Of a stretch of 64,000 nucleotides of DNA, positions 1 to 64,000 are shown one piece after another (within the stretch, counting starts at the first letter, position 1; each line of letters opens with the position of its first letter). The stretch covers positions 4,281,001 through 4,345,000 of the forward strand of contig NZ_CP012700.1 of assembly GCF_001307295.1 (NCBI RefSeq). Reading direction: 5' to 3'. A model generated the notes under the pieces. That model did no database searches, was not told the DNA's origin, and worked only from the letters and a program-made list of their open reading frames with translations. Position numbers and translations under genes: made by a program. Origin of the DNA: Sphingopyxis macrogoltabida (lineage in GTDB: Bacteria; Pseudomonadota; Alphaproteobacteria; Sphingomonadales; Sphingomonadaceae).

Positions 1-2
1 GC

Positions 3-47
3 CGAACGCCGGTGCCCGCCGCCCCGCATCAGAACGGGGGACAGTGA
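3..47 (+). CDS. 3' end of a gene upstream of trbL (possibly trbK-like)
   Basis: One frame stays open from the window edge and stops with TGA at 45-47, three bases before the trbL start. In alphaproteobacterial trb operons a small trbK-type entry-exclusion lipoprotein gene often sits between trbJ and trbL, so this may be its last 14 codons. The piece is too short to recognise by sequence, and the call rests on position only. Confidence 0.25.
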   Translation, partial: RTPVPAAPHQNGGQ

Positions 48-50
48 ACC

Positions 51-1418
51 ATGGGCGGCACCGGCGTCATCGACAATTTCCTAGGGGTCTTCACCTCCTA
101 TATCGACAGTGGGTTCGGCCTGCTCGGCGGTGAAGTTGCCTTCATCGCCACCACGCTGATCGTCATCGACGTGACGCTGGCGGCACTGTTCTGGTCCTGG
201 GGCGCGGATGACGACATCATCGCCCGGCTGGTCAAGAAAACGCTCTTTGTCGGCGTCTTCGCCTATCTGATCGGCAACTGGAACAGTCTCGCCCAGATCA
301 TCTTCGACAGTTTTGCCGGTCTGGGCCTCAAGGGTTCGGGCACCGGCTTTTCCGCCGCCGATCTGCTGCGTCCCGGCAAGGTGGCGCAGACCGGCCTTGA
401 TGCCGGTCGCCCGCTGCTCGAATCCATCTCTGACATGATGGGCTATTGGTCTTTCTTCGAGAACTTCATCCAGATCGCCTGCCTGATGTTCGCCTGGGTG
501 CTGGTGCTCCTGGCCTTCTTCATTCTCGCCGTGCAGCTCTTCGTCACGCTGATCGAGTTCAAGCTGACCACACTGGCCGGTTTTGTGCTGATCCCCTTCG
601 GCCTCTTCGGCAAGACCGCCTTCATGGCCGAGCGCGTGCTGGGCAATGTCGTTTCCTCCGGCATCAAGGTGCTGGTGCTGGCCGTCATCATCGGCATCGG
701 ATCGACGCTGTTCTCGCAGTTCACCGCAGGTTTCGGCGGCGTGACGCCGACCATCGATGATGCCATGGCGATCGTGCTGGCAGCCCTTTCCCTTCTCGGC
801 CTTGGCATATTCGGTCCCGGAATCGCTTCTGGTCTGGTTTCCGGTGGTCCCCAGCTTGGTGCGGGTGCTGCCGTTGGAACCGGCCTTGCCGCAGGAGGCA
901 TGATGCTTGCCGGGGGTGCCGCCGCTGGCATGGCCGCGAAGGGAGGAGGAGCAGCGCTCTCTGGTGGAGCGGCAGCCGTGCGGGGTGGTGCTGCCGCCGC
1001 AGGTGCGGCGAGCGCCGCCTATAGTGTCGGTTCGCTTGGCCAGTCCGGCGCTGCCGGCGTCGCTTCCGGTCTGGGCGGTGTTGCCCGTGCCGCAGGCTCT
1101 GCCGCCGCATCGCCCCTGAAACGTGCTGCCTCGAAGGCATCGGAAAGCGTCAAGTCCAGCTTTTCCGATGGAGCGCGTGCCGGATTCGGCGTCACCGGCG
1201 GCTCTTCCACGGCTGGAACAATCGGAGGCGCCAGCGATGCTGCAAGCGCTGCCCCGTCACCCGCCACGCAGGCTGGCGGCTCTCCGGCATGGGCAAAGCA
1301 GATGCAGCGCAAGCAGACACTTAGCCACGGCACGTCGATGGCCGCCCATGCCGTGCGCTCCGGCGACAGCCATGGCGGCGGCTCCTCCATCAATCTTTCT
1401 GAAAGTGACCGCTCATGA
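51..1418 (+). CDS. trbL: P-type conjugal transfer protein TrbL
   Basis: TrbL is the polytopic inner-membrane channel component (VirB6-like) of the trb mating-pair type IV secretion system. The 455-aa protein has several hydrophobic segments in residues 1-270, for example around 30-50, 135-165, 205-225 and 240-260. A long Gly/Ala/Ser-rich C-terminal tail of about 185 residues follows, as in TrbL of alphaproteobacterial ICEs. The ATG at 51 follows a GGGGGAC stretch that can act as ribosome-binding site. The stop overlaps trbF by 4 bp (ATGA), showing tight operon coupling. Family assignment is firm; function in this strain is inferred from intact downstream trb genes, since the rest of the operon lies outside the window. 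Confidence 0.93.
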   Translation: MGGTGVIDNFLGVFTSYIDSGFGLLGGEVAFIATTLIVIDVTLAALFWSWGADDDIIARLVKKTLFVGVFAYLIGNWNSLAQIIFDSFAGLGLKGSGTGFSAADLLRPGKVAQTGLDAGRPLLESISDMMGYWSFFENFIQIACLMFAWVLVLLAFFILAVQLFVTLIEFKLTTLAGFVLIPFGLFGKTAFMAERVLGNVVSSGIKVLVLAVIIGIGSTLFSQFTAGFGGVTPTIDDAMAIVLAALSLLGLGIFGPGIASGLVSGGPQLGAGAAVGTGLAAGGMMLAGGAAAGMAAKGGGAALSGGAAAVRGGAAAAGAASAAYSVGSLGQSGAAGVASGLGGVARAAGSAAASPLKRAASKASESVKSSFSDGARAGFGVTGGSSTAGTIGGASDAASAAPSPATQAGGSPAWAKQMQRKQTLSHGTSMAAHAVRSGDSHGGGSSINLSESDRS

Positions 1419-2104
1419 ACATCTTCAAACGTCCATCGGCCCATTACGGCAAATCGCCCGAACCCGAGACGCCCTATCAGAAAGCTGCCCAGGCCTGGGA
1501 CGAGCGCATCGGTTCGGCTCGCGTGCAGGCAAAGAACTGGCGCGTCATGGCCTTCGGCTCGCTGATCCTCTCTGCCGGTTTCGCCTCGGCCCTTGTCTGG
1601 CAATCGGCGCGCGGGACGGTCGTGCCCTGGGTGGTACAGGTCGATAATCTCGGCCAGTCGCAGGCCGTTGCGCCCGCCGTGGCTGACTATCGCCCGACCG
1701 ATCCGCAGATCGCTTTTCATCTCGGCCGCTTCATCGAACAGACGCGCTCGATCCCCGCCGACGCAATCATCGTGCGGCAGAACTGGCTTCGTGCCTACGA
1801 GTTCACGACGGACCGGGGTGCGGCAATCCTCAATGACTATGCCCGCGCCAATGACCCGTTCGCCAAGGTCGGCAGGCAGCAAATTGCGGTTGAAGTGTCG
1901 TCGGTGATCCGCGCCTCGAATGACAGCTTCCGTGTCGCCTGGACCGAGCGCCACTATGAGAACGGCCAGCTTTCCACGACCGAACGGTGGACCGCGATCC
2001 TGACCATCGTGATCCAGACGCCGCGCGATGCTGAACGTCTGCGCGCCAATCCGCTCGGCATCTACGTCAACGCCATCTCCTGGTCGCGGGAGATGAGCCA
2101 ATGA
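1415..2104 (+). CDS. trbF: conjugal transfer protein TrbF
   Basis: TrbF is the VirB8-like assembly factor of the trb type IV secretion system. The 229-aa protein has a short cytoplasmic N-terminus, one membrane segment at about residues 45-65 (rich in Leu, Ala and Ser), and a periplasmic domain of the VirB8/TrbF fold ending in a NAISWSREM-type motif typical of the family. It starts within the trbL stop and its own stop overlaps trbG by 4 bp. This ATGA coupling through trbL-F-G-I indicates one translationally linked transcript. Confidence 0.94.
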   Translation: MNIFKRPSAHYGKSPEPETPYQKAAQAWDERIGSARVQAKNWRVMAFGSLILSAGFASALVWQSARGTVVPWVVQVDNLGQSQAVAPAVADYRPTDPQIAFHLGRFIEQTRSIPADAIIVRQNWLRAYEFTTDRGAAILNDYARANDPFAKVGRQQIAVEVSSVIRASNDSFRVAWTERHYENGQLSTTERWTAILTIVIQTPRDAERLRANPLGIYVNAISWSREMSQ

Positions 2105-3087
2105 GCACTTTGACCCGCAAACCCGCCTTCGCGGCTTTATTGCTGTCTGCCACCATGCTGGCCGGTTGCGCCACCAACATAGCGCCGCAGTTCAGCTATG
2201 ATACCGATGTGCCGGCGCTGCCTGTCGTGCCTGCCGCCGTCACCGATGACCGGCCTCGGCCGCTGCATACGCCACCGGCCTGGACGGTCGCACGCGGCGG
2301 GAGCGCTGCCGGAACACCGGCAGGCCGCGTCGAGAATGCCAATGCCGCCGCCCGTGTCGAACCACGCCGGGAAGGCTATTACAACGCCATCCAGATCTAC
2401 CCCTGGTCGGAAGGCGCGCTGTTTCAGGTCTATGCCGCACCGGGGCAGATCACGACAATTGCGCTTGAACCCGGCGAAAGCCTGACCGGCACAGGACCGA
2501 TTGCAGCAGGCGACACCGCGCGCTGGATCATTGGTGACACCGAAAGCGGATCGGGTACGAGCCGCCGCGTCCATATCCTTGTCAAACCGACCCGTGAGGA
2601 TATTTCCACCAATCTTGTCATCAGCACGGATCGCCGCGTCTATCTCATTGAACTTCGCGCCCGCGCGGCGCTCTATATGCCCGCTGTGGCCTGGGCCTAT
2701 CCCGCGCTGCCTGCCGATCATCGCGTGACTGTTCCGGCAGCCCCCATCATCCCTGTCGAGACGGCCCGAAACTATCGTTACGGGTTGACCGGAGACACGC
2801 CACCGTGGCGGCCGATTTCCGTCTTCGATGATGGCCGCCGTGTCTATGTCGTCTTCCCGCGCGGCATCGTGCAGGGCGAGATGCCGCCAATATTCGTCAT
2901 AGGCTCCGAGGGCGAAACGCAGATCGTCAACAGCCGCATTCACCAGAACATTCTGATCGTGGATCGCCTGTTCGGTGCTGCCGAGCTGCGCCTTGGCAGC
3001 CGCGATCGTCAGCAGACCGTCAGGATTGTCCGCGTTGAACAAAGGCATGCGGCCCGGCCCGCGAATACCGGGGAGGAGCCGTCTTGA
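2101..3087 (+). CDS. trbG: P-type conjugal transfer protein TrbG
   Basis: TrbG is the VirB9-like outer-membrane-core protein of the mating-pair apparatus. The 328-aa product begins with a lipoprotein-type signal (hydrophobic stretch then LAGC, Cys at about residue 23), consistent with outer-membrane association. The C-terminal half contains the VirB9/CagX beta domain, including NYRYGLTGD and the conserved PPIFVIGSEGE region. It overlaps trbF and trbI by 4 bp each. Length fits the family and nothing appears broken. Confidence 0.94.
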   Translation: MSTLTRKPAFAALLLSATMLAGCATNIAPQFSYDTDVPALPVVPAAVTDDRPRPLHTPPAWTVARGGSAAGTPAGRVENANAAARVEPRREGYYNAIQIYPWSEGALFQVYAAPGQITTIALEPGESLTGTGPIAAGDTARWIIGDTESGSGTSRRVHILVKPTREDISTNLVISTDRRVYLIELRARAALYMPAVAWAYPALPADHRVTVPAAPIIPVETARNYRYGLTGDTPPWRPISVFDDGRRVYVVFPRGIVQGEMPPIFVIGSEGETQIVNSRIHQNILIVDRLFGAAELRLGSRDRQQTVRIVRVEQRHAARPANTGEEPS

Positions 3088-4217
3088 GCGAAGAGACGAC
3101 CACCAATGCGCCTCCTATGCGTCTGCGCGCCGAGCCGCCGCGCGTCACGCGCCTGTCGCGCAAGATGCTGGCTGGTGTTGGCGCCGTCGCGCTCCTCGGC
3201 ATTGGCGGCGCATTGATCTATGCGCTCCAGACCCGAGACATGGGCGGAAATGCCGAAGAGCTCTACTCGACCGAGAACCGCCCCACAGCGGACGGTCTGG
3301 CCGGTCTGCCGCGCGATTATACCGGCCCCGTCCTGGGGCCAGCTTTGCCGGGCGACCTCGGTGGCCCGATCCTCGATGCGCAGAACAGGGGGCAGCCCGT
3401 TACGCCGCCGGCTATGGCAGCGCCCACTCGCGACCCCGCCGAGGAGCGTCGTCTCGCCGAGGAAGAAGCCGCGCGTCTTAGCACCGTGTTCTTCCAGTCG
3501 GGGCAGCGATCAGCGACGACACCCGGCTCCAATATGCCGGGCCTCGCTGGCCTTGACCTTGGCGGTCAGCCCACAACGCAGGACCGGCACACGGCTTTTC
3601 TGAATGGTCCGGTGGATCGGCAGACCGTCGCCACCAACCGGATCATGGCGCCAGCCTCGCCCTATATCCTTCAGGCTGGGGCCGTAATCCCGGCTGCTAT
3701 GATTACCGGCATCCGTTCCGATCTGCCGGGCCAGATCACCGCACAGGTCACGGAAAATGTCTATGACAGCCCCACCGGCGCGCTGCTCCTGATCCCGCAG
3801 GGAACGCGCATCATCGGCCAGTACGATGCTGTTGTGACCTTCGGCCAGCGCCGTGTGCTCCTGATCTGGAATCGCCTGATCCTGCCCAATGGCCGCTCCA
3901 TCGTGCTGGAGCGCCAGCCCGGTGCTGACGCTTCCGGCTATGCCGGTCTGGAGGATGGCGTCGATTACCACTGGTGGGATCTGATGAAAGCGGCGGGCCT
4001 GTCCACGCTGCTCGGCATCGGAACGGAACTGGCGACCGATGACGAGGATCGCCTGATCCGCGCCATCCGTGACGGGGCGCAGGACACCATCAACCAGGCC
4101 GGACAGCAGATCGTCCAGCGCCAGTTGCAGGTCGCGCCAACGCTGACCGTCCGGCCTGGCTATCCCATCAGGGTCATTGTCACCCGCGATCTCGTACTCG
4201 AACCTTACAGGAATTGA
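3084..4217 (+). CDS. trbI: conjugal transfer protein TrbI (VirB10-like)
   Basis: TrbI is the VirB10-like protein that spans the envelope and links inner-membrane ATPases to the outer-membrane core. The 377-aa protein has a cytoplasmic N-terminus, a single membrane helix at about residues 30-48, a proline-rich linker, and a C-terminal beta-barrel domain with the family-typical LLIPQGTRIIGQYD and PGYPIRVIVTRDL stretches. The start is TTG at 3084 overlapping the trbG stop, as predicted by the 4-bp coupling seen between all trb genes here. It is the last known structural gene of the operon; a DUF2274 gene follows immediately. Confidence 0.95.
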   Translation: MSEETTTNAPPMRLRAEPPRVTRLSRKMLAGVGAVALLGIGGALIYALQTRDMGGNAEELYSTENRPTADGLAGLPRDYTGPVLGPALPGDLGGPILDAQNRGQPVTPPAMAAPTRDPAEERRLAEEEAARLSTVFFQSGQRSATTPGSNMPGLAGLDLGGQPTTQDRHTAFLNGPVDRQTVATNRIMAPASPYILQAGAVIPAAMITGIRSDLPGQITAQVTENVYDSPTGALLLIPQGTRIIGQYDAVVTFGQRRVLLIWNRLILPNGRSIVLERQPGADASGYAGLEDGVDYHWWDLMKAAGLSTLLGIGTELATDDEDRLIRAIRDGAQDTINQAGQQIVQRQLQVAPTLTVRPGYPIRVIVTRDLVLEPYRN

Positions 4218-4219
4218 CC

Positions 4220-4441
4220 ATGACAAAGCTGAAACTTGGGCCGTTCATCGAAGATAAACCCTTGAAAGTGACAGTGGAGCTCCCGGGCGCGCTCCACCGC
4301 GATCTGATCGCCTATGCCGAGGTGCTGGCCCGCGAGAGTGGCCAACCAGCCGCCGATCCTGTCCGGCTCATCGTGCCGATGCTGGAACGCTTCATCGCCA
4401 CCGATCGAGGCTTCGCTCGCGCCAGAAAGACCGGTTCATGA
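4220..4441 (+). CDS. DUF2274 family protein downstream of trbI
   Basis: A 73-aa protein of the DUF2274 family, whose members are regularly found right after trbI in alphaproteobacterial conjugative elements. The role is unknown. Visible features are the MTKLKLGP N-terminus and a helical segment with LHRDLIAYAEVLARESG. The first plausible ATG is at 4220, 2 bp after the trbI stop; a TTG at 4214 would overlap trbI. Its 3' end overlaps the convergent TetR-like fragment by 6 bp. Confidence 0.85.
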   Translation: MTKLKLGPFIEDKPLKVTVELPGALHRDLIAYAEVLARESGQPAADPVRLIVPMLERFIATDRGFARARKTGS

Positions 4442-4837
4442 CGAGCCGCACTCGACACATCGCGTCGCTGCGATGACATCCATCAGTGTGTCGATGGCTT
4501 CTCGCGATGCGTCCCATCTGGCAGATTCTTCCATTTCTCGATTCTGCAAGATGAAGCTCAAAGCGCCGTGGACAGCTGACCCATACATGAAGCTGTATCG
4601 CTTCAGGTCAATGCCGGGCAAATAGCCTTCTTCCTGAGAGCTGCGCAGACAAGCCAGCAGCAGATTCAGTATCTTGCTACCAGCTTCGCTTGCCCATGGA
4701 TCACCGCTGACCTCGAGCTTTGGCGGTGGCGTAAGCATCAACCCACATTCTCCAAGTAAGTCGCTGATTTCGCTGTCGTAATCGTGATATTTCGCATATA
4801 AATCATGGCGTTGACGGCTGCGAGGGGCGCGTTTCAT
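4436..4837 (-). pseudogene. N-terminally truncated TetR-like regulator fragment
   Basis: A 133-aa minus-strand reading frame, all helical in character, that resembles the ligand-binding C-terminal half of a TetR/AcrR regulator (dimerisation-like segments such as SKILNLLLACLRSSQEEGY and HGALSFILQNREMEES). No DNA-binding helix-turn-helix is present. The apparent N-terminus (MKRAPRSRQR) runs into the IS1380-family transposase, which starts on the opposite strand at 4836, so the natural 5' half was probably removed or displaced by the insertion. The TetR assignment is by overall look, not by a decisive motif. It could also be an unrelated helical protein. Confidence 0.45.
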
Positions 4838-6191
4838 GGATCACCTGGAGGGTGCGGGCTTGGCGCGGGGAGATCGGGTTGATTTCGACCGCCGTGTGCG
4901 TCTGGAGTTCCGTGGTGCGCAGATCAGTTCAGACGGTGGCCTGCTGGTGATGCGCGAGCTTGATGACGTGCTCGGCCTGTCCAATCTGGCGTCGGAGGCG
5001 CTGCGAGACAGCCGCACCGGGAAGAACACGCTCCATCGGCTTGACGGATTGTTCCGGCAATCGGTGTTCGGACGACTGGCCGGATACGAGGATGTGAACG
5101 ATGCCGACCGCTTGGCCCTCGATCCCGTGATGCGTCAGGTCGTTGGCGGCAGGGCCGTCGAGGCGCAAGCTGCTTCGGCATCGCAGATGGGACGGTTCGA
5201 GACCGAGACGCTGGCTCTGGCCGCGAACCGGGCGGCGCTGGCCGATCTGAACGGCCAATGGATCGACCGGTTTCATGACCGCAACGGGTTGAAATACATC
5301 GTGCTGGACATGGACAGCTCGGTCAGCCCCACCCACGGCGATCAGGAAGGTACTGCCTGGAACGGGCATTTCGACTGCACCTGCTATCACCCCATCTTCT
5401 TGTTCAACCAGTTTGGCATGCTGGAGCGCTGCGCCCTGCGTAACGGCAATGTCCACAGCGCCGATGGCTGGCGGGATGTCCTTGATCCCGTCATTGCCCG
5501 ATATGCTGGCCGCGACCTTGGTGGACGCTTCTTCCGGGCCGACGCTGCCTACGCGATCCCCGCGATCTATATGCGGCTGGAAGAAGCCAGGTTCTTCTAC
5601 GCCATCCGTCTGCCCGCCAACGCCGTCTTGCGCGAGAAGATCGCGCATCGGCTGACACGGCCCGTGGGACGGCCTTCGCTGACCAAGGTCAAACGGTTCT
5701 TCGAGGACTTCGAGTATCAGGCGGCGTCCTGGGACAAGCCGCGCCGCGTCATCGCCAAGATCGAATGGCATCCGGGCGAGCTGTTCCCCAAAGTCGGCTT
5801 CATCGTCACCAACCTGCCGATGGAGCCAGACTGGGTGGTGAGGTTCTACAACCAGCGCGGCACCGCAGAGCAGCACATCAAGGAAGGCAAATATGCCTTT
5901 CGCTGGACGCGGCTGTCATGCCGGAAGTTCCGGCACAACGAGGTGCGGCTGCAACTGCACGCGCTGGCCTACAACCTGGCAACCTTCCTGCGCTGCATCG
6001 AACTGCCCGAGGCCATGGCGGACTGGTCGTTGACCAGCCTGCAACTCAAGCTGATCAAGATCGGCGCCCGCGTCGTCCGCCACGCCCGCGCCATTACCTT
6101 CCAGTTGGCCGAGGTCGCCGTCACCGGCCCGATGGTGCGGGCCGTCCTTGCCGCCATCCGCCGTCTTCGAACGCCTCCGTCATGCGCATGA
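4836..6191 (+). CDS. IS1380-family transposase
   Basis: A 451-aa DDE transposase of the IS1380 type. Visible family features are the N-terminal FRGAQISSDGGLLVMREL segment, the first catalytic Asp in LDMDSSVSPTHG, the second in RADAAYA, and the Glu in GTAEQHIKEGKYAFRWTR. The open frame is full length, so the enzyme may be active. The start may lie slightly downstream of 4836. I could not fix the element ends: only a weak, gapped similarity between about 4817-4838 and the complement of about 6338-6362 suggests inverted repeats, and no target duplication was found. The element interrupts the TetR-like fragment at 4436-4837. Confidence 0.88.
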   Translation: MDHLEGAGLARGDRVDFDRRVRLEFRGAQISSDGGLLVMRELDDVLGLSNLASEALRDSRTGKNTLHRLDGLFRQSVFGRLAGYEDVNDADRLALDPVMRQVVGGRAVEAQAASASQMGRFETETLALAANRAALADLNGQWIDRFHDRNGLKYIVLDMDSSVSPTHGDQEGTAWNGHFDCTCYHPIFLFNQFGMLERCALRNGNVHSADGWRDVLDPVIARYAGRDLGGRFFRADAAYAIPAIYMRLEEARFFYAIRLPANAVLREKIAHRLTRPVGRPSLTKVKRFFEDFEYQAASWDKPRRVIAKIEWHPGELFPKVGFIVTNLPMEPDWVVRFYNQRGTAEQHIKEGKYAFRWTRLSCRKFRHNEVRLQLHALAYNLATFLRCIELPEAMADWSLTSLQLKLIKIGARVVRHARAITFQLAEVAVTGPMVRAVLAAIRRLRTPPSCA

Positions 6192-6791
6192 CCACGATCC
6201 ATGCCCAAGCTGAACGAAAGCGGCAGGACAGGTCCGTCTGCCGCGCGGAAAAGCGGCTCTGCCGGGCCAGAATGCTGCGGGTTCGAGGCTTGATCCACCC
6301 GACTTCGGCCGTTTGCGCGACGACAGACACCGCTCGGGGCGAAAAACGCTTGCCCAGCGAGCAAAATCAGGCGATCTTGAAGTCAAGCGGCAGGCCACTT
6401 GGGGAATGTCGGCTGAAGCTGGTCGTGAATAACGTCCGGTTTCAGGATGGAATACCGGTGGACGATCAATCTGACAGGAACGCTGCCTGATGGGCATACA
6501 CCAGATTTGACAATAACTCTGGGTTTTGATATGTATTAGGACAGGCTGTTGAGGCCGGTACACCAACAATGACAACAAGGGTGAAAAGGGTACGTTATGA
6601 CTTTCGATATTGATTAGCTGAGATTTCAGTGGGATAGGACCTCCGAATTCTTTGCCAGACTCAAGCAGGCGGGTACGACTGGCATCTGCGCCTGCCACGA
6701 CCGACAACTTCACCAAATGAACGTCTTTGGAATTCTCGTTGATAAGGTCCCGTCCAGTGGTGGCTTTCGTACAGGGGAGGTTGACGGTTAT
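6192..6791. other. non-coding stretch between two IS elements
   Basis: About 600 bp without a convincing gene. The first 150-170 bp probably include the right end of the IS1380 element. Further right the base composition is more AT-rich than its surroundings. A possible remnant frame starts with ATG at 6597, meets TAG at 6615-6617, then stays open for about 58 codons until the IS3 end at 6792. The predicted peptide matches no family I recognise. Confidence 0.5.
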
Positions 6792-6865
6792 TGTCCGTCG
6801 TCAGAACATTTGGCGCAACTCGTGGCGTAAATTAGCGGAGAGCGGGCCTCGTCTGTGGTTTGATA

Positions 6866-7846
6866 TTAGGCGGCGAACTTTCGGTGCTGCAAGCGCCGAT
6901 ATTCGATGGTCTGTCGTTTGATCCTTTCGCGCTGTTTGATGATGGCCGGTGCCCTGCCGAAGTAGGCGTCAGCGGGCGTCACGTTACCGAGGCTTTCGTG
7001 GTATCGGCGGTGATTATAATGGTCGATGAAGGCCTCGATCTGGGTTTCAAGATCGCCAGGCAGGAAGTAATTTTCGAGCAGGATGCGGTTCTTCAGGGTC
7101 TGGTGCCAGCGCTCGATCTTGCCCTGGGTTTGCGGGTGCATCGGGGCACCGCGGACATGGGTCATCTTGTTGGCCTCGATATATTCGGCCAGTTCGCCGG
7201 CGATGTAGCTCGGGCCGTTGTCGCTGAGCAGCCGGGGCTTGTGCAGCACCGTGGCGCTGTCGCAGCCGGAAGCCGCCAGGGCGAGGTCCAGCGTGTCGGT
7301 CACGTCCTCGGCCCGCATGTTGGTGCACAGCTTCCAGGCAATGATGTAGCGCGAGAAGTCGTCGAGCACGGTCGACAGGTACAGCCAGCCCCACCCGATG
7401 ATCTTGAAGTAGGTGAAGTCGGTCTGCCACATCTCGTTCGGCCGCGTGGTTTTGGTGTGGAACTGGTCGGCCGCCTTGATCACGACGAAGGCCGGGCTGG
7501 TTATCAGACCATGGGCCTTGAGCAGGCGGTAAACCGTGGCTTCCGACACGAAGTAGCGCTTCTCGTCGGTGAACCGCACCGCCAGTTCGCGAGGGGATAG
7601 CTCGGTCGTCTCCAGCGCCATCTCGACGATCTGGTCCCGGATGTCGTCACCGATGCGATTCCACACCCGGCTCGGCGCCGATGGCCGATCCTCCAGCGCC
7701 TCCGGCCCGCCTTCGAGGTAGCGGTCGTACCAGCGATAGAAGGTCCGGCGGGCAATGCCGAGCTGGTCCAGCGTGCGTTTGGCAGGCAGGTGCGATTGCT
7801 CGACGATCCGGATGATCTCCAGCTTCTCGGATGCCGGATACCTCAT
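6866..7846 (-). CDS. IS3-family transposase OrfB
   Basis: A 326-aa integrase-core protein (rve domain). The DDE residues are visible in QTDFTYFKI, LLSDNGPSY and the Glu of QGKIERWHQTLKNR, with the 35-residue D-E spacing typical of IS3. An N-terminal helix-turn-helix-like segment (RTLDQLGIARRTFYRWYDRY) precedes it. The ATG at 7846 overlaps the orfA stop, but the same frame stays open upstream through the A7G slippery site, so the active transposase is probably an OrfAB frameshift fusion. The frame is intact. Confidence 0.92.
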   Translation of the reverse strand: MRYPASEKLEIIRIVEQSHLPAKRTLDQLGIARRTFYRWYDRYLEGGPEALEDRPSAPSRVWNRIGDDIRDQIVEMALETTELSPRELAVRFTDEKRYFVSEATVYRLLKAHGLITSPAFVVIKAADQFHTKTTRPNEMWQTDFTYFKIIGWGWLYLSTVLDDFSRYIIAWKLCTNMRAEDVTDTLDLALAASGCDSATVLHKPRLLSDNGPSYIAGELAEYIEANKMTHVRGAPMHPQTQGKIERWHQTLKNRILLENYFLPGDLETQIEAFIDHYNHRRYHESLGNVTPADAYFGRAPAIIKQRERIKRQTIEYRRLQHRKFAA

Positions 7847-8229
7847 TCGTCGTCGCCCCCATCCCCGACCATGCTTTTTTTGAGCAGGCGGTTTTCGAGT
7901 GTCAGGTCGGCCACGCATTCCTTGAGCGCCCGGGCTTCGCGGCGCAGGTCGTGCACCTCGCCGGTGGTCGCGGCACGCGCGGTGTCGCCCGCCAGGCGGC
8001 GCTTGCCCGCTTCCATAAACTCTTTCGACCAGGTGTAGTAAAGGCTCTGGGCGATGCCTTCCTTGCGGCACAGCTCGGCAATGCTGTCCTCGCCGCGCAG
8101 GCCTTCCAGCACGATCCTGATTTTGTCCTCTGCAGAGAAGTGCCGGCGCGTCGCACGCCGTATGTCCTTCACCACCCGCTCAGCAGGGGCCTTCGGCCCC
8201 GATTTCTTCAAGGAGGATTTGGGCTTCAT
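7843..8229 (-). CDS. IS3-family transposase OrfA
   Basis: A 128-aa OrfA with an N-terminal helix-turn-helix (RRHFSAEDKIRIVLEGLRG, residues about 28-46) for binding the IS ends, and a C-terminal leucine-rich helix (DLTLENRLLKKSM) for multimerisation. Near its end the minus strand has a run of seven A followed by G (complement of 7875-7881), the classic slippery site for -1 frameshifting that fuses OrfA with OrfB. The stop overlaps the OrfB ATG as ATGA. Confidence 0.9.
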   Translation of the reverse strand: MKPKSSLKKSGPKAPAERVVKDIRRATRRHFSAEDKIRIVLEGLRGEDSIAELCRKEGIAQSLYYTWSKEFMEAGKRRLAGDTARAATTGEVHDLRREARALKECVADLTLENRLLKKSMVGDGGDDE

Positions 8230-8314
8230 CTTCGTTCCTTCGTCTCTACGACGAAGCCCAAATCCTCCTTACATCTCAACCTCAAATATGTGCCATTGGT
8301 GCTGACGGCGGACA

Positions 8315-9121
8315 CTGCACCGGTGTCTGGCCTGCCATGTGATAGAGGGCCAGCATCGAGTGGGTTTTGCCGCCGCCGAAGTTAGTTTGCAGTTCGACGA
8401 CAGGATCGCCGCCGCTGCCGGACAAGCGCTTTGCCGCCCCGATCAGCAGCGTGCTCAAGCCCTCTGTAAGGTAGGTGCGGCTGAAGAACTGGCGTGGATC
8501 ACGATACTCAGACGGCGCGCTGCCTGAATGGACCTTGGCGAGGTCGGCAGCGAACTCGGCCTGCTGGAATTCCCCGGTGGCGACGTCTTGATGCGGTTCG
8601 ACCACGTCTCGCCACGGCAGCAAACCCGCCACGGTCTCGACCGAAATCTCGAGGCGTTGTGTTTTACGGCGCTCCTCATTGCGCTGAAGTTCGGTGAACT
8701 TCGTCCGGAGGATGGTGTCGCGCATCTTTCCAAGCTGCTCGGCGACTTCACCCGCGCTGATGGCCTCCATCAAGCGACGCATGGAGTCGAGGGCACGCTC
8801 GGCGTCATCGTATGAGAAATTCTCATTGTGCGAGAGCTTGTTTCGGACATCGAGGAGTTCCGAAACATAGGAGCGTTCTGGGTGGCCTAGGACGTTCGCG
8901 AAAGCGTCCTTCCAGAAGGCCATCATGGTCTTGAGCAGACCTTGCTGGTCCCAGCCGACTTCTCCGGTCGAGTTCGGCCGGAGACCCTGAACGCGCTCGA
9001 TGACTTCTAATTGCCAATGACCTTTGAGCGAGGTCTCCAGCCGCTTTTCTACGAAAGGGATCAACGCCGACGGCAGCAGTTCCATGCCTTCAAAAACATA
9101 CTGGCGGGTGCTTTTTGCCAT
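8315..9121 (-). pseudogene. DUF499-family defence ATPase, 5' fragment cut by IS3
   Basis: The first 269 codons of a DUF499 protein, a large ATPase known from defence islands next to DUF1156 methyltransferases. A P-loop-like GGGKTHS motif is visible at residues 249-255 in the typical context [19 protein letters not shown]. Right after it the gene runs into the IS3 end at 8314, and the last 10 codons before the stop at 8282 come from the IS. Intact family members have roughly 1000 residues or more, so about three quarters is missing and the rest is not found elsewhere in the window. The ATG at 9121 lies 13 bp after the DUF1156 stop, in the same operon. The fragment cannot hydrolyse ATP. Confidence 0.78.
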
Positions 9122-9134
9122 GTCCCGTTCCCCC

Positions 9135-10466
9135 TCAAATATCCAAGCGGGTCTGACGATCCCCGCTCGTGTCGTGGATGGCCGCAGCCGCCTTGGTCAA
9201 CTCGGCCCAATCGGCGATCAGAGCGTTGTAGGCCGTGGCCTCTTTCGCATCCTTCCGCTTGTTGGCGCTGATGTCGTAGAGGCAGTAGGCGAGATCCTTT
9301 ACTGCCTCGGCCTGGGCGCTGATCTTTTTCAAAAGAACAGCGGTCTCGTGCGAAATGCCATCCTTCTCGTACAGACGTACCAGATGTTGGAGACACTCCC
9401 ACACCGTTAGGTGGCCATCGTTGTGCGGTTGCCAATCTTCGTCGAGTTCGTCTCGGCTAAGGATTCGCACCTTGCCGGCAGCGCTTTCAACGATACCCGC
9501 GTGCTTGACGCTCTCAACTGAGATGCCGCGTGCCGTGGCGATGCTGTTGGCCGTACCGTACTCACCAGTCTTCAACCCGTTCTGCTCGAACCACGTGATG
9601 GCGAAGCGCGTATCTGGATCAAACTCACCTTGGATGCCGCCCAGATACTCGTCGAGTTCCTTGTTAATCAGCTGGAGCGCTGTTTTAACGCTCATCGGAT
9701 TATCGTCTGACTCAAGCACAGCCTTGTATCGCGAGAATACGCCCATGCCAGGTCCGATGGCTGATTGCGGCATGTCTGCTGGTGCGATGTTAGCAGCCTG
9801 CAGCTCGGCGATCGCCGGTGGCAGTTCGCGCTTCAGCGCGCGGATGAACTCCGCACGAGTAATAACCTCTGCCGTGCTTTCCTTTTTCCGGCATACCAAG
9901 ACGACCGAGTTTGCAAGCACATTTTTACCAGCCTTGAAGCCAGTGTCCCGCTCAGTTCGCATAGGCCATGTGCCAACAACAACTTGTCCAGCGCGAATAA
10001 CCGCCTCCAGAAAAGTGGCCCAACCTGTTGATGAAATTCCTTCTTTTTCAATTTCACTCTGCTTAAAGGCGTAATAAATTGTCGCCGGAAAATCGGGATT
10101 TGTCGTATCAGCAATTCTTACCATCGCTCGCGACATCCCATTCATAAAAAACTCTTCCGCCGAAACCTTTCCGCCATGCCGATACGGCGAGGCTACCAGC
10201 TCAGAAGACTTAGGAGTTTGGACGGTAGAAAAGTTTTCCGGGAAAATGACTCCAATAGTTTTTTTCATCCATATGTAGAAATAGTCGGATAAGTCGGCAT
10301 AGTTTATGTTGTCATAATATGGAGGGTCGGTGGAAAATACCGCTCCGCTTGGCACTCCGTCCAATTCCTGGGCTTCTTTTTGAACAACAGTTCCGGTTTC
10401 TCTCGGCACAAAATATTCCAAGACCTTGGAAACCCATTCAACGGCCCCACCGAAATTACCCGTTGA
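9135..10466 (-). pseudogene. DUF1156 DNA methyltransferase, 3' part (split by IS256)
   Basis: The C-terminal portion (about 440 residues) of an adenine-type DNA methyltransferase. Catalytic motif IV is seen as STDPPYYDNINYADL at about residue 530 of the restored protein, followed by the target-recognition and C-terminal regions. It is separated from its N-terminal half (11889-13345) by a 1422-bp IS256-family element with an 8-bp duplication (10459-10466 and 11889-11896). Joining both parts after removal of the IS and one duplication gives 2781 bp, one frame of 926 aa. The AdoMet-binding motif lies in the other half, so this part alone is inactive. Confidence 0.85.
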
Positions 10467-10513
10467 GTTAGCGTCCGCGCTCGTGGTGTAATTTCCGGTG
10501 TAGGCGATGGTGT

Positions 10514-10545
10514 ATTCCGGGGTGGGGCATGCCCCACCCCGGAAT
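10514..10545. repeat. 32-bp perfect palindrome inside the IS256 left end
   Basis: A perfect palindrome with half-site ATTCCGGGGTGGGGCA lies 47 bp inside the left IS end, upstream of the transposase start. The same sequence occurs at 30159-30190 in copy 2. A transcript crossing it would form a very stable hairpin. This could block read-through transcription or translation of the transposase from outside, as is known for some other IS families; that role is inference. Confidence 0.85.
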
Positions 10546-10623
10546 GCGGCGTCGCTGGTGGCCACCGGGTTCATCGTTATGGTGGAGTTTGCACACTTCA
10601 ACCGTGACGAAGAGGAGTTCCCG

Positions 10624-11838
10624 ATGACCGAGGACAGATTACTGATCGAAGAGCTGGCTGCAAAGGGCGGCCAACCGGATTTTTTGCGCACCATCGCCGA
10701 GAACGTGCTGCAGCTGATCATGGAGGCCGACGTTGATGGCCTGATCGGCGCGGGTCGCCACGAACGCAGCAGCGAGCGCGCGACCTGGCGCAACGGCTAT
10801 CGCGACCGTTCGCTGGATACCCGGGTAGGCACGCTGAACCTGAAAATCCCCAAGCTGCGTGCTGGGTCCTATTTTCCGGGCTTCCTTGAGCCCCGCAAGA
10901 TGGTCGAGAAAGCGCTGGTTGCGGTGATCCAGGAAGCGTGGATCGGCGGGGTCAGCACCCGGCGGGTCGATGAACTCGTCCAGGCCATGGGCATGACCGG
11001 CATCTCCAAGTCCACCGTCTCCAAGCTTTGCAAGGACATTGACGAGCGCGTCCATGCCTTTCTGAAACGCCCGCTCACCGGCGAATGGCCGTATCTCTGG
11101 CTCGATGCCACCTATCTCAAGGTACGCGAAGGCGGGCGGATCATCAGCGTTGCCGCAATAATCGCCATGGCCGTCAACACCGAGGGCCGGCGCGAGATCG
11201 TCGGCCTGCATATCGGCCCCTCGGAAGCGGAGGTCTTCTGGTCCGACTTCCTGAAGGACCTTGTTCGGCGCGGTCTTACCGGCGTGAAGCTGGTCATCTC
11301 CGATGCTCACGAGGGCCTCAAGGGCGCGATCACCCGCGTCATGGGCGCCACCTGGCAGCGCTGCCGGGTGCACTTCATGCGCAATGCCCTGTCCTATGTG
11401 CCCAAGGGCCAGAACACTGTCGTCGCCGCCGCGATCCGCCAGGTCTTCCTGCAGCCCGATCAGAAAAGCGCAACGCAGGTCTGGCGACAGGTCGCCGACC
11501 AGTTGCGCACCCGTTGGCCCAAGCTCGGCGCCTGCATGGACGAGGCCGAAACCGACGTGCTCGCCTACACCGGCTTCCCCACCCAGCACCGCACGAAGTT
11601 ACACTCAACCAATCCGCTCGAGCGGCTCAACAAGGAGGTCAAGCGCCGCGCCGACGTCGTCGGAATCTTCCCGAACGAAGACAGCATCATCCGCCTCGTC
11701 GGGGCTGTGCTGATGGAGCAGAACGACGAGTGGCAGCTCCAGCACCGATACATGCAGATCGAAGGCATGGCCGAACTCAACCAACCCATGATCGAGGAGG
11801 AAAATCAGCCCCTACACATCACCGCCAAAGCCGCCTGA
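10624..11838 (+). CDS. IS256-family (mutator-type) transposase, copy 1
   Basis: A 404-aa DDE transposase. The N-terminus has the family-typical ENVLQLIMEADVDGLIGAGR region, and the catalytic triad is visible in YLWLDATYLKVREGG, LVISDAHEGL and NPLERLNKEVKRR. I chose ATG 10624 because it is preceded by GAAGAGGAG at good spacing and gives the normal family length. The open frame extends upstream to 10507, but that part crosses the terminal palindrome and is not family-like. Intact and identical to the copy at 30269-31483. Confidence 0.95.
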   Translation: MTEDRLLIEELAAKGGQPDFLRTIAENVLQLIMEADVDGLIGAGRHERSSERATWRNGYRDRSLDTRVGTLNLKIPKLRAGSYFPGFLEPRKMVEKALVAVIQEAWIGGVSTRRVDELVQAMGMTGISKSTVSKLCKDIDERVHAFLKRPLTGEWPYLWLDATYLKVREGGRIISVAAIIAMAVNTEGRREIVGLHIGPSEAEVFWSDFLKDLVRRGLTGVKLVISDAHEGLKGAITRVMGATWQRCRVHFMRNALSYVPKGQNTVVAAAIRQVFLQPDQKSATQVWRQVADQLRTRWPKLGACMDEAETDVLAYTGFPTQHRTKLHSTNPLERLNKEVKRRADVVGIFPNEDSIIRLVGAVLMEQNDEWQLQHRYMQIEGMAELNQPMIEEENQPLHITAKAA

Positions 11839-11888
11839 CGATGGCCCACGGCCACAGCCGAAATTACACCACCTTGACGGACGCGACC

Positions 11889-13345
11889 CCCGTTGACGAT
11901 GAAAACACATTCGCCTCAGCGTAGTCCCACACCATAGGAAGCGACTGTCGCCCGAATGTTTGAACAATAAAACCTCCTCCCCAGGGGGTCTGCGATGACC
12001 AGTAGTTCGCCGACCGTCCAATCGCCAAACCGAGGTAGAATCCTACCGCTTCGCCATAAGCTCTTGCTGCACCACCATTCGAGGCCAAACCTAAATTATC
12101 CACGGCCATGCCGGCCTTTGAGGCGTCTTGCGTCGCCTTGTCGACCACGGCAGAAACCAGGCCTGCAAAACAATTAAGAGCAACGAGCTGCCTCGTAGTG
12201 AATAGGTCTCCAAAATTGGCAATACCGTAATCTACCGTCCAGAAGTTTCTGGGGTCGTTGGGCAGTTGGACATCTGGACGCCAGTCTGGCTCCGCACTCC
12301 GAGCTACCTTCTCTTGAATTTCATCAGGCGCGACGAAAATCATTCCACCTTTTCTTTCAACGACCACGCCCATAAGGGCTCTTCCCATCTTCCCTGACAT
12401 CCCACAATTCTTGATATACTCAGTAGGTATTGCGGTATTAGAGATAACGCACCGAAAGTTTGCGCCTCTGCCCGCCTTCGTCCCTTCCTTTGCAAGGGCG
12501 ATCTGACTGGCAGTTCCGCCGCTGTGCATTGAGTAGCAAATTGTCTTTGCTTGCTTATCGACAATCGGCTCTACCCATGCTTCCTTTCCAGCCTTGGTGC
12601 TCAAAACAAAGCTCGAAGCAATTGGAACCTGCACGTCCGCAAAGGCGGGGTCTGGACTGGGAACGGTTCGAGTCCAAATCCAAGCGATCACTGTTCCTTT
12701 CCCGCCGCCATACTCCTTCGGTAGGTCCACTTGCGGATATAGATGGCCGATACGCTCCCATGCTTTCTCGCGCATCCATTCGCCGTAGTATTTCACGTCC
12801 TCGGCCAATCCTTCGACATTGCGGTAGAACGATCGCTCCTTGAGACCGGGATGAATGGGGGACAAATCTCTAAACTTCGGTGGGATCTCGACCATTGCCT
12901 TGCCGATCATGACCGCGACCGGATTCAAGTCAGACCCATAGGCAGGCAGACCGAGGCGCTGCGCCTCTAGAGGGATCGACCCACCACCCGAGAAGGGATC
13001 ATAGACCGGCGGCAGTTCGCCCCCGCAGCTCTTGCGGATTTCGCTGCGGGCACGCTCCAGAACCTCCTCGTTGGTCGAGTTCTCCCATTTCACTAAGTCC
13101 TCAATGATGGTGAATAGCCGCTGGCGCTCACGCTCCTGATCTTCGAGGGTAGGGAACTGATCTGAATGGCTGGAGGGATCATCCACCAGTTGTGCAAACA
13201 GAACGGCTCGGCACGCAGCAAGTGGGCGACGTGCCCAATACAGGTGAAGCGTGGAGGGATGGCCATGGCGAATTGATTTTTCCCGCACCGAAGCGGCGTT
13301 AATTGCCTCTAATGGAAGCGCGACCTCAATCAGTTTTTTCTTCAT
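11889..13345 (-). pseudogene. DUF1156 DNA methyltransferase, 5' part (split by IS256)
   Basis: The N-terminal 485 codons of the methyltransferase. Residues 1-60 form the DUF1156 domain (IEVALPLEAINAASVREKS, then HLYWARRPLAACRAV), and AdoMet-binding motif I is YDPFSGGGSIPLE at about 115-127. Natural sequence ends at the IS256 insertion; a few foreign codons follow before a stop at 11864. The ATG at 13345 overlaps the stop of the upstream PUA/ASCH-like gene by 4 bp. In intact systems such enzymes methylate adenines, probably to mark self DNA, and are paired with DUF499 ATPases. Here catalysis should be lost because motif I and motif IV are on separate pieces. Confidence 0.87.
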
Positions 13346-13788
13346 TCTGCACTACCCACGAGCGCGCCTTCGAAGGACGCCTCTAAAATTGAAAAGCTTT
13401 GCGGAGGATTGAATCCGAACTTTGCGTTCAGGTCGGATAATCTCTTGGGTTGATCGAACAGGACCGGTTTCCCAATACGGATCGCATGAACTGTTCCGTT
13501 GTGGCCTATGTATTCAATAAGTTCATTTTCAGTTATAGCCCCATCATTCCTAAATAACTTAGCCTCTTCGAGGGAAACCTCGGTGATAGATCCAACAGTC
13601 GAAAATCCGACAATAGATTTTACGGGAACACCAATATAAAAAAACACTTTATCAGGTAACTTTATTGGCCTTCTCTTCCTGAAGAACACGGAAATCTCTC
13701 CACGGCGCAATGGCTCCTCCCATCGCCCATTGAAGGAATAAACGACCGACGGATTCTTCTTTGTGTTAGTCGTCGAGGTCATAAACAA
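13342..13788 (-). CDS. PUA/ASCH-like domain protein
   Basis: A 148-aa protein that looks like a stand-alone PUA-superfamily (ASCH-like) domain. It has the pattern EISVFFRKRRP, then KVFFYIGVPVKSIVGFSTVG, the strand-basic-strand arrangement of that fold. Such domains bind RNA or modified nucleotides, and in defence islands may sense modified DNA; the role here is inferred. It overlaps the end of the upstream sacsin-like gene by 17-23 bp (ATG at 13788 or 13782) and overlaps the DUF1156 start by 4 bp, so all three are co-transcribed. I know no named family for the full sequence. Confidence 0.6.
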   Translation of the reverse strand: MFMTSTTNTKKNPSVVYSFNGRWEEPLRRGEISVFFRKRRPIKLPDKVFFYIGVPVKSIVGFSTVGSITEVSLEEAKLFRNDGAITENELIEYIGHNGTVHAIRIGKPVLFDQPKRLSDLNAKFGFNPPQSFSILEASFEGALVGSAE

Positions 13789-16700
13789 GCCTGTACGTTG
13801 CGGGATGGATGGTCAGTTCGCCGCCGTCGCGCAAAGCGCGCAGGCGGGCACCCGTCATCTCGACGGGACCACCTTCCGGGTTGATGAGAATGAACGAATA
13901 GAGGTCCGGCTTCTGGTCCAGCAGGCCCCAAACGTCAGCTTCAAGCTGGAGCGGTTCGTGCTCCAAGCAATGGTCTTTGGGATAGTAGTGCCGCAGGATC
14001 TCGCCGCCCACCGAGCGGCGCTCCCACGGAAAGCGCGTGCCGTTGCCACGGCCTATCCAGCTTCCGTCCGTATGGAAGAAGCGATCCTCGCCATCGGCCT
14101 TATAGCCTTGGGCCAACGCAAACCGCGCCATCACGCTCGGACGGGGCGGCTTCGGCGCGGCCCGGGGCCTGGTCGCCACTTCCGTTTCGATCAGCTCTCG
14201 CTCTGGCTCCCCGGCCGATGACTCAGCTGTGGGCTGCGTTTCGGGCTCATCCTCTTGCAGGTAGAGATATTCCCCAGCGACCGGCTCGCCAACACTGTTC
14301 GCCTCTTCCGCAAGCCCGTCGATACCATCGTCATCATCGGGTTCGGTGACGGGCTGGACCATCGCTGCGACGACGATGTGCTCGGGGCCGAGGGTGAAAT
14401 TCTCTTCGAGATATTCCCTGATGTCCTCCGGTGAGCGCTCGAACGCATACGCCAGCGCCGCACGAATATCCGAACTCAGGCTCCTGCCGATCTCTTCAGG
14501 CACTCTCTTGGCGAGCTTGGCCTTGGACAGCGGACTGACAAACAGCTTGCGCTCGAGCCATAGAATGTCGGTGAGCCGCGCGGTGCCGGCCGGGACGCCA
14601 TCGATATACGGAACGACCTCCAACTTTGGAGTCTGGACCCAGCTCGTCGCAGCGATCGCCTCCGCCAGCGCCCGCACACGCTCGGTCTCTCCGGCGTCGG
14701 CAAGCTCAATCCGTCCGAGTTGATTTCCGAACGCGGTGAGCCAGTCGCGGCGATCATCCATGCTGGCGAGCAGCGACGGCTGATTGAAGTGTTCCTCGAC
14801 AAGGTCCGAGAGCGCCGGCAATGCCGAGAATGGTGACGCCTGCACGACTTCTCCCGACAGGCGCTGAAAATCTGCGGTCTTGCGCTTGACCCATTCGTGC
14901 AGGTGGCTCCACCGGAACAGGGTCTGCATGCTTAGGCCATAGGCGAGCGTCTCAACGGGCGCCCACTCGCCCACGAGGTTCAGCCAGTGTCCGCACTCCT
15001 CCCAGATGCGCGTGGGGTAACGGACCAGCAGGGTGCGAACCCGCCGGGCGTCGTCGGCCGACAGCCCCTTTCCCGAGGCCAGTGTCCCGAGCCATTGCAG
15101 CGCAAGGTCCGCCGATGGGCGATCCGCGACACCGACACGGTGCCACAGGCTGAGATCTAGCACCGACGCGCGCACGACGGCAGCGCCGGGAACATCCTCC
15201 TCGTCCCCTGCCAGGAAGACACCACCGGACGTCACCCACGTCCCGTCGTGGGCGAGGATCAGCTTCTCCGCCTTGAAGGCGGTTCTGATGTTCTGAGCGT
15301 CGGCGGTCGAGCATCCGTCGAGCATCTGATCAAGGCGACGATACCATTTCTCAACTTCATGGGCTGGAGCCGTGTCGGATTTGGCCAGGGCGCGCAGCCG
15401 GTCGAGCAAACGCTCGGGACCGCTTGGGGTACTGCGGACGCCCAGAAGGTCAAGCAGTGGTCGGGTGGTTTCGCGATCAAGCAGCCCATGCACGAAAGGC
15501 TCGACATCGATCAACGCCTCCGTTTCCGGCGTCCTGCGCACCAAATCTGCCGGAAGCTGGACCATGTTGCGGGTATCGGGAAGGCAAGGCTTGGCTCGCA
15601 ACTTCAGCAGCCAATCGGTCAGCAGGCGCTCGGATGAAACCGATCGCGTGGACCCGGTGGTCGCTACCTGCAACAGCCGAGCGCTGACGGCCCGCGACCA
15701 ATAAGTGTCGCGCTGATCCAGGATCTTGCCGACGATCTTCGTCCAGATGCCTGCGTCCGTCTTCGCCAGCACCTCCCAATGCCGCCAATAATCCGCAGGG
15801 AAATCCCAGTCCTCAATGACGAATTGGTTGGTGACATAGGGATAGTAGAGCGCGCTGCGGGCGCCGCGCGCCTGCGCTTCCGTTGTGAGCTGCTGTCGCC
15901 CGTATAGGCTCTGCCGCTTCTGGACCAGGGGCGCCATCGTCTGAAGCCCCGAACGGCCAGACGACACCCAGCGCAGCCAATCCTCCCGCGTGCAGGATTT
16001 GAAACTCGCAACATAGTCACCATGCAGGAGTTGCGCCTTTCGGACCGTCTCCGGCAGTAGCTCCTCCAGCGCGCCGTTCTCGTCGAACAACACGCCCTTA
16101 CTGATCACCCGCAGTGTTCGGTCAGCGCAGGCATATCGGAAAGATTCGCCGATCGTGACGCCAAGCTTGGCAGCGATCTGGGCAAGTTGGACGCACTCGG
16201 CAAGTTTCGGCTGATCGGAACCGAAATAGTCAACGGCAACCCGCTCGATCACGGCGTTGACGTCGCTTGTCCCGTCGAGGCCGATCTCCTCCAGCACCGC
16301 GAAGGCCGCCTCAACCGGGTCGTTGTGGTTCTCTCCCGCCGCCTTGTCACGGCGCTTCTCGGCAAGGAACCGGGTCCAGTTCTGGTTGAGGACGATCAGA
16401 TGGCTGGCGAGAAACTCCCAATCTTCTTCCGACTGAAGCAGCTTCTTTTCGCCGAGCCGAACGATCTCCGACGCCGCGTAAAGCACCTCCTTGCCCTGCA
16501 CAGGCACGATCCGCAGGCCATCGGTGTCGTGACACTGCCAGCCCGTCACCTCGGGCGCGATATAGGCCCACAAGTTCAACAGGTGCCGCCAGGTCGCGGG
16601 CCGCGGCAAATGATTGGTGCGCAGGCGTTCGAGCAAGTCGGACTTTGAGAACTCCTCGACCAGATCCCAGTGAACCAACTTGGTCTGGTTCTTCGCCGAT

Positions 16701-17986
16701 ACATGCTGGCACAGCGCCGGCCTGGATTTGGCATCGAGCAGCGCCATGGCCTGATCGGCCGGCCAGATGTCGAAGACAGGCCGCGGCATAGTGATCGCGG
16801 CCTTGGCATCGACCAGCCGCCCCTCTTCTGTCAGAAGCATCGGCTGGCCTTCGATGGCCGCGTCAAACGCCAGTTCCACGATCGCGCCGCACGCCCCTTC
16901 GAGCGTGGTCGCCTCGCGGTCGACGTCGGGCAGCAGACCATAGGCGTCCGCCCGATCCCGCGCGCTGGTCTTCGTCTTCTCCAGCCACTTTATCATGGCG
17001 CTGGCGGCCAATTCTCCAGCGCGATTCAGGAGCCAGCGGTTGGTTGGCGAGGTTTCCGGGTCTTTGATCTTGAGACGAGCAGGGTCCTGGATGAAGGGCG
17101 CGTTGCAGGCGAAAGGTAGCGCCGTTTCCACACCGGTCGGTAGCACGACATAGAGCCGCCCCTTCGCGCCCAGTACGATCTCCACGCGGCAGGGCGGGAA
17201 ATCGCCGTTGTCCTCGGCCCCCAGCATCCGCTCCTTGCGGATCTCATCGAGCGCCTCAACCGGGAAGGCTTCCTCCCCCGACCGCACGAGAAGGAACGAA
17301 TCATCCGTTTTCTCATCCAAAGCCATCCACTCGCTCTCGGCGATTGGCCCAGGTCCGAGACTTTGCCAATGCACCTCGCTATCGCCGATCCGCAGGCGAC
17401 GAATATTCTTGAAGAACAGTAGAGACACCGGGCTCTTCAGCCACTCGTCGAGATTCTTCTCGACTTCGCGGCGCAGCAGCGGGTTGGCGATCGCCACTTC
17501 GACGCGCGTGGTTCCCGATGTCTGGTAATAGCTCTCGATCCAGTGGGGCTCGGTGAACCGCGCACGCTCGAAGGCCACGGCCAGAGTTGGCGTGAACAAC
17601 TCGACCCGATCGCCCAGGCTGAACGTGCTTTTGAAGCCGATCCCTCGAAAGCCGATCGTGTGCAGCGCGCGCTTATTGGAATAGCCGAAGCGGCAGATTG
17701 AAGCGAAATGGGCCTCGATGAAGTCCTCGCCATTGTGCTCGAAAACGAAGCGTTCGTTCTTGATCGAAACCCGGGCCTCGCTGGCGCCGGCGTCATCGGC
17801 GTTCTGGAGCAGCTCTGACAGAATATGGCGGGGGCTCTGCACCTGCTTGAAGAGCTGGTGCCAAGGGCCAGCAAGCTCCGGGTCCGCCTCAAGCTGGTCC
17901 CAGCGCTTGGTCGCGCGCTCCTGGATCGACCGGAAATAGTCGGGAGGATCGGTGAGGATGGTCTCGATCTGGCGGCCCCCGCTCAT
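13766..17986 (-). CDS. large sacsin-like GHKL ATPase of the defence operon
   Basis: A 1406-aa protein with an N-terminal GHKL (HSP90/histidine-kinase-type) ATP-binding domain as in sacsin. The N-box ELLQNADDAG lies at residues 58-67, a degenerate G1 box (HNGEDF) at 84-89, and the Gly-rich lid TIGFRGIGFKSTF at 110-122. The remaining ~1200 residues are mixed alpha/beta without a motif I can name; the last ~100 carry a compact Trp-, Pro- and Tyr-rich domain. I use the ATG at 17986, which overlaps the stop of the upstream 163-aa gene (ATGA), rather than the longer frame from 18145. Proteins with this ATPase type occur in several antiphage loci. The fold is well supported; the mechanism is unknown. 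Confidence 0.75.
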   Translation of the reverse strand: MSGGRQIETILTDPPDYFRSIQERATKRWDQLEADPELAGPWHQLFKQVQSPRHILSELLQNADDAGASEARVSIKNERFVFEHNGEDFIEAHFASICRFGYSNKRALHTIGFRGIGFKSTFSLGDRVELFTPTLAVAFERARFTEPHWIESYYQTSGTTRVEVAIANPLLRREVEKNLDEWLKSPVSLLFFKNIRRLRIGDSEVHWQSLGPGPIAESEWMALDEKTDDSFLLVRSGEEAFPVEALDEIRKERMLGAEDNGDFPPCRVEIVLGAKGRLYVVLPTGVETALPFACNAPFIQDPARLKIKDPETSPTNRWLLNRAGELAASAMIKWLEKTKTSARDRADAYGLLPDVDREATTLEGACGAIVELAFDAAIEGQPMLLTEEGRLVDAKAAITMPRPVFDIWPADQAMALLDAKSRPALCQHVSAKNQTKLVHWDLVEEFSKSDLLERLRTNHLPRPATWRHLLNLWAYIAPEVTGWQCHDTDGLRIVPVQGKEVLYAASEIVRLGEKKLLQSEEDWEFLASHLIVLNQNWTRFLAEKRRDKAAGENHNDPVEAAFAVLEEIGLDGTSDVNAVIERVAVDYFGSDQPKLAECVQLAQIAAKLGVTIGESFRYACADRTLRVISKGVLFDENGALEELLPETVRKAQLLHGDYVASFKSCTREDWLRWVSSGRSGLQTMAPLVQKRQSLYGRQQLTTEAQARGARSALYYPYVTNQFVIEDWDFPADYWRHWEVLAKTDAGIWTKIVGKILDQRDTYWSRAVSARLLQVATTGSTRSVSSERLLTDWLLKLRAKPCLPDTRNMVQLPADLVRRTPETEALIDVEPFVHGLLDRETTRPLLDLLGVRSTPSGPERLLDRLRALAKSDTAPAHEVEKWYRRLDQMLDGCSTADAQNIRTAFKAEKLILAHDGTWVTSGGVFLAGDEEDVPGAAVVRASVLDLSLWHRVGVADRPSADLALQWLGTLASGKGLSADDARRVRTLLVRYPTRIWEECGHWLNLVGEWAPVETLAYGLSMQTLFRWSHLHEWVKRKTADFQRLSGEVVQASPFSALPALSDLVEEHFNQPSLLASMDDRRDWLTAFGNQLGRIELADAGETERVRALAEAIAATSWVQTPKLEVVPYIDGVPAGTARLTDILWLERKLFVSPLSKAKLAKRVPEEIGRSLSSDIRAALAYAFERSPEDIREYLEENFTLGPEHIVVAAMVQPVTEPDDDDGIDGLAEEANSVGEPVAGEYLYLQEDEPETQPTAESSAGEPERELIETEVATRPRAAPKPPRPSVMARFALAQGYKADGEDRFFHTDGSWIGRGNGTRFPWERRSVGGEILRHYYPKDHCLEHEPLQLEADVWGLLDQKPDLYSFILINPEGGPVEMTGARLRALRDGGELTIHPATYRLVYDLDD

Positions 17987-18474
17987 AGCGGCGCCTCCAG
18001 CCTCGACGGCGTGGCGACCAGTTCGGGTCCGCGCGGCGGGGCCGTCTTGCGCCAGCCGCCCTTGACGGTCTGGATGGCGGAGATCGGCAACCGTTGCGCG
18101 GTTGGCAGTTCGTGCAGATCGCAAACGTGCCAGAACACCGCCCAATGGCCCTGATTGTCGGACGTATATTGGCCCGTCGTCGGCGGGCGATGCGTCATTC
18201 CCTTTGAATGCTTGCCGTTTCCACTTTCCTCACAGCCGACATACCAACCCAACCAGGACGCAACAAAACTGAACTTAGCCGCCACGTCCTCGTGCGACGG
18301 ATAGATCAGGACCGGCACCCGGGCACAGCCGCGCAGTTCATCGACCTTGCGAAACAGTTCCCACTTCCGTGATCCGAAAGCGACGAAACCCTTGGCGTTG
18401 GCGATAGCTCCCCCCGATTGAAGGTGCTCAAGCGGCACGGGGGCCAAGATGGAAAAATCCGCAATGTCGGTCAT
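17983..18474 (-). CDS. unknown 163-aa protein of the defence operon
   Basis: I do not recognise this 163-aa protein. It starts 8 bp after the helicase stop and its own stop overlaps the sacsin-like gene by 4 bp, so it is co-translated with that ATPase and may be its partner. It is rich in beta-prone stretches (VPVLIYPSHED, FSFVASWLGWYVG, HWAVFWHVCDLHEL) and has a basic C-terminus. This could be another PUA-like or EVE-like fold, but the match is loose. No signal peptide, membrane helix or catalytic signature is visible. Confidence 0.65.
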   Translation of the reverse strand: MTDIADFSILAPVPLEHLQSGGAIANAKGFVAFGSRKWELFRKVDELRGCARVPVLIYPSHEDVAAKFSFVASWLGWYVGCEESGNGKHSKGMTHRPPTTGQYTSDNQGHWAVFWHVCDLHELPTAQRLPISAIQTVKGGWRKTAPPRGPELVATPSRLEAPL

Positions 18475-18482
18475 ATCACCCC

Positions 18483-21400
18483 CTATGCCGGTTCTTGCGC
18501 CCGCTCCAGCAGACGTCGGAGGTCAAACTGGATCGCGGTTTCGAGGAACGAGGGTTCGCGTTCCACGAGCGGGCCGCGCACATAGCGCGGAGCCTGGGCG
18601 AAGCCTGAAGCGACTTGGACGATAGCGAGAACGAACTTCTCTGGCTCGTGCAGCGAGGTGATCACCTCCTGCCGCGTGACCATCACGCTGTCCGCGCCGT
18701 CGATGCGTCCCTTGACCTCAATGAAGCGCAGATGCCCCGACCTCGGATCGTGGGACGCGATGTCGTAGCCGATCTTCTGGGCGGAGACGTCAACCGGCTC
18801 ATTACCCAACGCCCGTTCCGCTGCCATGACGGCTTCCATCGCCGCAAGTTCGATGGCGCGGCGTGCCGCAGGGTCTTCCGCGAAATGACTTGGCGCGCTT
18901 GATGCCCTACGTGCCTCCAGCAGCCCACGGGGAATAACCACCATGCCGCCCCGCACACGCGGCGGCTGCGATGAGATGAAGCGCTCCCGCTCAAGCTGGT
19001 CCATACGGCGCTTTTGCCGATCCGCGAGCTCCTCGGCCCGGCGCTGCGCGTTCTGCCAGTTTAACCGAGTCTTCTTCCCGGCGCGTTCCTCTTCCTTCAA
19101 CTCGAAGGCACGTGAGTCCCAGTAATTGATTTCTTTCTTGAGCCGGGCGCGAACTTCCTGCTCGACCTTTTCGATCTCAGGCAGGCGCCGTGCCTTGACC
19201 TCGGCGACATGGCCTTGCGCCAGCTCAACCGTCGCAAACCGGATAGCGGCTTTCTCCAGATCAGTGGTCAGCCAGCTTTCGTCCAGAAGGTCCCGTACGC
19301 TGTCGATCTCCTCCGGTTTGGCAGGACGCAGATTCAAATGCGGCGCGATACCGGCATTGACGGTGTTTCCAGCCTTGTCGATCGCGGCGAACTGGAGGCG
19401 CTGCGAGATCACATGCGGCTTGCCAGCGCTGGTTACGCGGCCGTCCTGGACAACATGCTCCAGCAGAAAAATGGCCGATAGCGCATCACCCGCGTCGGTG
19501 TCATCGACAAGGATCGCGCCCTGCCGCATGATTTGCTCATACTGTTCACGGACAAGGCTGATTACGGCGTCGAGCAGCGGATGGCCGGGACAAACGAAGG
19601 CCGCAACCGGCTGCTGGTTGATCTTATCCTTCTCGAAGCAAATGCGCTCATACTGTGTCTGGAGCGGTGCGCCGGTTCCGATCTGGCGATCCCGTTCGCG
19701 GATGCGTACCGGCACATGCGCAACCTCCCAACGCCCTTCCTCCCGGCGTTTGATCTTGCCACCCAGATGCTGGAACGCTTCGACGAAGAAGCTCTGGATG
19801 TGGTGGGGCTGCAGGCGCAGCGCCTCGGCGCGCTCCATCTCCAGTCGCAATTCCTCGACCCTTGCCTCCGGCATGGTGTCGTTGGTCAGGGCGCGGCGAC
19901 GCAGCAATTCAATCAGATGCCCCTGGTCAACCGCACCATCGACCTGCTGAAAAAGACGGGCCTTAACGTCCTCCTGCTCGCCATACTGGATCGCTTCGAA
20001 CAGCAGATCCTTCAGGGCCACGCCATCGAACAATTCGCCGAGCACGTCATAAACACGGCCACCAAGCGCCTCGCGCGCAGCTTCCAGCTTCTCCAGCAGA
20101 CGCGCGTAAACCTCGCCTTCACGCGTATCGGCCGCGACGAGATTCCACAGATGACAGACCTCCATCTGGCCGATGCGGTGGATGCGGCCGAACCTCTGCT
20201 CAATCTTGTTCGGGTTCCAAGGCAAATCGTAATTGACCATGAGATGGCCGCGCTGAAGGTTCACGCCTTCGCCCGCCGCATCATTGGCGATCAGGACCAG
20301 CATGTCCTTGTCCTGCATGAAGCGCTCTACGACCTTGCGCCGCTCCTCGCGCGACACGCCACCATGGATCACCTCGACGGCCTCGGTGTTGCCGAGCCGT
20401 GCCCGCACCTTGTCGAGCAGGTAGTGCAGCGTATCCTTGGGCTCTGTGAAGATGATCAGCTTGCGACGATTGCCGGCCGCGTCGATCATCAAATCGTCGT
20501 CGAGGATCCGGTTGAGCTGGCTCCATTTCGTGTCCACGCCCGAGCGCAGCACGCCGAGCGCCATCGCCTCCAGCCCCTTCAGGGTCTCGACCTCCAGGGC
20601 AAGCTGCTCGACCGTCTCAGCCGTCGTCGCGCCTGTCGAGATCAGATCCTCAAGCTCGTCGATCTCCTCCTGACCATACTCTTCGATGTTCCGCAGCATG
20701 TCGGCGTTGATCGCGGGCTCGGTTGCGCCGGCCCTGCGACCCTTGGAGGCCAAGCGGGCTTCGCCCAACTCGTTTTCCAGCCGTTCCCGGCGACGCTTGA
20801 GGGACTGGTAGATGGCCGCCGGCGACGAGGCGAGACGCCGCTGAAGGATCTGCAAAGCGAAACCGACATTGTTGCGCTTCTTCCCGTCGCCCTCGGCAAA
20901 ACGCTGCACACGGTTCATCTCGGTGCGCACATATTCGGTGACGGCGGTGTAGAGCGCAGCTTCCCCTTCCGACAGCTGATACTTGACCGTACGCGCCCGT
21001 CGCTCGGGAAACAGCGGCCGACCATCGAACTTTAGCAGTTCCTCCTTGGTCAGCCTGCGCATCATGTCTTCGGTATCGGCATAATGGACACCGTCGCGGA
21101 ACCGGCCCTCAAATCGATCACCATCGAGGAGCGCCATAAAGAGCTGGAAATCTTCTTCCTTGCCGTTGTGTGGCGTCGCCGACATCAACAGCAAATGGCG
21201 GCAGACCTGGCCAAGCTTCTGGCCGACCTGATAGCGCCGTGTATATTTGACCTCGCCGCCGAAATAGGTGGCCGACATGCGATGGGCTTCGTCGCAGATG
21301 ATCAGGTCCCATTCGCGCGCGCTCATGAGCTTCTCCTGAAGCTCCTCATTGCGCGCCAACACGTCGAGACGGACGATCAGCCGATCCCGGTCGCTAAACG

Positions 21401-21989
21401 GATTGCCCGAACGCGAGTTCTCGATCATGTCGCGGGAGAGAATGTCGAACTCGAGATTGAACTTTTGTCCGAGCTCGTCCTGCCACTGCTCGACCAGGCT
21501 GCCCGGAGCAACAACTAGACAGCGTTCAAGATCGCTGCGGGCAATCAGTTCCTTCATCAGCAAACCGGCCATGATGGTCTTGCCCGCACCGGGATCATCC
21601 GCGAGGAGGAAGCGAAGCGGCTGGCGCGGCAGCATTTCACCATAGACCGCCGAAATCTGGTGCGGCAGCGGATCGACAAGGCTCGTGTGAATCGCCAGAT
21701 ACGGGTCGAAAAAATGCGCCAACTTGATGCGATTGGCCTCCGTCACCAAGCGCAGCAACGCCCCATCGGCATCGAACGACCAAGCCCGTCCGTTTTGCTC
21801 AACTTCAAGGCGATGCTCGTCGTCTCGGTACAAAATGGCCTCTGCCACCGCACCGTTGTGATCACGAAAAACGACACTGATCGCCTGGTCCCCGATCCAG
21901 TCGACGGAAACAACATGCACAGCTTGCGCCGAAGCCACGCCTCGAACGGACGCGCCGTTCTTAATCTCCTCAAGCTTCGCGGCCATCAT
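18483..21989 (-). CDS. SNF2-type helicase with DUF3883 domain (DrmD-like)
   Basis: An 1168-aa superfamily-2 helicase. Motif I is ADDPGAGKTIMAGLL at residues 130-144, motif II DEAH at 233-236, motif III LMSATPHNG, and the second RecA domain shows IHGGVSREER, NDAAGEGVNLQRG and EQRFGRIHRIGQ. Near the C-terminus is a DUF3883 domain with LRFIEVKGRIDG, a restriction-nuclease-like D...EVK arrangement. This architecture matches the DrmD helicase of DISARM and related loci, but no DrmA/B/C genes are present. GGGGAGAT lies 5 bp upstream of the tandem ATGATG at 21989. It follows the WYL regulator gene by 16 bp and is intact. Confidence 0.88.
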   Translation of the reverse strand: MMAAKLEEIKNGASVRGVASAQAVHVVSVDWIGDQAISVVFRDHNGAVAEAILYRDDEHRLEVEQNGRAWSFDADGALLRLVTEANRIKLAHFFDPYLAIHTSLVDPLPHQISAVYGEMLPRQPLRFLLADDPGAGKTIMAGLLMKELIARSDLERCLVVAPGSLVEQWQDELGQKFNLEFDILSRDMIENSRSGNPFSDRDRLIVRLDVLARNEELQEKLMSAREWDLIICDEAHRMSATYFGGEVKYTRRYQVGQKLGQVCRHLLLMSATPHNGKEEDFQLFMALLDGDRFEGRFRDGVHYADTEDMMRRLTKEELLKFDGRPLFPERRARTVKYQLSEGEAALYTAVTEYVRTEMNRVQRFAEGDGKKRNNVGFALQILQRRLASSPAAIYQSLKRRRERLENELGEARLASKGRRAGATEPAINADMLRNIEEYGQEEIDELEDLISTGATTAETVEQLALEVETLKGLEAMALGVLRSGVDTKWSQLNRILDDDLMIDAAGNRRKLIIFTEPKDTLHYLLDKVRARLGNTEAVEVIHGGVSREERRKVVERFMQDKDMLVLIANDAAGEGVNLQRGHLMVNYDLPWNPNKIEQRFGRIHRIGQMEVCHLWNLVAADTREGEVYARLLEKLEAAREALGGRVYDVLGELFDGVALKDLLFEAIQYGEQEDVKARLFQQVDGAVDQGHLIELLRRRALTNDTMPEARVEELRLEMERAEALRLQPHHIQSFFVEAFQHLGGKIKRREEGRWEVAHVPVRIRERDRQIGTGAPLQTQYERICFEKDKINQQPVAAFVCPGHPLLDAVISLVREQYEQIMRQGAILVDDTDAGDALSAIFLLEHVVQDGRVTSAGKPHVISQRLQFAAIDKAGNTVNAGIAPHLNLRPAKPEEIDSVRDLLDESWLTTDLEKAAIRFATVELAQGHVAEVKARRLPEIEKVEQEVRARLKKEINYWDSRAFELKEEERAGKKTRLNWQNAQRRAEELADRQKRRMDQLERERFISSQPPRVRGGMVVIPRGLLEARRASSAPSHFAEDPAARRAIELAAMEAVMAAERALGNEPVDVSAQKIGYDIASHDPRSGHLRFIEVKGRIDGADSVMVTRQEVITSLHEPEKFVLAIVQVASGFAQAPRYVRGPLVEREPSFLETAIQFDLRRLLERAQEPA

Positions 21990-22005
21990 TCATCTCCCCG
22001 GGCAC

Positions 22006-22890
22006 TCATAGCTGAAGCTCCGCTCGTTCAAGCGCGTCTTCAGTTTCCTTGCGATTTATAGTCACGATATGCTGAGTGTATGGACTTTGCTTTGCAGCAT
22101 CACCAAGCAAACCAAGGCGCTTCAATACATAGAAGAGCATCGCATAACGAACCGTGAGTACGTCGTTGCCGTGATCTAATCCGTAATCTTTGGCGACAAC
22201 CTGCTTCTGACTGGCCGTCAGAGCGGGATGCGGACCAATAATCACGTCAAAATAATTGTTCCAGAGCCAGTCCCGCTCACCGAGTTCTCCCGGTTCACTC
22301 TTGGCGCCAGCATCCAGAACGCGTGGCAGCAGGAAATCTTTGAACTTATGCTCTAGATGGCAATAGGCTCGGGCGTGCCAGCGAAAACCATCATAGCCGA
22401 ATGCGTGGGGGGTGATGCGACGCCAGATTGGGTCTGGCCGAGCCTTGTTCATCGACTGATAGAAAATGTCGATAGAGACGCCTTCGCGGGTGGCGTCGAG
22501 AATCTTGCGCAGGACAGCTATGTCTATGTCCCGTCGAGGTGCCATCGCGACATCAGCACCAGGAAAAACCGAAATCCACGAATCGCTTGCCGGCACAGAA
22601 CCTTCGGCGATCGAACGAAGCTGCGAGAGGTAGATGTAAGGGTCAGGTTCAAGGAAACGCAGGACAAACCGTTCCGCGGCGACATAGCGCTTGGCGCGCG
22701 TGTCATATTCCATGTTGCCCGGAGCGCGCTCCTGATACAGGGCCAAATCCTTGGACGCCTGCGGCACCGACACCCCAAACGTCTCAACGAGGGCGGCGCG
22801 GTTTATAGAGCCCTCCCAGAACAGTCGGAACTCGATGAATTCGAGTCGGCGCTCCACCCCCCACTTCAGCACCGTCGCGGCTTCCGCCAT
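22006..22890 (-). CDS. BrxR/CapW-like WYL-domain transcription regulator
   Basis: A 294-aa regulator with an N-terminal winged helix (LEFIEFRLFWEGSINRAALV, then VSVPQASKDLALYQE) and a WYL ligand-sensing domain (ITPHAFGYDGFRWHARAY). This arrangement is typical of BrxR/CapW repressors that head BREX, CBASS and other antiphage loci. The frame is open from 22965, but ATG 22890 has a GAGG ribosome site 8 bp upstream and removes a non-family extension. It is the first gene of the minus-strand defence operon and lies divergent to the AddB-like gene. A near-perfect inverted repeat sits 31 bp upstream of the start (22921-22944), so it probably represses both directions until phage stress. Confidence 0.85.
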   Translation of the reverse strand: MAEAATVLKWGVERRLEFIEFRLFWEGSINRAALVETFGVSVPQASKDLALYQERAPGNMEYDTRAKRYVAAERFVLRFLEPDPYIYLSQLRSIAEGSVPASDSWISVFPGADVAMAPRRDIDIAVLRKILDATREGVSIDIFYQSMNKARPDPIWRRITPHAFGYDGFRWHARAYCHLEHKFKDFLLPRVLDAGAKSEPGELGERDWLWNNYFDVIIGPHPALTASQKQVVAKDYGLDHGNDVLTVRYAMLFYVLKRLGLLGDAAKQSPYTQHIVTINRKETEDALERAELQL

Positions 22891-22920
22891 CGTGTTCGCC
22901 TCACGCAAGTCAGAATCAAA

Positions 22921-22944
22921 ACTATATGGACAATCCATAATAGT
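22921..22944. promoter_or_regulatory. probable operator of the WYL regulator
   Basis: An inverted repeat with arms ACTAT-ATGGA and TCCAT-AATAGT around the spacer CAA; the arms match except for one extra base. It lies in the 203-bp region between the divergent WYL regulator (start 22890) and AddB-like gene (start 23094). The local AT-richness fits a promoter region, with TATTAT-like hexamers on the minus strand. Its position is right for an autoregulated BrxR-type operator; binding is inferred. Confidence 0.6.
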
Positions 22945-23093
22945 CCGTGTATTTATTATGCTCATTGCGGTCTGTCGTCAATGGGCGATCAGATTCGGGG
23001 CGGGAGGCAAAGCATGCGGCGGCAATGGTGGGAGCGCCAGAGCGCCGGCATGATTCTCAGCCCAAGGCGGAGTCCGGGAGGAGGAAGACGGTT

Positions 23094-25748
23094 ATGGCCC
23101 TTTCGCATCGATCCACTCTGGTCGTTCATGGCCGCCTTGCCATGCGTGAGAGTCGCCTGGCGGCGGCCCGCAGCGGCCGGCACGGTCTTCAGATTATGTC
23201 CTTCGAGCAGGCCGCAGTTCGGCTGGCGGGCGGCTTTGCGCGGGCCATTGATGACGACAGCCTGCGTGCGGCTATCCAAGCAGCTCTGCCCGCTACCCCG
23301 ATGGGAGAACTAGAGGAAATCAAGGCGCTTCCGGGCATGATCGATGCGGCGGTCGACACGCTTCACAAAGCATGGCGTGCGGGCATCGATCTTGCCACTC
23401 GCGCGGCCGACCATCCACGTCTCGCCGCTTTCGCGCGCCTGGAAGCTGCCGTCCTCGAACAGCTTCCGCCTGGCATGATGCGACCTCTCGACATCGTCAT
23501 GGCCGCAACCGCCCGTATCGCCCATGCGCAGACGGTCTTTGGTTCGATTGAGATCGCTGGCCTTACCGAACTCTCGCCCTGCTGGCGGCCGTTGCTCCAG
23601 GCCCTGACGGCTCATATCCCCGTGCAATGGACGGCCGGCCCAAGAAGCGTGCCAGCGTGGCTGGAGGGCACTGGCGTCACGATCGCGCGCGCACCGGAGC
23701 AGACGCCGGGGGTCAGTTCCGTTAGCGCGGCGACATCCTATCACGAGGCCATTGAAGCAATGCGCTGGGCTCGAAGACTACTCTCTTCGGGCGTATCGGC
23801 CTCGGAGATCGCCATCGCGACCGCTTCGCCCGCAGACTACGATGATCATTTCCTGGCCCTGCGCAACGATGCCAATATAGACCTGCACTTCGTCCATGGT
23901 ATCCGCACTGTCACTACCCGCGAGGGTCAGGCTGCTGCTGCGCTGGCCGACATTGTGATCCGCGGCCTGTCGCAGTCGCGGCTACGCCGCCTCGCAGCGC
24001 TCTGCCGGGACAGCGGGCCTTTCGAGACCCTTCCCGAAGGCTGGCTGCGGGTGCTGCCGACCGATGCGCCGCTTTCGACCGCGGAAGCATGGAATCGCCT
24101 GCTGGCCAGGCTGACGCCGGAGGATTGGCCCGACGGCGCCGACCATGTTGCGGCGCTACGCATGGCAGTCGAGATCCTTGTGAAGGGATCAGAAGCCGCC
24201 AGCGAGATCGGAGAAGCCTTCCTCGCGGGCCGCGCTCTCTCGATCTGGCGCAAAGCTCTGCTCGCCGGTCCTGCTGCCTCGATCGATGCAACATTGGAAA
24301 CCCTGAAGCAGGACGACGAACTGGAGGCGTGCGTCTCTATCGCCTGGATGCCGGCCAGCGCGCTCGCGGCATCGCCGCGTCGCTTCGTGCGGCTCCTCGG
24401 GCTCAATTCCTCGCGCTGGCCGCGCGGAATCACCGAGGATCGGTTGATCCCGCACCATATCATTCCGACCCCTGTGCTCGACCCTCTGCCAGTCAACCTC
24501 GCCGACCGCCGTGACTTCGAGACGATCCTCGCGACGACAGCCGATACCGTTGTCCTGTCGCGCGCCCGGCGTGACAGCGACGGGCGTCTGCTCGGTCGCA
24601 GTCCTCTGCTCGCCGGGCGTGGCGACGAAACCTATCTGCGTCGCAACGCGACGCCGGCGCACGCCTTCAGCGAGACAGACCGCCTCATGGCCCGGCCCCA
24701 AGAGTTCGCCGCCGATCCGCAAGCAATCGGTGCGCTGAGTTGCTGGCGGGACTGGCGGCAGGCCGAGATCACACCCCATGACGGGCTCGTGCGGGCGGAT
24801 CATCCGCTCGTTCTCGCCATCCTCGGCCGCACCCAGTCGGCAAGCTCGCTACGCCGTCTGCTGCGCAATCCGTTGAGCTTCGTGTGGGTCTATGCATTCG
24901 GATGGCGTGAACCGCAGAGCAGCGCCGAACCGCTCGTGCTCGACGCGCTCGGGACCGGCGATCTCGTTCACTTGGTTCTCGACCGCGCCTTGCGTGACCT
25001 CGAGACCGGAGAGGGGCTCGCCGACGCCGACGCCGCGACTATCGAAGCCGCAGTTGCGCAAGCTGCACAAGCCGTCGCCGCCGATTGGGAAAGCGAGCGC
25101 CCGGTTCCGCCAGCCGTCATCTGGAGCCGTACGCTTGAGGACGCTCGCGTGCTGGCGGGACGCGCCTTGGCTTACGGTGATGATGTCCTTCCGGGCACAC
25201 GCTCTTATGGAGAGGTGCCCTTCGGTGGCTCCGAGCCGAAATCCGAGGCAGAGACGCCCTGGGATGCGAATGCGCCGGTCGCTATCCCCGAAACGGGCTT
25301 CAACATTGCGGGCTATATCGACCGGCTCGACATCTCGGGCGATGGTAAGCGCGCCCTCGTACGGGACTACAAGACCGGACGGCCGCCGCGCGGCGAGATA
25401 CGTCTGAACGGTGGACGCGAGCTTCAGCGCTGTCTTTACGCCTTCGCGGTGAAGGCGCTTCTCGGCGACGATGTCGCCATCAGCGCCTCGCTGCTCTACC
25501 CGCGCGAGCCCGTCGATCTCCAGCTCGACGATCCCGAGGCCGTGCTGGCGGAGATCACAGGCTATCTGCGCGCGGCACGGTCGAGTCTCGCCGGAGGCGC
25601 GGCCCTGCCTGGCCCGGACACCGGCAGCGACTATGACGACCTCGCCTTCGCCCTGCCGGCCAATGCCAGCGCCACCTACTGCAAACGCAAAATGCCTGCC
25701 GCCACGGAGCGGCTTGGCGAAGTCGCTCAGGTCTGGGAGGCGGAATGA
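23094..25748 (+). CDS. AddB-like PD-(D/E)XK nuclease of the defence locus
   Basis: An 884-aa protein related to AddB-type subunits. The C-terminal region has a RecB-family nuclease core with GYIDRLDISGD, ALVRDYKTGRPP and ELQRCLYAFA, giving the D...DxK...Q/Y pattern. The N-terminal half is a helicase-like shell without an intact Walker A motif. Only one Cys of a possible iron-sulphur cluster is evident (YCKRK near the C-terminus), so it differs from classical AddB. ATG 23094 follows GGAGGAGGAAG. The 3' end overlaps the UvrD-like gene (ATGATGA), a tight two-gene operon divergent from the WYL regulator. A housekeeping AddAB origin is unlikely given the island context, though not excluded. Confidence 0.8.
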   Translation: MALSHRSTLVVHGRLAMRESRLAAARSGRHGLQIMSFEQAAVRLAGGFARAIDDDSLRAAIQAALPATPMGELEEIKALPGMIDAAVDTLHKAWRAGIDLATRAADHPRLAAFARLEAAVLEQLPPGMMRPLDIVMAATARIAHAQTVFGSIEIAGLTELSPCWRPLLQALTAHIPVQWTAGPRSVPAWLEGTGVTIARAPEQTPGVSSVSAATSYHEAIEAMRWARRLLSSGVSASEIAIATASPADYDDHFLALRNDANIDLHFVHGIRTVTTREGQAAAALADIVIRGLSQSRLRRLAALCRDSGPFETLPEGWLRVLPTDAPLSTAEAWNRLLARLTPEDWPDGADHVAALRMAVEILVKGSEAASEIGEAFLAGRALSIWRKALLAGPAASIDATLETLKQDDELEACVSIAWMPASALAASPRRFVRLLGLNSSRWPRGITEDRLIPHHIIPTPVLDPLPVNLADRRDFETILATTADTVVLSRARRDSDGRLLGRSPLLAGRGDETYLRRNATPAHAFSETDRLMARPQEFAADPQAIGALSCWRDWRQAEITPHDGLVRADHPLVLAILGRTQSASSLRRLLRNPLSFVWVYAFGWREPQSSAEPLVLDALGTGDLVHLVLDRALRDLETGEGLADADAATIEAAVAQAAQAVAADWESERPVPPAVIWSRTLEDARVLAGRALAYGDDVLPGTRSYGEVPFGGSEPKSEAETPWDANAPVAIPETGFNIAGYIDRLDISGDGKRALVRDYKTGRPPRGEIRLNGGRELQRCLYAFAVKALLGDDVAISASLLYPREPVDLQLDDPEAVLAEITGYLRAARSSLAGGAALPGPDTGSDYDDLAFALPANASATYCKRKMPAATERLGEVAQVWEAE

Positions 25749-28700
25749 TGAATAGCGTGTCCAAGGTACTGCAAGACGACGGTGCGCGCCGCGCCGCGAT
25801 CAGCCTCCATGATCGCTCGATCCTGGTCGAGGCTGGCGCGGGCTCAGGCAAGACCGCCGTCATGGCTGGCCGCATCGCTGCCATGCTGGCCGAAGGCGTC
25901 GCGCCGTACTCCATTGCCGCCGTCACCTTCACCGAACTCGCAGCGAGTGAGCTGCTATCGCGTGTCCGCGAGTTCGTCGCCGATCTCTCGGTCGGCACGA
26001 TTGCGACCGAACTGCGCGTGGCATTGCCTGATGGGTTGTCCCAGGCCCATCGCGACAATCTCGCCGCCGCCAGCGCAGCGATCGACGAAATCACCTGCTC
26101 AACCATCCACGGCTTCTGCCAGCGCCTGATTAAGCCCTATCCGGCGGAGGCAGACATCGATCCTGGCGCAGGCGTCATGGATCGTAACCAGGCCGATCTC
26201 ACCTTCCTTGAGATTGTCGATGGTTGGCTGCGCGAACGCCTGTCGGGCGGTCAAGGCGGTGTCCTGGCCGAGATGGTGCTGCACAGCCCCGGTGAGACCG
26301 TGGCGCTCATCCACAAGATCACCGAGAATATGCGCCGTCGCCCCACACTCACAGCGCCGCCGGTCTCTCCACTTGACGGCCACCTCGCGGCGTTTCGGCA
26401 AGCCACAGCGGATTTCGCGAGCTTCATGGAAGGCGTGGCTGCGGCCGAGCCAGAAACGGTTACAATCGTCGAGCGGCTGACCGAAATGGCGGCCGACGTG
26501 GCGAACGGCCCTAATCCTGCGACGCCTGCGGGCCTTGTTAGGCTCCTGACCGCGCGACCACACCCGGACCTTTGTACCAAGACCGGCACTTTCGCGTCCT
26601 ACCGCAAAAAGGGCAAATGGGCCGCTACAGCCAAACAGGCTGGCCTCTCCAAGGCCGATGGCGACCGGCTGAACGACACCGCCGAAACACACTACACGTC
26701 TTGTTGCGACGCTTGGGTTACATTGACGCAGGCCGTCGCCGGTCATGCCCTGGCCGCGCTGATCGACGAAGCGCGTCCGATCCTGCAACGCTACCGCGAC
26801 CACAAGCGCGCCAGCGCCCACCTCGACTTTGACGATCTGATTTTTGCTGCTCGCGACTTGCTCCGCGACCATGACGCCGTGCGCCAAGCTCTGGGACAGC
26901 GTTTCGCCCATGTCCTCGTCGACGAGTTTCAGGACACCGACCCCCTGCAAACAGAAATCTTCTGGCGGTTGTGTGGCGAGCCGGTCGATGACCATGATGA
27001 CTGGACGCGGTTCCAAATCCGGCCGGGGGCGCTCTTCCTGGTCGGCGACCCCAAGCAGGCGATCTATCGCTTCCGGGGCGCCGATGTCGGCGCCTATGTG
27101 CAGGCACGTGATGCCTTCCGCGACCAGGACGCCGACAGTCTCCTGTCGATCTCAACCAATTTCCGCTCCTGCGCCTCGATCCTCACATTCGTCAATGAAC
27201 GCTTTGAGGCCGTTCTCTCGGCCGATGGCCAGCCGGGCTTCACCGCTCTCGACCCGTTCCATGACGATCGGGGCGGCCTGTGCGTGGCGGCTCTAGACAT
27301 CGCCGTGGCCGACGAAAACGGCAAGGCCAGCGCCGAACAGCAGCGCGACGCCGAAGCCGATGCTATCGCCGAGCTGTGCGCCCGGCTGATCGAAAGCCAC
27401 CCCATCATCGACCGTCGCAGCGGCGCAGAGCGCCCCTGCCAGCCGGGCGACATCGCCTTGCTGGCGCCAACGGGCGCGGAGCTGTGGCGCTATGAGGAAG
27501 CCCTCGAACGCCGCGGCATCCCTGTCGCGACCCAGGCCGGCAAGGGGCTGTTCCGCCGCCAGGAGGTGCAGGATCTGATCGCGCTGACCCGCGTTCTGGC
27601 CGACCGCCGCGACACGCTCGCGCTCGGCGCGGTGCTGCGCGGGCCGCTGGTTGGCCTCACCGAAGAAAATCTGCTGGACATCATCTGGGGACTTCCCCGC
27701 TCGGAGGAACAACCGGATCGGATTCCGCGCCTGGACCTCAGCATCGACCCTGCTTTCATCATGCATCCGCTCGCGCGCGATGTCATCGAGCGGCTGCAAT
27801 CGCTCTCCCGGCGCGGCAACAGCACGACCCCGCACGAGCTACTCTCGCAGGCCGTAGACGTGTTGCGCGTCCGTCCGCTTCTCCTTGAGCGTCACCGCGG
27901 TCAGGCCGAGCGCGCGCTCGCCAATGTCGATCTCTATCTTAGTCTGTCGACTGGCTACGCTGTGCGCGGCCTGCGCGCCTTCTCCGAGGCGATGACAGCC
28001 GCGTGGTCCGACGAGGCCCGCGCAGTTGAGGGACGACCCGACGCGCAGGAGGAAGCGGTAGCGCTCTTCACCATGCACGCGGCCAAGGGGCTGGAATGGC
28101 CGATCGTCATTCCGATCAACACCATGACCGGCGTCATGGCGCCCGACAACGCCATCATCGAACGTCAGACCGAGACCTTCTATTGCCCAGTCCTGGGTGT
28201 TACGCCCGAGGGCTACGAAACAGCGCGCCAAGCAGAGAAGGATGAGCTGGACCGCGAACGTATCCGGCTTTGGTATGTCGCGGCCACCCGCGCCCGTGAA
28301 CTCCTCGTCTTGCCTCGGCTCGATGTCACACCCTCGAAATCGGCCTGGATCGGTCTCGTCGACCTGTCGCTGGCCGACCTGCCAGGTCTGGACGTATCTC
28401 ACCTGCCTGCCGATCTCGCAGCCGCCGGTGCGAGCGCAGACAACACCCAGACACGCGTGAGCTTTGCCGAGGAAGCCGAAGCCATCGAAGCCGCGCAGGC
28501 GCGGTTGACCTGGCTTGCGCCCAGCCGTGACGAAAATGCCGCCGGGACCGTACTGCGAGAAGAAGAAACCTCCCTCTGGACGGGATCGTCCGATGACCCC
28601 GGCCCCGTGCTGGAAACCGCTGCCCTCGTACAGGGCGGCCGCGAGCGCGGGCTGATCCTCCACAAGCTCATGGAAGAGGTGCTGACAGGTGAAGTCCAAG

Positions 28701-29137
28701 AAGCGGAAGCCGCCCTGACCAAACGAGCTGGCGAGCTTATCCGTGCCCTCGGCAAGGCTCCGGCTGCCGACGCGGCGACAGGACTGTCGGCGCTGGAATT
28801 GGCGGCCTGTGTGACCCGAACTCTTGCTTTGCCTGAAATCAAAGCCTTGCGGCCGGAGCTTGTTGCCGAATTTCCTGTCTACTCCGCACAGATGTCCGAC
28901 GGCGTGGAAATCGCAACGGCCGGGATCGCTGACGCCCTGACCCTGATGGCCGAGGGCCGCCCCGCCGTCGTCGTGGACTGGAAAAGTGATGTGACGGCGG
29001 CGGCGGAGACACTCGATCATTATCGCGCGCAGGTGAGGGCCTATCTCGACGTGACCAGAGCAGAGCGCGGCTTGATTGTGCTGATGACACCCGGAGTGGT
29101 CATACCAGTTCTGCCCTCACAAAGCTCCGCGTTGTAA
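25745..29137 (+). CDS. AddA/UvrD-like helicase-nuclease of the defence locus
   Basis: A 1130-aa superfamily-1 helicase fused to a C-terminal PD-(D/E)XK nuclease. Motif I is EAGAGSGKTAVMAGR at residues 29-43. Motif II is DEFQDTDPLQ, motif III GDPKQAIYRFRGAD, motif V FTMHAAKGLEWP, and motif VI WYVAATRARELLVLP. The C-terminal nuclease shows ADALTLM, VVVDWKSDV and HYRAQVRAYLD. All catalytic motifs are present, so this is probably an active DNA-unwinding nuclease that pairs with the overlapping AddB-like protein. The start may be either of two adjacent ATGs (25745 or 25748). It is followed after 72 bp by the SIR2 gene on the same strand. Confidence 0.88.
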   Translation: MMNSVSKVLQDDGARRAAISLHDRSILVEAGAGSGKTAVMAGRIAAMLAEGVAPYSIAAVTFTELAASELLSRVREFVADLSVGTIATELRVALPDGLSQAHRDNLAAASAAIDEITCSTIHGFCQRLIKPYPAEADIDPGAGVMDRNQADLTFLEIVDGWLRERLSGGQGGVLAEMVLHSPGETVALIHKITENMRRRPTLTAPPVSPLDGHLAAFRQATADFASFMEGVAAAEPETVTIVERLTEMAADVANGPNPATPAGLVRLLTARPHPDLCTKTGTFASYRKKGKWAATAKQAGLSKADGDRLNDTAETHYTSCCDAWVTLTQAVAGHALAALIDEARPILQRYRDHKRASAHLDFDDLIFAARDLLRDHDAVRQALGQRFAHVLVDEFQDTDPLQTEIFWRLCGEPVDDHDDWTRFQIRPGALFLVGDPKQAIYRFRGADVGAYVQARDAFRDQDADSLLSISTNFRSCASILTFVNERFEAVLSADGQPGFTALDPFHDDRGGLCVAALDIAVADENGKASAEQQRDAEADAIAELCARLIESHPIIDRRSGAERPCQPGDIALLAPTGAELWRYEEALERRGIPVATQAGKGLFRRQEVQDLIALTRVLADRRDTLALGAVLRGPLVGLTEENLLDIIWGLPRSEEQPDRIPRLDLSIDPAFIMHPLARDVIERLQSLSRRGNSTTPHELLSQAVDVLRVRPLLLERHRGQAERALANVDLYLSLSTGYAVRGLRAFSEAMTAAWSDEARAVEGRPDAQEEAVALFTMHAAKGLEWPIVIPINTMTGVMAPDNAIIERQTETFYCPVLGVTPEGYETARQAEKDELDRERIRLWYVAATRARELLVLPRLDVTPSKSAWIGLVDLSLADLPGLDVSHLPADLAAAGASADNTQTRVSFAEEAEAIEAAQARLTWLAPSRDENAAGTVLREEETSLWTGSSDDPGPVLETAALVQGGRERGLILHKLMEEVLTGEVQEAEAALTKRAGELIRALGKAPAADAATGLSALELAACVTRTLALPEIKALRPELVAEFPVYSAQMSDGVEIATAGIADALTLMAEGRPAVVVDWKSDVTAAAETLDHYRAQVRAYLDVTRAERGLIVLMTPGVVIPVLPSQSSAL

Positions 29138-29209
29138 CGCTGTTCAAGCAGGCAATCTTATTCGAACATCAAACACAATTACTTTGGTGCGGGGAAGGCA
29201 ACAGGAACG

Positions 29210-30111
29210 ATGAGCGTATTAGATACGGTGCATAATCCAGATCGTTTTATGGCGGATCTTCGCCAGATCTTGTCACAAGGTCGCAAACGCATTGGTGTTC
29301 TAATCGGCGCGGGTGGCCCGCTATCCGTAAGAGTAGATGCACACGGCAAACTTGACCCCACAGGTCAGCCGCTGATCCCGGGCGTAAATGTTCTGACAGA
29401 TCAGGCGTTGGTTCACCTTACTGGAACGGAAGCAACCGCAGCGGCTGCAATCCGCAACTCGCTGCCGGATGGCGGCAACATCGAGACCATATTGTCTAAG
29501 GTTCGTCTCCTTCAGACAGCGCTGGGGGACACGCCAATGCACGGGCTGGATGGTGCAGGCTATGCTGGGTTGGGGAAGTCGATTTGCGCAGCTATCGGAG
29601 AGATCGTCGGCGCCAAGCTACCTGAAGGTCGAACGCCATATCACGAACTGGTATCTTGGGTGAGCGGTACGCAGCGGGCCCATCCCATAGAAATATTCAC
29701 GACAAACTACGACCTATTGATTGAATCCGCCTTTGAGCAGGCAAAAGCACCGTATTTCGACGGCTTTTCTGGGGGGCATGCACCCTTTTTTGATCCGGTC
29801 ACTGTAGCAGGCAACGATTTGCCCCCGCGTTGGTCGCGCGTTTGGAAACTGCACGGATCACTCGGCTGGAAAAGTGAGAATGGTACTGTGGTGAGGAGCG
29901 GAGGTGCAGATTGTACCGAACTCGTATACCCGGACCACCTGAAGTACGATCTCACTCAGAAGCAGCCTTATGCGGCGCTGTTCGAGAGACTGAAGCGGTT
30001 TTTGCTGACCCCGGATACGGTGCTTCTGACGACGGGATTTTCGTTTCGAGATGCCCATATCTGTGCAGTGCTGGGCGAGGCGCTCGCAATGAATGCCAAT
30101 GCAGCGGTCAT
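29210..30111 (+). pseudogene. SIR2-family NADase, 5' part (split by IS256)
   Basis: The first 300 codons of a SIR2-domain protein, the NAD+-consuming partner of HerA in the known SIR2-HerA antiphage system. Motifs seen are VLIGAGGPLS (residues 30-39), FTTNYDLLIES (163-173) and VWKLHGSLGW (211-220) with the catalytic His. ATG 29210 follows AGGAA. The gene is split after codon 300 by IS256 copy 2. With the IS and one duplication (GCGGTCAT) removed, it restores to 1224 bp, 407 aa, whose stop overlaps herA by 4 bp. The NAD-binding core lies mostly in this half, but the truncated protein is unlikely to assemble normally. Confidence 0.87.
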
Positions 30112-31533
30112 GTTAGCGTCCGCGCTCGTGGTGTAATTTCCGGTGTAGGCGATGGTGTATTCCGGGGTGGGGCATGCCCCACCCCGGAATGCGGCGTCGC
30201 TGGTGGCCACCGGGTTCATCGTTATGGTGGAGTTTGCACACTTCAACCGTGACGAAGAGGAGTTCCCGATGACCGAGGACAGATTACTGATCGAAGAGCT
30301 GGCTGCAAAGGGCGGCCAACCGGATTTTTTGCGCACCATCGCCGAGAACGTGCTGCAGCTGATCATGGAGGCCGACGTTGATGGCCTGATCGGCGCGGGT
30401 CGCCACGAACGCAGCAGCGAGCGCGCGACCTGGCGCAACGGCTATCGCGACCGTTCGCTGGATACCCGGGTAGGCACGCTGAACCTGAAAATCCCCAAGC
30501 TGCGTGCTGGGTCCTATTTTCCGGGCTTCCTTGAGCCCCGCAAGATGGTCGAGAAAGCGCTGGTTGCGGTGATCCAGGAAGCGTGGATCGGCGGGGTCAG
30601 CACCCGGCGGGTCGATGAACTCGTCCAGGCCATGGGCATGACCGGCATCTCCAAGTCCACCGTCTCCAAGCTTTGCAAGGACATTGACGAGCGCGTCCAT
30701 GCCTTTCTGAAACGCCCGCTCACCGGCGAATGGCCGTATCTCTGGCTCGATGCCACCTATCTCAAGGTACGCGAAGGCGGGCGGATCATCAGCGTTGCCG
30801 CAATAATCGCCATGGCCGTCAACACCGAGGGCCGGCGCGAGATCGTCGGCCTGCATATCGGCCCCTCGGAAGCGGAGGTCTTCTGGTCCGACTTCCTGAA
30901 GGACCTTGTTCGGCGCGGTCTTACCGGCGTGAAGCTGGTCATCTCCGATGCTCACGAGGGCCTCAAGGGCGCGATCACCCGCGTCATGGGCGCCACCTGG
31001 CAGCGCTGCCGGGTGCACTTCATGCGCAATGCCCTGTCCTATGTGCCCAAGGGCCAGAACACTGTCGTCGCCGCCGCGATCCGCCAGGTCTTCCTGCAGC
31101 CCGATCAGAAAAGCGCAACGCAGGTCTGGCGACAGGTCGCCGACCAGTTGCGCACCCGTTGGCCCAAGCTCGGCGCCTGCATGGACGAGGCCGAAACCGA
31201 CGTGCTCGCCTACACCGGCTTCCCCACCCAGCACCGCACGAAGTTACACTCAACCAATCCGCTCGAGCGGCTCAACAAGGAGGTCAAGCGCCGCGCCGAC
31301 GTCGTCGGAATCTTCCCGAACGAAGACAGCATCATCCGCCTCGTCGGGGCTGTGCTGATGGAGCAGAACGACGAGTGGCAGCTCCAGCACCGATACATGC
31401 AGATCGAAGGCATGGCCGAACTCAACCAACCCATGATCGAGGAGGAAAATCAGCCCCTACACATCACCGCCAAAGCCGCCTGACGATGGCCCACGGCCAC
31501 AGCCGAAATTACACCACCTTGACGGACGCGACC
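30112..31533 (+). mobile_element. IS256-family element, copy 2 (1422 bp)
   Basis: Same length, ends, orientation and (as far as I can read) sequence as copy 1, 19,645 bp to its left. It is flanked by the 8-bp target duplication GCGGTCAT at 30104-30111 and 31534-31541. It splits the SIR2 gene. Because the duplications of the two copies differ, they are independent insertions rather than the ends of one composite transposon. Confidence 0.95.
30269..31483 (+). CDS. IS256-family transposase, copy 2
   Basis: A 404-aa DDE transposase identical in predicted sequence to the one at 10624-11838, with the same ribosome site (GAAGAGGAG) and the upstream 32-bp palindrome at 30159-30190. It is intact and presumably the active source or product of recent transposition in this genome. 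Confidence 0.95.
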   Translation: MTEDRLLIEELAAKGGQPDFLRTIAENVLQLIMEADVDGLIGAGRHERSSERATWRNGYRDRSLDTRVGTLNLKIPKLRAGSYFPGFLEPRKMVEKALVAVIQEAWIGGVSTRRVDELVQAMGMTGISKSTVSKLCKDIDERVHAFLKRPLTGEWPYLWLDATYLKVREGGRIISVAAIIAMAVNTEGRREIVGLHIGPSEAEVFWSDFLKDLVRRGLTGVKLVISDAHEGLKGAITRVMGATWQRCRVHFMRNALSYVPKGQNTVVAAAIRQVFLQPDQKSATQVWRQVADQLRTRWPKLGACMDEAETDVLAYTGFPTQHRTKLHSTNPLERLNKEVKRRADVVGIFPNEDSIIRLVGAVLMEQNDEWQLQHRYMQIEGMAELNQPMIEEENQPLHITAKAA

Positions 31534-31863
31534 GCGGTCATTGCGTTGCAATTCCAGACTCTTGCTGAAGAGGAACCCGCACGGAAGCTTGCGTTCGAAC
31601 ACCCAAACCTATCAGTTTATGCCTCAGATGCTGCTGTGATCGGCGGTATTCCTGGACAGTGGCGATTGGGTGATTTGCCCAAGAACTGGGGGGATATCCG
31701 TTCCAGTTTCTGGGGCAAACGTGGCAGCGGAGATGCCTTTCTCCTGGGCGACTTTGCAAGTTTTAGTCGCTTCTGCGCGCTGTCCTACTCGCCGGACCTG
31801 GCTCGCCAAGCTGCCGCGGGTCTCGCGATTGACGACACTGATCCGAGTGAGGTGCCGGCATGA
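31534..31863 (+). pseudogene. SIR2-family NADase, 3' part
   Basis: The last ~107 codons of the SIR2 gene, in frame with the 5' part once the IS and one duplication copy are removed. The segment contains ALQFQTLAEEEP and ends ...DPSEVPA. The TGA stop overlaps the herA ATG as ATGA, which shows that SIR2 and HerA were made as a coupled pair. This fragment has no start of its own and is translated, if at all, only by read-through from the IS. Confidence 0.82.
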
Positions 31864-33349
31864 GTGCAACCGACCCTACTTATCTCGGAAGGGTAAGTGC
31901 TGTTTCCGGCTCGACCATCACCGTAAGGCTGGCAGAATCCCTCTCGTCCGGACTGGCAATGATAGCTGGTCATACCTACCGCGTCGGTCAGGTCGGGAGC
32001 TTTGTCCGTATACCTCTTGGCTATCAGGACCTCTACGGTGTTGTTGCCGAGATTGGGGCGGGAGCTGTGACGGATGCCGTAGCCGTTCTGGAAGCCGACG
32101 GGCAGGACACCGGGCGCTGGATGCGGGTCGAACTGGCTGGCGAAGCCACAGGCGAATATTTTGAGCGTGGCCTCAGTCAACATCCCAATGTTGATGATGC
32201 AGTCCATTTGGTGACCCAGAAAGATCTCCTCCGCATATATGGCGGGACAGAGGAAGATCAGGTCGAAATTGGAACGCTTTCAAGCGCCGAGAATATCATT
32301 GTGCGGCTGTCACTCGACGCGCTTGTAACTCGCCACAGCGCCATCGTCGGTTCGACGGGCGCAGGTAAGTCAACAACCGTTGCGAGTATACTGCGTTCCA
32401 TAGTTCGCTCGTCGGAGAGTGTAGCCACTAGCGGCGCCCGGATACTTCTATTGGATGTGCACGGGGAGTATTCCGCTGCACTCGGAGATCTCGCCAAAAC
32501 GTTCAGTGCTACGCCGTCCCCCGGTGAGGAGCCTCTGTTTGTGCCCTATTGGGCGCTGGAAGCTGAAGAACTGCTCGACTTCGTCGCTGGCAGCCTCAGC
32601 GACAATCATCTGATGGCGTTTACCGACAAGATTCAGGAGTTGAAGCAAAACCGGCTGGGCGCTGGCGCACTGCCCGGGCTCGACCCTCAATCCCTCACGG
32701 TTGACAGTCCGGTGCCGTTCTCGCTGAAGCAGCTCTGGTATGACCTGATTGACTTTGAAACAGCCACATTCACCGGGCCGCAGCGCGACCAGCCTGCACT
32801 CGAAGCGGCGGGCAACCCGGAAACTTTAACCGCTCCTCGATACACGCCGCACGCTATGGGAGCTGCTGGGCCGTTCCTCAATCAGGCCGCTAAGGGCATC
32901 CGCCGCCCGATTAACCTGCTGCGCTCTCGTCTTCTGGACCGGCGGTACGACTTTGTCCTCCATCCCGGCCCTTGGGAGCCCGACCTCGCCGGGCAAACGG
33001 CACAGGATCTTGATACGCTGCTCGCCGGCTGGCTTGGTCACGACCGTCCAATCACAATCCTTGATCTCTCCGGCGTACCCAGCAGCGTCTTGGTCCGGCT
33101 GATTGGTTCCATACTCCGCGTTGTCTACGAGGCGCTCTATTGGAGCCGGGAAAAGACAGAAGGTGGCGTGCTCCGGCCTCTGCTGATCGTGATGGAGGAA
33201 GCCCATCGGTACGTGGGCCCAGATAGCGGCAATGTCGCTGCGGATGTCGTGAAGCGCATCGCAAAAGAGGGTCGCAAGTACGGAGTTGGAGCCATGCTCG
33301 TCTCGCAGCGCCCTTCCGAAATCGATGAGACTATCCTCTCCCAGTGCGG
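31860..33349 (+). pseudogene. herA: HerA-type ATPase, 5' part (split by a second IS256-family element)
   Basis: The first ~496 codons of a HerA/FtsK-superfamily ATPase. A HAS-barrel-like N-terminus is followed by Walker A GSTGAGKST at residues 164-172, a Walker B-type LLLDVHGEYS, a later LLIVMEEAHRYVG and a sensor-like SQRPSEIDETI. It is interrupted exactly at the conserved SQCG segment by an IS256-family element. Restored with the 3' part it gives 1836 bp, 611 aa. The HerA hexamer normally forms a complex with SIR2, and loss of the final ~115 residues removes the arginine-finger and C-terminal region. The overlap with SIR2 (ATGA) supports the SIR2-HerA assignment. Confidence 0.88.
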
Positions 33350-34736
33350 GGTGCTGTCTGGGGAGTGGTGGAAATTCGCGGCTGGCGATCTCCGGTGCGG
33401 CGAAGGTTACGCGATCATGCGGCGAGATCAATGGACGTGGCGGCGAGGGGCTCGGCGAGCGTCTCCCAGCCATCGACCTTGCGCATGACGATCTGACCAG
33501 AGGCCAGCAGCGCCCAGAACAGCATGGGCGCGGTCTCGGCCTCGGGCAGGACGGTCTGGGTCTTGATGCGTCGCCTGAACTCCTCGTGCAGCCGCTCGAC
33601 GGCGTTGGTGGTCCGGGCCGATTTCCATTGGCCCGGCGGCAGGCGGGTGAAGGTGAAGAGCCGGTCACCGGCCTCCTCGAGGCTGTCGGCGACGGCCCGG
33701 CACTTCAGGCGCCATCTGCGCAGGAAGGCCTTGCGGCGGCCTTCCACGTCGGCGGCGGTCTCGGCGTAGATCATGTCGCGGTAGTCGTTGGTCAGCTCGT
33801 CATGGAGCCGCTTCGGCGCATGCGCGAGCAGGTTGCGGTGCTTGTGCACCGTGCACCGCTGGACCGGAACGTCAGGCCAGAGCGCCGCCAGGGCGGCCTC
33901 GAGCCCGGGCGCGCCGTCGACGATGACCAGTTCGGGCGCGTTCAGGCCGCGGCGGGTCATGTCCTCGAGCAAGGCGGTCCAGGCGGCAGTGCTCTCACCG
34001 CCCATGTTCTTCAACGCCAACAGCACCTTCTGGCCGTCCCGGCGCACGCCGATCGCCACCAGCAGAGAGATCGCCGTCGCCTTGCGGTCGATCTTCGCCC
34101 GGACCACCGTGCCGTCGAGAATGAGCCGGACGATGTCCTCATCGCGGAGATCCCGAGCGTTCCAGGCCTCCCAGTCGGTCCGGAGCTTGCGCCAGGTGCG
34201 GCTGACCACATCCTTGCCCACGGCACCGTCGAACAGCGCCGCCAGGGCCCGGCGCACCCGGCGCGTGTTCGTCCCCGCGAGATAGGCGCCGGCGATCAAC
34301 GCCTCGGCCCGCTTCGTCAGTCGCTGATAACGGCGCAGCGCCTTCGAGCGCCATTCCGCCGTCCCGCCATCCTCGCGCACAAGCCGCGCCCGCGGCACGC
34401 GGACCGTCTCGGCGCCGAACGTGCCGATCACCTGCCGAACGCGGTGGCCGTTGCGCCAGCCGAGCCCGACCTCATCGCCGCGCTCGTAGCGGCCCCGCCC
34501 GAGCGCGGCCGAAAGCTCCTCCTCAAGGATCTCCTCGATGAAGGCGCGAACCCGGCCGCGCACCTCGTCTTCCAGCGGATCGCTCCAGCCCGCACCGAAA
34601 AGTGGCGAGGGCGTCTGCATCGTCGTAGTCTCATCCATGGCGTGGTCTCCACGGCGGCGGCAACCGCCGTTCAGGGTTGGGTCAATGCCCGGAGACTACG
34701 CCAACCCCGAAACTCCACCACATTCGCGACAGCACC
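33350..34736 (-). mobile_element. IS256-family element of a second type (1387 bp)
   Basis: The ends are GGTGCTGTC at 33350 and GACAGCACC at 34736, a perfect 9-bp terminal inverted repeat; further in, GTGGTGGA also repeats on both sides. The flanking 8-bp direct repeat CAGTGCGG (33342-33349, 34737-34744) is the target duplication. The element holds a single minus-strand transposase and is different from the 1422-bp IS256 element found twice in this window. Confidence 0.93.
33415..34638 (-). CDS. IS256-family transposase (second type)
   Basis: A 407-aa mutator-type DDE transposase. Typical segments are the IEEILEEELSAALGRGRYER region near residue 40, catalytic Asp in LILDGTVVRAKIDRKA and LVIVDGAPGLEAAL, and the Glu in AVERLHEEFRRRIKTQ. 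It is intact. The start may be ATG 34638 or an internal Met 6 codons later. Predicted sequence is clearly different from the other IS256 transposase in the window, so two unrelated IS256 lineages have hit the same SIR2-HerA operon. Confidence 0.93.
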   Translation of the reverse strand: MDETTTMQTPSPLFGAGWSDPLEDEVRGRVRAFIEEILEEELSAALGRGRYERGDEVGLGWRNGHRVRQVIGTFGAETVRVPRARLVREDGGTAEWRSKALRRYQRLTKRAEALIAGAYLAGTNTRRVRRALAALFDGAVGKDVVSRTWRKLRTDWEAWNARDLRDEDIVRLILDGTVVRAKIDRKATAISLLVAIGVRRDGQKVLLALKNMGGESTAAWTALLEDMTRRGLNAPELVIVDGAPGLEAALAALWPDVPVQRCTVHKHRNLLAHAPKRLHDELTNDYRDMIYAETAADVEGRRKAFLRRWRLKCRAVADSLEEAGDRLFTFTRLPPGQWKSARTTNAVERLHEEFRRRIKTQTVLPEAETAPMLFWALLASGQIVMRKVDGWETLAEPLAATSIDLAA

Positions 34737-35090
34737 CAGTGCGGAACGCTCATAGCACTGCGCCTCTCCAACCCAGCCGATCGCGGCCGCGTGAAGGGTG
34801 CTCTTCCTGACAATTTATCAGGCCTCATGGACCTACTGCCAGTCTTGCGGACGGGGGAGACCATCATCTCTGGTGAAGCCGCACGACTGCCCGTGCGTTG
34901 CCGTGTATCGCTTCCCCCGGCAGATTGCTTGCCCCGCAGTTCTGACCCCGAAGTAAGCGCAGCTTGGCGGACCCGACGCGTGGCGGAAGGCTATGATCGC
35001 ATGGTGGCGTCGTGGCGGGCGCAACGAACAACCGCTGTCGTACGGAACATTGCAATAGATCGAATTCCCATCAACGAAGATGAGCAATAG
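34737..35090 (+). pseudogene. herA: HerA-type ATPase, 3' part
   Basis: The C-terminal ~115 codons of HerA, continuing the conserved segment as SQCGTLIALRLSNPADR once the IS and one duplication are removed. This matches the usual HerA motif with Arg in an ALRLSN-type strand. It ends at a TAG at 35088-35090, 8 bp before the KTSC gene. It has no start codon of its own. Confidence 0.85.
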
Positions 35091-35098
35091 GAAGACAC

Positions 35099-35311
35099 AT
35101 GCTTAGAGACCCTGTTTCCTCCAGCAACATCGCGTCCATCGGCTACGATCCCGGTAGTGAAACGCTGGAAATCGAATTCACGAACGGCTCGATATACCAG
35201 TATTTCAACGTACCTGCCGGATTGCATGAGCAGCTAATGGCAGCTCCGTCAAAAGGGCAATTCCTCAACACCTATATCAGGAACGCTTATCCGTATTCCC
35301 GCGTTGGATAG
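35099..35311 (+). CDS. KTSC domain protein
   Basis: A 70-aa single-domain KTSC protein (the family named after the lysyl-tRNA synthetase C-terminal-like fold). The hallmark pattern is SIGYDPGSETLEIEFTNGS followed by YQYFNVP and SKGQFLNTYIR. The ATG at 35099 has AGGAAG a few bases upstream and lies 8 bp after the herA stop, so it is the last gene of the SIR2-HerA operon. The domain is common in small phage and island proteins and its function is unknown; proximity suggests an accessory or regulatory part of the operon. Confidence 0.82.
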   Translation: MLRDPVSSSNIASIGYDPGSETLEIEFTNGSIYQYFNVPAGLHEQLMAAPSKGQFLNTYIRNAYPYSRVG

Positions 35312-35545
35312 GACCCGCACTGGTGCTGCCCAATGGCTCGCTTACGATGGAAAAGGCTTGCCCCTGACGGCAAGTCAACAGCTTGTTATCAAGCTGGCGT
35401 CCGACGGGCTTTTTTAAGTTCCAAAGCATGTCATTCGTAGATTAAGCAGCCGACGCCATTATGACGGTTACGACAAGCACGCTGTGAATTTGAAATTAGT
35501 TTAGGGGAGCGAGGCTCGACCCATCAAGCCAACCTCAAAAGAGGG

Positions 35546-35622
35546 TGGCGCACCCGACACGATTCGAACGTGTGGCCTCCACCTTCGGAGGGTGGCGCTC
35601 TATCCAGCTGAGCTACGGGTGC
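35546..35622 (-). tRNA. tRNA-Arg (CCG)
   Basis: The minus strand folds into a full cloverleaf: acceptor GCACCCG/CGGGTGC, D-arm GCTCAGCTGGATAGAGC, anticodon stem CCACC/GGTGG with loop CTCCGAA (anticodon CCG, Arg), T-arm ACACG TTCGAAT CGTGT, and an encoded CCA end at 35546-35548. It is intact. It lies at the island edge with its 3' end facing the defence genes and trb operon, the usual orientation of a tRNA used as integration site. Confidence 0.95.
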
Positions 35623-36068
<446 letters not shown>

Positions 36069-36200
36069 ATGGCGACGGCCCGACTCGACAGCGTCGCGGC
36101 GGGCGAAGATCTGCTGGTGCCGGTGTGGCGGAACGGCGAATTGCTCGTCCGCCACGACTTCGACGCGGTGCGGAAGCGGTCCGAAGGCCGTAACGGCTGA
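36069..36200 (+). pseudogene. possible C-terminal fragment of a nicotin(am)ate phosphoribosyltransferase
   Basis: A 43-codon frame, MATARLDSVAAG then EDLLVPVWRNGELLVRH and FDAVRKRS, that resembles the last ~35 residues of nicotinate or nicotinamide phosphoribosyltransferases (typically ...LLxPVFxNGxLVxxxxFxxVR). The upstream sequence in this frame meets a stop at 36057-36059, so the catalytic domain is missing. It may be what remains of a chromosomal gene lost when the island was inserted or rearranged. The match is short. Confidence 0.4.
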
Positions 36201-36267
36201 TCGGTCGTGTGCCGATGCCGGCTTTGGGCGCCTGGTCCCAAAAGCCGGCATCCGGCAACCGGAGAGG

Positions 36268-37284
36268 TCAGACGATCAGTTCGACGAGATTTCCATTGTC
36301 GCCGGTGGAGATATGGAAACGACTGCCGGTAAACCGTTCGATGAGCGCAGCAGCGGTGTTGCTATGCTCGCTGAGCTTGACCGTCGTAAATCTCCCGCCG
36401 CGCGCGATGGCCATCGGCAAGAGAAGCTGATCCTGCAGATAGGGGCCGGCAAAGGCGTCCGACGCGAGATAACCCGCCATGCGCCGCGCGGCCGTCGTCG
36501 CCAGCCGCTCCGCGGGAACGCCAAGCTTCCCGAACCCCGACACCAGTTCCGTTACGTTGTCGAAGCGAGCCTCTAGCAGCAGCGCGTTGCCGGGTCCCTG
36601 ATCGGCCGGAAGCTGACGCGTCACGAACGCCTCCGCGGGCCAGCCGGAGAGGGTCTTCTGGGCGCTTTTCAGCTCGCGGTCGGCGATGTCGAACGGAATG
36701 CCTGCGACGATCGCGGTTGCCTGCACCGACACGGCGCGGCCGCGATCGACACATTCGATCGCCCGCAGCGGCGCCGGCGCGATATCGATCTCGATCCGGC
36801 CACCGCCGCGCGGGAAAAAGCCATGGCGGACAAGGCGTGCCGACACGGTCGGTCCCATGCGATTTATCACCGGGAGCAGCGTACGCTCCAGAAACTCGAA
36901 CGGCGGCGCGGCGATCGCGTGCGTCCCGCCTTCGATGACGAGACGCGACGGGGCATCGGCCGTCATCAGCGGCACGAGCACCGTCTGGAGGACAAGCCCG
37001 GTGCTGCCGGCGGTACCGACCGCGAAATGATAGTCGCCCGGCGTCACGCGTCCGGGACGGAAGGATATACCGTTCGATCCGACGGCGAGGCCGGAGCATT
37101 CGGCGCCGCCGATCACGCATGCCGCCTCGATCGCGGTCACATGCTGGCGCATGAGCCCCGGCTTTTCGCGTCCGCCGCGGATATTCTCGATCGTGAAGGG
37201 CTGACCGGTCAGCAGCGACAACGCGCACGCATAGCGCAGCACCTGCCCCCCGCCTTCGCCTTCCGATCCGTCGATGATGATCAT
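36268..37284 (-). CDS. rtcA: RNA 3'-terminal phosphate cyclase RtcA
   Basis: A 338-aa RtcA, which converts RNA 3'-phosphate ends to 2',3'-cyclic phosphates using ATP. The family start IIIDGSEGEGGGQVLRYA, then NIRGGREKPGLMRQHVTA and GTAGSTGLVLQT are all present. A catalytic-type His near the C-terminus lies in LSEHSNTAAALIERF. The ATG overlaps the stop of the rlaP-like gene by one base (TAATG-type), so it is the last gene of the rtcB-rlaP-rtcA operon. Intact. Confidence 0.95.
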   Translation of the reverse strand: MIIIDGSEGEGGGQVLRYACALSLLTGQPFTIENIRGGREKPGLMRQHVTAIEAACVIGGAECSGLAVGSNGISFRPGRVTPGDYHFAVGTAGSTGLVLQTVLVPLMTADAPSRLVIEGGTHAIAAPPFEFLERTLLPVINRMGPTVSARLVRHGFFPRGGGRIEIDIAPAPLRAIECVDRGRAVSVQATAIVAGIPFDIADRELKSAQKTLSGWPAEAFVTRQLPADQGPGNALLLEARFDNVTELVSGFGKLGVPAERLATTAARRMAGYLASDAFAGPYLQDQLLLPMAIARGGRFTTVKLSEHSNTAAALIERFTGSRFHISTGDNGNLVELIV

Positions 37285-38080
37285 TATTCTTCTACCAAAT
37301 CCAGAAACAGGTCGTTCGCTTCGGCTGCGAAGGCCTCGCTCGGCGGACGCGCCGGGACCTCACCGGCGCGCGCCAGCTCATCCGCGATCAGCGCCTCGAT
37401 CTCGGGCACGCGCGCGATCAGACCCGCTTCGCGCGTGCTCGCCTTGAGCGTCACCAACCGCTCGATCTCCTCGGCGGTCGACGGCGTCAGCGCTGCCTCG
37501 GCCATCAATTGCTGCAATTGCATGGGCGGCCGGCGCGACGGGTCGCGCCGCAGCACGCGGATGGCGAGGGCCGGGCGCAGCGCATAGAAATAGCGCTTCA
37601 CCGCGACTTCGCCGGGATCGCTCAGCCAGCGCGCGATCGCGGTCCTGCCGAGCTTCGCATAGTGCAGCGCGAACCCGTTCGGGTCGAAATGGCGGTCCTT
37701 GAGTTCGGCCATCCGCGCGATGACTGGGTCGGGGTCGCGATACCGGATCGGCGATCCGACCCATTCGGACAGCACCGAATTATTCTTGAGCATCAGCCCC
37801 AGTGCCTTGCGAATGTCCCAGCCGTTAAGATCGATCTCGTCGACGATTTCCCGCTCGATGACGTCGCGCACCGGGCTCAGCGCCAGATAGTCGCGGCGCG
37901 GCCGGACATAGAGGAGCGCACGTCATAGTCGCTGTCAGGCGAGGGAAAGCCCCACGCACGCGACCCCGATTCGATCGCAAGGAGCAGGCGCACGTCCTCT
38001 TCGCTCGCCAGCCTGCCGAGACGATGGTCAATCTCTTGCCGAACGATGGGATCGATCGCGGTGGATACGGACAATGACAT
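37284..38080 (-). pseudogene. RlaP-type nucleotidyltransferase of the RNA-repair operon, frameshifted
   Basis: The 5' part (from ATG 38080, preceded by GGGGA) encodes a nucleotidyltransferase core with LAIESGSRAWGFPSPDSDYDV, the GSxxxG...DxD motif. At about 37911-37917 the frame breaks: the expected continuation R-x-L-Y-V-R-P is only read in another phase, and that phase then stays open for about 200 residues to the stop at 37284. One missing base in the CGCTCCTCTATG stretch would explain this. The family (PF10127-like, linked to RtcB/RtcA RNA repair) and the position between rtcB and rtcA agree. It is either a real frameshift mutation or a sequencing error; either way the catalytic site and the body are separated. 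Confidence 0.8.
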
Positions 38081-38110
38081 GATTTTTCCCCGATGGCGGC
38101 GTGAACGGGA

Positions 38111-39337
38111 TCACCCCTTCACGCACACCACCTGCTTCAGCGTGTGGACGATCTCGACGAGGTCGGCCTGCGCCGCCATCACCGCCTCGATCGGCTTGTA
38201 CGCCTTCGGCGTCTCGTCGATGACGCCTTCGTCCTTGCGGCATTCGACGCCCGCGGTGTCGGCGATATGCTCATCGAGAGTGACGAGCTTTTTCGCCGCG
38301 GTGCGGCTCATGACGCGGCCGGCGCCATGGCTACAGCTATCGAAGCTTTCGGCGTTGCCCAGCCCGCGCACGATGAACGATTTCGCGCCCATCGAACCCG
38401 GGATGATCCCCATCGTCCCCTTCGCCGCACGCACCGCCCCCTTGCGGGTGACGAGCACATTCTCGCCGAAGTGATTCTCGCGCGTCACATAATTGTGATG
38501 GCAGTTCACCGCTTCGGCCTCGGCCTCGAAGGGCTTGGCGATCTGGAGCCGCAGCGCCGCGATGACGTTTGCCATCATCAAGCGCCGGTTCAGCGCCGCA
38601 AAGTCCTGCGCCCAGCCCACCGCCTCGACATAATCGTCGAAATGGTCGGTCCCTTCCGGGAAATAGGCGAGGTCTTCGTCGGGCAGATTGATGAACCATT
38701 TGCGCATGTCCTGCTTCGCGAGGTCGATGAAATAGGTGCCGATCGCATTGCCGACGCCGCGCGAACCCGAATGCAGCATCACCCAAACCCGCGCATCCTG
38801 ATCGAGGCACAGCTCGATGAAATGGTTGCCCGTTCCGAGCGTCCCCAGATGCGTCAGGTTGTTGGTGTTCTTCAGCCGCGGATGCTTGGCGACGATGCGT
38901 CCGAAGCGTTCGGCGAGCGTCGCCCAGGCGTCGATGATCGCGGCCGACGGGTCGCCCCACGAGCCGCTGTCGCGCTTGCCACGGCCAACCGAACGTCCGT
39001 GCGGCACCGCCGCCTCGATCGCGCTGCGGATGCCCTCCAGATTGTCGGGCAGATCGTGCGCCATCAGCGTCGTGCGCGCGGCCATCATGCCGCAGCCGAT
39101 GTCGACGCCGACGGCGGCCGGGATCACTGCGCCCTTGGTCGGGATCACCGATCCGACGGTCGCGCCGATCCCGACATGGACGTCGGGCATCGCGGCGACA
39201 TGCTTGAACACGAACGGCATTTTCGCCGCCTTGGTCAGCTGCGCACGCGCCATATCCTCGACGGGAACGCCGCGCGTCCACATCTTGACAGGGCGTCCGC
39301 CCTCGACATTCATCACTTCAAAGGTCGTCTGCGTCAT
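38111..39337 (-). CDS. rtcB: RNA ligase RtcB
   Basis: A 408-aa RtcB, the GTP- and Mn-dependent ligase that joins 2',3'-cyclic-phosphate or 3'-phosphate RNA ends to 5'-OH ends. Metal-site segments are visible: MPDVHVGIGATVG, VGVDIGCGMM, GTGNHFIEL, SGSRGVGN and the guanylylation-region SHGAGRVMSR. The reading frame extends upstream to 39514, but ATG 39337 follows GAGGAGG at 6 bp and gives normal family length. First gene of the repair operon, 30 bp upstream of the rlaP-like gene, with a sigma-54 promoter 161-176 bp upstream of the start codon. Confidence 0.95.
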   Translation of the reverse strand: MTQTTFEVMNVEGGRPVKMWTRGVPVEDMARAQLTKAAKMPFVFKHVAAMPDVHVGIGATVGSVIPTKGAVIPAAVGVDIGCGMMAARTTLMAHDLPDNLEGIRSAIEAAVPHGRSVGRGKRDSGSWGDPSAAIIDAWATLAERFGRIVAKHPRLKNTNNLTHLGTLGTGNHFIELCLDQDARVWVMLHSGSRGVGNAIGTYFIDLAKQDMRKWFINLPDEDLAYFPEGTDHFDDYVEAVGWAQDFAALNRRLMMANVIAALRLQIAKPFEAEAEAVNCHHNYVTRENHFGENVLVTRKGAVRAAKGTMGIIPGSMGAKSFIVRGLGNAESFDSCSHGAGRVMSRTAAKKLVTLDEHIADTAGVECRKDEGVIDETPKAYKPIEAVMAAQADLVEIVHTLKQVVCVKG

Positions 39338-39497
39338 CGCGGACCTCCTCGCTTTCCTTCTGGAGCAAGCTTTGCCGGGAGGCGAGCCTTGCCGAAAATC
39401 TTCACGTCGCGTTTCGGGCTTCGGGGGTGGCCGGGCGATTCCGGCCACCCCATCGCTCCACTCCATCGGGGGACGTGAACCCCGACGCCGAATGTAT

Positions 39498-39513
39498 TGC
39501 AGGAGCTGTGCCA
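39498..39513 (-). promoter_or_regulatory. sigma-54 (-24/-12) promoter of rtcB
   Basis: The minus strand reads TGGCACAGCTCCTGCA. Against the consensus TGGCACR-N4-TTGCW every defined position fits except one (C for the first T of the -12 TTGC element), and the GG-to-GC spacing is exact. It points at rtcB and lies in the intergenic region shared with the sigma-54 activator rtcR. Confidence 0.85.
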
Positions 39514-39603
39514 AATGACGATTTTCGTGCGATTTTTCTCTATATAGTTGTTATTAAATAATTTTATTTTCTGCTGGCGAAGGTATCGCGCATCGCCGCT
39601 TGG

Positions 39604-39646
39604 CATAATCCGATATTATGGTATCGTTTCTTATACTGTTGTATAA
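39604..39646. promoter_or_regulatory. two palindromes, possible RtcR sites
   Basis: CATAAT-CCGAT-ATTATG at 39604-39620 and TTATAC-TGTT-GTATAA at 39631-39646 are both perfect 6-bp-arm inverted repeats. They lie 91-149 bp upstream of the rtcB sigma-54 promoter, the normal place for enhancer sites of a sigma-54 activator, and directly before the rtcR ATG at 39655, so autoregulation is possible. Binding by RtcR is inferred. Confidence 0.5.
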
Positions 39647-39654
39647 AGGTCGGC

Positions 39655-41253
39655 ATGAAACCACTCACGGTCATCGGATTTCTCGGGTCGACGCTCGACG
39701 CAGCCAAGTTCGGCCCCTCGCGCTGGAACAAGTGGCGGCCGACGGTGAGCATATGCATGCAGGAAGACCTGCGCATCGACCGCTTCATCCTCATCCACGG
39801 CAGCTATCATCGCCGCCTGGCCGAGTTCGTCGCCGACGACATCCGTGACGTATCGCCGGAGACCGAGGTCGTGCCGCACCTCCTCGACTTCGACGACGCG
39901 TGGGATTTCGAGGAGGTCTATGGGAAGCTGCTCGACTTCGCGCGCGACTTCCCCTTCGATCCCGATGCGCAGGATTATCTGATCCATATCACGACGGGCA
40001 CGCACGTCGCGCAGATCTGCCTCTTCCTGCTGACCGAGGCGCGCTACCTGCCGGGCAAGCTGCTCCAGACCCAACCGCAGCGCGGCGCGCCGCAACCGGT
40101 CGGGACGTGGGGCGTCATCGATCTCGACCTCTCGCGCTACGACAGCATCGCGACACGCTTTGCCGAGGCGAGTGCGGAGAGCGCCAGCTTCCTGAAGAAC
40201 GGGATCGAAACGCGAAACGCCGCTTTCAACCGCATGATCGACGAGATCGAGCATGTCGCGGTGCGCAGCTGTGCGCCGATCCTGTTGATGGGACCGACGG
40301 GTGCAGGCAAGAGCCAGCTTGCGCGCAAAATTTATGAGCTCAAGAAGCTGCGGCACCGGACCGGCGGCGCTTTCGTCGAGGTGAACTGCGCGACGCTGAA
40401 GGGCGACAGTGCGATGTCGGCGCTGTTCGGCCACCGCAAAGGGGCGTTTACGGGCGCCGTGCAGGATCGTCCCGGCCTTCTGAAAACCGCCGACAAGGGC
40501 CTTCTCTTCCTCGACGAGATCGGCGAACTCGGTCTCGACGAGCAGGCGATGATCCTGCGTGCGGTGGAGGAAGGATGCTTCCTTCCCGTCGGCGCCGACA
40601 AGGAGGCGGCGAGCGATTTCCAGCTTATCGCCGGCACCAATCGCGATCTGGTCGGCGAAGTGGCGGCCGGGCGGTTTCGCGAGGACCTGTTTGCGCGACT
40701 GAATCTCTGGACGTTCAGCTTGCCGGGGCTGGCGCAGCGGCGCGAGGATATCGCTCCCAATCTCGATTTCGAACTCGAACGTTTCGCCGAACGCGAGGGG
40801 ATGCGCGTGACCTTCAACAAGGAAGCACGCGACCGCTACCTGCGCTTCGCGGAAGATCCGGCCGCCTTGTGGCGCGGCAATTTCCGCGATCTCGCCGCAA
40901 GCATCACGCGAATGGCGACGCTCACGCCGACCGGACGCATCGACACCGACATCGTCGACGTCGAACTATCGCGCCTCCGCTCACTCTGGACCGGCACCAA
41001 AGACGATACCGATCGTCTCGGCACCCTGTTATCCGACGAGGCGCTCGCCCGGATCGATCCCTTTGACCGTGTACAACTCGCCTATGCGGTGGAGATATGC
41101 CGTTGCAGCGGCAGCCTGTCGGCGGCTGGACGAAAATTATTCGCGGCTTCCCGAGAACTTCGCAAATCGACAAATGACGCCGACCGCCTGCGAAAATATC
41201 TGGCCCGTTTCGATCTGGACGCATCAATCATCATGGCCACGAGAATCCCATGA
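39655..41253 (+). CDS. rtcR: sigma-54-dependent activator RtcR
   Basis: A 532-aa enhancer-binding protein. Residues 1 to ~185 form the RtcR sensor domain (CARF-related; TVIGFLGSTLDAAK start, LIHITTGTHVAQICLFLL). A sigma-54 AAA+ domain follows with Walker A GPTGAGKSQ, Walker B LLFLDEIGEL and the sigma-54-contacting GAFTGA loop. A short C-terminal DNA-binding region contains SLSAAGRKLFAASRELR. It is divergent from rtcB, which has a matching sigma-54 promoter. RNA fragments or cyclic-phosphate RNA are the inducers known for the family. Confidence 0.95.
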   Translation: MKPLTVIGFLGSTLDAAKFGPSRWNKWRPTVSICMQEDLRIDRFILIHGSYHRRLAEFVADDIRDVSPETEVVPHLLDFDDAWDFEEVYGKLLDFARDFPFDPDAQDYLIHITTGTHVAQICLFLLTEARYLPGKLLQTQPQRGAPQPVGTWGVIDLDLSRYDSIATRFAEASAESASFLKNGIETRNAAFNRMIDEIEHVAVRSCAPILLMGPTGAGKSQLARKIYELKKLRHRTGGAFVEVNCATLKGDSAMSALFGHRKGAFTGAVQDRPGLLKTADKGLLFLDEIGELGLDEQAMILRAVEEGCFLPVGADKEAASDFQLIAGTNRDLVGEVAAGRFREDLFARLNLWTFSLPGLAQRREDIAPNLDFELERFAEREGMRVTFNKEARDRYLRFAEDPAALWRGNFRDLAASITRMATLTPTGRIDTDIVDVELSRLRSLWTGTKDDTDRLGTLLSDEALARIDPFDRVQLAYAVEICRCSGSLSAAGRKLFAASRELRKSTNDADRLRKYLARFDLDASIIMATRIP

Positions 41254-41382
41254 CGGCCAGCGCTCAATGATTTGGGGTGGGTCGCTTAGCGCAGCGTTCC
41301 GGTAGAGCGCGCCAGCAATGGCCTATCGACCGGACCGCACAGATGTGCCAAGCCGACGCGCGAAACGGGGCCGGGAACACGC

Positions 41383-42444
41383 GTGAAAGCATCCGAACAG
41401 CATTGGCCGATGGCCGCCGACCTGTATGGCGAGATGCAGCTCGAGGCGCATCCACCCGCACGGCATCGCTGGCGCGACTATCTGCCCGGGGTGCTCGTCA
41501 CTGCGATCGCCGCGCTCGCCGCCGCCTGGCTCGCCGATCATTATGCCGCGCCGATCGTGCTGATGGGGCTGCTGATCGGGCTCGCGCTGAGTTTCCTGTC
41601 GCAGGATGCGCGCACCCACGCCGGGCTCGACCTGATGTCGCAAACCGCCTTGCGGGTCGGCATCGTTCTGGTCGGCGCCCGCGTCACCGCGCAGCAGCTT
41701 GCCGAACTCGGGCCGCTGCCCTTCGCGCTGCTCCTCCTCATCATGCTCGCGGTGATCGTCGTCACCGTCTCGACCGCGCGGCTGTTCGCGCAGGACCGCC
41801 ACGCCGCGCTGCTGGCGGGCGGTGCCACCGCGATCTGCGGCGCGTCGGCGGCGCTCGCGCTTTATTCGCTGATCGGCGACAAGCGGGTCGATCAGGCGCG
41901 CTTCACGCTGACGCTGGTCGGGATCACCGTCGCGAGCGCGCTGGCGATGACGCTCTATCCGGTGCTCGCGGCGCAGCTTGGCCTGACCGATGCGCAAGCG
42001 GGTTTCCTGATCGGTGCCTCGATCCACGACGTGGCGCAGGCGATCGGCGGCGGCTTCTCCTTCTCGCCGCAAGCGGGCGAGGTCGCGACGATCGTCAAGC
42101 TCGCGCGTGTCGCGCTGCTCGCGCCGATGCTGATGCTCGTCGCGCTATGGCTCGGCCGCAGCGGCGAAAGCGACGGAAAGTTCCGTATCCCGCTCCGCCT
42201 GCCATGGTTCATTATCGGCTTTCTCGCCGTCGCCGCGGTCAATTCGCTCGTCGCGATCCCGCAGCCGGTGCAGGGCGCCGCCGCCACCGGGGCGCAGGCG
42301 CTGCTCCTGCTCGCCATCGTCGCCACCGCGATGAAGGCGCGGCTCCACCTGCTGCTCGATCAGGGATGGCGCAGCTTCGCGCCGATCATCGTCGCGACGC
42401 TGACCAGCTTCCTGCTCTCGCTCGCCGCGGCGCTCAGCCTGTGA
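41383..42444 (+). CDS. YeiH-family putative sulfate exporter
   Basis: A 353-aa integral membrane protein of the YeiH/PF03601 family (putative sulfate exporter family). About ten hydrophobic segments are seen from residue 30 on, with the conserved ALRVGIVLVGARVT and GATAICGASAALAL stretches and the IGASIHDVAQAIGGG segment. The longest start is GTG 41383; ATG 41410 is an alternative nine codons later. Substrate is unproven for this branch. The upstream 129 bp hold no gene. Confidence 0.85.
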   Translation: MKASEQHWPMAADLYGEMQLEAHPPARHRWRDYLPGVLVTAIAALAAAWLADHYAAPIVLMGLLIGLALSFLSQDARTHAGLDLMSQTALRVGIVLVGARVTAQQLAELGPLPFALLLLIMLAVIVVTVSTARLFAQDRHAALLAGGATAICGASAALALYSLIGDKRVDQARFTLTLVGITVASALAMTLYPVLAAQLGLTDAQAGFLIGASIHDVAQAIGGGFSFSPQAGEVATIVKLARVALLAPMLMLVALWLGRSGESDGKFRIPLRLPWFIIGFLAVAAVNSLVAIPQPVQGAAATGAQALLLLAIVATAMKARLHLLLDQGWRSFAPIIVATLTSFLLSLAAALSL

Positions 42445-42473
42445 CGCCGCGACGTCACGCCAAATAGCGCAAA

Positions 42474-43256
42474 TCACTCTTTCGGGAGCGCCCAGCTTAC
42501 CGTGAGCTGCGTTGCCCGGCGCGGGATGTCGAGCTTGGCCTCGCTGAAATTGACCTTCTCGTTCGGCGGCAGCGTGCGCACCGGCGGCTTGATCGTCCAG
42601 CTATAGACGATCGTCCCCTGCGCATCGCGCAGCTCGGCGAGGATCGGCGGCACGCGCTGTTCACGGTCGGTCGGGTTGATGATCACCCCCGACGCGGCGA
42701 AATAGATCGTCCCGTCGGCGAGCTCGCGATGGTCCTGGTTCGGCGGCAGTTCGATGACCAGATCGGGCTCGTCGACCATCCCCGGAATGCCGAGCCCCTG
42801 TGCCCAGCCCGGCAGCCCGAACCAGTAGAGCGCGCCGGTGGCGGCGATCATCAGCACCGCGGCGCTCGCGGCGATCAGCGTCCAGCGCTTCGCCGGATTG
42901 CGCCGCGGGCGGCGGAAGGGCAGGGGCGCCTCGCTCGCAGCAACCGCCGCGGCGGGCCGCGGCGCGGGTTCGGCGGCAAAGGCCTCCGGCGGCGGCGGCG
43001 GAGCCGGTTCGACGACCGGGGCGGGCGCCGGGGGCGGAGGCTCGACCGGGGGAGAAGCCGGAGTTGCCGGTGCCGGTGCAGGCGCGGCTTCGGCCGGCGT
43101 CGCACTTGCGACCGGCGGTGCCACCGTCGCCGCGGCGGCGGGTTCCTGGAACCAGCTATGCCGGCAATTGGCGCAGCGGACGGTGCGGCCATTGGGTCCG
43201 ATTGCCGTATCGGGCACGACATACCGCGTATGACAGGACGGGCAGGCAAGGATCAT
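42474..43256 (-). CDS. MJ0042-type zinc-ribbon membrane protein
   Basis: A 260-aa protein with an N-terminal zinc ribbon (CPSC at residues 5-8 and CANC at 28-31, around [17 protein letters not shown]), then a long Pro/Ala-rich linker, one membrane helix at about 145-165, and a C-terminal domain of the DUF3426 type ([33 protein letters not shown]). This layout is frequent in Alphaproteobacteria next to ftsEX. Function unknown; probably an envelope-associated protein. Divergent from ftsE. Confidence 0.85.
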
Positions 43257-43425
43257 GCGTCACTCTAAACACGCTGATTCGCACCGTTGCAAGCGCCGCG
43301 TCGCGACAGCGAGGTTACTCCCCACTTTACCTCGCCCGGCAGCCGTGTAACAGGCAGCGGATGAGCGCCGCAGCGCCCCCGAACCTTATTCCGACGCCCG
43401 CGCGGCCTGACGCGCGCGTGACGCC

Positions 43426-44150
<725 letters not shown>

Positions 44151-44154
<4 letters not shown>

Positions 44155-45068
44155 TCATCCCGCGCGTCCCCGTCCAGCACCGCCGCCTGCTCCCCGACCG
44201 CCGCCTCTCGGGGCCGACGCCGTGGGTGATCGCGATATTGATGATGCTGACCCTGCTTGCCGCCGCCGCGGGGGTCGGGCTTGCGCGCTCGGCGAATGCG
44301 ATCGGCAGCGCGATCGCCGGCCGGGTGACGGTACAGATCGTCACCGCCAATCCGGTGACCCGCGCCGAACAGGCGGCGGCGCTCCGCCGCCGCGCCGCCG
44401 CGCAATCCTTTGTCCGCTCGGCGCGCAGCGTCGACCAGCAGGAACTGCGGGCGACGCTCGGCCAGTGGTTCGGCGGCGAGGACGGCGGCGCGGGGGGCGA
44501 CGACCCGGTGCTGCGGTCGCTGCCCCTGCCCGCATTGGTCGATATCGATTTCGTCGGCGAGGATCGCGCCGGGCATATGGAAGCGCTGCGCACGCTGGTC
44601 GCCCAGGAAGCTCCCGGTGCGCGCATCATCCCGCACGCCGAATGGCTGGGGCCGGTCGCGCGGCTGATCCGCAGCCTCGCGTGGGTCGCGGGGGCGCTCG
44701 TGCTGCTGATGACGCTGGCGAGCGCCGCCGTCGTGATCATGACCGCGCGCGCCGCGCTCGGCACCCATTATGCGACGATCGAGATGCTGCACCTGATCGG
44801 CGCAACCGACCGCCAGATCACTCGCCTGTTCCAGCGCCGCATCGCCATCGACACCGCTTACGGGATCGCGCTCGGCAGCGTCGTCGCGGCGGCGATCCTG
44901 CTGCTGATCGGCTGGCAATGGTCGGGAGTGACATCGGGGCTCGCCGCGACCGCGTCGCTGGGCCCGGCGGGCTGGGCGCTCTTGCTGGCGTTGCCGCTAT
45001 TGGCTATCGCGCTCGCAGCCCTGACGGCGCGCCAGACCCTGCTCGCCGCGCTCAAGAAGATTTTATGA
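44151..45068 (+). CDS. ftsX: cell division protein FtsX
   Basis: A 305-aa FtsX membrane subunit. Four membrane helices lie at about residues 24-44, 180-202, 225-250 and 270-290, with an extracytoplasmic domain between the first two. The family segment ATIEMLHLIGATDRQITRLFQ, which contacts FtsE, follows helix 2. It overlaps ftsE and the downstream YdcF-like gene by 4 bp each, so the three genes form one transcript. Confidence 0.92.
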
Positions 45069-45595
45069 TCAAGCGCCTGCTTTCCCTCCTGTTCCTGGCC
45101 TGGGTGCTCGGCTTCGCATGGTTCGCGCTGCTGCTGCCGCTCCCCGCCAAGGCCGAAAAGACCGACGCCATCGTCGTCCTCACCGGTGGCCCGGGCCGGA
45201 TCGACCGCGCGCTCGAGCGGCTCGAAGCGGGCGACGCCAAGCGCTTGTTGATCAGCGGCGTCGCGCGTGAGGTGAAGCCCAGGGAGCTCGCCGCCGAATA
45301 TAAGCGCCCCGAAGAATTGTTCGCTTGCTGCATCGCACTGGGTTTCGAGGCCGAAGACACGCGGTCGAACGCCACCGAAGTGGCGACATGGGTTGCACGG
45401 CGGGGCTACAAGAGCATCCGCCTGATCACCACCGACTGGCATATGCGCCGCGCCGAATATGAGATCGGCCGCGCGATCGGCGACAAGGTGACGATCCTCC
45501 CCGACGCGGTGCGCAGCCAGCCCAATTTCGCGACATTGTTCCGCGAATATCATAAATATCTCGCGGGGCTGGCGGGCGGGCTGCTCGGCCTGTAA
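45065..45595 (+). CDS. YdcF/ElyC-family (DUF218) protein
   Basis: A 176-aa DUF218-domain protein. The N-terminus has one membrane or signal segment (LLSLLFLAWVLGFAWFALLL), followed by the DUF218 core with DAIVVLTGGPGRIDRALE, LLISGVAREV, and RSNATEVATWVARR then LITTDWHMRRAE. In E. coli relatives (ElyC, SanA, YdcF) act in envelope biology. The ATG at 45065 overlaps the ftsX stop, and plsC follows after 10 bp. A much longer frame from 44222 is an out-of-phase reading of ftsX. Confidence 0.87.
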   Translation: MIKRLLSLLFLAWVLGFAWFALLLPLPAKAEKTDAIVVLTGGPGRIDRALERLEAGDAKRLLISGVAREVKPRELAAEYKRPEELFACCIALGFEAEDTRSNATEVATWVARRGYKSIRLITTDWHMRRAEYEIGRAIGDKVTILPDAVRSQPNFATLFREYHKYLAGLAGGLLGL

Positions 45596-45605
45596 ACGCC
45601 CTTTC

Positions 45606-46337
45606 GTGCGCTACACCATCGCCCTCCTCCGCTCGATCCTGTTCTGGCTGCTGTTCGTCCTGATGAGCAGCTTCAGCTCGATCGGCGCGGTAATCTCGCT
45701 GCCGGTCTCGCACAAGGCGACGATCTGGTTCGTGCGCATCTGGGCGCAGTTCCACCGGCTGATCTGCCGCTTCGTGCTCGGCCACAAGATCGTCGTCGAC
45801 GGCGAGATGCCCGACATTCCCGTCCTCTATGTCTTCAAGCATGAAGGCGCGTTCGAGACGATCGAGCAGCCGGGGCTCTTCAGGCATCCCGCGGTGTTCG
45901 CCAAGGAACAATTGTTCAATATTCCCGTCTGGGGGCAGGCGGCGCATTTCTATGGCCTGATTCCGGTCGACCGCGACGGCGGCGGCAAGGCAATGCGCGC
46001 CATGCTGAACGCTGCCAAGGCCGCGCTCGCCAAGGGCCGCCCGCTGGTGCTGTTCGCCGAAGGAACGCGCATTCCGCATGGCGAAGCGCCGCCGCTGCGC
46101 TCGGGCTTCGCGGGCATCTACCGCCTGCTCGGCGTGCCGGTGATCCCGGTCGCGGTGAACAGCGGCATCGCCTATCCGCCGCGCCGCTGGGTCAAATGGC
46201 CGGGGACGATCACCTACAAGATCGGCGAAACGATCCCCGCCGGCCTGCCGCGCGAGGAGGCCGAGGACCGCGTGTGGCGCGCGATCAACGCGCTGAACCC
46301 GCCCGGAGCCTTGCTGGAGGGATACAAAGCTCCTTGA
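45606..46337 (+). CDS. plsC: 1-acyl-sn-glycerol-3-phosphate acyltransferase
   Basis: A 243-aa PlsC-type acyltransferase that makes phosphatidic acid from lysophosphatidic acid at the inner membrane. A membrane segment lies at residues 7-30. The catalytic HX4D box is present as KHEGAFE, with Glu replacing Asp, which I recall as common in alphaproteobacterial members. The substrate-binding FAEGTRIPHG and the later VIPVAVNSG box are intact. Start GTG at 45606, last gene of the ftsEX-linked transcript; a palindromic pair (46341-46419) follows directly. Confidence 0.9.
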   Translation: MRYTIALLRSILFWLLFVLMSSFSSIGAVISLPVSHKATIWFVRIWAQFHRLICRFVLGHKIVVDGEMPDIPVLYVFKHEGAFETIEQPGLFRHPAVFAKEQLFNIPVWGQAAHFYGLIPVDRDGGGKAMRAMLNAAKAALAKGRPLVLFAEGTRIPHGEAPPLRSGFAGIYRLLGVPVIPVAVNSGIAYPPRRWVKWPGTITYKIGETIPAGLPREEAEDRVWRAINALNPPGALLEGYKAP

Positions 46338-46340
46338 TTC

Positions 46341-46419
46341 CCGTTCGTGTCGAGCGAAGTCGAGACACGTGAAGGCAAAGGCGGTGCAAGCGTATCTCGA
46401 CTTCGCTCGATACGAACGG
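46341..46419. repeat. inverted pair of a 29-bp palindromic repeat
   Basis: CCGTTCGTGTCGAGCGAAGT... at 46341-46369 is repeated in inverted orientation at 46391-46419 with 27 of 29 positions identical. Each unit is itself partly palindromic. The pair lies between the convergent plsC and tyrA genes and could act as a bidirectional terminator. It resembles dispersed intergenic repeats seen in sphingomonads. Confidence 0.8.
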
Positions 46420-46436
46420 AGGTTGGGCGCTTGGTT

Positions 46437-47339
46437 TTAATGCTTGCGCCCGAAGTCGGGCGCGGCGTCATCCTGCCCCTGTTCGATGATCGAGCGGCGG
46501 ATTGCGCGGGTCCGCGTAAACCAGTCCTCGAGCTTGCCGGCGTCGCCGCGGCGGATCGCCTGCTGGAGAACGGTCAGATCCTCGTTGAAGCGCTGCAAGG
46601 TCGCCAGCACCGCTTCCTTGTTGGCGAGGAATACGTCGCGCCACATCACCGGATCGCTCGCCGCGATGCGCGTGAAGTCGCGGAAACCGCCCGCCGAATA
46701 TTTGATCACCTCGCTCTCGGTCACTTCCTCGAGCTCGCTGGCCGTGCCGACGATCGTATAGGCGATGAGGTGCGGCAGGTGGCTGGTCACCGCGAGCACC
46801 ATGTCGTGGTGCGCCGCATCCATCGTCTCGACCCGCGCACCGAGCGCCTGCCAGAAGCCGGCGAGCGCTTGGACGGCATCCTCGGGCGCTCCGGCGCCCG
46901 GGGTGACGATGCACCAGCGGCCCTCGAACAGGCTCGCGAACCCCGCCGCCGGACCGCTGTTCTCGGTCCCTGCGACCGGGTGCGCCGGAATGACGATATG
47001 GCCGGGCAGCGCGGCGCCGAGCGCAGCGGCGACCCCCGCCTTCGACGAACCGACGTCCGAAATGATCACGCCGTCGCGGAGTCCCGGCGCCACCGCGCGC
47101 GCCGCATCGGCCATGCCGCCGACGGGGACGGCGAAGATGACCAGGTCGGCGTCGGCGACCGCAGCGGCCGGCGCATCGACGATCGCGTCGCAGAAGCCGA
47201 GTTCGCGTGCGATGTCGCGCACCTCGGCCTTGGCGTCATGGCCGACGACCACCACCTGCGGCAACCGCTCCTTGACGGCGCGCGCGACCGACGAGCCGAT
47301 CAGGCCCAAGCCGACGATGGCGACGCGCTCTATCGCCAT
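46437..47339 (-). CDS. tyrA: prephenate/arogenate (cyclohexadienyl) dehydrogenase
   Basis: A 300-aa TyrA-type dehydrogenase of tyrosine synthesis. The N-terminal Rossmann motif is ERVAIVGLGLIGSSVARA; further family features are IISDVGSSKAGV and HPVAGTENSGP with the catalytic His, and LAVTSHLPHLIAYTIVG. No ACT or chorismate-mutase domain is present. I chose ATG 47339, which overlaps the hisC stop by one base, instead of the longer frame to 47600 that runs through hisC. The hisC-tyrA pair is co-transcribed; HisC may also serve as aromatic aminotransferase. Confidence 0.92.
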   Translation of the reverse strand: MAIERVAIVGLGLIGSSVARAVKERLPQVVVVGHDAKAEVRDIARELGFCDAIVDAPAAAVADADLVIFAVPVGGMADAARAVAPGLRDGVIISDVGSSKAGVAAALGAALPGHIVIPAHPVAGTENSGPAAGFASLFEGRWCIVTPGAGAPEDAVQALAGFWQALGARVETMDAAHHDMVLAVTSHLPHLIAYTIVGTASELEEVTESEVIKYSAGGFRDFTRIAASDPVMWRDVFLANKEAVLATLQRFNEDLTVLQQAIRRGDAGKLEDWFTRTRAIRRSIIEQGQDDAAPDFGRKH

Positions 47340-48454
47340 CAGCCGTTCAGCACGGCGCGGATCGCCGCCGCGAGCCCGCGCGTTTCGTCCTCGGTGCCGA
47401 TCGTCATGCGCAGCGCCTGCGGAATCCCCTGCCCCGGCAGCCAGCGGACGATATAGCCCGCCTCCATCAGCCGGTTGTAGACGGTCTCGGCACTCGTCTC
47501 GCCCTCGAACAGCACGAGCAGGAAATTGCACGCCGACGGCACGACGCGAATCCCGTGATTGCCGAGGCTTTCGAGTTCGCCGGTCAGCCACGCCCGCCAC
47601 TTCGCATTATGCTCGCGACTGTGCGTCACGAAGTCGTCGTCGCCGAGCGCCGCGACCGCCGCGGCCTGTCCGGCGCGCGTAACGTTGAACGGCAGGCGGA
47701 TTCGGTGCAGCGCCGAAATCACCTCGGCCGCCGCATAGCCCCAGCCGATGCGCTCGGCGGCAAGCCCGTGAATCTTGGAAAAGGTGCGCGTGACCAACAC
47801 ATTGGGCTGCGTCTTCGCGAGCTCGAGCCCGCCGTCGTCCTCGGCCTCCGACAGATATTCGCTATAGGCCTGATCGATCACGAACAGGACATTTTTCGGC
47901 AGCCCGGCGTAGAGGCGCGCGACCTCTTCGCGCGTCGCGAGCGTGCCCGTCGGATTGTTCGGGTTGGCAAGATAGACGACGCGCGTCTTGTCGGTCACCG
48001 CGGCGAGCAGCGCGTCGACGTCGGTCGCATAGTCGCGGTCGTCGGCCTCGACCGGCACCGCGCCGACCCGGCGCGCGGCGATCTCGTAGACCGCAAAGCC
48101 GTAACGGACATAGAGGATCTCGTCCCCCGCCCCGGCATAGGTTCCCGCGGCGAGATGGAGCAGTTCGTCCGATCCGTTGCCGCAGATCACCCGCGCCGGA
48201 TCGAGCCCGAATTTCGCCGCGATCGTCTCGCGCAACTCGGCCGCGCCGGGATCGGGATAGCGCGACAGCGCGTCGGGGGCCGCCTGCGCCGCCGCGAAAG
48301 CTGCGCGGGCCCTTTCGCCAGTGCCAAGCGGATTTTCGTTCGCCGAAAGCTTTATGAGCGGACGACCGTCCGCACCCGCCGACTTGCCCGGCACATAGGG
48401 TGCGATACCGCTGATCCACGGCTTCGGAGTGAGGATGGCGCTGCTGTCGGTCAT
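47339..48454 (-). CDS. hisC: histidinol-phosphate aminotransferase
   Basis: A 371-aa PLP-dependent class-II aminotransferase. Visible family features are [24 protein letters not shown] (PLP phosphate site), [21 protein letters not shown], and the PLP lysine in [18 protein letters not shown]. The frame extends to 48535, but ATG 48454 gives the normal N-terminus ([16 protein letters not shown]). It is divergent from metX, separated by 79 bp. Confidence 0.93.
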
Positions 48455-48533
48455 GCGGCGCCGTTTAGCGGCTGCGCGCGCCAAGTCCAGCGCATTGACA
48501 GCACTCCCGCACCCCCTTAGCCCCGCGCCTGTC

Positions 48534-49655
48534 ATGGCGAGCCTGCTCCACCAGATCCAGCACCAGAGCGTGACGATTGCCGCGCCGCTGCCGCTCGACA
48601 GCGGGCAAATCTTGCCATCGGTGACGATCGCCTATCAAAGCTATGGCACGCTCGCCGCCGACCGGGCGAACGCCGTGCTCGTCTGCCACGCGCTGACCGG
48701 CGACCAATATGTCGCGAGCGACCATCCCGCGACGGGCAAGCCCGGCTGGTGGGCGCGCATGGTCGGCCCCGGCAAGCCGATCGACACCGACCGCTATTTC
48801 GTCCTCTGCGCCAATGTGCTCGGGAGCTGCATGGGGTCGAGCGGCCCCGCGAGCCCCGATGCGGCGACCGGCGCGCCGCTCGGCATGCATTTCCCCGTCA
48901 TCACCATCGCCGACATGGTGCGCGCGCAGGCGATGCTGCTCGATCATCTCGGCATCGACCGCCTGCATGCGGTCGTCGGCGGCTCGATGGGCGGGATGCA
49001 GGCACTCGCGTGGACGACATATTATCCCGAACGGCTCGGCTCAGCGATCGTCATCGCCAGCGCGGCGCGGCATTCGGCGCAGAATATTGCGTTCCATGAA
49101 GTCGGGCGGCAGGCGATCATGGCCGACCCCGACTGGCAGGACGGCCAATATTACGGCAGCCGCCGCGCCCCGGCCAAGGGGCTCGCGGTCGCGCGGATGG
49201 CGGCGCATATCACCTATCTCTCCGAAGCGGGGCTGACCGAGAAATTCGGCCGCCGCCTGCAGGCGCGCGACATCAAGAGCTTCGGCTTCGACGCCGATTT
49301 CCAGATCGAATCCTATCTGCGGCATCAGGGGCTCGCCTTCACCGACCGCTTCGACGCGAACGCCTATCTCTATATCACGCGCGCGATGGACTATTTCGAC
49401 CTCGCCGACGCGCACGACGGGCGGCTCGCGGGTGCGTTCGCTGGCGCGAAGGACGTGCGCTTCACGCTCGTCAGCTTCGACACCGACTGGCTCTATCCGA
49501 CCGCCGAATCGCGCCGCATTGTCCAGGCGCTGCAAAGCGTCGGCGCGGCGGCGAGCTTCGTCGAGCTGTCGGCGCCGTTCGGCCACGACTCGTTCCTCCT
49601 CGACGTCCCCGCGCTCGACCGGCTCGTCGCCGGCGCGCTCGGCAGCGGCGGCTGA
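48534..49655 (+). CDS. metX: homoserine O-acyltransferase MetX
   Basis: A 373-aa alpha/beta-hydrolase that acylates homoserine in methionine synthesis (acetyl- or succinyl-CoA; specificity not certain from sequence). The nucleophile motif is [14 protein letters not shown], and the catalytic Asp and His lie in SFDTDWLYP and [10 protein letters not shown]. It starts at ATG 48534 ([12 protein letters not shown]). metW follows 2 bp after the stop, the typical metXW operon of Alphaproteobacteria. Confidence 0.93.
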
Positions 49656-49657
49656 CG

Positions 49658-50245
49658 ATGGCGCTGCGCCCCGACCTCGCGATCATCGCCGATGCCGTGC
49701 CGCCCGGATCGCGCGCGCTCGACATCGGCTGCGGCGACGGCGAGCTGATGGCGGCGCTGCGCGACAAGGGCGTCGATGCGCGCGGGCTGGAAATCGACCC
49801 CGCGAACGTCACCGCGGCGATCGCGCGCGGCCAGTCGGTGGTGCAGGGCGACGCCAACCGCGACCTCGCCGACTATCCGGGCGACGCGTTCGACTATGCG
49901 ATCCTGTCGCAGACGCTGCAGACGACCGAGCGTCCCGACCGCGTCGTCGACGAACTCCTCCGCATCGCGCCGCGCGCCTTCGTCAGCTTTCCCAATTTCG
50001 CGCACTGGCGCATCCGCCTCGCGCTTTTGTGGGGCGGGCGCATGCCGGTGACGCGGTTGATCCCGGTCGCCTGGTACGCGACCCCCAATATCCACCATGT
50101 GACGGTCAGCGACTTTCGCGACCTGCTCCGCGAAAAGGGCATCGCGGTCGAGGCGGCATGGTATCTGTCGGGCGACAAGCCGACGAGCGACGCCGCCGCA
50201 AGCTGGCGCGCCGAACATGCGATCTTCCTGATTTCGCGGCGTTGA
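49658..50245 (+). CDS. metW: methionine biosynthesis protein MetW
   Basis: A 195-aa MetW, a class-I methyltransferase-fold protein that partners MetX. AdoMet-binding motif ALDIGCGDGELMAAL lies at residues 21-35, and family segments FPNFAHWRIRLALLWGGRMP and TPNIHHVTVSDFRDL follow. It is in one operon with metX. Confidence 0.93.
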   Translation: MALRPDLAIIADAVPPGSRALDIGCGDGELMAALRDKGVDARGLEIDPANVTAAIARGQSVVQGDANRDLADYPGDAFDYAILSQTLQTTERPDRVVDELLRIAPRAFVSFPNFAHWRIRLALLWGGRMPVTRLIPVAWYATPNIHHVTVSDFRDLLREKGIAVEAAWYLSGDKPTSDAAASWRAEHAIFLISRR

Positions 50246-50309
50246 TCCGCGTTCACGAACGCTGCGGCGGCTTGCGGCCGGAAGCGGACGCTCTTCAACG
50301 TCGCCGGTC

Positions 50310-50714
50310 TCAGTCGGCGTTGAGTAACGCCAGCTTGACGCGCGCGGTGCCGCTGCGGTGCATACCGATCTGGCGCGCCGCGGCGTGGCTGACGTCGATC
50401 ACGCGGCCGCGCGAAAAGGGACCGCGGTCGTTGATGCGGACGATGACGCTGTCGCCGTTTACCGTGTTGGTGACGCGGACCATGCTGCCGAAGGGAAGCG
50501 TGCGGTGCGCCGCGGTGAGCCCGTCGGGGTCGAAGCGTTCGCCGCTCGCGGTGCGATTGCCGGCGAGTTCGTCGCCATAATAGCTCGCCATGCCGCCGTC
50601 GATTTCGGTGTCCTGATCGACAGCGGCGATCGGGTCGCCCAAGACTTCGGCTTCCTGCGCCGCGGCCGAAACCGTCAGCAGAAGCGGGATCAGCACGGCT
50701 GAAAAGGCCCGCAT
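50310..50714 (-). CDS. rlpA: RlpA-type septal ring lytic transglycosylase-like protein
   Basis: A 134-aa exported protein: a signal peptide (MRAFSAVLIPLLLTVSAAAQ) and a double-psi beta-barrel RlpA domain with GMASYYGDELAGNRTASGE, TAAHRTLPFGS and the catalytic-type VRINDRGPFSRGRVIDVS. The C-terminal SPOR domain found in E. coli RlpA is absent, as in many short alphaproteobacterial members. ATG 50714 follows GGGGAGGAT. Longer upstream frames cross a palindromic repeat and are not coding. Confidence 0.88.
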   Translation of the reverse strand: MRAFSAVLIPLLLTVSAAAQEAEVLGDPIAAVDQDTEIDGGMASYYGDELAGNRTASGERFDPDGLTAAHRTLPFGSMVRVTNTVNGDSVIVRINDRGPFSRGRVIDVSHAAARQIGMHRSGTARVKLALLNAD

Positions 50715-50816
50715 GACATCCTCCCCTTGTGGTGGAGGGCCAAAAGCAGCGGCGGCGTACCGAGGCAAGCCGCCGCGCGTTAAATCGAACCGAAATTGCG
50801 GCCACTTGTGGAAAAA

Positions 50817-50924
50817 CGGCACCAGCCCGCTCCCCCACCGCCCGAAGACGACGCGTGGCGTCGCAGGGCCTCCCAACAGCGTATCCTGAAATGGGAGGCC
50901 GGGTGGGGGAGCGGGCTGGTGCCG
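50817..50924. repeat. 108-bp MITE-like element with 23-bp inverted ends
   Basis: Arms CGGCACCAGCCCGCTCCCCC+ACC (50817-50839) and its perfect complement (50902-50924) enclose two inner hairpins: CGACGC-GTG-GCGTCG at 50849-50863 and GGCCTCCCA/TGGGAGGCC at 50867-50875 and 50892-50900. The whole unit can fold as a cruciform with two side hairpins. It lies between rlpA and gyrB and has no coding capacity. It is either a dispersed mini-repeat or a structured 3' end of the gyrB transcript. Confidence 0.8.
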
Positions 50925-50951
50925 TACCGTTTCAGCTATGCTGAAACGACA

Positions 50952-53621
<2,670 letters not shown>

Positions 53622-53634
53622 CTAGTTTCGGATC

Positions 53635-54060
53635 ATGAAACATCGCCTTATCGTCTCGCTTTCCCTCCTTGCGCTGGCCGCCTGTTCGCAGCCCACGCCG
53701 CCCGCCGACAATGCCCCCGCCGTCGCGGGCGAACCGCTGGCCACCCGCGCGGTGATGATCGGCACCGAGGGGCCGAGCCTGCCCGCCTGTTCGAGCATCA
53801 GCCGCGTCAAGGACGGCGGCACCGACGTCTATTGGGCGCCGGGCGAAACGCGCGCGGTCAAGGCGAAGCTTGCGGGCGGCGCCAGCGTGTCGCTGTGCGA
53901 GGCGGCCGATAACGACGCGTGGTTCGGCGTGGTGTTCGCCGCGCCCGGCACCGACGCGGACATGTGCGGCGTCGGCAAGTCGGTACCGAACGCGCGCGAA
54001 TATCAGGGCCCGTGCCGCTGGGGCTGGATCAAGGGCGGGACGGTGCGGCTGGGGGGTTAA
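53635..54060 (+). CDS. hypothetical lipoprotein
   Basis: A 141-aa protein with a lipoprotein signal (MKHRLIVSLSLLALAAC, lipobox LAAC with Cys at 17). The mature part has a Pro/Ala linker and Cys-containing segments (PACSSISR, VSLCEAADND, DMCGVGKS, GPCRWGW). No family recognised. It faces away from gyrB, with 106 bp between the starts. Confidence 0.75.
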   Translation: MKHRLIVSLSLLALAACSQPTPPADNAPAVAGEPLATRAVMIGTEGPSLPACSSISRVKDGGTDVYWAPGETRAVKAKLAGGASVSLCEAADNDAWFGVVFAAPGTDADMCGVGKSVPNAREYQGPCRWGWIKGGTVRLGG

Positions 54061-54219
54061 AGCCACAAAACTTCGGATGGGCGTTCGCTCGGTATCTTTG
54101 TGGTCTCGGATATCGGGATAGCGAATGGCGGGAACGACCGTTTTCGACCGGAAGCGGCCGTTAGCGACTGTTCCATCGAAACTGGAAACAAACATTCGGT
54201 GTGATTTCGGAAGATGTCA

Positions 54220-54510
54220 TCAAACACCGCCGCCCATAACCATAAAATATGGGAGCATGGTGGCCAGGCACATTACCGACGGAACCGCCAGCGCCCAAGG
54301 GCGACGCAAGAAGCCATTACATAGCCAAGCCCAAGCCAGTAGCGCCGACGCTAACGACATCGGGAGAATAATTCCGAAATCGATGCTCGACACGGTGGGC
54401 CAGTCTGGAACGTCGTCTGTGAGGGCATCGATCAGGAGATTGCGCCCGAGGATTGCCAGCCCAAACCAGAGCAGAATTGCAACGGCCGCGGTGATGTTCG
54501 CTATCTTCAT
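54220..54510 (-). CDS. small hypothetical membrane protein
   Basis: A 96-aa frame with three hydrophobic segments (ITAAVAILLWFGLAILG, MSLASALLAWAWLC, AVPSVMCLATMLPYFMV). No family recognised. Composition and the ATG at 54510 look plausible for a real membrane protein, but no ribosome site or operon partner supports it, and the surrounding 150-bp gaps on both sides are non-coding. Confidence 0.5.
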   Translation of the reverse strand: MKIANITAAVAILLWFGLAILGRNLLIDALTDDVPDWPTVSSIDFGIILPMSLASALLAWAWLCNGFLRRPWALAVPSVMCLATMLPYFMVMGGGV

Positions 54511-54674
54511 GCAGCGAACCTAACGGATACGCCAACGTCCGCAATCGGTCGGTTTCAGACAGTCGTCACCCGGACTTGATTCGAGGTCCACAAGGTCGAC
54601 GCTGCGCCGATCCGGGACAAGGTGGGACGACGAAAACGGGCGGGCAATCTCCGCGCGCCGCAACAGCCCTAACC

Positions 54675-55010
54675 CTATCGCTCGGACCGCTTTTCGACCG
54701 ACTGTTTGAGCCGCGCGAGCTTTGTCGTCGCGGCGGCGGCGTGGGGGCCGATCCAGCGGTCGTGGATATCCTGGATCGGCATTGCGTCGAGGTGGTTCCA
54801 GCGTTCGCGGCCGCGGCGCTCGGCGATCACCAGGCCCGCCTCCTCCAGCACCTTCAGATGCTGCATCACCGTGCAGCGGTCGATATCGGGAAAATGGCTG
54901 CACAGCACGCCTGTGGTCAGCGGCTGGTCCTTGAGGTCGTCGAGGATCTGGCGGCGGACATGCGACGCCAGCGCCTTGAAAACCCGGTCATAATCTTCAT
55001 GGATTGACAT
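54675..55010 (-). CDS. ArsR-family transcriptional regulator
   Basis: A 111-aa winged-helix repressor of the ArsR/SmtB fold: DRVFKALASHVRRQILDDL, then LCSHFPDIDRCTVMQHLKVLEEAGLVIAER as recognition helix and wing. No metal-binding Cys motif is seen, which fits the branch that controls SRPBCC-type genes. Its start codon lies inside a perfect 20-bp palindrome (55009-55028) shared with the divergent SRPBCC gene, strongly suggesting autoregulation. Confidence 0.88.
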   Translation of the reverse strand: MSIHEDYDRVFKALASHVRRQILDDLKDQPLTTGVLCSHFPDIDRCTVMQHLKVLEEAGLVIAERRGRERWNHLDAMPIQDIHDRWIGPHAAAATTKLARLKQSVEKRSER

Positions 55011-55028
55011 GTTATAAATTTATAACAT
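55009..55028. promoter_or_regulatory. perfect palindromic operator for the ArsR regulator
   Basis: ATGTTATAAATTTATAACAT is a perfect 20-bp palindrome overlapping the arsR-type start codon (complement of 55008-55010). It lies between the two divergent genes, where an ArsR dimer would repress both. Confidence 0.8.
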
Positions 55029-55052
55029 AAGTCATCCCGACTCAAGCGGAGA

Positions 55053-55541
55053 ATGATCATGGAACTGAAATTCAGGGTCGCGGCGCGGATCGCCAAGCCG
55101 GTGCACGAGGTTTTCGAAGCCGTCGCCGACCCCGCCAAGCTGTCGCATTATTTCACCACCGGCGGCGCCGAGGGGCGGCTCGAAACCGGCGCGACGGTGA
55201 CCTGGGATTTCCACGACTTTCCGGGCGCCTTCCCCGTCTATGTTGTCGAGGTGGTCCCCGACGAGAAGATCGTCCTCGAATGGCAGGCAAGCGAGGGCGA
55301 GGCGCACAATATCGAAGGCAGTGAGTCCAAGGGTGCCGAGTATCGCACGCGCGTGACGATGAATTTCAAGGGCCTCGACGACGGGCGCACGCTGGTCGAG
55401 ATTGCCGAAGAGGGCTGGCGCGAGAATCAGGGCGCGCTCGGCGCCTCCTATGGCAATTGCCAGGGCTGGTCGCAGATGCTCTGCGCGCTGAAAGTGTGGA
55501 TCGAGCACGGGATCAATTTGCGCGACGGGATGTACAAGTAG
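55053..55541 (+). CDS. SRPBCC (AHSA1-type) domain protein
   Basis: A 162-aa START/AHSA1-like protein with a hydrophobic ligand cavity. Typical segments are KPVHEVFEAVADPAKLSHYFT, TGATVTWDFHDF and the C-terminal GWSQMLCALKVWIEHG. Two Met are possible starts (55053, 55059). Divergent ArsR-SRPBCC pairs are widespread; the ligand is unknown. Confidence 0.85.
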   Translation: MIMELKFRVAARIAKPVHEVFEAVADPAKLSHYFTTGGAEGRLETGATVTWDFHDFPGAFPVYVVEVVPDEKIVLEWQASEGEAHNIEGSESKGAEYRTRVTMNFKGLDDGRTLVEIAEEGWRENQGALGASYGNCQGWSQMLCALKVWIEHGINLRDGMYK

Positions 55542-55619
55542 GCGGCTGTAGAGGATGGCTGGCTTTTGCGCGGGACGGGGTGCAGGCTGGTTTGCAGCCG
55601 ATGGCGGACATAATGATCG

Positions 55620-55645
55620 TGTACCCCGGCGAAAGCCGAGGTACA
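55620..55645. repeat. short palindromic hairpin repeat
   Basis: TGTACCCCGGC-GAAA-GCCGAGGTACA forms a stem of 11 bp with one mismatch and a GAAA tetraloop. It lies in the 194-bp gap between the SRPBCC and TetR genes and resembles a class of dispersed hairpins common in sphingomonad intergenic regions. It may also help terminate the convergent transcripts. Confidence 0.65.
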
Positions 55646-55735
55646 TATAGGAGCCGGAACGTCCGCTCTCCACTCCGAAGCCGTCGGTCGCTCCGCGGCA
55701 CTAGCCCGAATTACCCGGAAACCGATCGCCGCCGC

Positions 55736-56377
55736 TCAGTCCTGCCTCTTCAGCCCGTTCGCGAGCAGGTCGTTCGCCACGCGTGCAATCTCCGCGATAT
55801 CGGCGTCCTCGTCCCATAATCCGTAACGCATCCCCAGAAAGACGTTCATGCCGCCGATCGCCCAGGCATGGACCTCGCCGACGTCGGCGCGAATCTCGCC
55901 GCGCGCCGCGCCGTCTTCCAGCCGCTGGCGGACGCGCGCGACGGTCGTTTCATAATGGCGGCGATAGCTGGCGTAATCGACGAACTCGGCCTCGTCGATG
56001 ATCCGGTAGATTTCCTTGTGCTCGCGCACAAAGCCGAGGAAAGATTCGAGCCCGATGCGTTCGGCGCTGATCTCGTCGGGTGCCGCCTGCACCAGCGGCG
56101 TGACATGGTCGCGCAATTGCTCGCTCATATAGCGGACGAGCGCCTGGAAGATTTCGTCCTTCGAATCGAAATAGGTGTAGAAGCTGCCGAGCGCGGTTCC
56201 GGCGCGGCGGGTGATCGCGCTGATCGAGGCATCGTGAAAGCCGCGTTCGCCGAACTCGATCGCCGCCGCGTCGAGCAGCTTGCGCAAGGTGCGCCGCCCG
56301 CGTTCGGTGCGCGGCGTCTTGTCCGGGTTCCCCGCCTCGGCTGCGGCATCGCCTGTCGCGACATGCGGCTGATCCAT
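55736..56377 (-). CDS. TetR-family regulator
   Basis: A 213-aa TetR repressor: N-terminal helix-turn-helix with GRRTLRKLLDAAAIEFGE, HDASISAITRRAGTALGSFYTYFDSKDEIF, then an all-helical ligand domain. ATG 56377 gives the usual length; upstream Met codons would extend it with non-family sequence. It is divergent from the TonB receptor gene, which it may control in response to a ligand imported by, or metabolised next to, that receptor. Confidence 0.88.
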   Translation of the reverse strand: MDQPHVATGDAAAEAGNPDKTPRTERGRRTLRKLLDAAAIEFGERGFHDASISAITRRAGTALGSFYTYFDSKDEIFQALVRYMSEQLRDHVTPLVQAAPDEISAERIGLESFLGFVREHKEIYRIIDEAEFVDYASYRRHYETTVARVRQRLEDGAARGEIRADVGEVHAWAIGGMNVFLGMRYGLWDEDADIAEIARVANDLLANGLKRQD

Positions 56378-56580
56378 CTGCCTCGGTCCTTCCCCGCTCT
56401 TCCGCCCCGCTTCGCCATCGTGGCTTTTCCGCACCAGTGGCAAGCAAAAAACGCGCGATCCACATTCCAAGTTGAAACTTGGTTCATGTTTCATTATTGG
56501 CTGGCGCGCGGCTTGGCAAGACCGGGCACGCTAAAAGCAAGCGGGTGGCGAGGGGTCACCCCCGACATGGGAGAGTTTTC

Positions 56581-58869
56581 ATGCGTCCTTTCGCCCGCGG
56601 CCTGCGCAGCGCCGTCCTCGCCTCGACCGCGCTTTCGATGCTCGCCTTCGCCCCGGCCGCTTTCGCGCAGGACGCCGCCGATGAGGGCGCGAATGCCTCT
56701 GGCGGCGGCGAAGAGATCGTCGTGACCGCCCGCCGCACCGAGGAACGGCTCGAAACCGTTCCGGTGTCGGTATCGGCCTTTTCCGAACGCGCGCTCGACC
56801 GCATCCAGGCGTCGGACACCACCGGGCTGCAGGGCGCCGTCCCCAACCTCAACGTCGTGCAGGGCCGCGGCTCGTCGAACGCGACCAACATCTATATCCG
56901 CGGCATCGGCCAGCCCGACGCGCTGCAGACCTTCGACCCCGCGGTCGGCGTTTATGTCGACGACGTCTATTACAGCCGCATCCGCGGCACCCAGCTCGAC
57001 CTGCTCGACCTCGAACGCGTCGAGGTGCTGCGCGGGCCGCAGGGCACGCTCTACGGCAAGAACACCATCGGCGGCGCGCTGAAAGTCGTCACCCGCAAGC
57101 CCGGCCAGACCTTCCGTGGCGGTGTTTCCGCCGCCTACGGCTCCTACGACCAGTTCGAGATCAAGGCGTCGGCTTCGGGGCCCGTTTCAGACACGCTCGC
57201 GGCCGGCTTCGCGGTGATGCGGGCGAAGCGCGACGGCTATGTCGAGGATGCGGTGCTCGACCGCGATTATAACGACAAGGACACCGTCGCCGCACGCGGG
57301 GCGCTGGCCTTTACCCCCAGCGCCGATTTCCGCCTCGACGTCTCGCTAGACTATACGCGCGACGACGCGTCGTTGACCGTCGGTCAACCGCTCAATTCGC
57401 TGACCTATCTGATCGGCGGCGGCACCGCCCTTGCCCTGCCGACCAACCCCGATCCGAAAGACTATGACTTCACCGGCCTCACGACGCCCAGCCTGCCCAA
57501 TTCGACCAAGCTGCGTCACTGGGGCGCCAGTGCGGCCGCCGCGTGGAACGTCACCGACGATCTCGAACTGAAGTCGATCACCGCCTATCGCCGGCTCGTC
57601 ACCAAGGATTATGTCGATATCGACGCGACCGAGCTCGAGATGGGCGATGTGTTCGTCGGCGTCTGGCAGAAACAGTTCAGCCAGGAATTGCAGCTCAACT
57701 ATACCGGCGAGCGGCTGCAGGCGGTCGGCGGGCTCTATTATCTGAAAGAAGATATCGCGTCGCATCAGGAAGCCTATGCCGACGACCTGATCGGGCCGCT
57801 GCTCGGCAACCCGACCTTCCTGCGGACGATCGACGATACGCTGACGACGAAAAGCTACGCCGCCTATGCCAATGCCAGCTTTGCGGTCACCGATGCGCTG
57901 CGCATCTCGGCGGGCCTCCGCTATACCGACGAGAAGAAGGATTACTGGCGGACAACCTCGACCTTCTCGACCAGCCCGTTGCTGACCAGCGTCACGCCCT
58001 ATGTGTTCGCGCGCAAGCAGAGCTGGGACGACTGGTCGCCAATGGCCTCGATCGACTATCGCTTCACCGACAATCTGATGTTCTATGCGCGCGCCGCCAA
58101 GGGCTTCAAATCGGGCGGCTTCAACGGCCGCGCGAACAGCGCCGCCGAATCGACCGCCTATGCGCCCGAAAAAGTCTGGTCGTACGAGGCCGGGTTCAAG
58201 GGATCGGTCGCCGATATCGCGCGCTTCAGCATCGCGGTGTTCCACAACGACTATAAGGATTTCCAGGCGCGCGTATCGGGCATCGATTCCGACCCGAACA
58301 CCGGGCTGCCGGTGCCGGTGCTGAGCGTGCTCAACGCGGGCAAGCTGCAGATCCGCGGCGCCGAACTCGAACTCGCGCTCACCCCGGCAACGGGGCTGCT
58401 GCTCGACACCCAGATCGGCTATCTCGACGCCGAATATAAGGAATTCGACGACGCGCGCTTCCCCGACGGCAGCCGCGCCTTCCAGCGCCCCGCCTTCGCG
58501 CCGAAATGGACGATGCGCTTCGGGGCGCAATATGAGGCCGATCTCGGCGGGTCGGGTTTCCTGACGGTGGGCGGCCAGACGCGCTATCGCTCGACCACGG
58601 CGCTCGCGGTCGACAACACCTATATCGTCGGCACCGTCGGCACGACGACCGAGATCGAAGGGCTGTTCCAGCGCGGCTACTGGCTCCACGACGCCCGCAT
58701 AGTCTGGGAAGACGAGGCGCGCAAATTCAGCCTCGGCCTCTACGGCCAGAACCTCTCGGACAAGCGCTACAAGACCGACGGGCAGGACTTCTCCAGCATC
58801 GGCAGCATCCGCACCGTCTATTACGGCGCGCCCCGCACCTTCACCGTGCGCGCCGGGGTCAAATTCTGA
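56581..58869 (+). CDS. TonB-dependent receptor
   Basis: A 762-aa outer-membrane receptor. Signal peptide residues 1-29 (ends AAFAQ), TonB box EEIVVTARR, plug domain with VPVSVSAFSERALDRI, IYIRGIGQP and VLRGPQGTLYGKNTIGGA, and a long beta-barrel ending in the aromatic residue Phe (TVRAGVKF). ATG 56581 follows GGGAGAG. The plug motifs place it among sphingomonad receptors of the FecA/CirA-like type often used for large organic ligands; substrate unknown. A strong terminator follows at 58900. Confidence 0.92.
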   Translation: MRPFARGLRSAVLASTALSMLAFAPAAFAQDAADEGANASGGGEEIVVTARRTEERLETVPVSVSAFSERALDRIQASDTTGLQGAVPNLNVVQGRGSSNATNIYIRGIGQPDALQTFDPAVGVYVDDVYYSRIRGTQLDLLDLERVEVLRGPQGTLYGKNTIGGALKVVTRKPGQTFRGGVSAAYGSYDQFEIKASASGPVSDTLAAGFAVMRAKRDGYVEDAVLDRDYNDKDTVAARGALAFTPSADFRLDVSLDYTRDDASLTVGQPLNSLTYLIGGGTALALPTNPDPKDYDFTGLTTPSLPNSTKLRHWGASAAAAWNVTDDLELKSITAYRRLVTKDYVDIDATELEMGDVFVGVWQKQFSQELQLNYTGERLQAVGGLYYLKEDIASHQEAYADDLIGPLLGNPTFLRTIDDTLTTKSYAAYANASFAVTDALRISAGLRYTDEKKDYWRTTSTFSTSPLLTSVTPYVFARKQSWDDWSPMASIDYRFTDNLMFYARAAKGFKSGGFNGRANSAAESTAYAPEKVWSYEAGFKGSVADIARFSIAVFHNDYKDFQARVSGIDSDPNTGLPVPVLSVLNAGKLQIRGAELELALTPATGLLLDTQIGYLDAEYKEFDDARFPDGSRAFQRPAFAPKWTMRFGAQYEADLGGSGFLTVGGQTRYRSTTALAVDNTYIVGTVGTTTEIEGLFQRGYWLHDARIVWEDEARKFSLGLYGQNLSDKRYKTDGQDFSSIGSIRTVYYGAPRTFTVRAGVKF

Positions 58870-58899
58870 TCGACCGGAAAAAGGAACGGAAAAAAGGGG

Positions 58900-58929
58900 A
58901 AAGGGGCGTCCGCTTGGGCGCCCCTTTTT
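58900..58929. terminator. bidirectional rho-independent terminator
   Basis: Perfect 9-bp stem AAAGGGGCG/CGCCCCTTT with a 10-nt loop, followed by T residues on the plus strand and preceded by A-rich sequence serving the minus strand. It sits between the convergent TonB receptor and CoA-transferase genes; the latter's stop lies in the T-run. Confidence 0.85.
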
Positions 58930-60058
58930 ATGTGCCGAGCCGCGGCGCGCCGGTGGCAGCGACCATCCGTTCGCCGTCGATGACGATCGGGCTCGCGACG
59001 CCGTCGATCGACGCACCTTCGGGACGGAAGCGCAGACCGCGCGCGACGACCTGCGGATCGGCGAAGACCCCCGCCATATCGTTGATCGGCCCCGACGGCA
59101 CGCCTTCGGCCTCGAGCGCCAGCGACAACGGCTGCGCGTCCCACGCCGCGATCTTCGCCGCGAGCAGCGGGATCAACTCGGCGCGGTTGGCGAGCCGTGC
59201 GGCATTATTGGCAAAACGCGGGTCGTCGCCCCATTCGGGGCTGCCGAGGATCGCGCAAAGCTTGCGATACTGGCTGTCGTTGCCGACCGCGATGACGAGC
59301 TGGCCGTCGGCGGTCGCAAACACCTGATAGGGCACGACATTGACATGGCCGTTGCCCATCCGCTTGGGCACCACGCCGCTCGCCAGATAATTGGCGGCCT
59401 GGTTCGCGAGCACTGCGACCTGGCTGTCGAGCAGCGCCATATCGACATGCGCGCCGCCACCGTCTTTGGCATCCGTGACGTGACGGCGTCGCAGTGCGGC
59501 GAGGATCGCGACCGTCGCATACATGCCGGTAAAGATGTCGGCGTAGGCGATACCCGCCTTTTGCGGCGCGCCGTCGGGTTCGCCGGTCAGCGACATGAAG
59601 CCGCTCATCGCCTGGACGATATAGTCGTAGCCGGCGCGATGCGCATAGGGGCCCGTCTGCCCGAAACCGGTGATCGAGCAGATAATCAGCCGCGGAAAAT
59701 CGGCGCGCAGCCGCGCCGGATCGAGCCCGTATTTGACGAGCCCGCCGACCTTGTAATTCTCGATCACGACATCCGCGCCGGCAAGCAGCGCGCGCACCTC
59801 GGCCTGCCCTTGCGCGCTGGCGATGTCGATCGCGACGCTCCGCTTGCCGCGATTGCAGCTATGATAATAGGCCGCGCCGAGCGCCTCGCCGTCCGGTCCG
59901 GTCACGAACGGCGGGCCCCATTCGCGCGTGTCGTCGCCGGCGCCCGGCCGCTCGACCTTGATCACCTCGGCGCCGAGATCGGCGAGCAACTGCCCGCACC
60001 ACGGCCCGGCGAGCACGCGCGCCAGTTCGACGACGCGCAGACCCTCCAGCGGCTTCAT
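58928..60058 (-). CDS. CaiB/BaiF-family CoA-transferase (probable succinyl-CoA:glutarate type)
   Basis: A 376-aa class-III CoA-transferase. Visible family features are GLRVVELARVLAGPWCGQLL, the VIKVERPGAGDDTREWGPPF region, CNRGKRSVAIDI, DVVIENYKVGG and the catalytic Asp in AGIAYADIFTGMYA. The start lies 1 bp after the gcdH stop, so both genes form one operon. This points to activation of glutarate to glutaryl-CoA, the known partnership in glutarate/lysine breakdown, although a different dicarboxylate is possible. Confidence 0.88.
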   Translation of the reverse strand: MKPLEGLRVVELARVLAGPWCGQLLADLGAEVIKVERPGAGDDTREWGPPFVTGPDGEALGAAYYHSCNRGKRSVAIDIASAQGQAEVRALLAGADVVIENYKVGGLVKYGLDPARLRADFPRLIICSITGFGQTGPYAHRAGYDYIVQAMSGFMSLTGEPDGAPQKAGIAYADIFTGMYATVAILAALRRRHVTDAKDGGGAHVDMALLDSQVAVLANQAANYLASGVVPKRMGNGHVNVVPYQVFATADGQLVIAVGNDSQYRKLCAILGSPEWGDDPRFANNAARLANRAELIPLLAAKIAAWDAQPLSLALEAEGVPSGPINDMAGVFADPQVVARGLRFRPEGASIDGVASPIVIDGERMVAATGAPRLGT

Positions 60059-60059
60059 C

Positions 60060-61268
60060 TCAGGAAAAAGCGGCGATGCCGGTGATCGCGCGGCCGAGGA
60101 TCAGCGCATGGACGTCGTGCGTGCCCTCATAGGTGTTCACCGTCTCGAGGTTCACCGCGTGGCGGATGACGTGATAGTCGGCGGAAATGCCGTTGCCGCC
60201 GTGCATATCACGCGCGACGCGCGCGATATCGAGCGCCTTGCCGCAATTGTTGCGCTTCAAGAGGCTGATCGCGTCGGGGACGAGCCGCCCGTCGTCGATC
60301 AGCCGGCCGACGCGCAGCGCCGCCTGCAACCCGAGCGAGATTTCGGTGAGCATGTTGGCGAGCTTGAGCTGGACGATCTGGTTCGCCGCGAGCGGGCGCC
60401 CGAACTGCTTGCGCTCGAGCGTGTAGTTGCGCGCGGCTTCATAGCAGAATTCGGCGGCGCCCATCGCGCCCCAGCCGATGCCGTAGCGCGCACGGTTGAG
60501 ACAGCCGAACGGCCCTTTCAGCCCGGAAACATGCGGCAACAGCGCATCTTCGCCGACCTCGACCCCGTCCATCACGATTTCGCCGGTGATCGAGGCGCGC
60601 AGGCTCACCTTGCCCTCGATCTTCGGCGCCGACAGGCCCTTCATCCCCTTTTCGAGTACGAAGCCGCGGATCGCGCCGTCGTGCGCTTCGGACTTCGCCC
60701 AGACGACGAAGACGTCGGCGATCGGCGAATTGGTGATCCACATCTTCGCGCCCTTGAGGCGATAGCCGCCTGCGATCTTCTCGGCGCGGGTGCGCATGCT
60801 GCCGGGGTCGCTGCCCGCGTCGGGCTCGGTCAGGCCGAAGCAGCCGACCAGCTCGCCCGAGGTCAGCCCGGGCAGATATTTGCGCTTCTGTTCCTCGCTG
60901 CCATAGGCATTGATCGGATGGATGACGAGCGAGCTCTGCACCGAACAGGCCGAGCGATAGCCCGAATCGACGCGTTCGACTTCACGCGCGATCAAGCCAT
61001 AGCTGACATAATTCAGCCCAGCGCCGCCATATTCAGGGTCGATCGTCGCGCCGAGAAGGCCGAGCGCGCCCATTTCGGACATGATCTCGCGGTCGAAACG
61101 CTCGTCGAGAAAGGCCGAGGTGACGCGCGGCAACAGCTCGCCTTCGGCATAGGCACGCGCCGCATCGCGGATCATCCGCTCCTCTTCGCTCAGTTGGTCG
61201 TCGAGCTGGAGCGGATCGAACGGGTCGAGCGCCTCGATGCGCTGCGGATCGGCCAAGGCCATGGTCAC
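60060..61268 (-). CDS. gcdH: glutaryl-CoA dehydrogenase
   Basis: A 402-aa acyl-CoA dehydrogenase of the GcdH type, which oxidises and decarboxylates glutaryl-CoA to crotonyl-CoA. FAD-site segments [17 protein letters not shown] and [17 protein letters not shown] are visible, then [17 protein letters not shown]. The catalytic Glu lies in [20 protein letters not shown], the pattern specific for GcdH. The ATG may be at 61268 or 61262. The CoA-transferase follows. Confidence 0.94.
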
Positions 61269-61309
61269 GGGCTTTCTTCAGAAAGCGAGTCGCCCTGCCG
61301 GGCGACGCA

Positions 61310-62227
61310 CTAGGGAGTTTCGGTCGGCGCCGGTTTGCGCCCGGCCATCGCGGCAGCCGGGCTGTCGCGCGGCTCCAATATCGCTGCGGTCTCGATGAGG
61401 TCAAGCGCACGGCGCGCCTCGTGATAGCGGCGCGCGTCGATCAGCCATTCGCTCGCGGCCTCGGCCCCCGGCATCGCCTCGACCTCGGCAATCGCCTTGT
61501 CGACCTGCCCGGCCGCCAAATAGCGGCGCGCGCGGTCGAGCCGTTCCGACGCGCGCGTCGATTGCGTTCCCGCCGGCCGGACGGTGAACAACTCGCTGAT
61601 CTCGCGGCGAAACCCGGTCCACAGGCTGCCGTCGCCGTCGCTGCGTCCGACTAGCTGCGGCGCGAGTGTGTCGAGATCGCTGCGCAATTGTTCGAGCGTC
61701 ACCGGCTCGCGCGAGGTGTCGATAATCGTCTTGACCGCATTGGGCTGGTCGTCGCCGAAGCGCAGGCGGAGCTGCGCGTCGAGATAGCCGAGCGACAGAC
61801 CGCGATCGAGCGCGCGGCGAACGGCAAAGGCGACGAGCAGCCCTTCGGCCCGCGACGCATTGCCCGACGCCGATTCGGCTTCGAGTGTGATCCGCGACAA
61901 TCGCTGTTCCAGTTCGGCAACCCGCGCCGCCAGGGCATTCGCGCCGTCGACCGGCGCCACCACCATCGCCGGCTGCCCGGCCGCGGCCTCAGCCTCGGCC
62001 TGCTCGGCAAGCCCCAACGCGCCGGCCACCGCCGGCGTGTCGATCACCTTGGTCAGCGGTGTCTTGTCCTTGCCGTCGGCGAGCAGGCGATTCATCGCCC
62101 AACCGCCGCCGACCACGCCGATCAGGAGCAGGATGAACGCGCCGATGGCGAGCGTGCGGAACGATAGCCTTCTCACCGGAGCCTCGCCGCCGATCGGCGA
62201 GGACGTGTCGATGCTGTCGATTGCCAT
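61310..62227 (-). CDS. mitofilin/HemX-like membrane protein
   Basis: A 305-aa protein with one N-terminal membrane helix (residues 26-46), a coiled-coil segment (VAELEQRLSRITLEAES) and a helical C-terminal domain of the alphaproteobacterial mitofilin (Mic60) type, which is usually encoded beside hemD. ATG 62227 follows the hemD stop by 19 bp. It probably shapes the inner membrane or organises envelope contacts; a role in haem synthesis is suggested only by position. Confidence 0.78.
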   Translation of the reverse strand: MAIDSIDTSSPIGGEAPVRRLSFRTLAIGAFILLLIGVVGGGWAMNRLLADGKDKTPLTKVIDTPAVAGALGLAEQAEAEAAAGQPAMVVAPVDGANALAARVAELEQRLSRITLEAESASGNASRAEGLLVAFAVRRALDRGLSLGYLDAQLRLRFGDDQPNAVKTIIDTSREPVTLEQLRSDLDTLAPQLVGRSDGDGSLWTGFRREISELFTVRPAGTQSTRASERLDRARRYLAAGQVDKAIAEVEAMPGAEAASEWLIDARRYHEARRALDLIETAAILEPRDSPAAAMAGRKPAPTETP

Positions 62228-62246
62228 GTGTCTCTTTCGAACGACC

Positions 62247-62936
62247 CTATTTGTCCCCCTTGTGGCACAAAGCATGCGCCTCTGCCAACATCGCGGCGTC
62301 ATCGGGGCGACCGGCAACGGCAATTTCCGCCCACCCGCTTCCCGCCGCGGCGGCCGCTTTCGCGCTGATCGCCACCAGTTTCAAATGCTTACGCGCCGCG
62401 CCGGCCAGATCGGCGGTCCGCGCCGCGCCGCGCGCCGAATGGGCGAGCAGCACCGCCGGCGCCGCGAGCAGCGCATCCCATCCAGGCGGCGGCGGCACCG
62501 GATCGACGGCATAGCAAGGAACGGGCACCAGCGCCGCGCCGCGCGCGTCGAACGCCGAACGGTCGCGGCCACAAAGCCACAGGATGCGGGCCATGCCCTG
62601 CGATGCCATTGTGTCCAGCAGATGCTGCGCGTCGCTGTCGCCCGCCGCCGCGACCGACAGACCCGCTGAGTCGGCCGCCCGCGCGGTGGCGGCGCCGACC
62701 GCATGGACCGGCAACGCGGCGAGACGGCCGAGTCCGGCACCCGCCAGCCGCACCGCCTGCGCGCTCGTCACCAGCATGGCATCGAAATCCGCCGGGTCGG
62801 GCACCTCCCAGGGCAACGCATGCGCCTCGAACAGCGGCATATGCCGCGCATCGAGCCCCAGCGCCCGCGCCCGTTCCACCGTCGCCGCGCCGCCCGGATC
62901 GGGCCGCGTGACGAGCAGCGGCAGGCCCGCCGTCAT
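62247..62936 (-). CDS. hemD: uroporphyrinogen-III synthase
   Basis: A 229-aa HemD that closes hydroxymethylbilane to uroporphyrinogen III. Sequence conservation is low in this family; visible are PLLVTRPDPGGAATVERARA, AMLVTSAQAVR, AVGAATARAADSAGL and VLLAHSARGAART. The ATG at 62936 overlaps the hemC stop by 4 bp. Confidence 0.9.
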   Translation of the reverse strand: MTAGLPLLVTRPDPGGAATVERARALGLDARHMPLFEAHALPWEVPDPADFDAMLVTSAQAVRLAGAGLGRLAALPVHAVGAATARAADSAGLSVAAAGDSDAQHLLDTMASQGMARILWLCGRDRSAFDARGAALVPVPCYAVDPVPPPPGWDALLAAPAVLLAHSARGAARTADLAGAARKHLKLVAISAKAAAAAGSGWAEIAVAGRPDDAAMLAEAHALCHKGDK

Positions 62937-63886
62937 GCCGCGAACAGGCTCCGCACCGCCTCGGGCGCTTCGTCGAGCAGCCGGCGCGCCAGATCCGCGG
63001 CGGCAGCGGCATCGCTCATCAGCGCATGTCCCGCGACATGCTCGGCGCCGTCTTCCGAATAAATCTCGGCATCGAGCCGCAGCGTGCCGTCGTCCCGCCA
63101 ATGCGCGTGCGCCGCCACCGGCGAACGGCAATCGCCGCCGAGCGCGGCGAGAAATGCCCGCTCGGCCGCAACCGCCGCGTGCGTCGCCGCATGATCGACC
63201 GCCACAAGCAGCGCGCGGGTCGCCGCATCGTCGGCGCGGCATTCGATCCCGATCGCGCCCTGCGACGCCGCGGGCAGCAAGAGGTCGATCGGTATCACCT
63301 TGCCGACTTCGTACATCCCCAGCCGGTCGAGCCCCGCCGCCGCGAGCAAGGTCGCATCGACATCGCCCGCCGCGAGCTTGCCGAGCCGCGTCGCGACATT
63401 GCCGCGCAGCAGCGTCGTTTCCATATCGGGGCGTAGCCGCCGGACCTGCGCGGCGCGGCGCGGGCTGCTCGTGCCCAGCCGCGCGCCCTGCGGCAGCTCG
63501 GCAATCGCCGCCCCATCGATCCCGTCGCGGACGACCAACCGGTCGCGCGGATCGGCGCGCTCAAGCATCGCAACAAGGGAAAAGCGCGGATCGCGCAGCG
63601 TCTCGACATCTTTCAGCGAGTGCACCGCAATGTCGATCTCGCCCGCATCGAGCGCGGCGTCGAGTTCGCGCGTCCACAGCGCCTTGCCGCCGACCTCGGC
63701 GAGCGCGCGGTCCTGAATCCGGTCGCCGGTCGCGGTCATCGGCACGATTTCGAGCGCCGCGAGGTCGAGGCCGTGTGCGGCCATCAGCGCGGCGGCGGCC
63801 ATATTCGCCTGCGCCAGCGCGAGCGGCGAGGCGCGGGTGCCGATGCGCAGCGGGCGGGCGGGGGTGGGAAGCGGGATCGAAGCCAT
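62933..63886 (-). CDS. hemC: hydroxymethylbilane synthase (porphobilinogen deaminase)
   Basis: A 317-aa HemC: IGTRASPLALAQANMAAAAL, DIAVHSLKDVETL, LGTSSPRRAAQVRRLRPD, the substrate loop and the cofactor-binding Cys in LGGDCRSPVAAHA are all present. ATG 63886 gives the usual start (MASIPLPTPARPLRIG). It heads the hemC-hemD-mitofilin-like operon. Confidence 0.95.
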   Translation of the reverse strand: MASIPLPTPARPLRIGTRASPLALAQANMAAAALMAAHGLDLAALEIVPMTATGDRIQDRALAEVGGKALWTRELDAALDAGEIDIAVHSLKDVETLRDPRFSLVAMLERADPRDRLVVRDGIDGAAIAELPQGARLGTSSPRRAAQVRRLRPDMETTLLRGNVATRLGKLAAGDVDATLLAAAGLDRLGMYEVGKVIPIDLLLPAASQGAIGIECRADDAATRALLVAVDHAATHAAVAAERAFLAALGGDCRSPVAAHAHWRDDGTLRLDAEIYSEDGAEHVAGHALMSDAAAAADLARRLLDEAPEAVRSLFAA

Positions 63887-63897
63887 ATCCCCCGCTA

Positions 63898-63946
63898 GAG
63901 CATTTCCCGAAAAAGTGGGAACCGGTTTTTGGGCAGGAAAATGCTC
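63898..63946. repeat. alphaproteobacterial palindromic intergenic element
   Basis: Arms GAGCATTTCCC and GGAAAATGCTC enclose an inner GAAAAAGTGGGAACCGG...TTTTT region. This layout (GAGCATTTT...ACCGGTTTTT...AAAATGCTC) is a widespread dispersed palindrome in Alphaproteobacteria. It lies 11 bp upstream of hemC. Confidence 0.75.
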
Positions 63947-64000
63947 CAGAGGCTTCACTTGCCCTCGCGATAGAGGGGCGGGTAAAGGGCGCGCAACAAT

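Follow-up and report, generated by a model that had tools for sequence, protein, structure and literature searches.

A probable composite defense island in Sphingopyxis macrogoltabida with a broken Hma operon, exchangeable cargo genes and a portable WYL-AddBA unit

Introduction

The Hma system, also called the Type-1 DUF499 BR system, has been described previously (PMC8565338, PMC12839542). Published proposals hold that HmaB marks self DNA, that HmaC is responsible for scanning and for assembly of the complex, and that HmaA is a helicase-nuclease, and the route to DNA destruction in BREX-like and Hma-like systems is debated. The embedding of genes in Hma operons is likewise already published and not new: the account by Payne (2024, bioRxiv), as cited in PMC12988326 and PMC11411939, refers to such guilt-by-embedding cargo as Hma-embedded candidates (HEC). 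CapW, a WYL repressor akin to the one described below, represses in both directions (PMC9122588, PMC9122601), and UvrD-Cas4-like fusions associated with type III RM and WYL genes were reported in 2017 (PMC5704561). In the open-access literature, we found no description of a portable WYL-AddBA unit of the kind presented here.

We analyzed a window of 64,000 nucleotides from S. macrogoltabida, in which a first-pass annotation had proposed a WYL-controlled defense locus that matches no named system. The locus is quite probably a composite defense island, which consists of a broken Hma operon, a cargo slot and a portable WYL-AddBA unit with putative two-way repression by the WYL protein.

Results

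Identity and integrity of the minus-strand operon

Judged by its profile matches, the minus-strand operon is an alphaproteobacterial Hma system. The claim of a defense locus is supported; the claim that no named system is matched is not supported for the operon. The Hma genes and the elements that break them are:

18483..21989, minus strand: hmaA, SNF2 helicase with a C-terminal NOV_C/DUF3883 nuclease-like domain (HmaA profile, Pfam)
11889..13345, minus strand: N-terminal piece of hmaB with DUF1156 (E = 2.8e-31; HmaB profile positions 8-533)
10467..11888, plus strand: IS256-like element (Transposase_mut) within hmaB, with an 8-bp target duplication
9135..10466, minus strand: C-terminal piece of hmaB (HmaB profile positions 527-959 of 967, E = 2.9e-162)
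8282..9121, minus strand: hmaC remnant with HEPN_Swt1 (E = 1.2e-26) and the first part of the DUF499 ATPase
6792..8314, minus strand: insertion sequence of a second type, which abuts the hmaC break (rve, rve_3, HTH_32; ends approximate)

The gene order and strands are as first proposed, and so is the SNF2/DUF3883 helicase (Pfam SNF2 and NOV_C/DUF3883). The hmaA gene was intact and its product matched the HmaA profile with 1589 bits over positions 4-1167 (NOV_C, E = 1.9e-21), as is characteristic of an SNF2 helicase HmaA with a C-terminal nuclease domain. The DUF1156 methyltransferase HmaB was represented by two halves, with 620 and 540 bits to the HmaB profile, in a gene split by a 1,422-bp element that has an identical copy at 30112-31533. 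A complete DUF499 ATPase was not present: the hmaC remnant matched the HmaC profile with 175 bits at the N-terminus only (positions 3-102 of 941) and covers about 269 of 1,098 residues, whereas complete HmaC proteins in relatives contain 1,095-1,111 aa, with one of 1,018 aa. No further piece was recovered by an HmaC profile search of the genome at E <= 0.001. The second-type insertion sequence contains an rve/HTH transposase ORF at 6866-8071 and terminal repeats that match imperfectly (15 of 20 bases), and the homology of hmaC to its relatives ends at 8315, where this element appears to end. The comparison of HmaA, HmaB and HmaC left out 34 of 80 loci, in which HmaB was shorter than 900 aa, HmaC was shorter than 1,000 aa, or the genes were cut by the locus end.

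With one insertion sequence dividing hmaB and a different one next to the truncated hmaC, this Hma copy is probably inactive, a disrupted and probably nonfunctional member of the family, and by itself a decayed example. The first-pass annotation mentions neither the interruption of the DUF1156 gene nor the truncation of the DUF499 gene.

Two other identities were rejected. For DISARM, the DrmD score was 395 bits, against 1589 bits for HmaA; among the matches listed for the 13 proteins scanned (best 25 families for two of them) there were none to DrmB or DrmC, and DrmA matched only the HmaA helicase. For BREX, PglZ and BrxC were absent among the matches listed for the 13 proteins in or beside the locus.

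Exchangeable cargo between hmaA and hmaB

The slot between hmaA and hmaB contains three genes:

17983..18474, minus strand: 163-aa protein with no family match, kept in relatives
13766..17986, minus strand: 1,406-aa sacsin-like GHKL ATPase with a TmtA-related N-terminus (P_loop_sacsin, E = 5e-22)
13342..13782, minus strand: ASCH/PUA-like small protein, PDC-M11B-like (PADLOC, PDB profile search)

The first-pass description of these as an unknown 163-aa protein, a sacsin-like ATPase and a PUA/ASCH-like protein was confirmed. The 163-aa protein gave nothing above the cut-offs used in Pfam, NCBIfam and PADLOC, and was 64-92% identical in 11 aligned relatives. The sacsin-like assignment was confirmed by the P_loop_sacsin match, and a PDB search returned no match for either this protein or the 163-aa family. 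A TmtA profile scored 197 bits, with the best stretch at residues 103-423 of the 1,459-aa ORF; this stretch covers only profile positions 73-397 of 1486, and identity as a full TmtA (Tiamat) was rejected. The small protein matched PDC-M11B in PADLOC and the group of PDB 5guq, presumably an ASCH protein, with E = 6e-14 for a six-sequence profile. The PDC-M11 pair was rejected, as only M11B, without M11A, was found among the matches listed. The ATGA overlaps claimed for the operon were seen at the 163-aa/sacsin and ASCH/hmaB junctions but not at the hmaA/163-aa junction; the sacsin-like and ASCH-like genes also overlap each other.

In relatives, the slot could be measured in 74 of 80 loci, after removal of L082, in which hmaB has the opposite orientation, and of 5 loci that lack a usable hmaB. 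It was empty in 8, short in 2 and filled (>300 bp) in 64, and its ORFs formed 20 clusters, 9 of which were singletons. Sacsin-like genes were identified in 24 of the 74 slots, the 163-aa gene in 13 and the ASCH-like gene in 5, a few of them as fragments, and none of these slots contained all three. The three genes are exchangeable cargo, and the idea of one fixed machine that includes them is not supported. Within the 36 loci that combine HmaA identity of at least 85% with sufficient upstream DNA and a measured slot, AddB was associated neither with the sacsin cargo (Fisher p = 1.0) nor with the 163-aa cargo (p = 0.13). Nor was cargo tracked by the target-recognition type of HmaB, as the median identity of the variable region was 0.43 for 26 same-cargo pairs vs 0.40 for 640 different-cargo pairs.

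The AddB/AddA-like pair and its partners

On the plus strand, a nuclease-helicase pair is followed by a SIR2-HerA flank:

23094..25748, plus strand: addB-like gene, PD-(D/E)XK nuclease (PDDEXK_1, E = 1.3e-17; proposed start, ORF from 22947)
25745..29137, plus strand: addA-like gene, UvrD helicase and PD-(D/E)XK nuclease (PDB AddA 3u44, E = 7e-32)
29210..30111, plus strand: gene with a SIR2 domain, apparently broken near codon 301 (domain match, IS position)
30112..31533, plus strand: identical second copy of the IS256-like element, with a separate 8-bp duplication
31860..33488, plus strand: HerA-like ATPase, the SIR2 partner

The domain content of the WYL regulator, the PD-(D/E)XK AddB-like protein and the UvrD-PD-(D/E)XK AddA-like protein was as first described. 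Motifs for the helicase and for two nuclease sites of RecB type, as in AddAB, were at least 95% conserved across 54 AddB and 54 AddA sequences. The AddA-like protein scored 292.5 bits, below the curated cut-off of 860.75 for alphaproteobacterial AddA, and the AddB-like protein had no match in a PDB search.

AddBA, with or without the WYL gene, is a portable unit and not dedicated to Hma, contrary to the first proposal of a dedicated complex. Its partners include Hma, BREX type 1 (L111, L126, L136), Azaca (operon L101) and Shango (operon L105), as well as type III restriction, CBASS-like and Gabija genes in single loci. The WYL gene was absent from the copies with Shango and from most of those with Azaca. 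From the 50 listed of 60 plasmid records with AddB, 26 were hand-picked and read, and 14 of these contained genes for Azaca (8, one of them divergent and with no more than 26-32% identity), Shango (4) or BREX (2). Type III restriction, CBASS-like, Gabija and ThiF operon genes were found once each, as was a methyltransferase-helicase-endonuclease set, by annotation; the remaining 7 lacked any queried system, although 3 of these records were unannotated and L123 has AbiE genes. These neighbor counts are raw, uncorrected for how often unrelated island genes have such neighbors, and defense genes cluster anyway. Conjugative plasmids accounted for 39 of the 60 records.

Different systems are linked by shared blocks 8.8-10.5 kb long with 92-96% DNA identity, namely Hma L029 and Shango L116 (8.8 kb, 96%), Hma L106 and BREX L111 (10.5 kb, 93%), BREX L136 and Hma L049 (8.9 kb, 93%), and Azaca L101 and the Hma-plus-Azaca locus L107 (9.3 kb, 92%; L107 and plasmid hit H1 are one record, with identical coordinates). 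An AddB tree required at least 14 partner changes over its 40 rows with known partners, against a mean of 19.0 and a minimum of 16 in shuffles; partner labels thus keep some signal in the tree, and partner exchange is not free. The tree left out L109, a shorter copy of L136 from the same genome, and L011, L016, L041 and L107, with an extracted AddB reading of fewer than 600 residues. Two counts weigh against the overall interpretation: 6 of 27 Shango plasmid records at >=60% identity were among the 50 AddB records listed, and AddBA is optional, being present in 22 of the 66 Hma loci for which 7 kb of upstream sequence was available. All 22 belonged to the 38 loci with HmaA identity of at least 85%, and none to the 28 below.

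The SIR2-HerA pair spans 29210-33488, past the addA-like gene. The second IS256-like copy begins at about codon 301 of the SIR2 frame, which therefore appears to be interrupted; the uninterrupted frame of relatives was sought but not recovered. Except for the ASCH gene, L005 has kept the set seen here, and a stretch of 16.4 kb that reaches from the sacsin-like gene to SIR2 is collinear at 93%.

The WYL repressor and its putative operator

Between the two divergent sides are located:

22006..22890, minus strand: CapW/BrxR-family WYL repressor (WYL Pfam, PDB; proposed start, ORF to 22965)
22920..22955, no strand: imperfect inverted repeat in the WYL-addB gap, proposed WYL operator (1 mismatch to the consensus, 0 expected)

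The WYL protein is related to the solved CapW/BrxR members 7tb6, 7tb5, 9c5g and 7t8k, with E = 2e-60 for 7tb6 (CapW) and E = 1e-30 for 7t8k (BrxR). The inverted repeat is common to Hma- and BREX-linked copies. Of 32 WYL loci with AddB, 25 had it no more than 500 bp from the WYL start, as did 6 of 31 WYL loci without AddB, by a consensus drawn from some of the loci counted. It was found in none of 52 loci without WYL and not at all in 305 kb of shuffled sequence; L006 also holds it. Scans for perfect palindromes between the WYL gene and addB yielded no consistent result, and the imperfect repeat is visible only in alignment. Two observations count against common control: the repeat was missed in 7 of the 32 AddB+WYL loci at the cut-off used, and no WYL gene was found in 26 of the 54 rows of the AddB tree. 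The conserved repeat and the CapW/BrxR kinship support shared control of both divergent sides, and we infer that one predicted repressor site governs both the defense operon and AddBA, which agrees with the earlier claim of a single regulator but does not prove it.

Discussion

We tentatively propose, with less than even confidence, that CapW/BrxR-AddBA serves as a general plug-in, namely a mobile machine for the degradation of DNA ends with a common operator in many copies, which Hma, BREX-1, Azaca and Shango recruit interchangeably as a shared destruction arm, apart from the Chi-governed repair AddAB. In the mechanism that we consider most likely, a WYL dimer would bind the inverted repeat between its own gene and addB and hold down both divergent operons until a ligand of stress or infection frees them. 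The partner system would then stall or cut foreign DNA, and AddBA, with its helicase and two nucleases, would degrade the exposed ends separately from the repair AddAB of the cell. Gene content, breakage, the exchange of cargo and of partners, the conserved nuclease motifs and the shared repeat are direct observations; the operator role of the repeat, the enzymology and the cooperation with a partner are predictions. Such a function would explain by what means foreign DNA could be removed in BREX-like and Hma-like systems, and effector modules would be common to several named systems and not owned by one. The WYL-AddBA unit offers a concrete regulator and DNA site for this.

It is somewhat unlikely that AddBA works on its own in defense or plasmid maintenance, as a complex that only sits in the same islands as other systems without acting together with them. 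The many unrelated partners, the plasmid loci without queried systems and the frequency of conjugative records all fit such a complex, but the inverted repeat and divergent layout common to Hma and BREX operons speak against it, as do the operon-like junctions of AddBA with Shango and Azaca. AddAB family enzymes act in recombinational repair, and AddBA could accordingly be a repair back-up that processes breaks made by partner nucleases in host or plasmid DNA and guards against self-damage, with no anti-phage role. An SOS-response peptidase adjoins AddBA in L130, in line with repair; however, the genome already encodes a second, diverged AddA (29% identical), and both nuclease motifs are conserved, though either role allows that, and we regard the back-up role as unlikely. 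That the Hma genes form one new integrated machine with the three small operon genes and AddBA is very improbable. The tight spacing, the ATGA overlaps, the single regulator between both sides and the set retained in L005 would conform to it, but the exchange of cargo and of partners already refutes it in large part: the three cargo genes occur together in none of the 74 measured slots, 8 of which are empty, and AddBA is missing from 44 of the 66 Hma loci with enough upstream DNA and also accompanies other systems.

Relative to known systems, the portable WYL-AddBA unit and the operon beside it can be placed as follows. As in Hma/Type-1 BR systems (PMC8565338, PMC12839542), the order and domains of HmaA-HmaB-HmaC are retained, with HEPN fused to the DUF499 ATPase and NOV_C/DUF3883 on the helicase, but here three genes are embedded between hmaA and hmaB, both hmaB and hmaC are broken, and a WYL-AddBA unit is attached. 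Like the HEC cargo, as far as the citing papers describe it, these are extra defense genes inside Hma operons, and the same slot is used by HEC-07 in L016 and, in L007, by a gene related to HEC-05; the 163-aa and sacsin-like proteins match no HEC model, and the ASCH-like protein matches PDC-M11B. The WYL protein shares sequence kinship, a putative inverted-repeat site and divergent genes with CapW/BrxR repressors (PMC9122588, PMC9122601), but is common to Hma-, BREX- and some Azaca-linked AddBA copies. With AddAB/RecBCD, the pair shares the two-gene AddB-AddA order, the UvrD helicase and a PD-(D/E)XK nuclease in each subunit, but it is mobile, lies beside defense systems and falls below the alphaproteobacterial AddA cut-off. 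The UvrD-Cas4-like fusions (PMC5704561) likewise combine a UvrD helicase with a PF12705 nuclease and are ancillary to restriction systems; by their description they are set apart as single proteins, whereas AddBA is a two-gene pair found with Hma, BREX-1, Azaca and Shango.

Disrupted Hma operon in the window

The minus-strand operon was identified as Hma by the PADLOC profiles, contrary to the first-pass annotation, which had found no named system for it. Hma was first described in 2021 (PMC8565338) and was reclassified in 2026 as a DUF499 "Type-1 BR" system, with a HEPN-fused ATPase and a helicase-nuclease, according to PMC12839542; earlier papers, from 2013 and 2020, had recorded DUF499 together with an SNF2 helicase and a methylase (PMC3710099, PMC7641849). 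The ORF listing and family scans confirmed the gene order that had been proposed: from right to left on the minus strand, the genes for the WYL regulator, HmaA, a 163-aa protein, a 1,406-aa sacsin-like protein, an ASCH/PUA-like protein, HmaB and HmaC, and on the plus strand the addB-like, addA-like, SIR2 and herA genes. The insertion sequence (IS) that splits hmaB and the cut in hmaC had both been overlooked.

Features of the locus (window positions)
22006-22890, minus strand: WYL regulator (ORF listing and family scans)
18483-21989, minus strand: hmaA (ORF listing and family scans)
10467-11888: IS256-like element of 1,422 bp that splits hmaB, with an 8-bp target duplication
30112-31533: identical IS256-like copy, apparently interrupting the SIR2 gene near codon 301

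The hmaC gene is truncated after residue 269, at the point where an IS of a second type appears to end (position 8314), and a search of the window's genome with the HmaC profile (E ≤ 0.001) identified no other HmaC pieces. Because hmaB is split and hmaC is cut short, this Hma copy is, judging from its genes, very likely inactive; the reading frames of hmaA, the cargo genes, the WYL gene, addB and addA are open.

The two IS256-like copies were 100% identical and had different 8-bp target duplications, a sign of recent transposition, and their targets were the defence genes hmaB and, apparently, SIR2. It was also noted that a TrbI-like conjugation gene (3084-4217) is located near a transposase gene (4836-6191), which suggests that the defence island is part of a conjugative element within the chromosome, or lies close to one. 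Furthermore, a tRNA-Arg gene (35546-35622) was accompanied by a partial copy of 47 bp, 91% identical and 292 bp away (35868-35914), possibly an attachment site or a tRNA remnant.

Variable cargo and variable HmaB proteins

HmaA relatives were collected in one pattern scan of the species-genome collection; 210 were confirmed, of which the best 80 were retained, with more distant Hma systems outside the set. Among these, 74 intervals between hmaA and hmaB were measured: 8 were empty (at most 20 bp), 2 were short and 64 were filled. Grouping of the slot ORFs of at least 70 aa by sequence gave 20 clusters, of which 9 had a single member. The three cargo genes in the window did not turn out to be a fixed set, since 24 of the 74 slots held the sacsin-like protein (in one case as a fragment), 13 the 163-aa protein (one partial) and 5 the ASCH-like protein, and none of the 74 contained all three. 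Other occupants included a HEC-07 family gene, a GmrSD-type gene and DUF4917. The window resembles a Chelativorans locus (L005) with an ASCH-like gene added: the two have in common a collinear block of 16.4 kb at 93% identity, which reaches from the sacsin-like gene as far as SIR2, and their hmaB genes are more diverged than this block. Beyond the HmaA-selected set, one genome out of 295 others in the order encoded the sacsin-like protein (L086, with hmaA and hmaB alongside), as did 3 plasmid records, and in each case Hma genes were adjacent. Genes embedded in Hma operons have already been published by Payne 2024, as cited in PMC12988326 and PMC11411939.

In 46 loci with an HmaB of at least 900 aa and an HmaC of at least 1,000 aa, the pairwise identities of HmaA were correlated with those of HmaC at r = 0.88 and with those of HmaB at only r = 0.32; the lower value is due to a hypervariable part of HmaB at residues about 241-520. 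For the 60 pairs with HmaA identities of at least 93%, the median identity was 0.73 for HmaB and 0.91 for HmaC. This pattern fits an exchange of target-recognition parts in the style of restriction-modification systems, independent of the cargo. A short C-terminal stretch of HmaC (residues about 961-1040) was also hypervariable in the 46 relatives and corresponds to an RRM-like region that has been described as evolving fast in DUF499 proteins.

WYL regulator and a shared inverted repeat

The WYL protein is a member of the CapW/BrxR family. Both CapW and BrxR are repressors that bind to inverted repeats (PMC9122588, PMC9122601), and CapW represses in both directions (PMC9122588). Alignment of the gaps between the WYL gene and addB revealed an imperfect inverted repeat of 36 bp common to Hma- and BREX-linked loci. 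In the window it occupies 22920-22955 with one mismatch, and no match of this quality was expected by chance. With a cut-off of at most 6 mismatches of 25, 31 of the 63 WYL loci had the repeat close to the start of the WYL gene (25 of 32 with addB, including the Azaca locus L102 and all three of the BREX loci, and 6 of 31 without addB), a count that is not independent evidence for the loci supplying the consensus, since this was drawn from some of the counted loci. At the same cut-off, it was found in none of 52 loci without WYL and nowhere in 305 kb of shuffled sequence. Two loci (L033:9057 and L034:8984) contained, at this position 5' of the WYL gene, a repeat that was clearly diverged but closer to a palindrome; here a putative operator and its regulator may have changed together.

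Partners of the AddBA unit and its exchange between systems

The AddBA pair is scarce: it was present in 9 of 385 class-drawn and 3 of 398 phylum-drawn genomes, all matches being within the same class; the two draws have genomes in common, among them that of the window. A second AddA, 29% identical, is encoded elsewhere in that genome. The pair was also identified on 60 plasmid records, of which 39 were typed as conjugative and at least one came from outside the class (Desulfosarcina, the only such record among the 50 of 60 listed).

The gene context was read at 26 of the 60 plasmid sites and in 8 genomic segments. BREX type 1 with a WYL gene and divergent addBA, the same layout as in the window, was found in L111, L126 and L136. 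Azaca genes were located 3' of addA in L101, L110, L112-L115 and L128, and together with a WYL gene in L117 and L102 (the latter with a ZacC piece), and L132 contained weak Azaca-like genes in divergent orientation. Shango genes were located directly 5' of addB in L105, L116 and L129, and close 5' in L119 and L121. (In PADLOC, Azaca, Shango and Tiamat are labelled Zac, Sng and Tmt.) Other neighbours were type III restriction (L118), methyltransferase, helicase and endonuclease genes by annotation (L130), CBASS-type genes (L122), Gabija (L125) and SIR2 genes (L103), and in L107 Azaca, AddBA, WYL and Hma were all side by side. Contrary to the first-pass annotation, the AddAB-like complex is not dedicated to loci such as that in the window, since it also adjoins BREX type 1, Azaca and Shango genes. 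Of 30 ZacB-matching plasmid records, at least 10 of 11 from Alphaproteobacteria and 0 of 19 from Cronobacter were among the AddB records (50 of 60 listed), as were at least 6 of 27 Shango plasmid records at 60% identity or more (same 50 of 60). The rhizobial plasmids L110, L112-L115, L127 and L128 contained multiubiquitin and ThiF genes 5' of addB (L110:6482-8821), in most cases accompanied by a DUF6527 gene and, further upstream, by a gene for a separate UvrD helicase.

DNA comparisons show that the AddBA unit moves as a block. Shared segments were identified between Hma L029 and the Shango plasmid L116 (8.8 kb at 96%, with its end close to the addB start), Hma L106 and the BREX plasmid L111 (10.5 kb at 93%, with its end within the WYL gene), BREX L136 and Hma L049 (8.9 kb at 93%), and Azaca L101 and the Hma-plus-Azaca locus L107 (9.3 kb at 92%). 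Several of these blocks also carried a third gene, for a DEAD/DEAH helicase. This helicase of 1,113 aa, with only weak PADLOC matches, is encoded 3' of addA in Hma, BREX and Shango contexts (L126:15074-18415; also L106, L111, L116 and L136).

The AddB tree had 54 rows, and a WYL gene was found in 28 of them. The tree required a minimum of 17 changes of partner state, against a mean of 30.4 and a minimum of 25 when the labels were shuffled; for the 40 rows with a known partner, it required a minimum of 14, against a mean of 19.0 and a minimum of 16. Partners therefore change often, with some tree signal remaining.

Possible role and relation to known systems

Alignments of 54 AddB and 54 AddA proteins showed that both nuclease sites and the helicase motifs are conserved. 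We propose that the WYL protein would repress both divergent operons until released by a ligand, that the partner system would stop or cut foreign DNA, and that AddBA would then degrade the DNA ends. AddBA may cooperate with its partner, or it may act by itself without such cooperation, or may repair self-damage.

No model in PADLOC (2023) matched the AddB-like protein, and no account of an AddAB-like pair common to these systems was found in the open-access titles and abstract openings among the matches listed. The idea of an ancillary helicase-nuclease has a precedent, since such a role was proposed in PMC5704561 for UvrD-Cas4-like fusions, which adjoin type III restriction and WYL genes.
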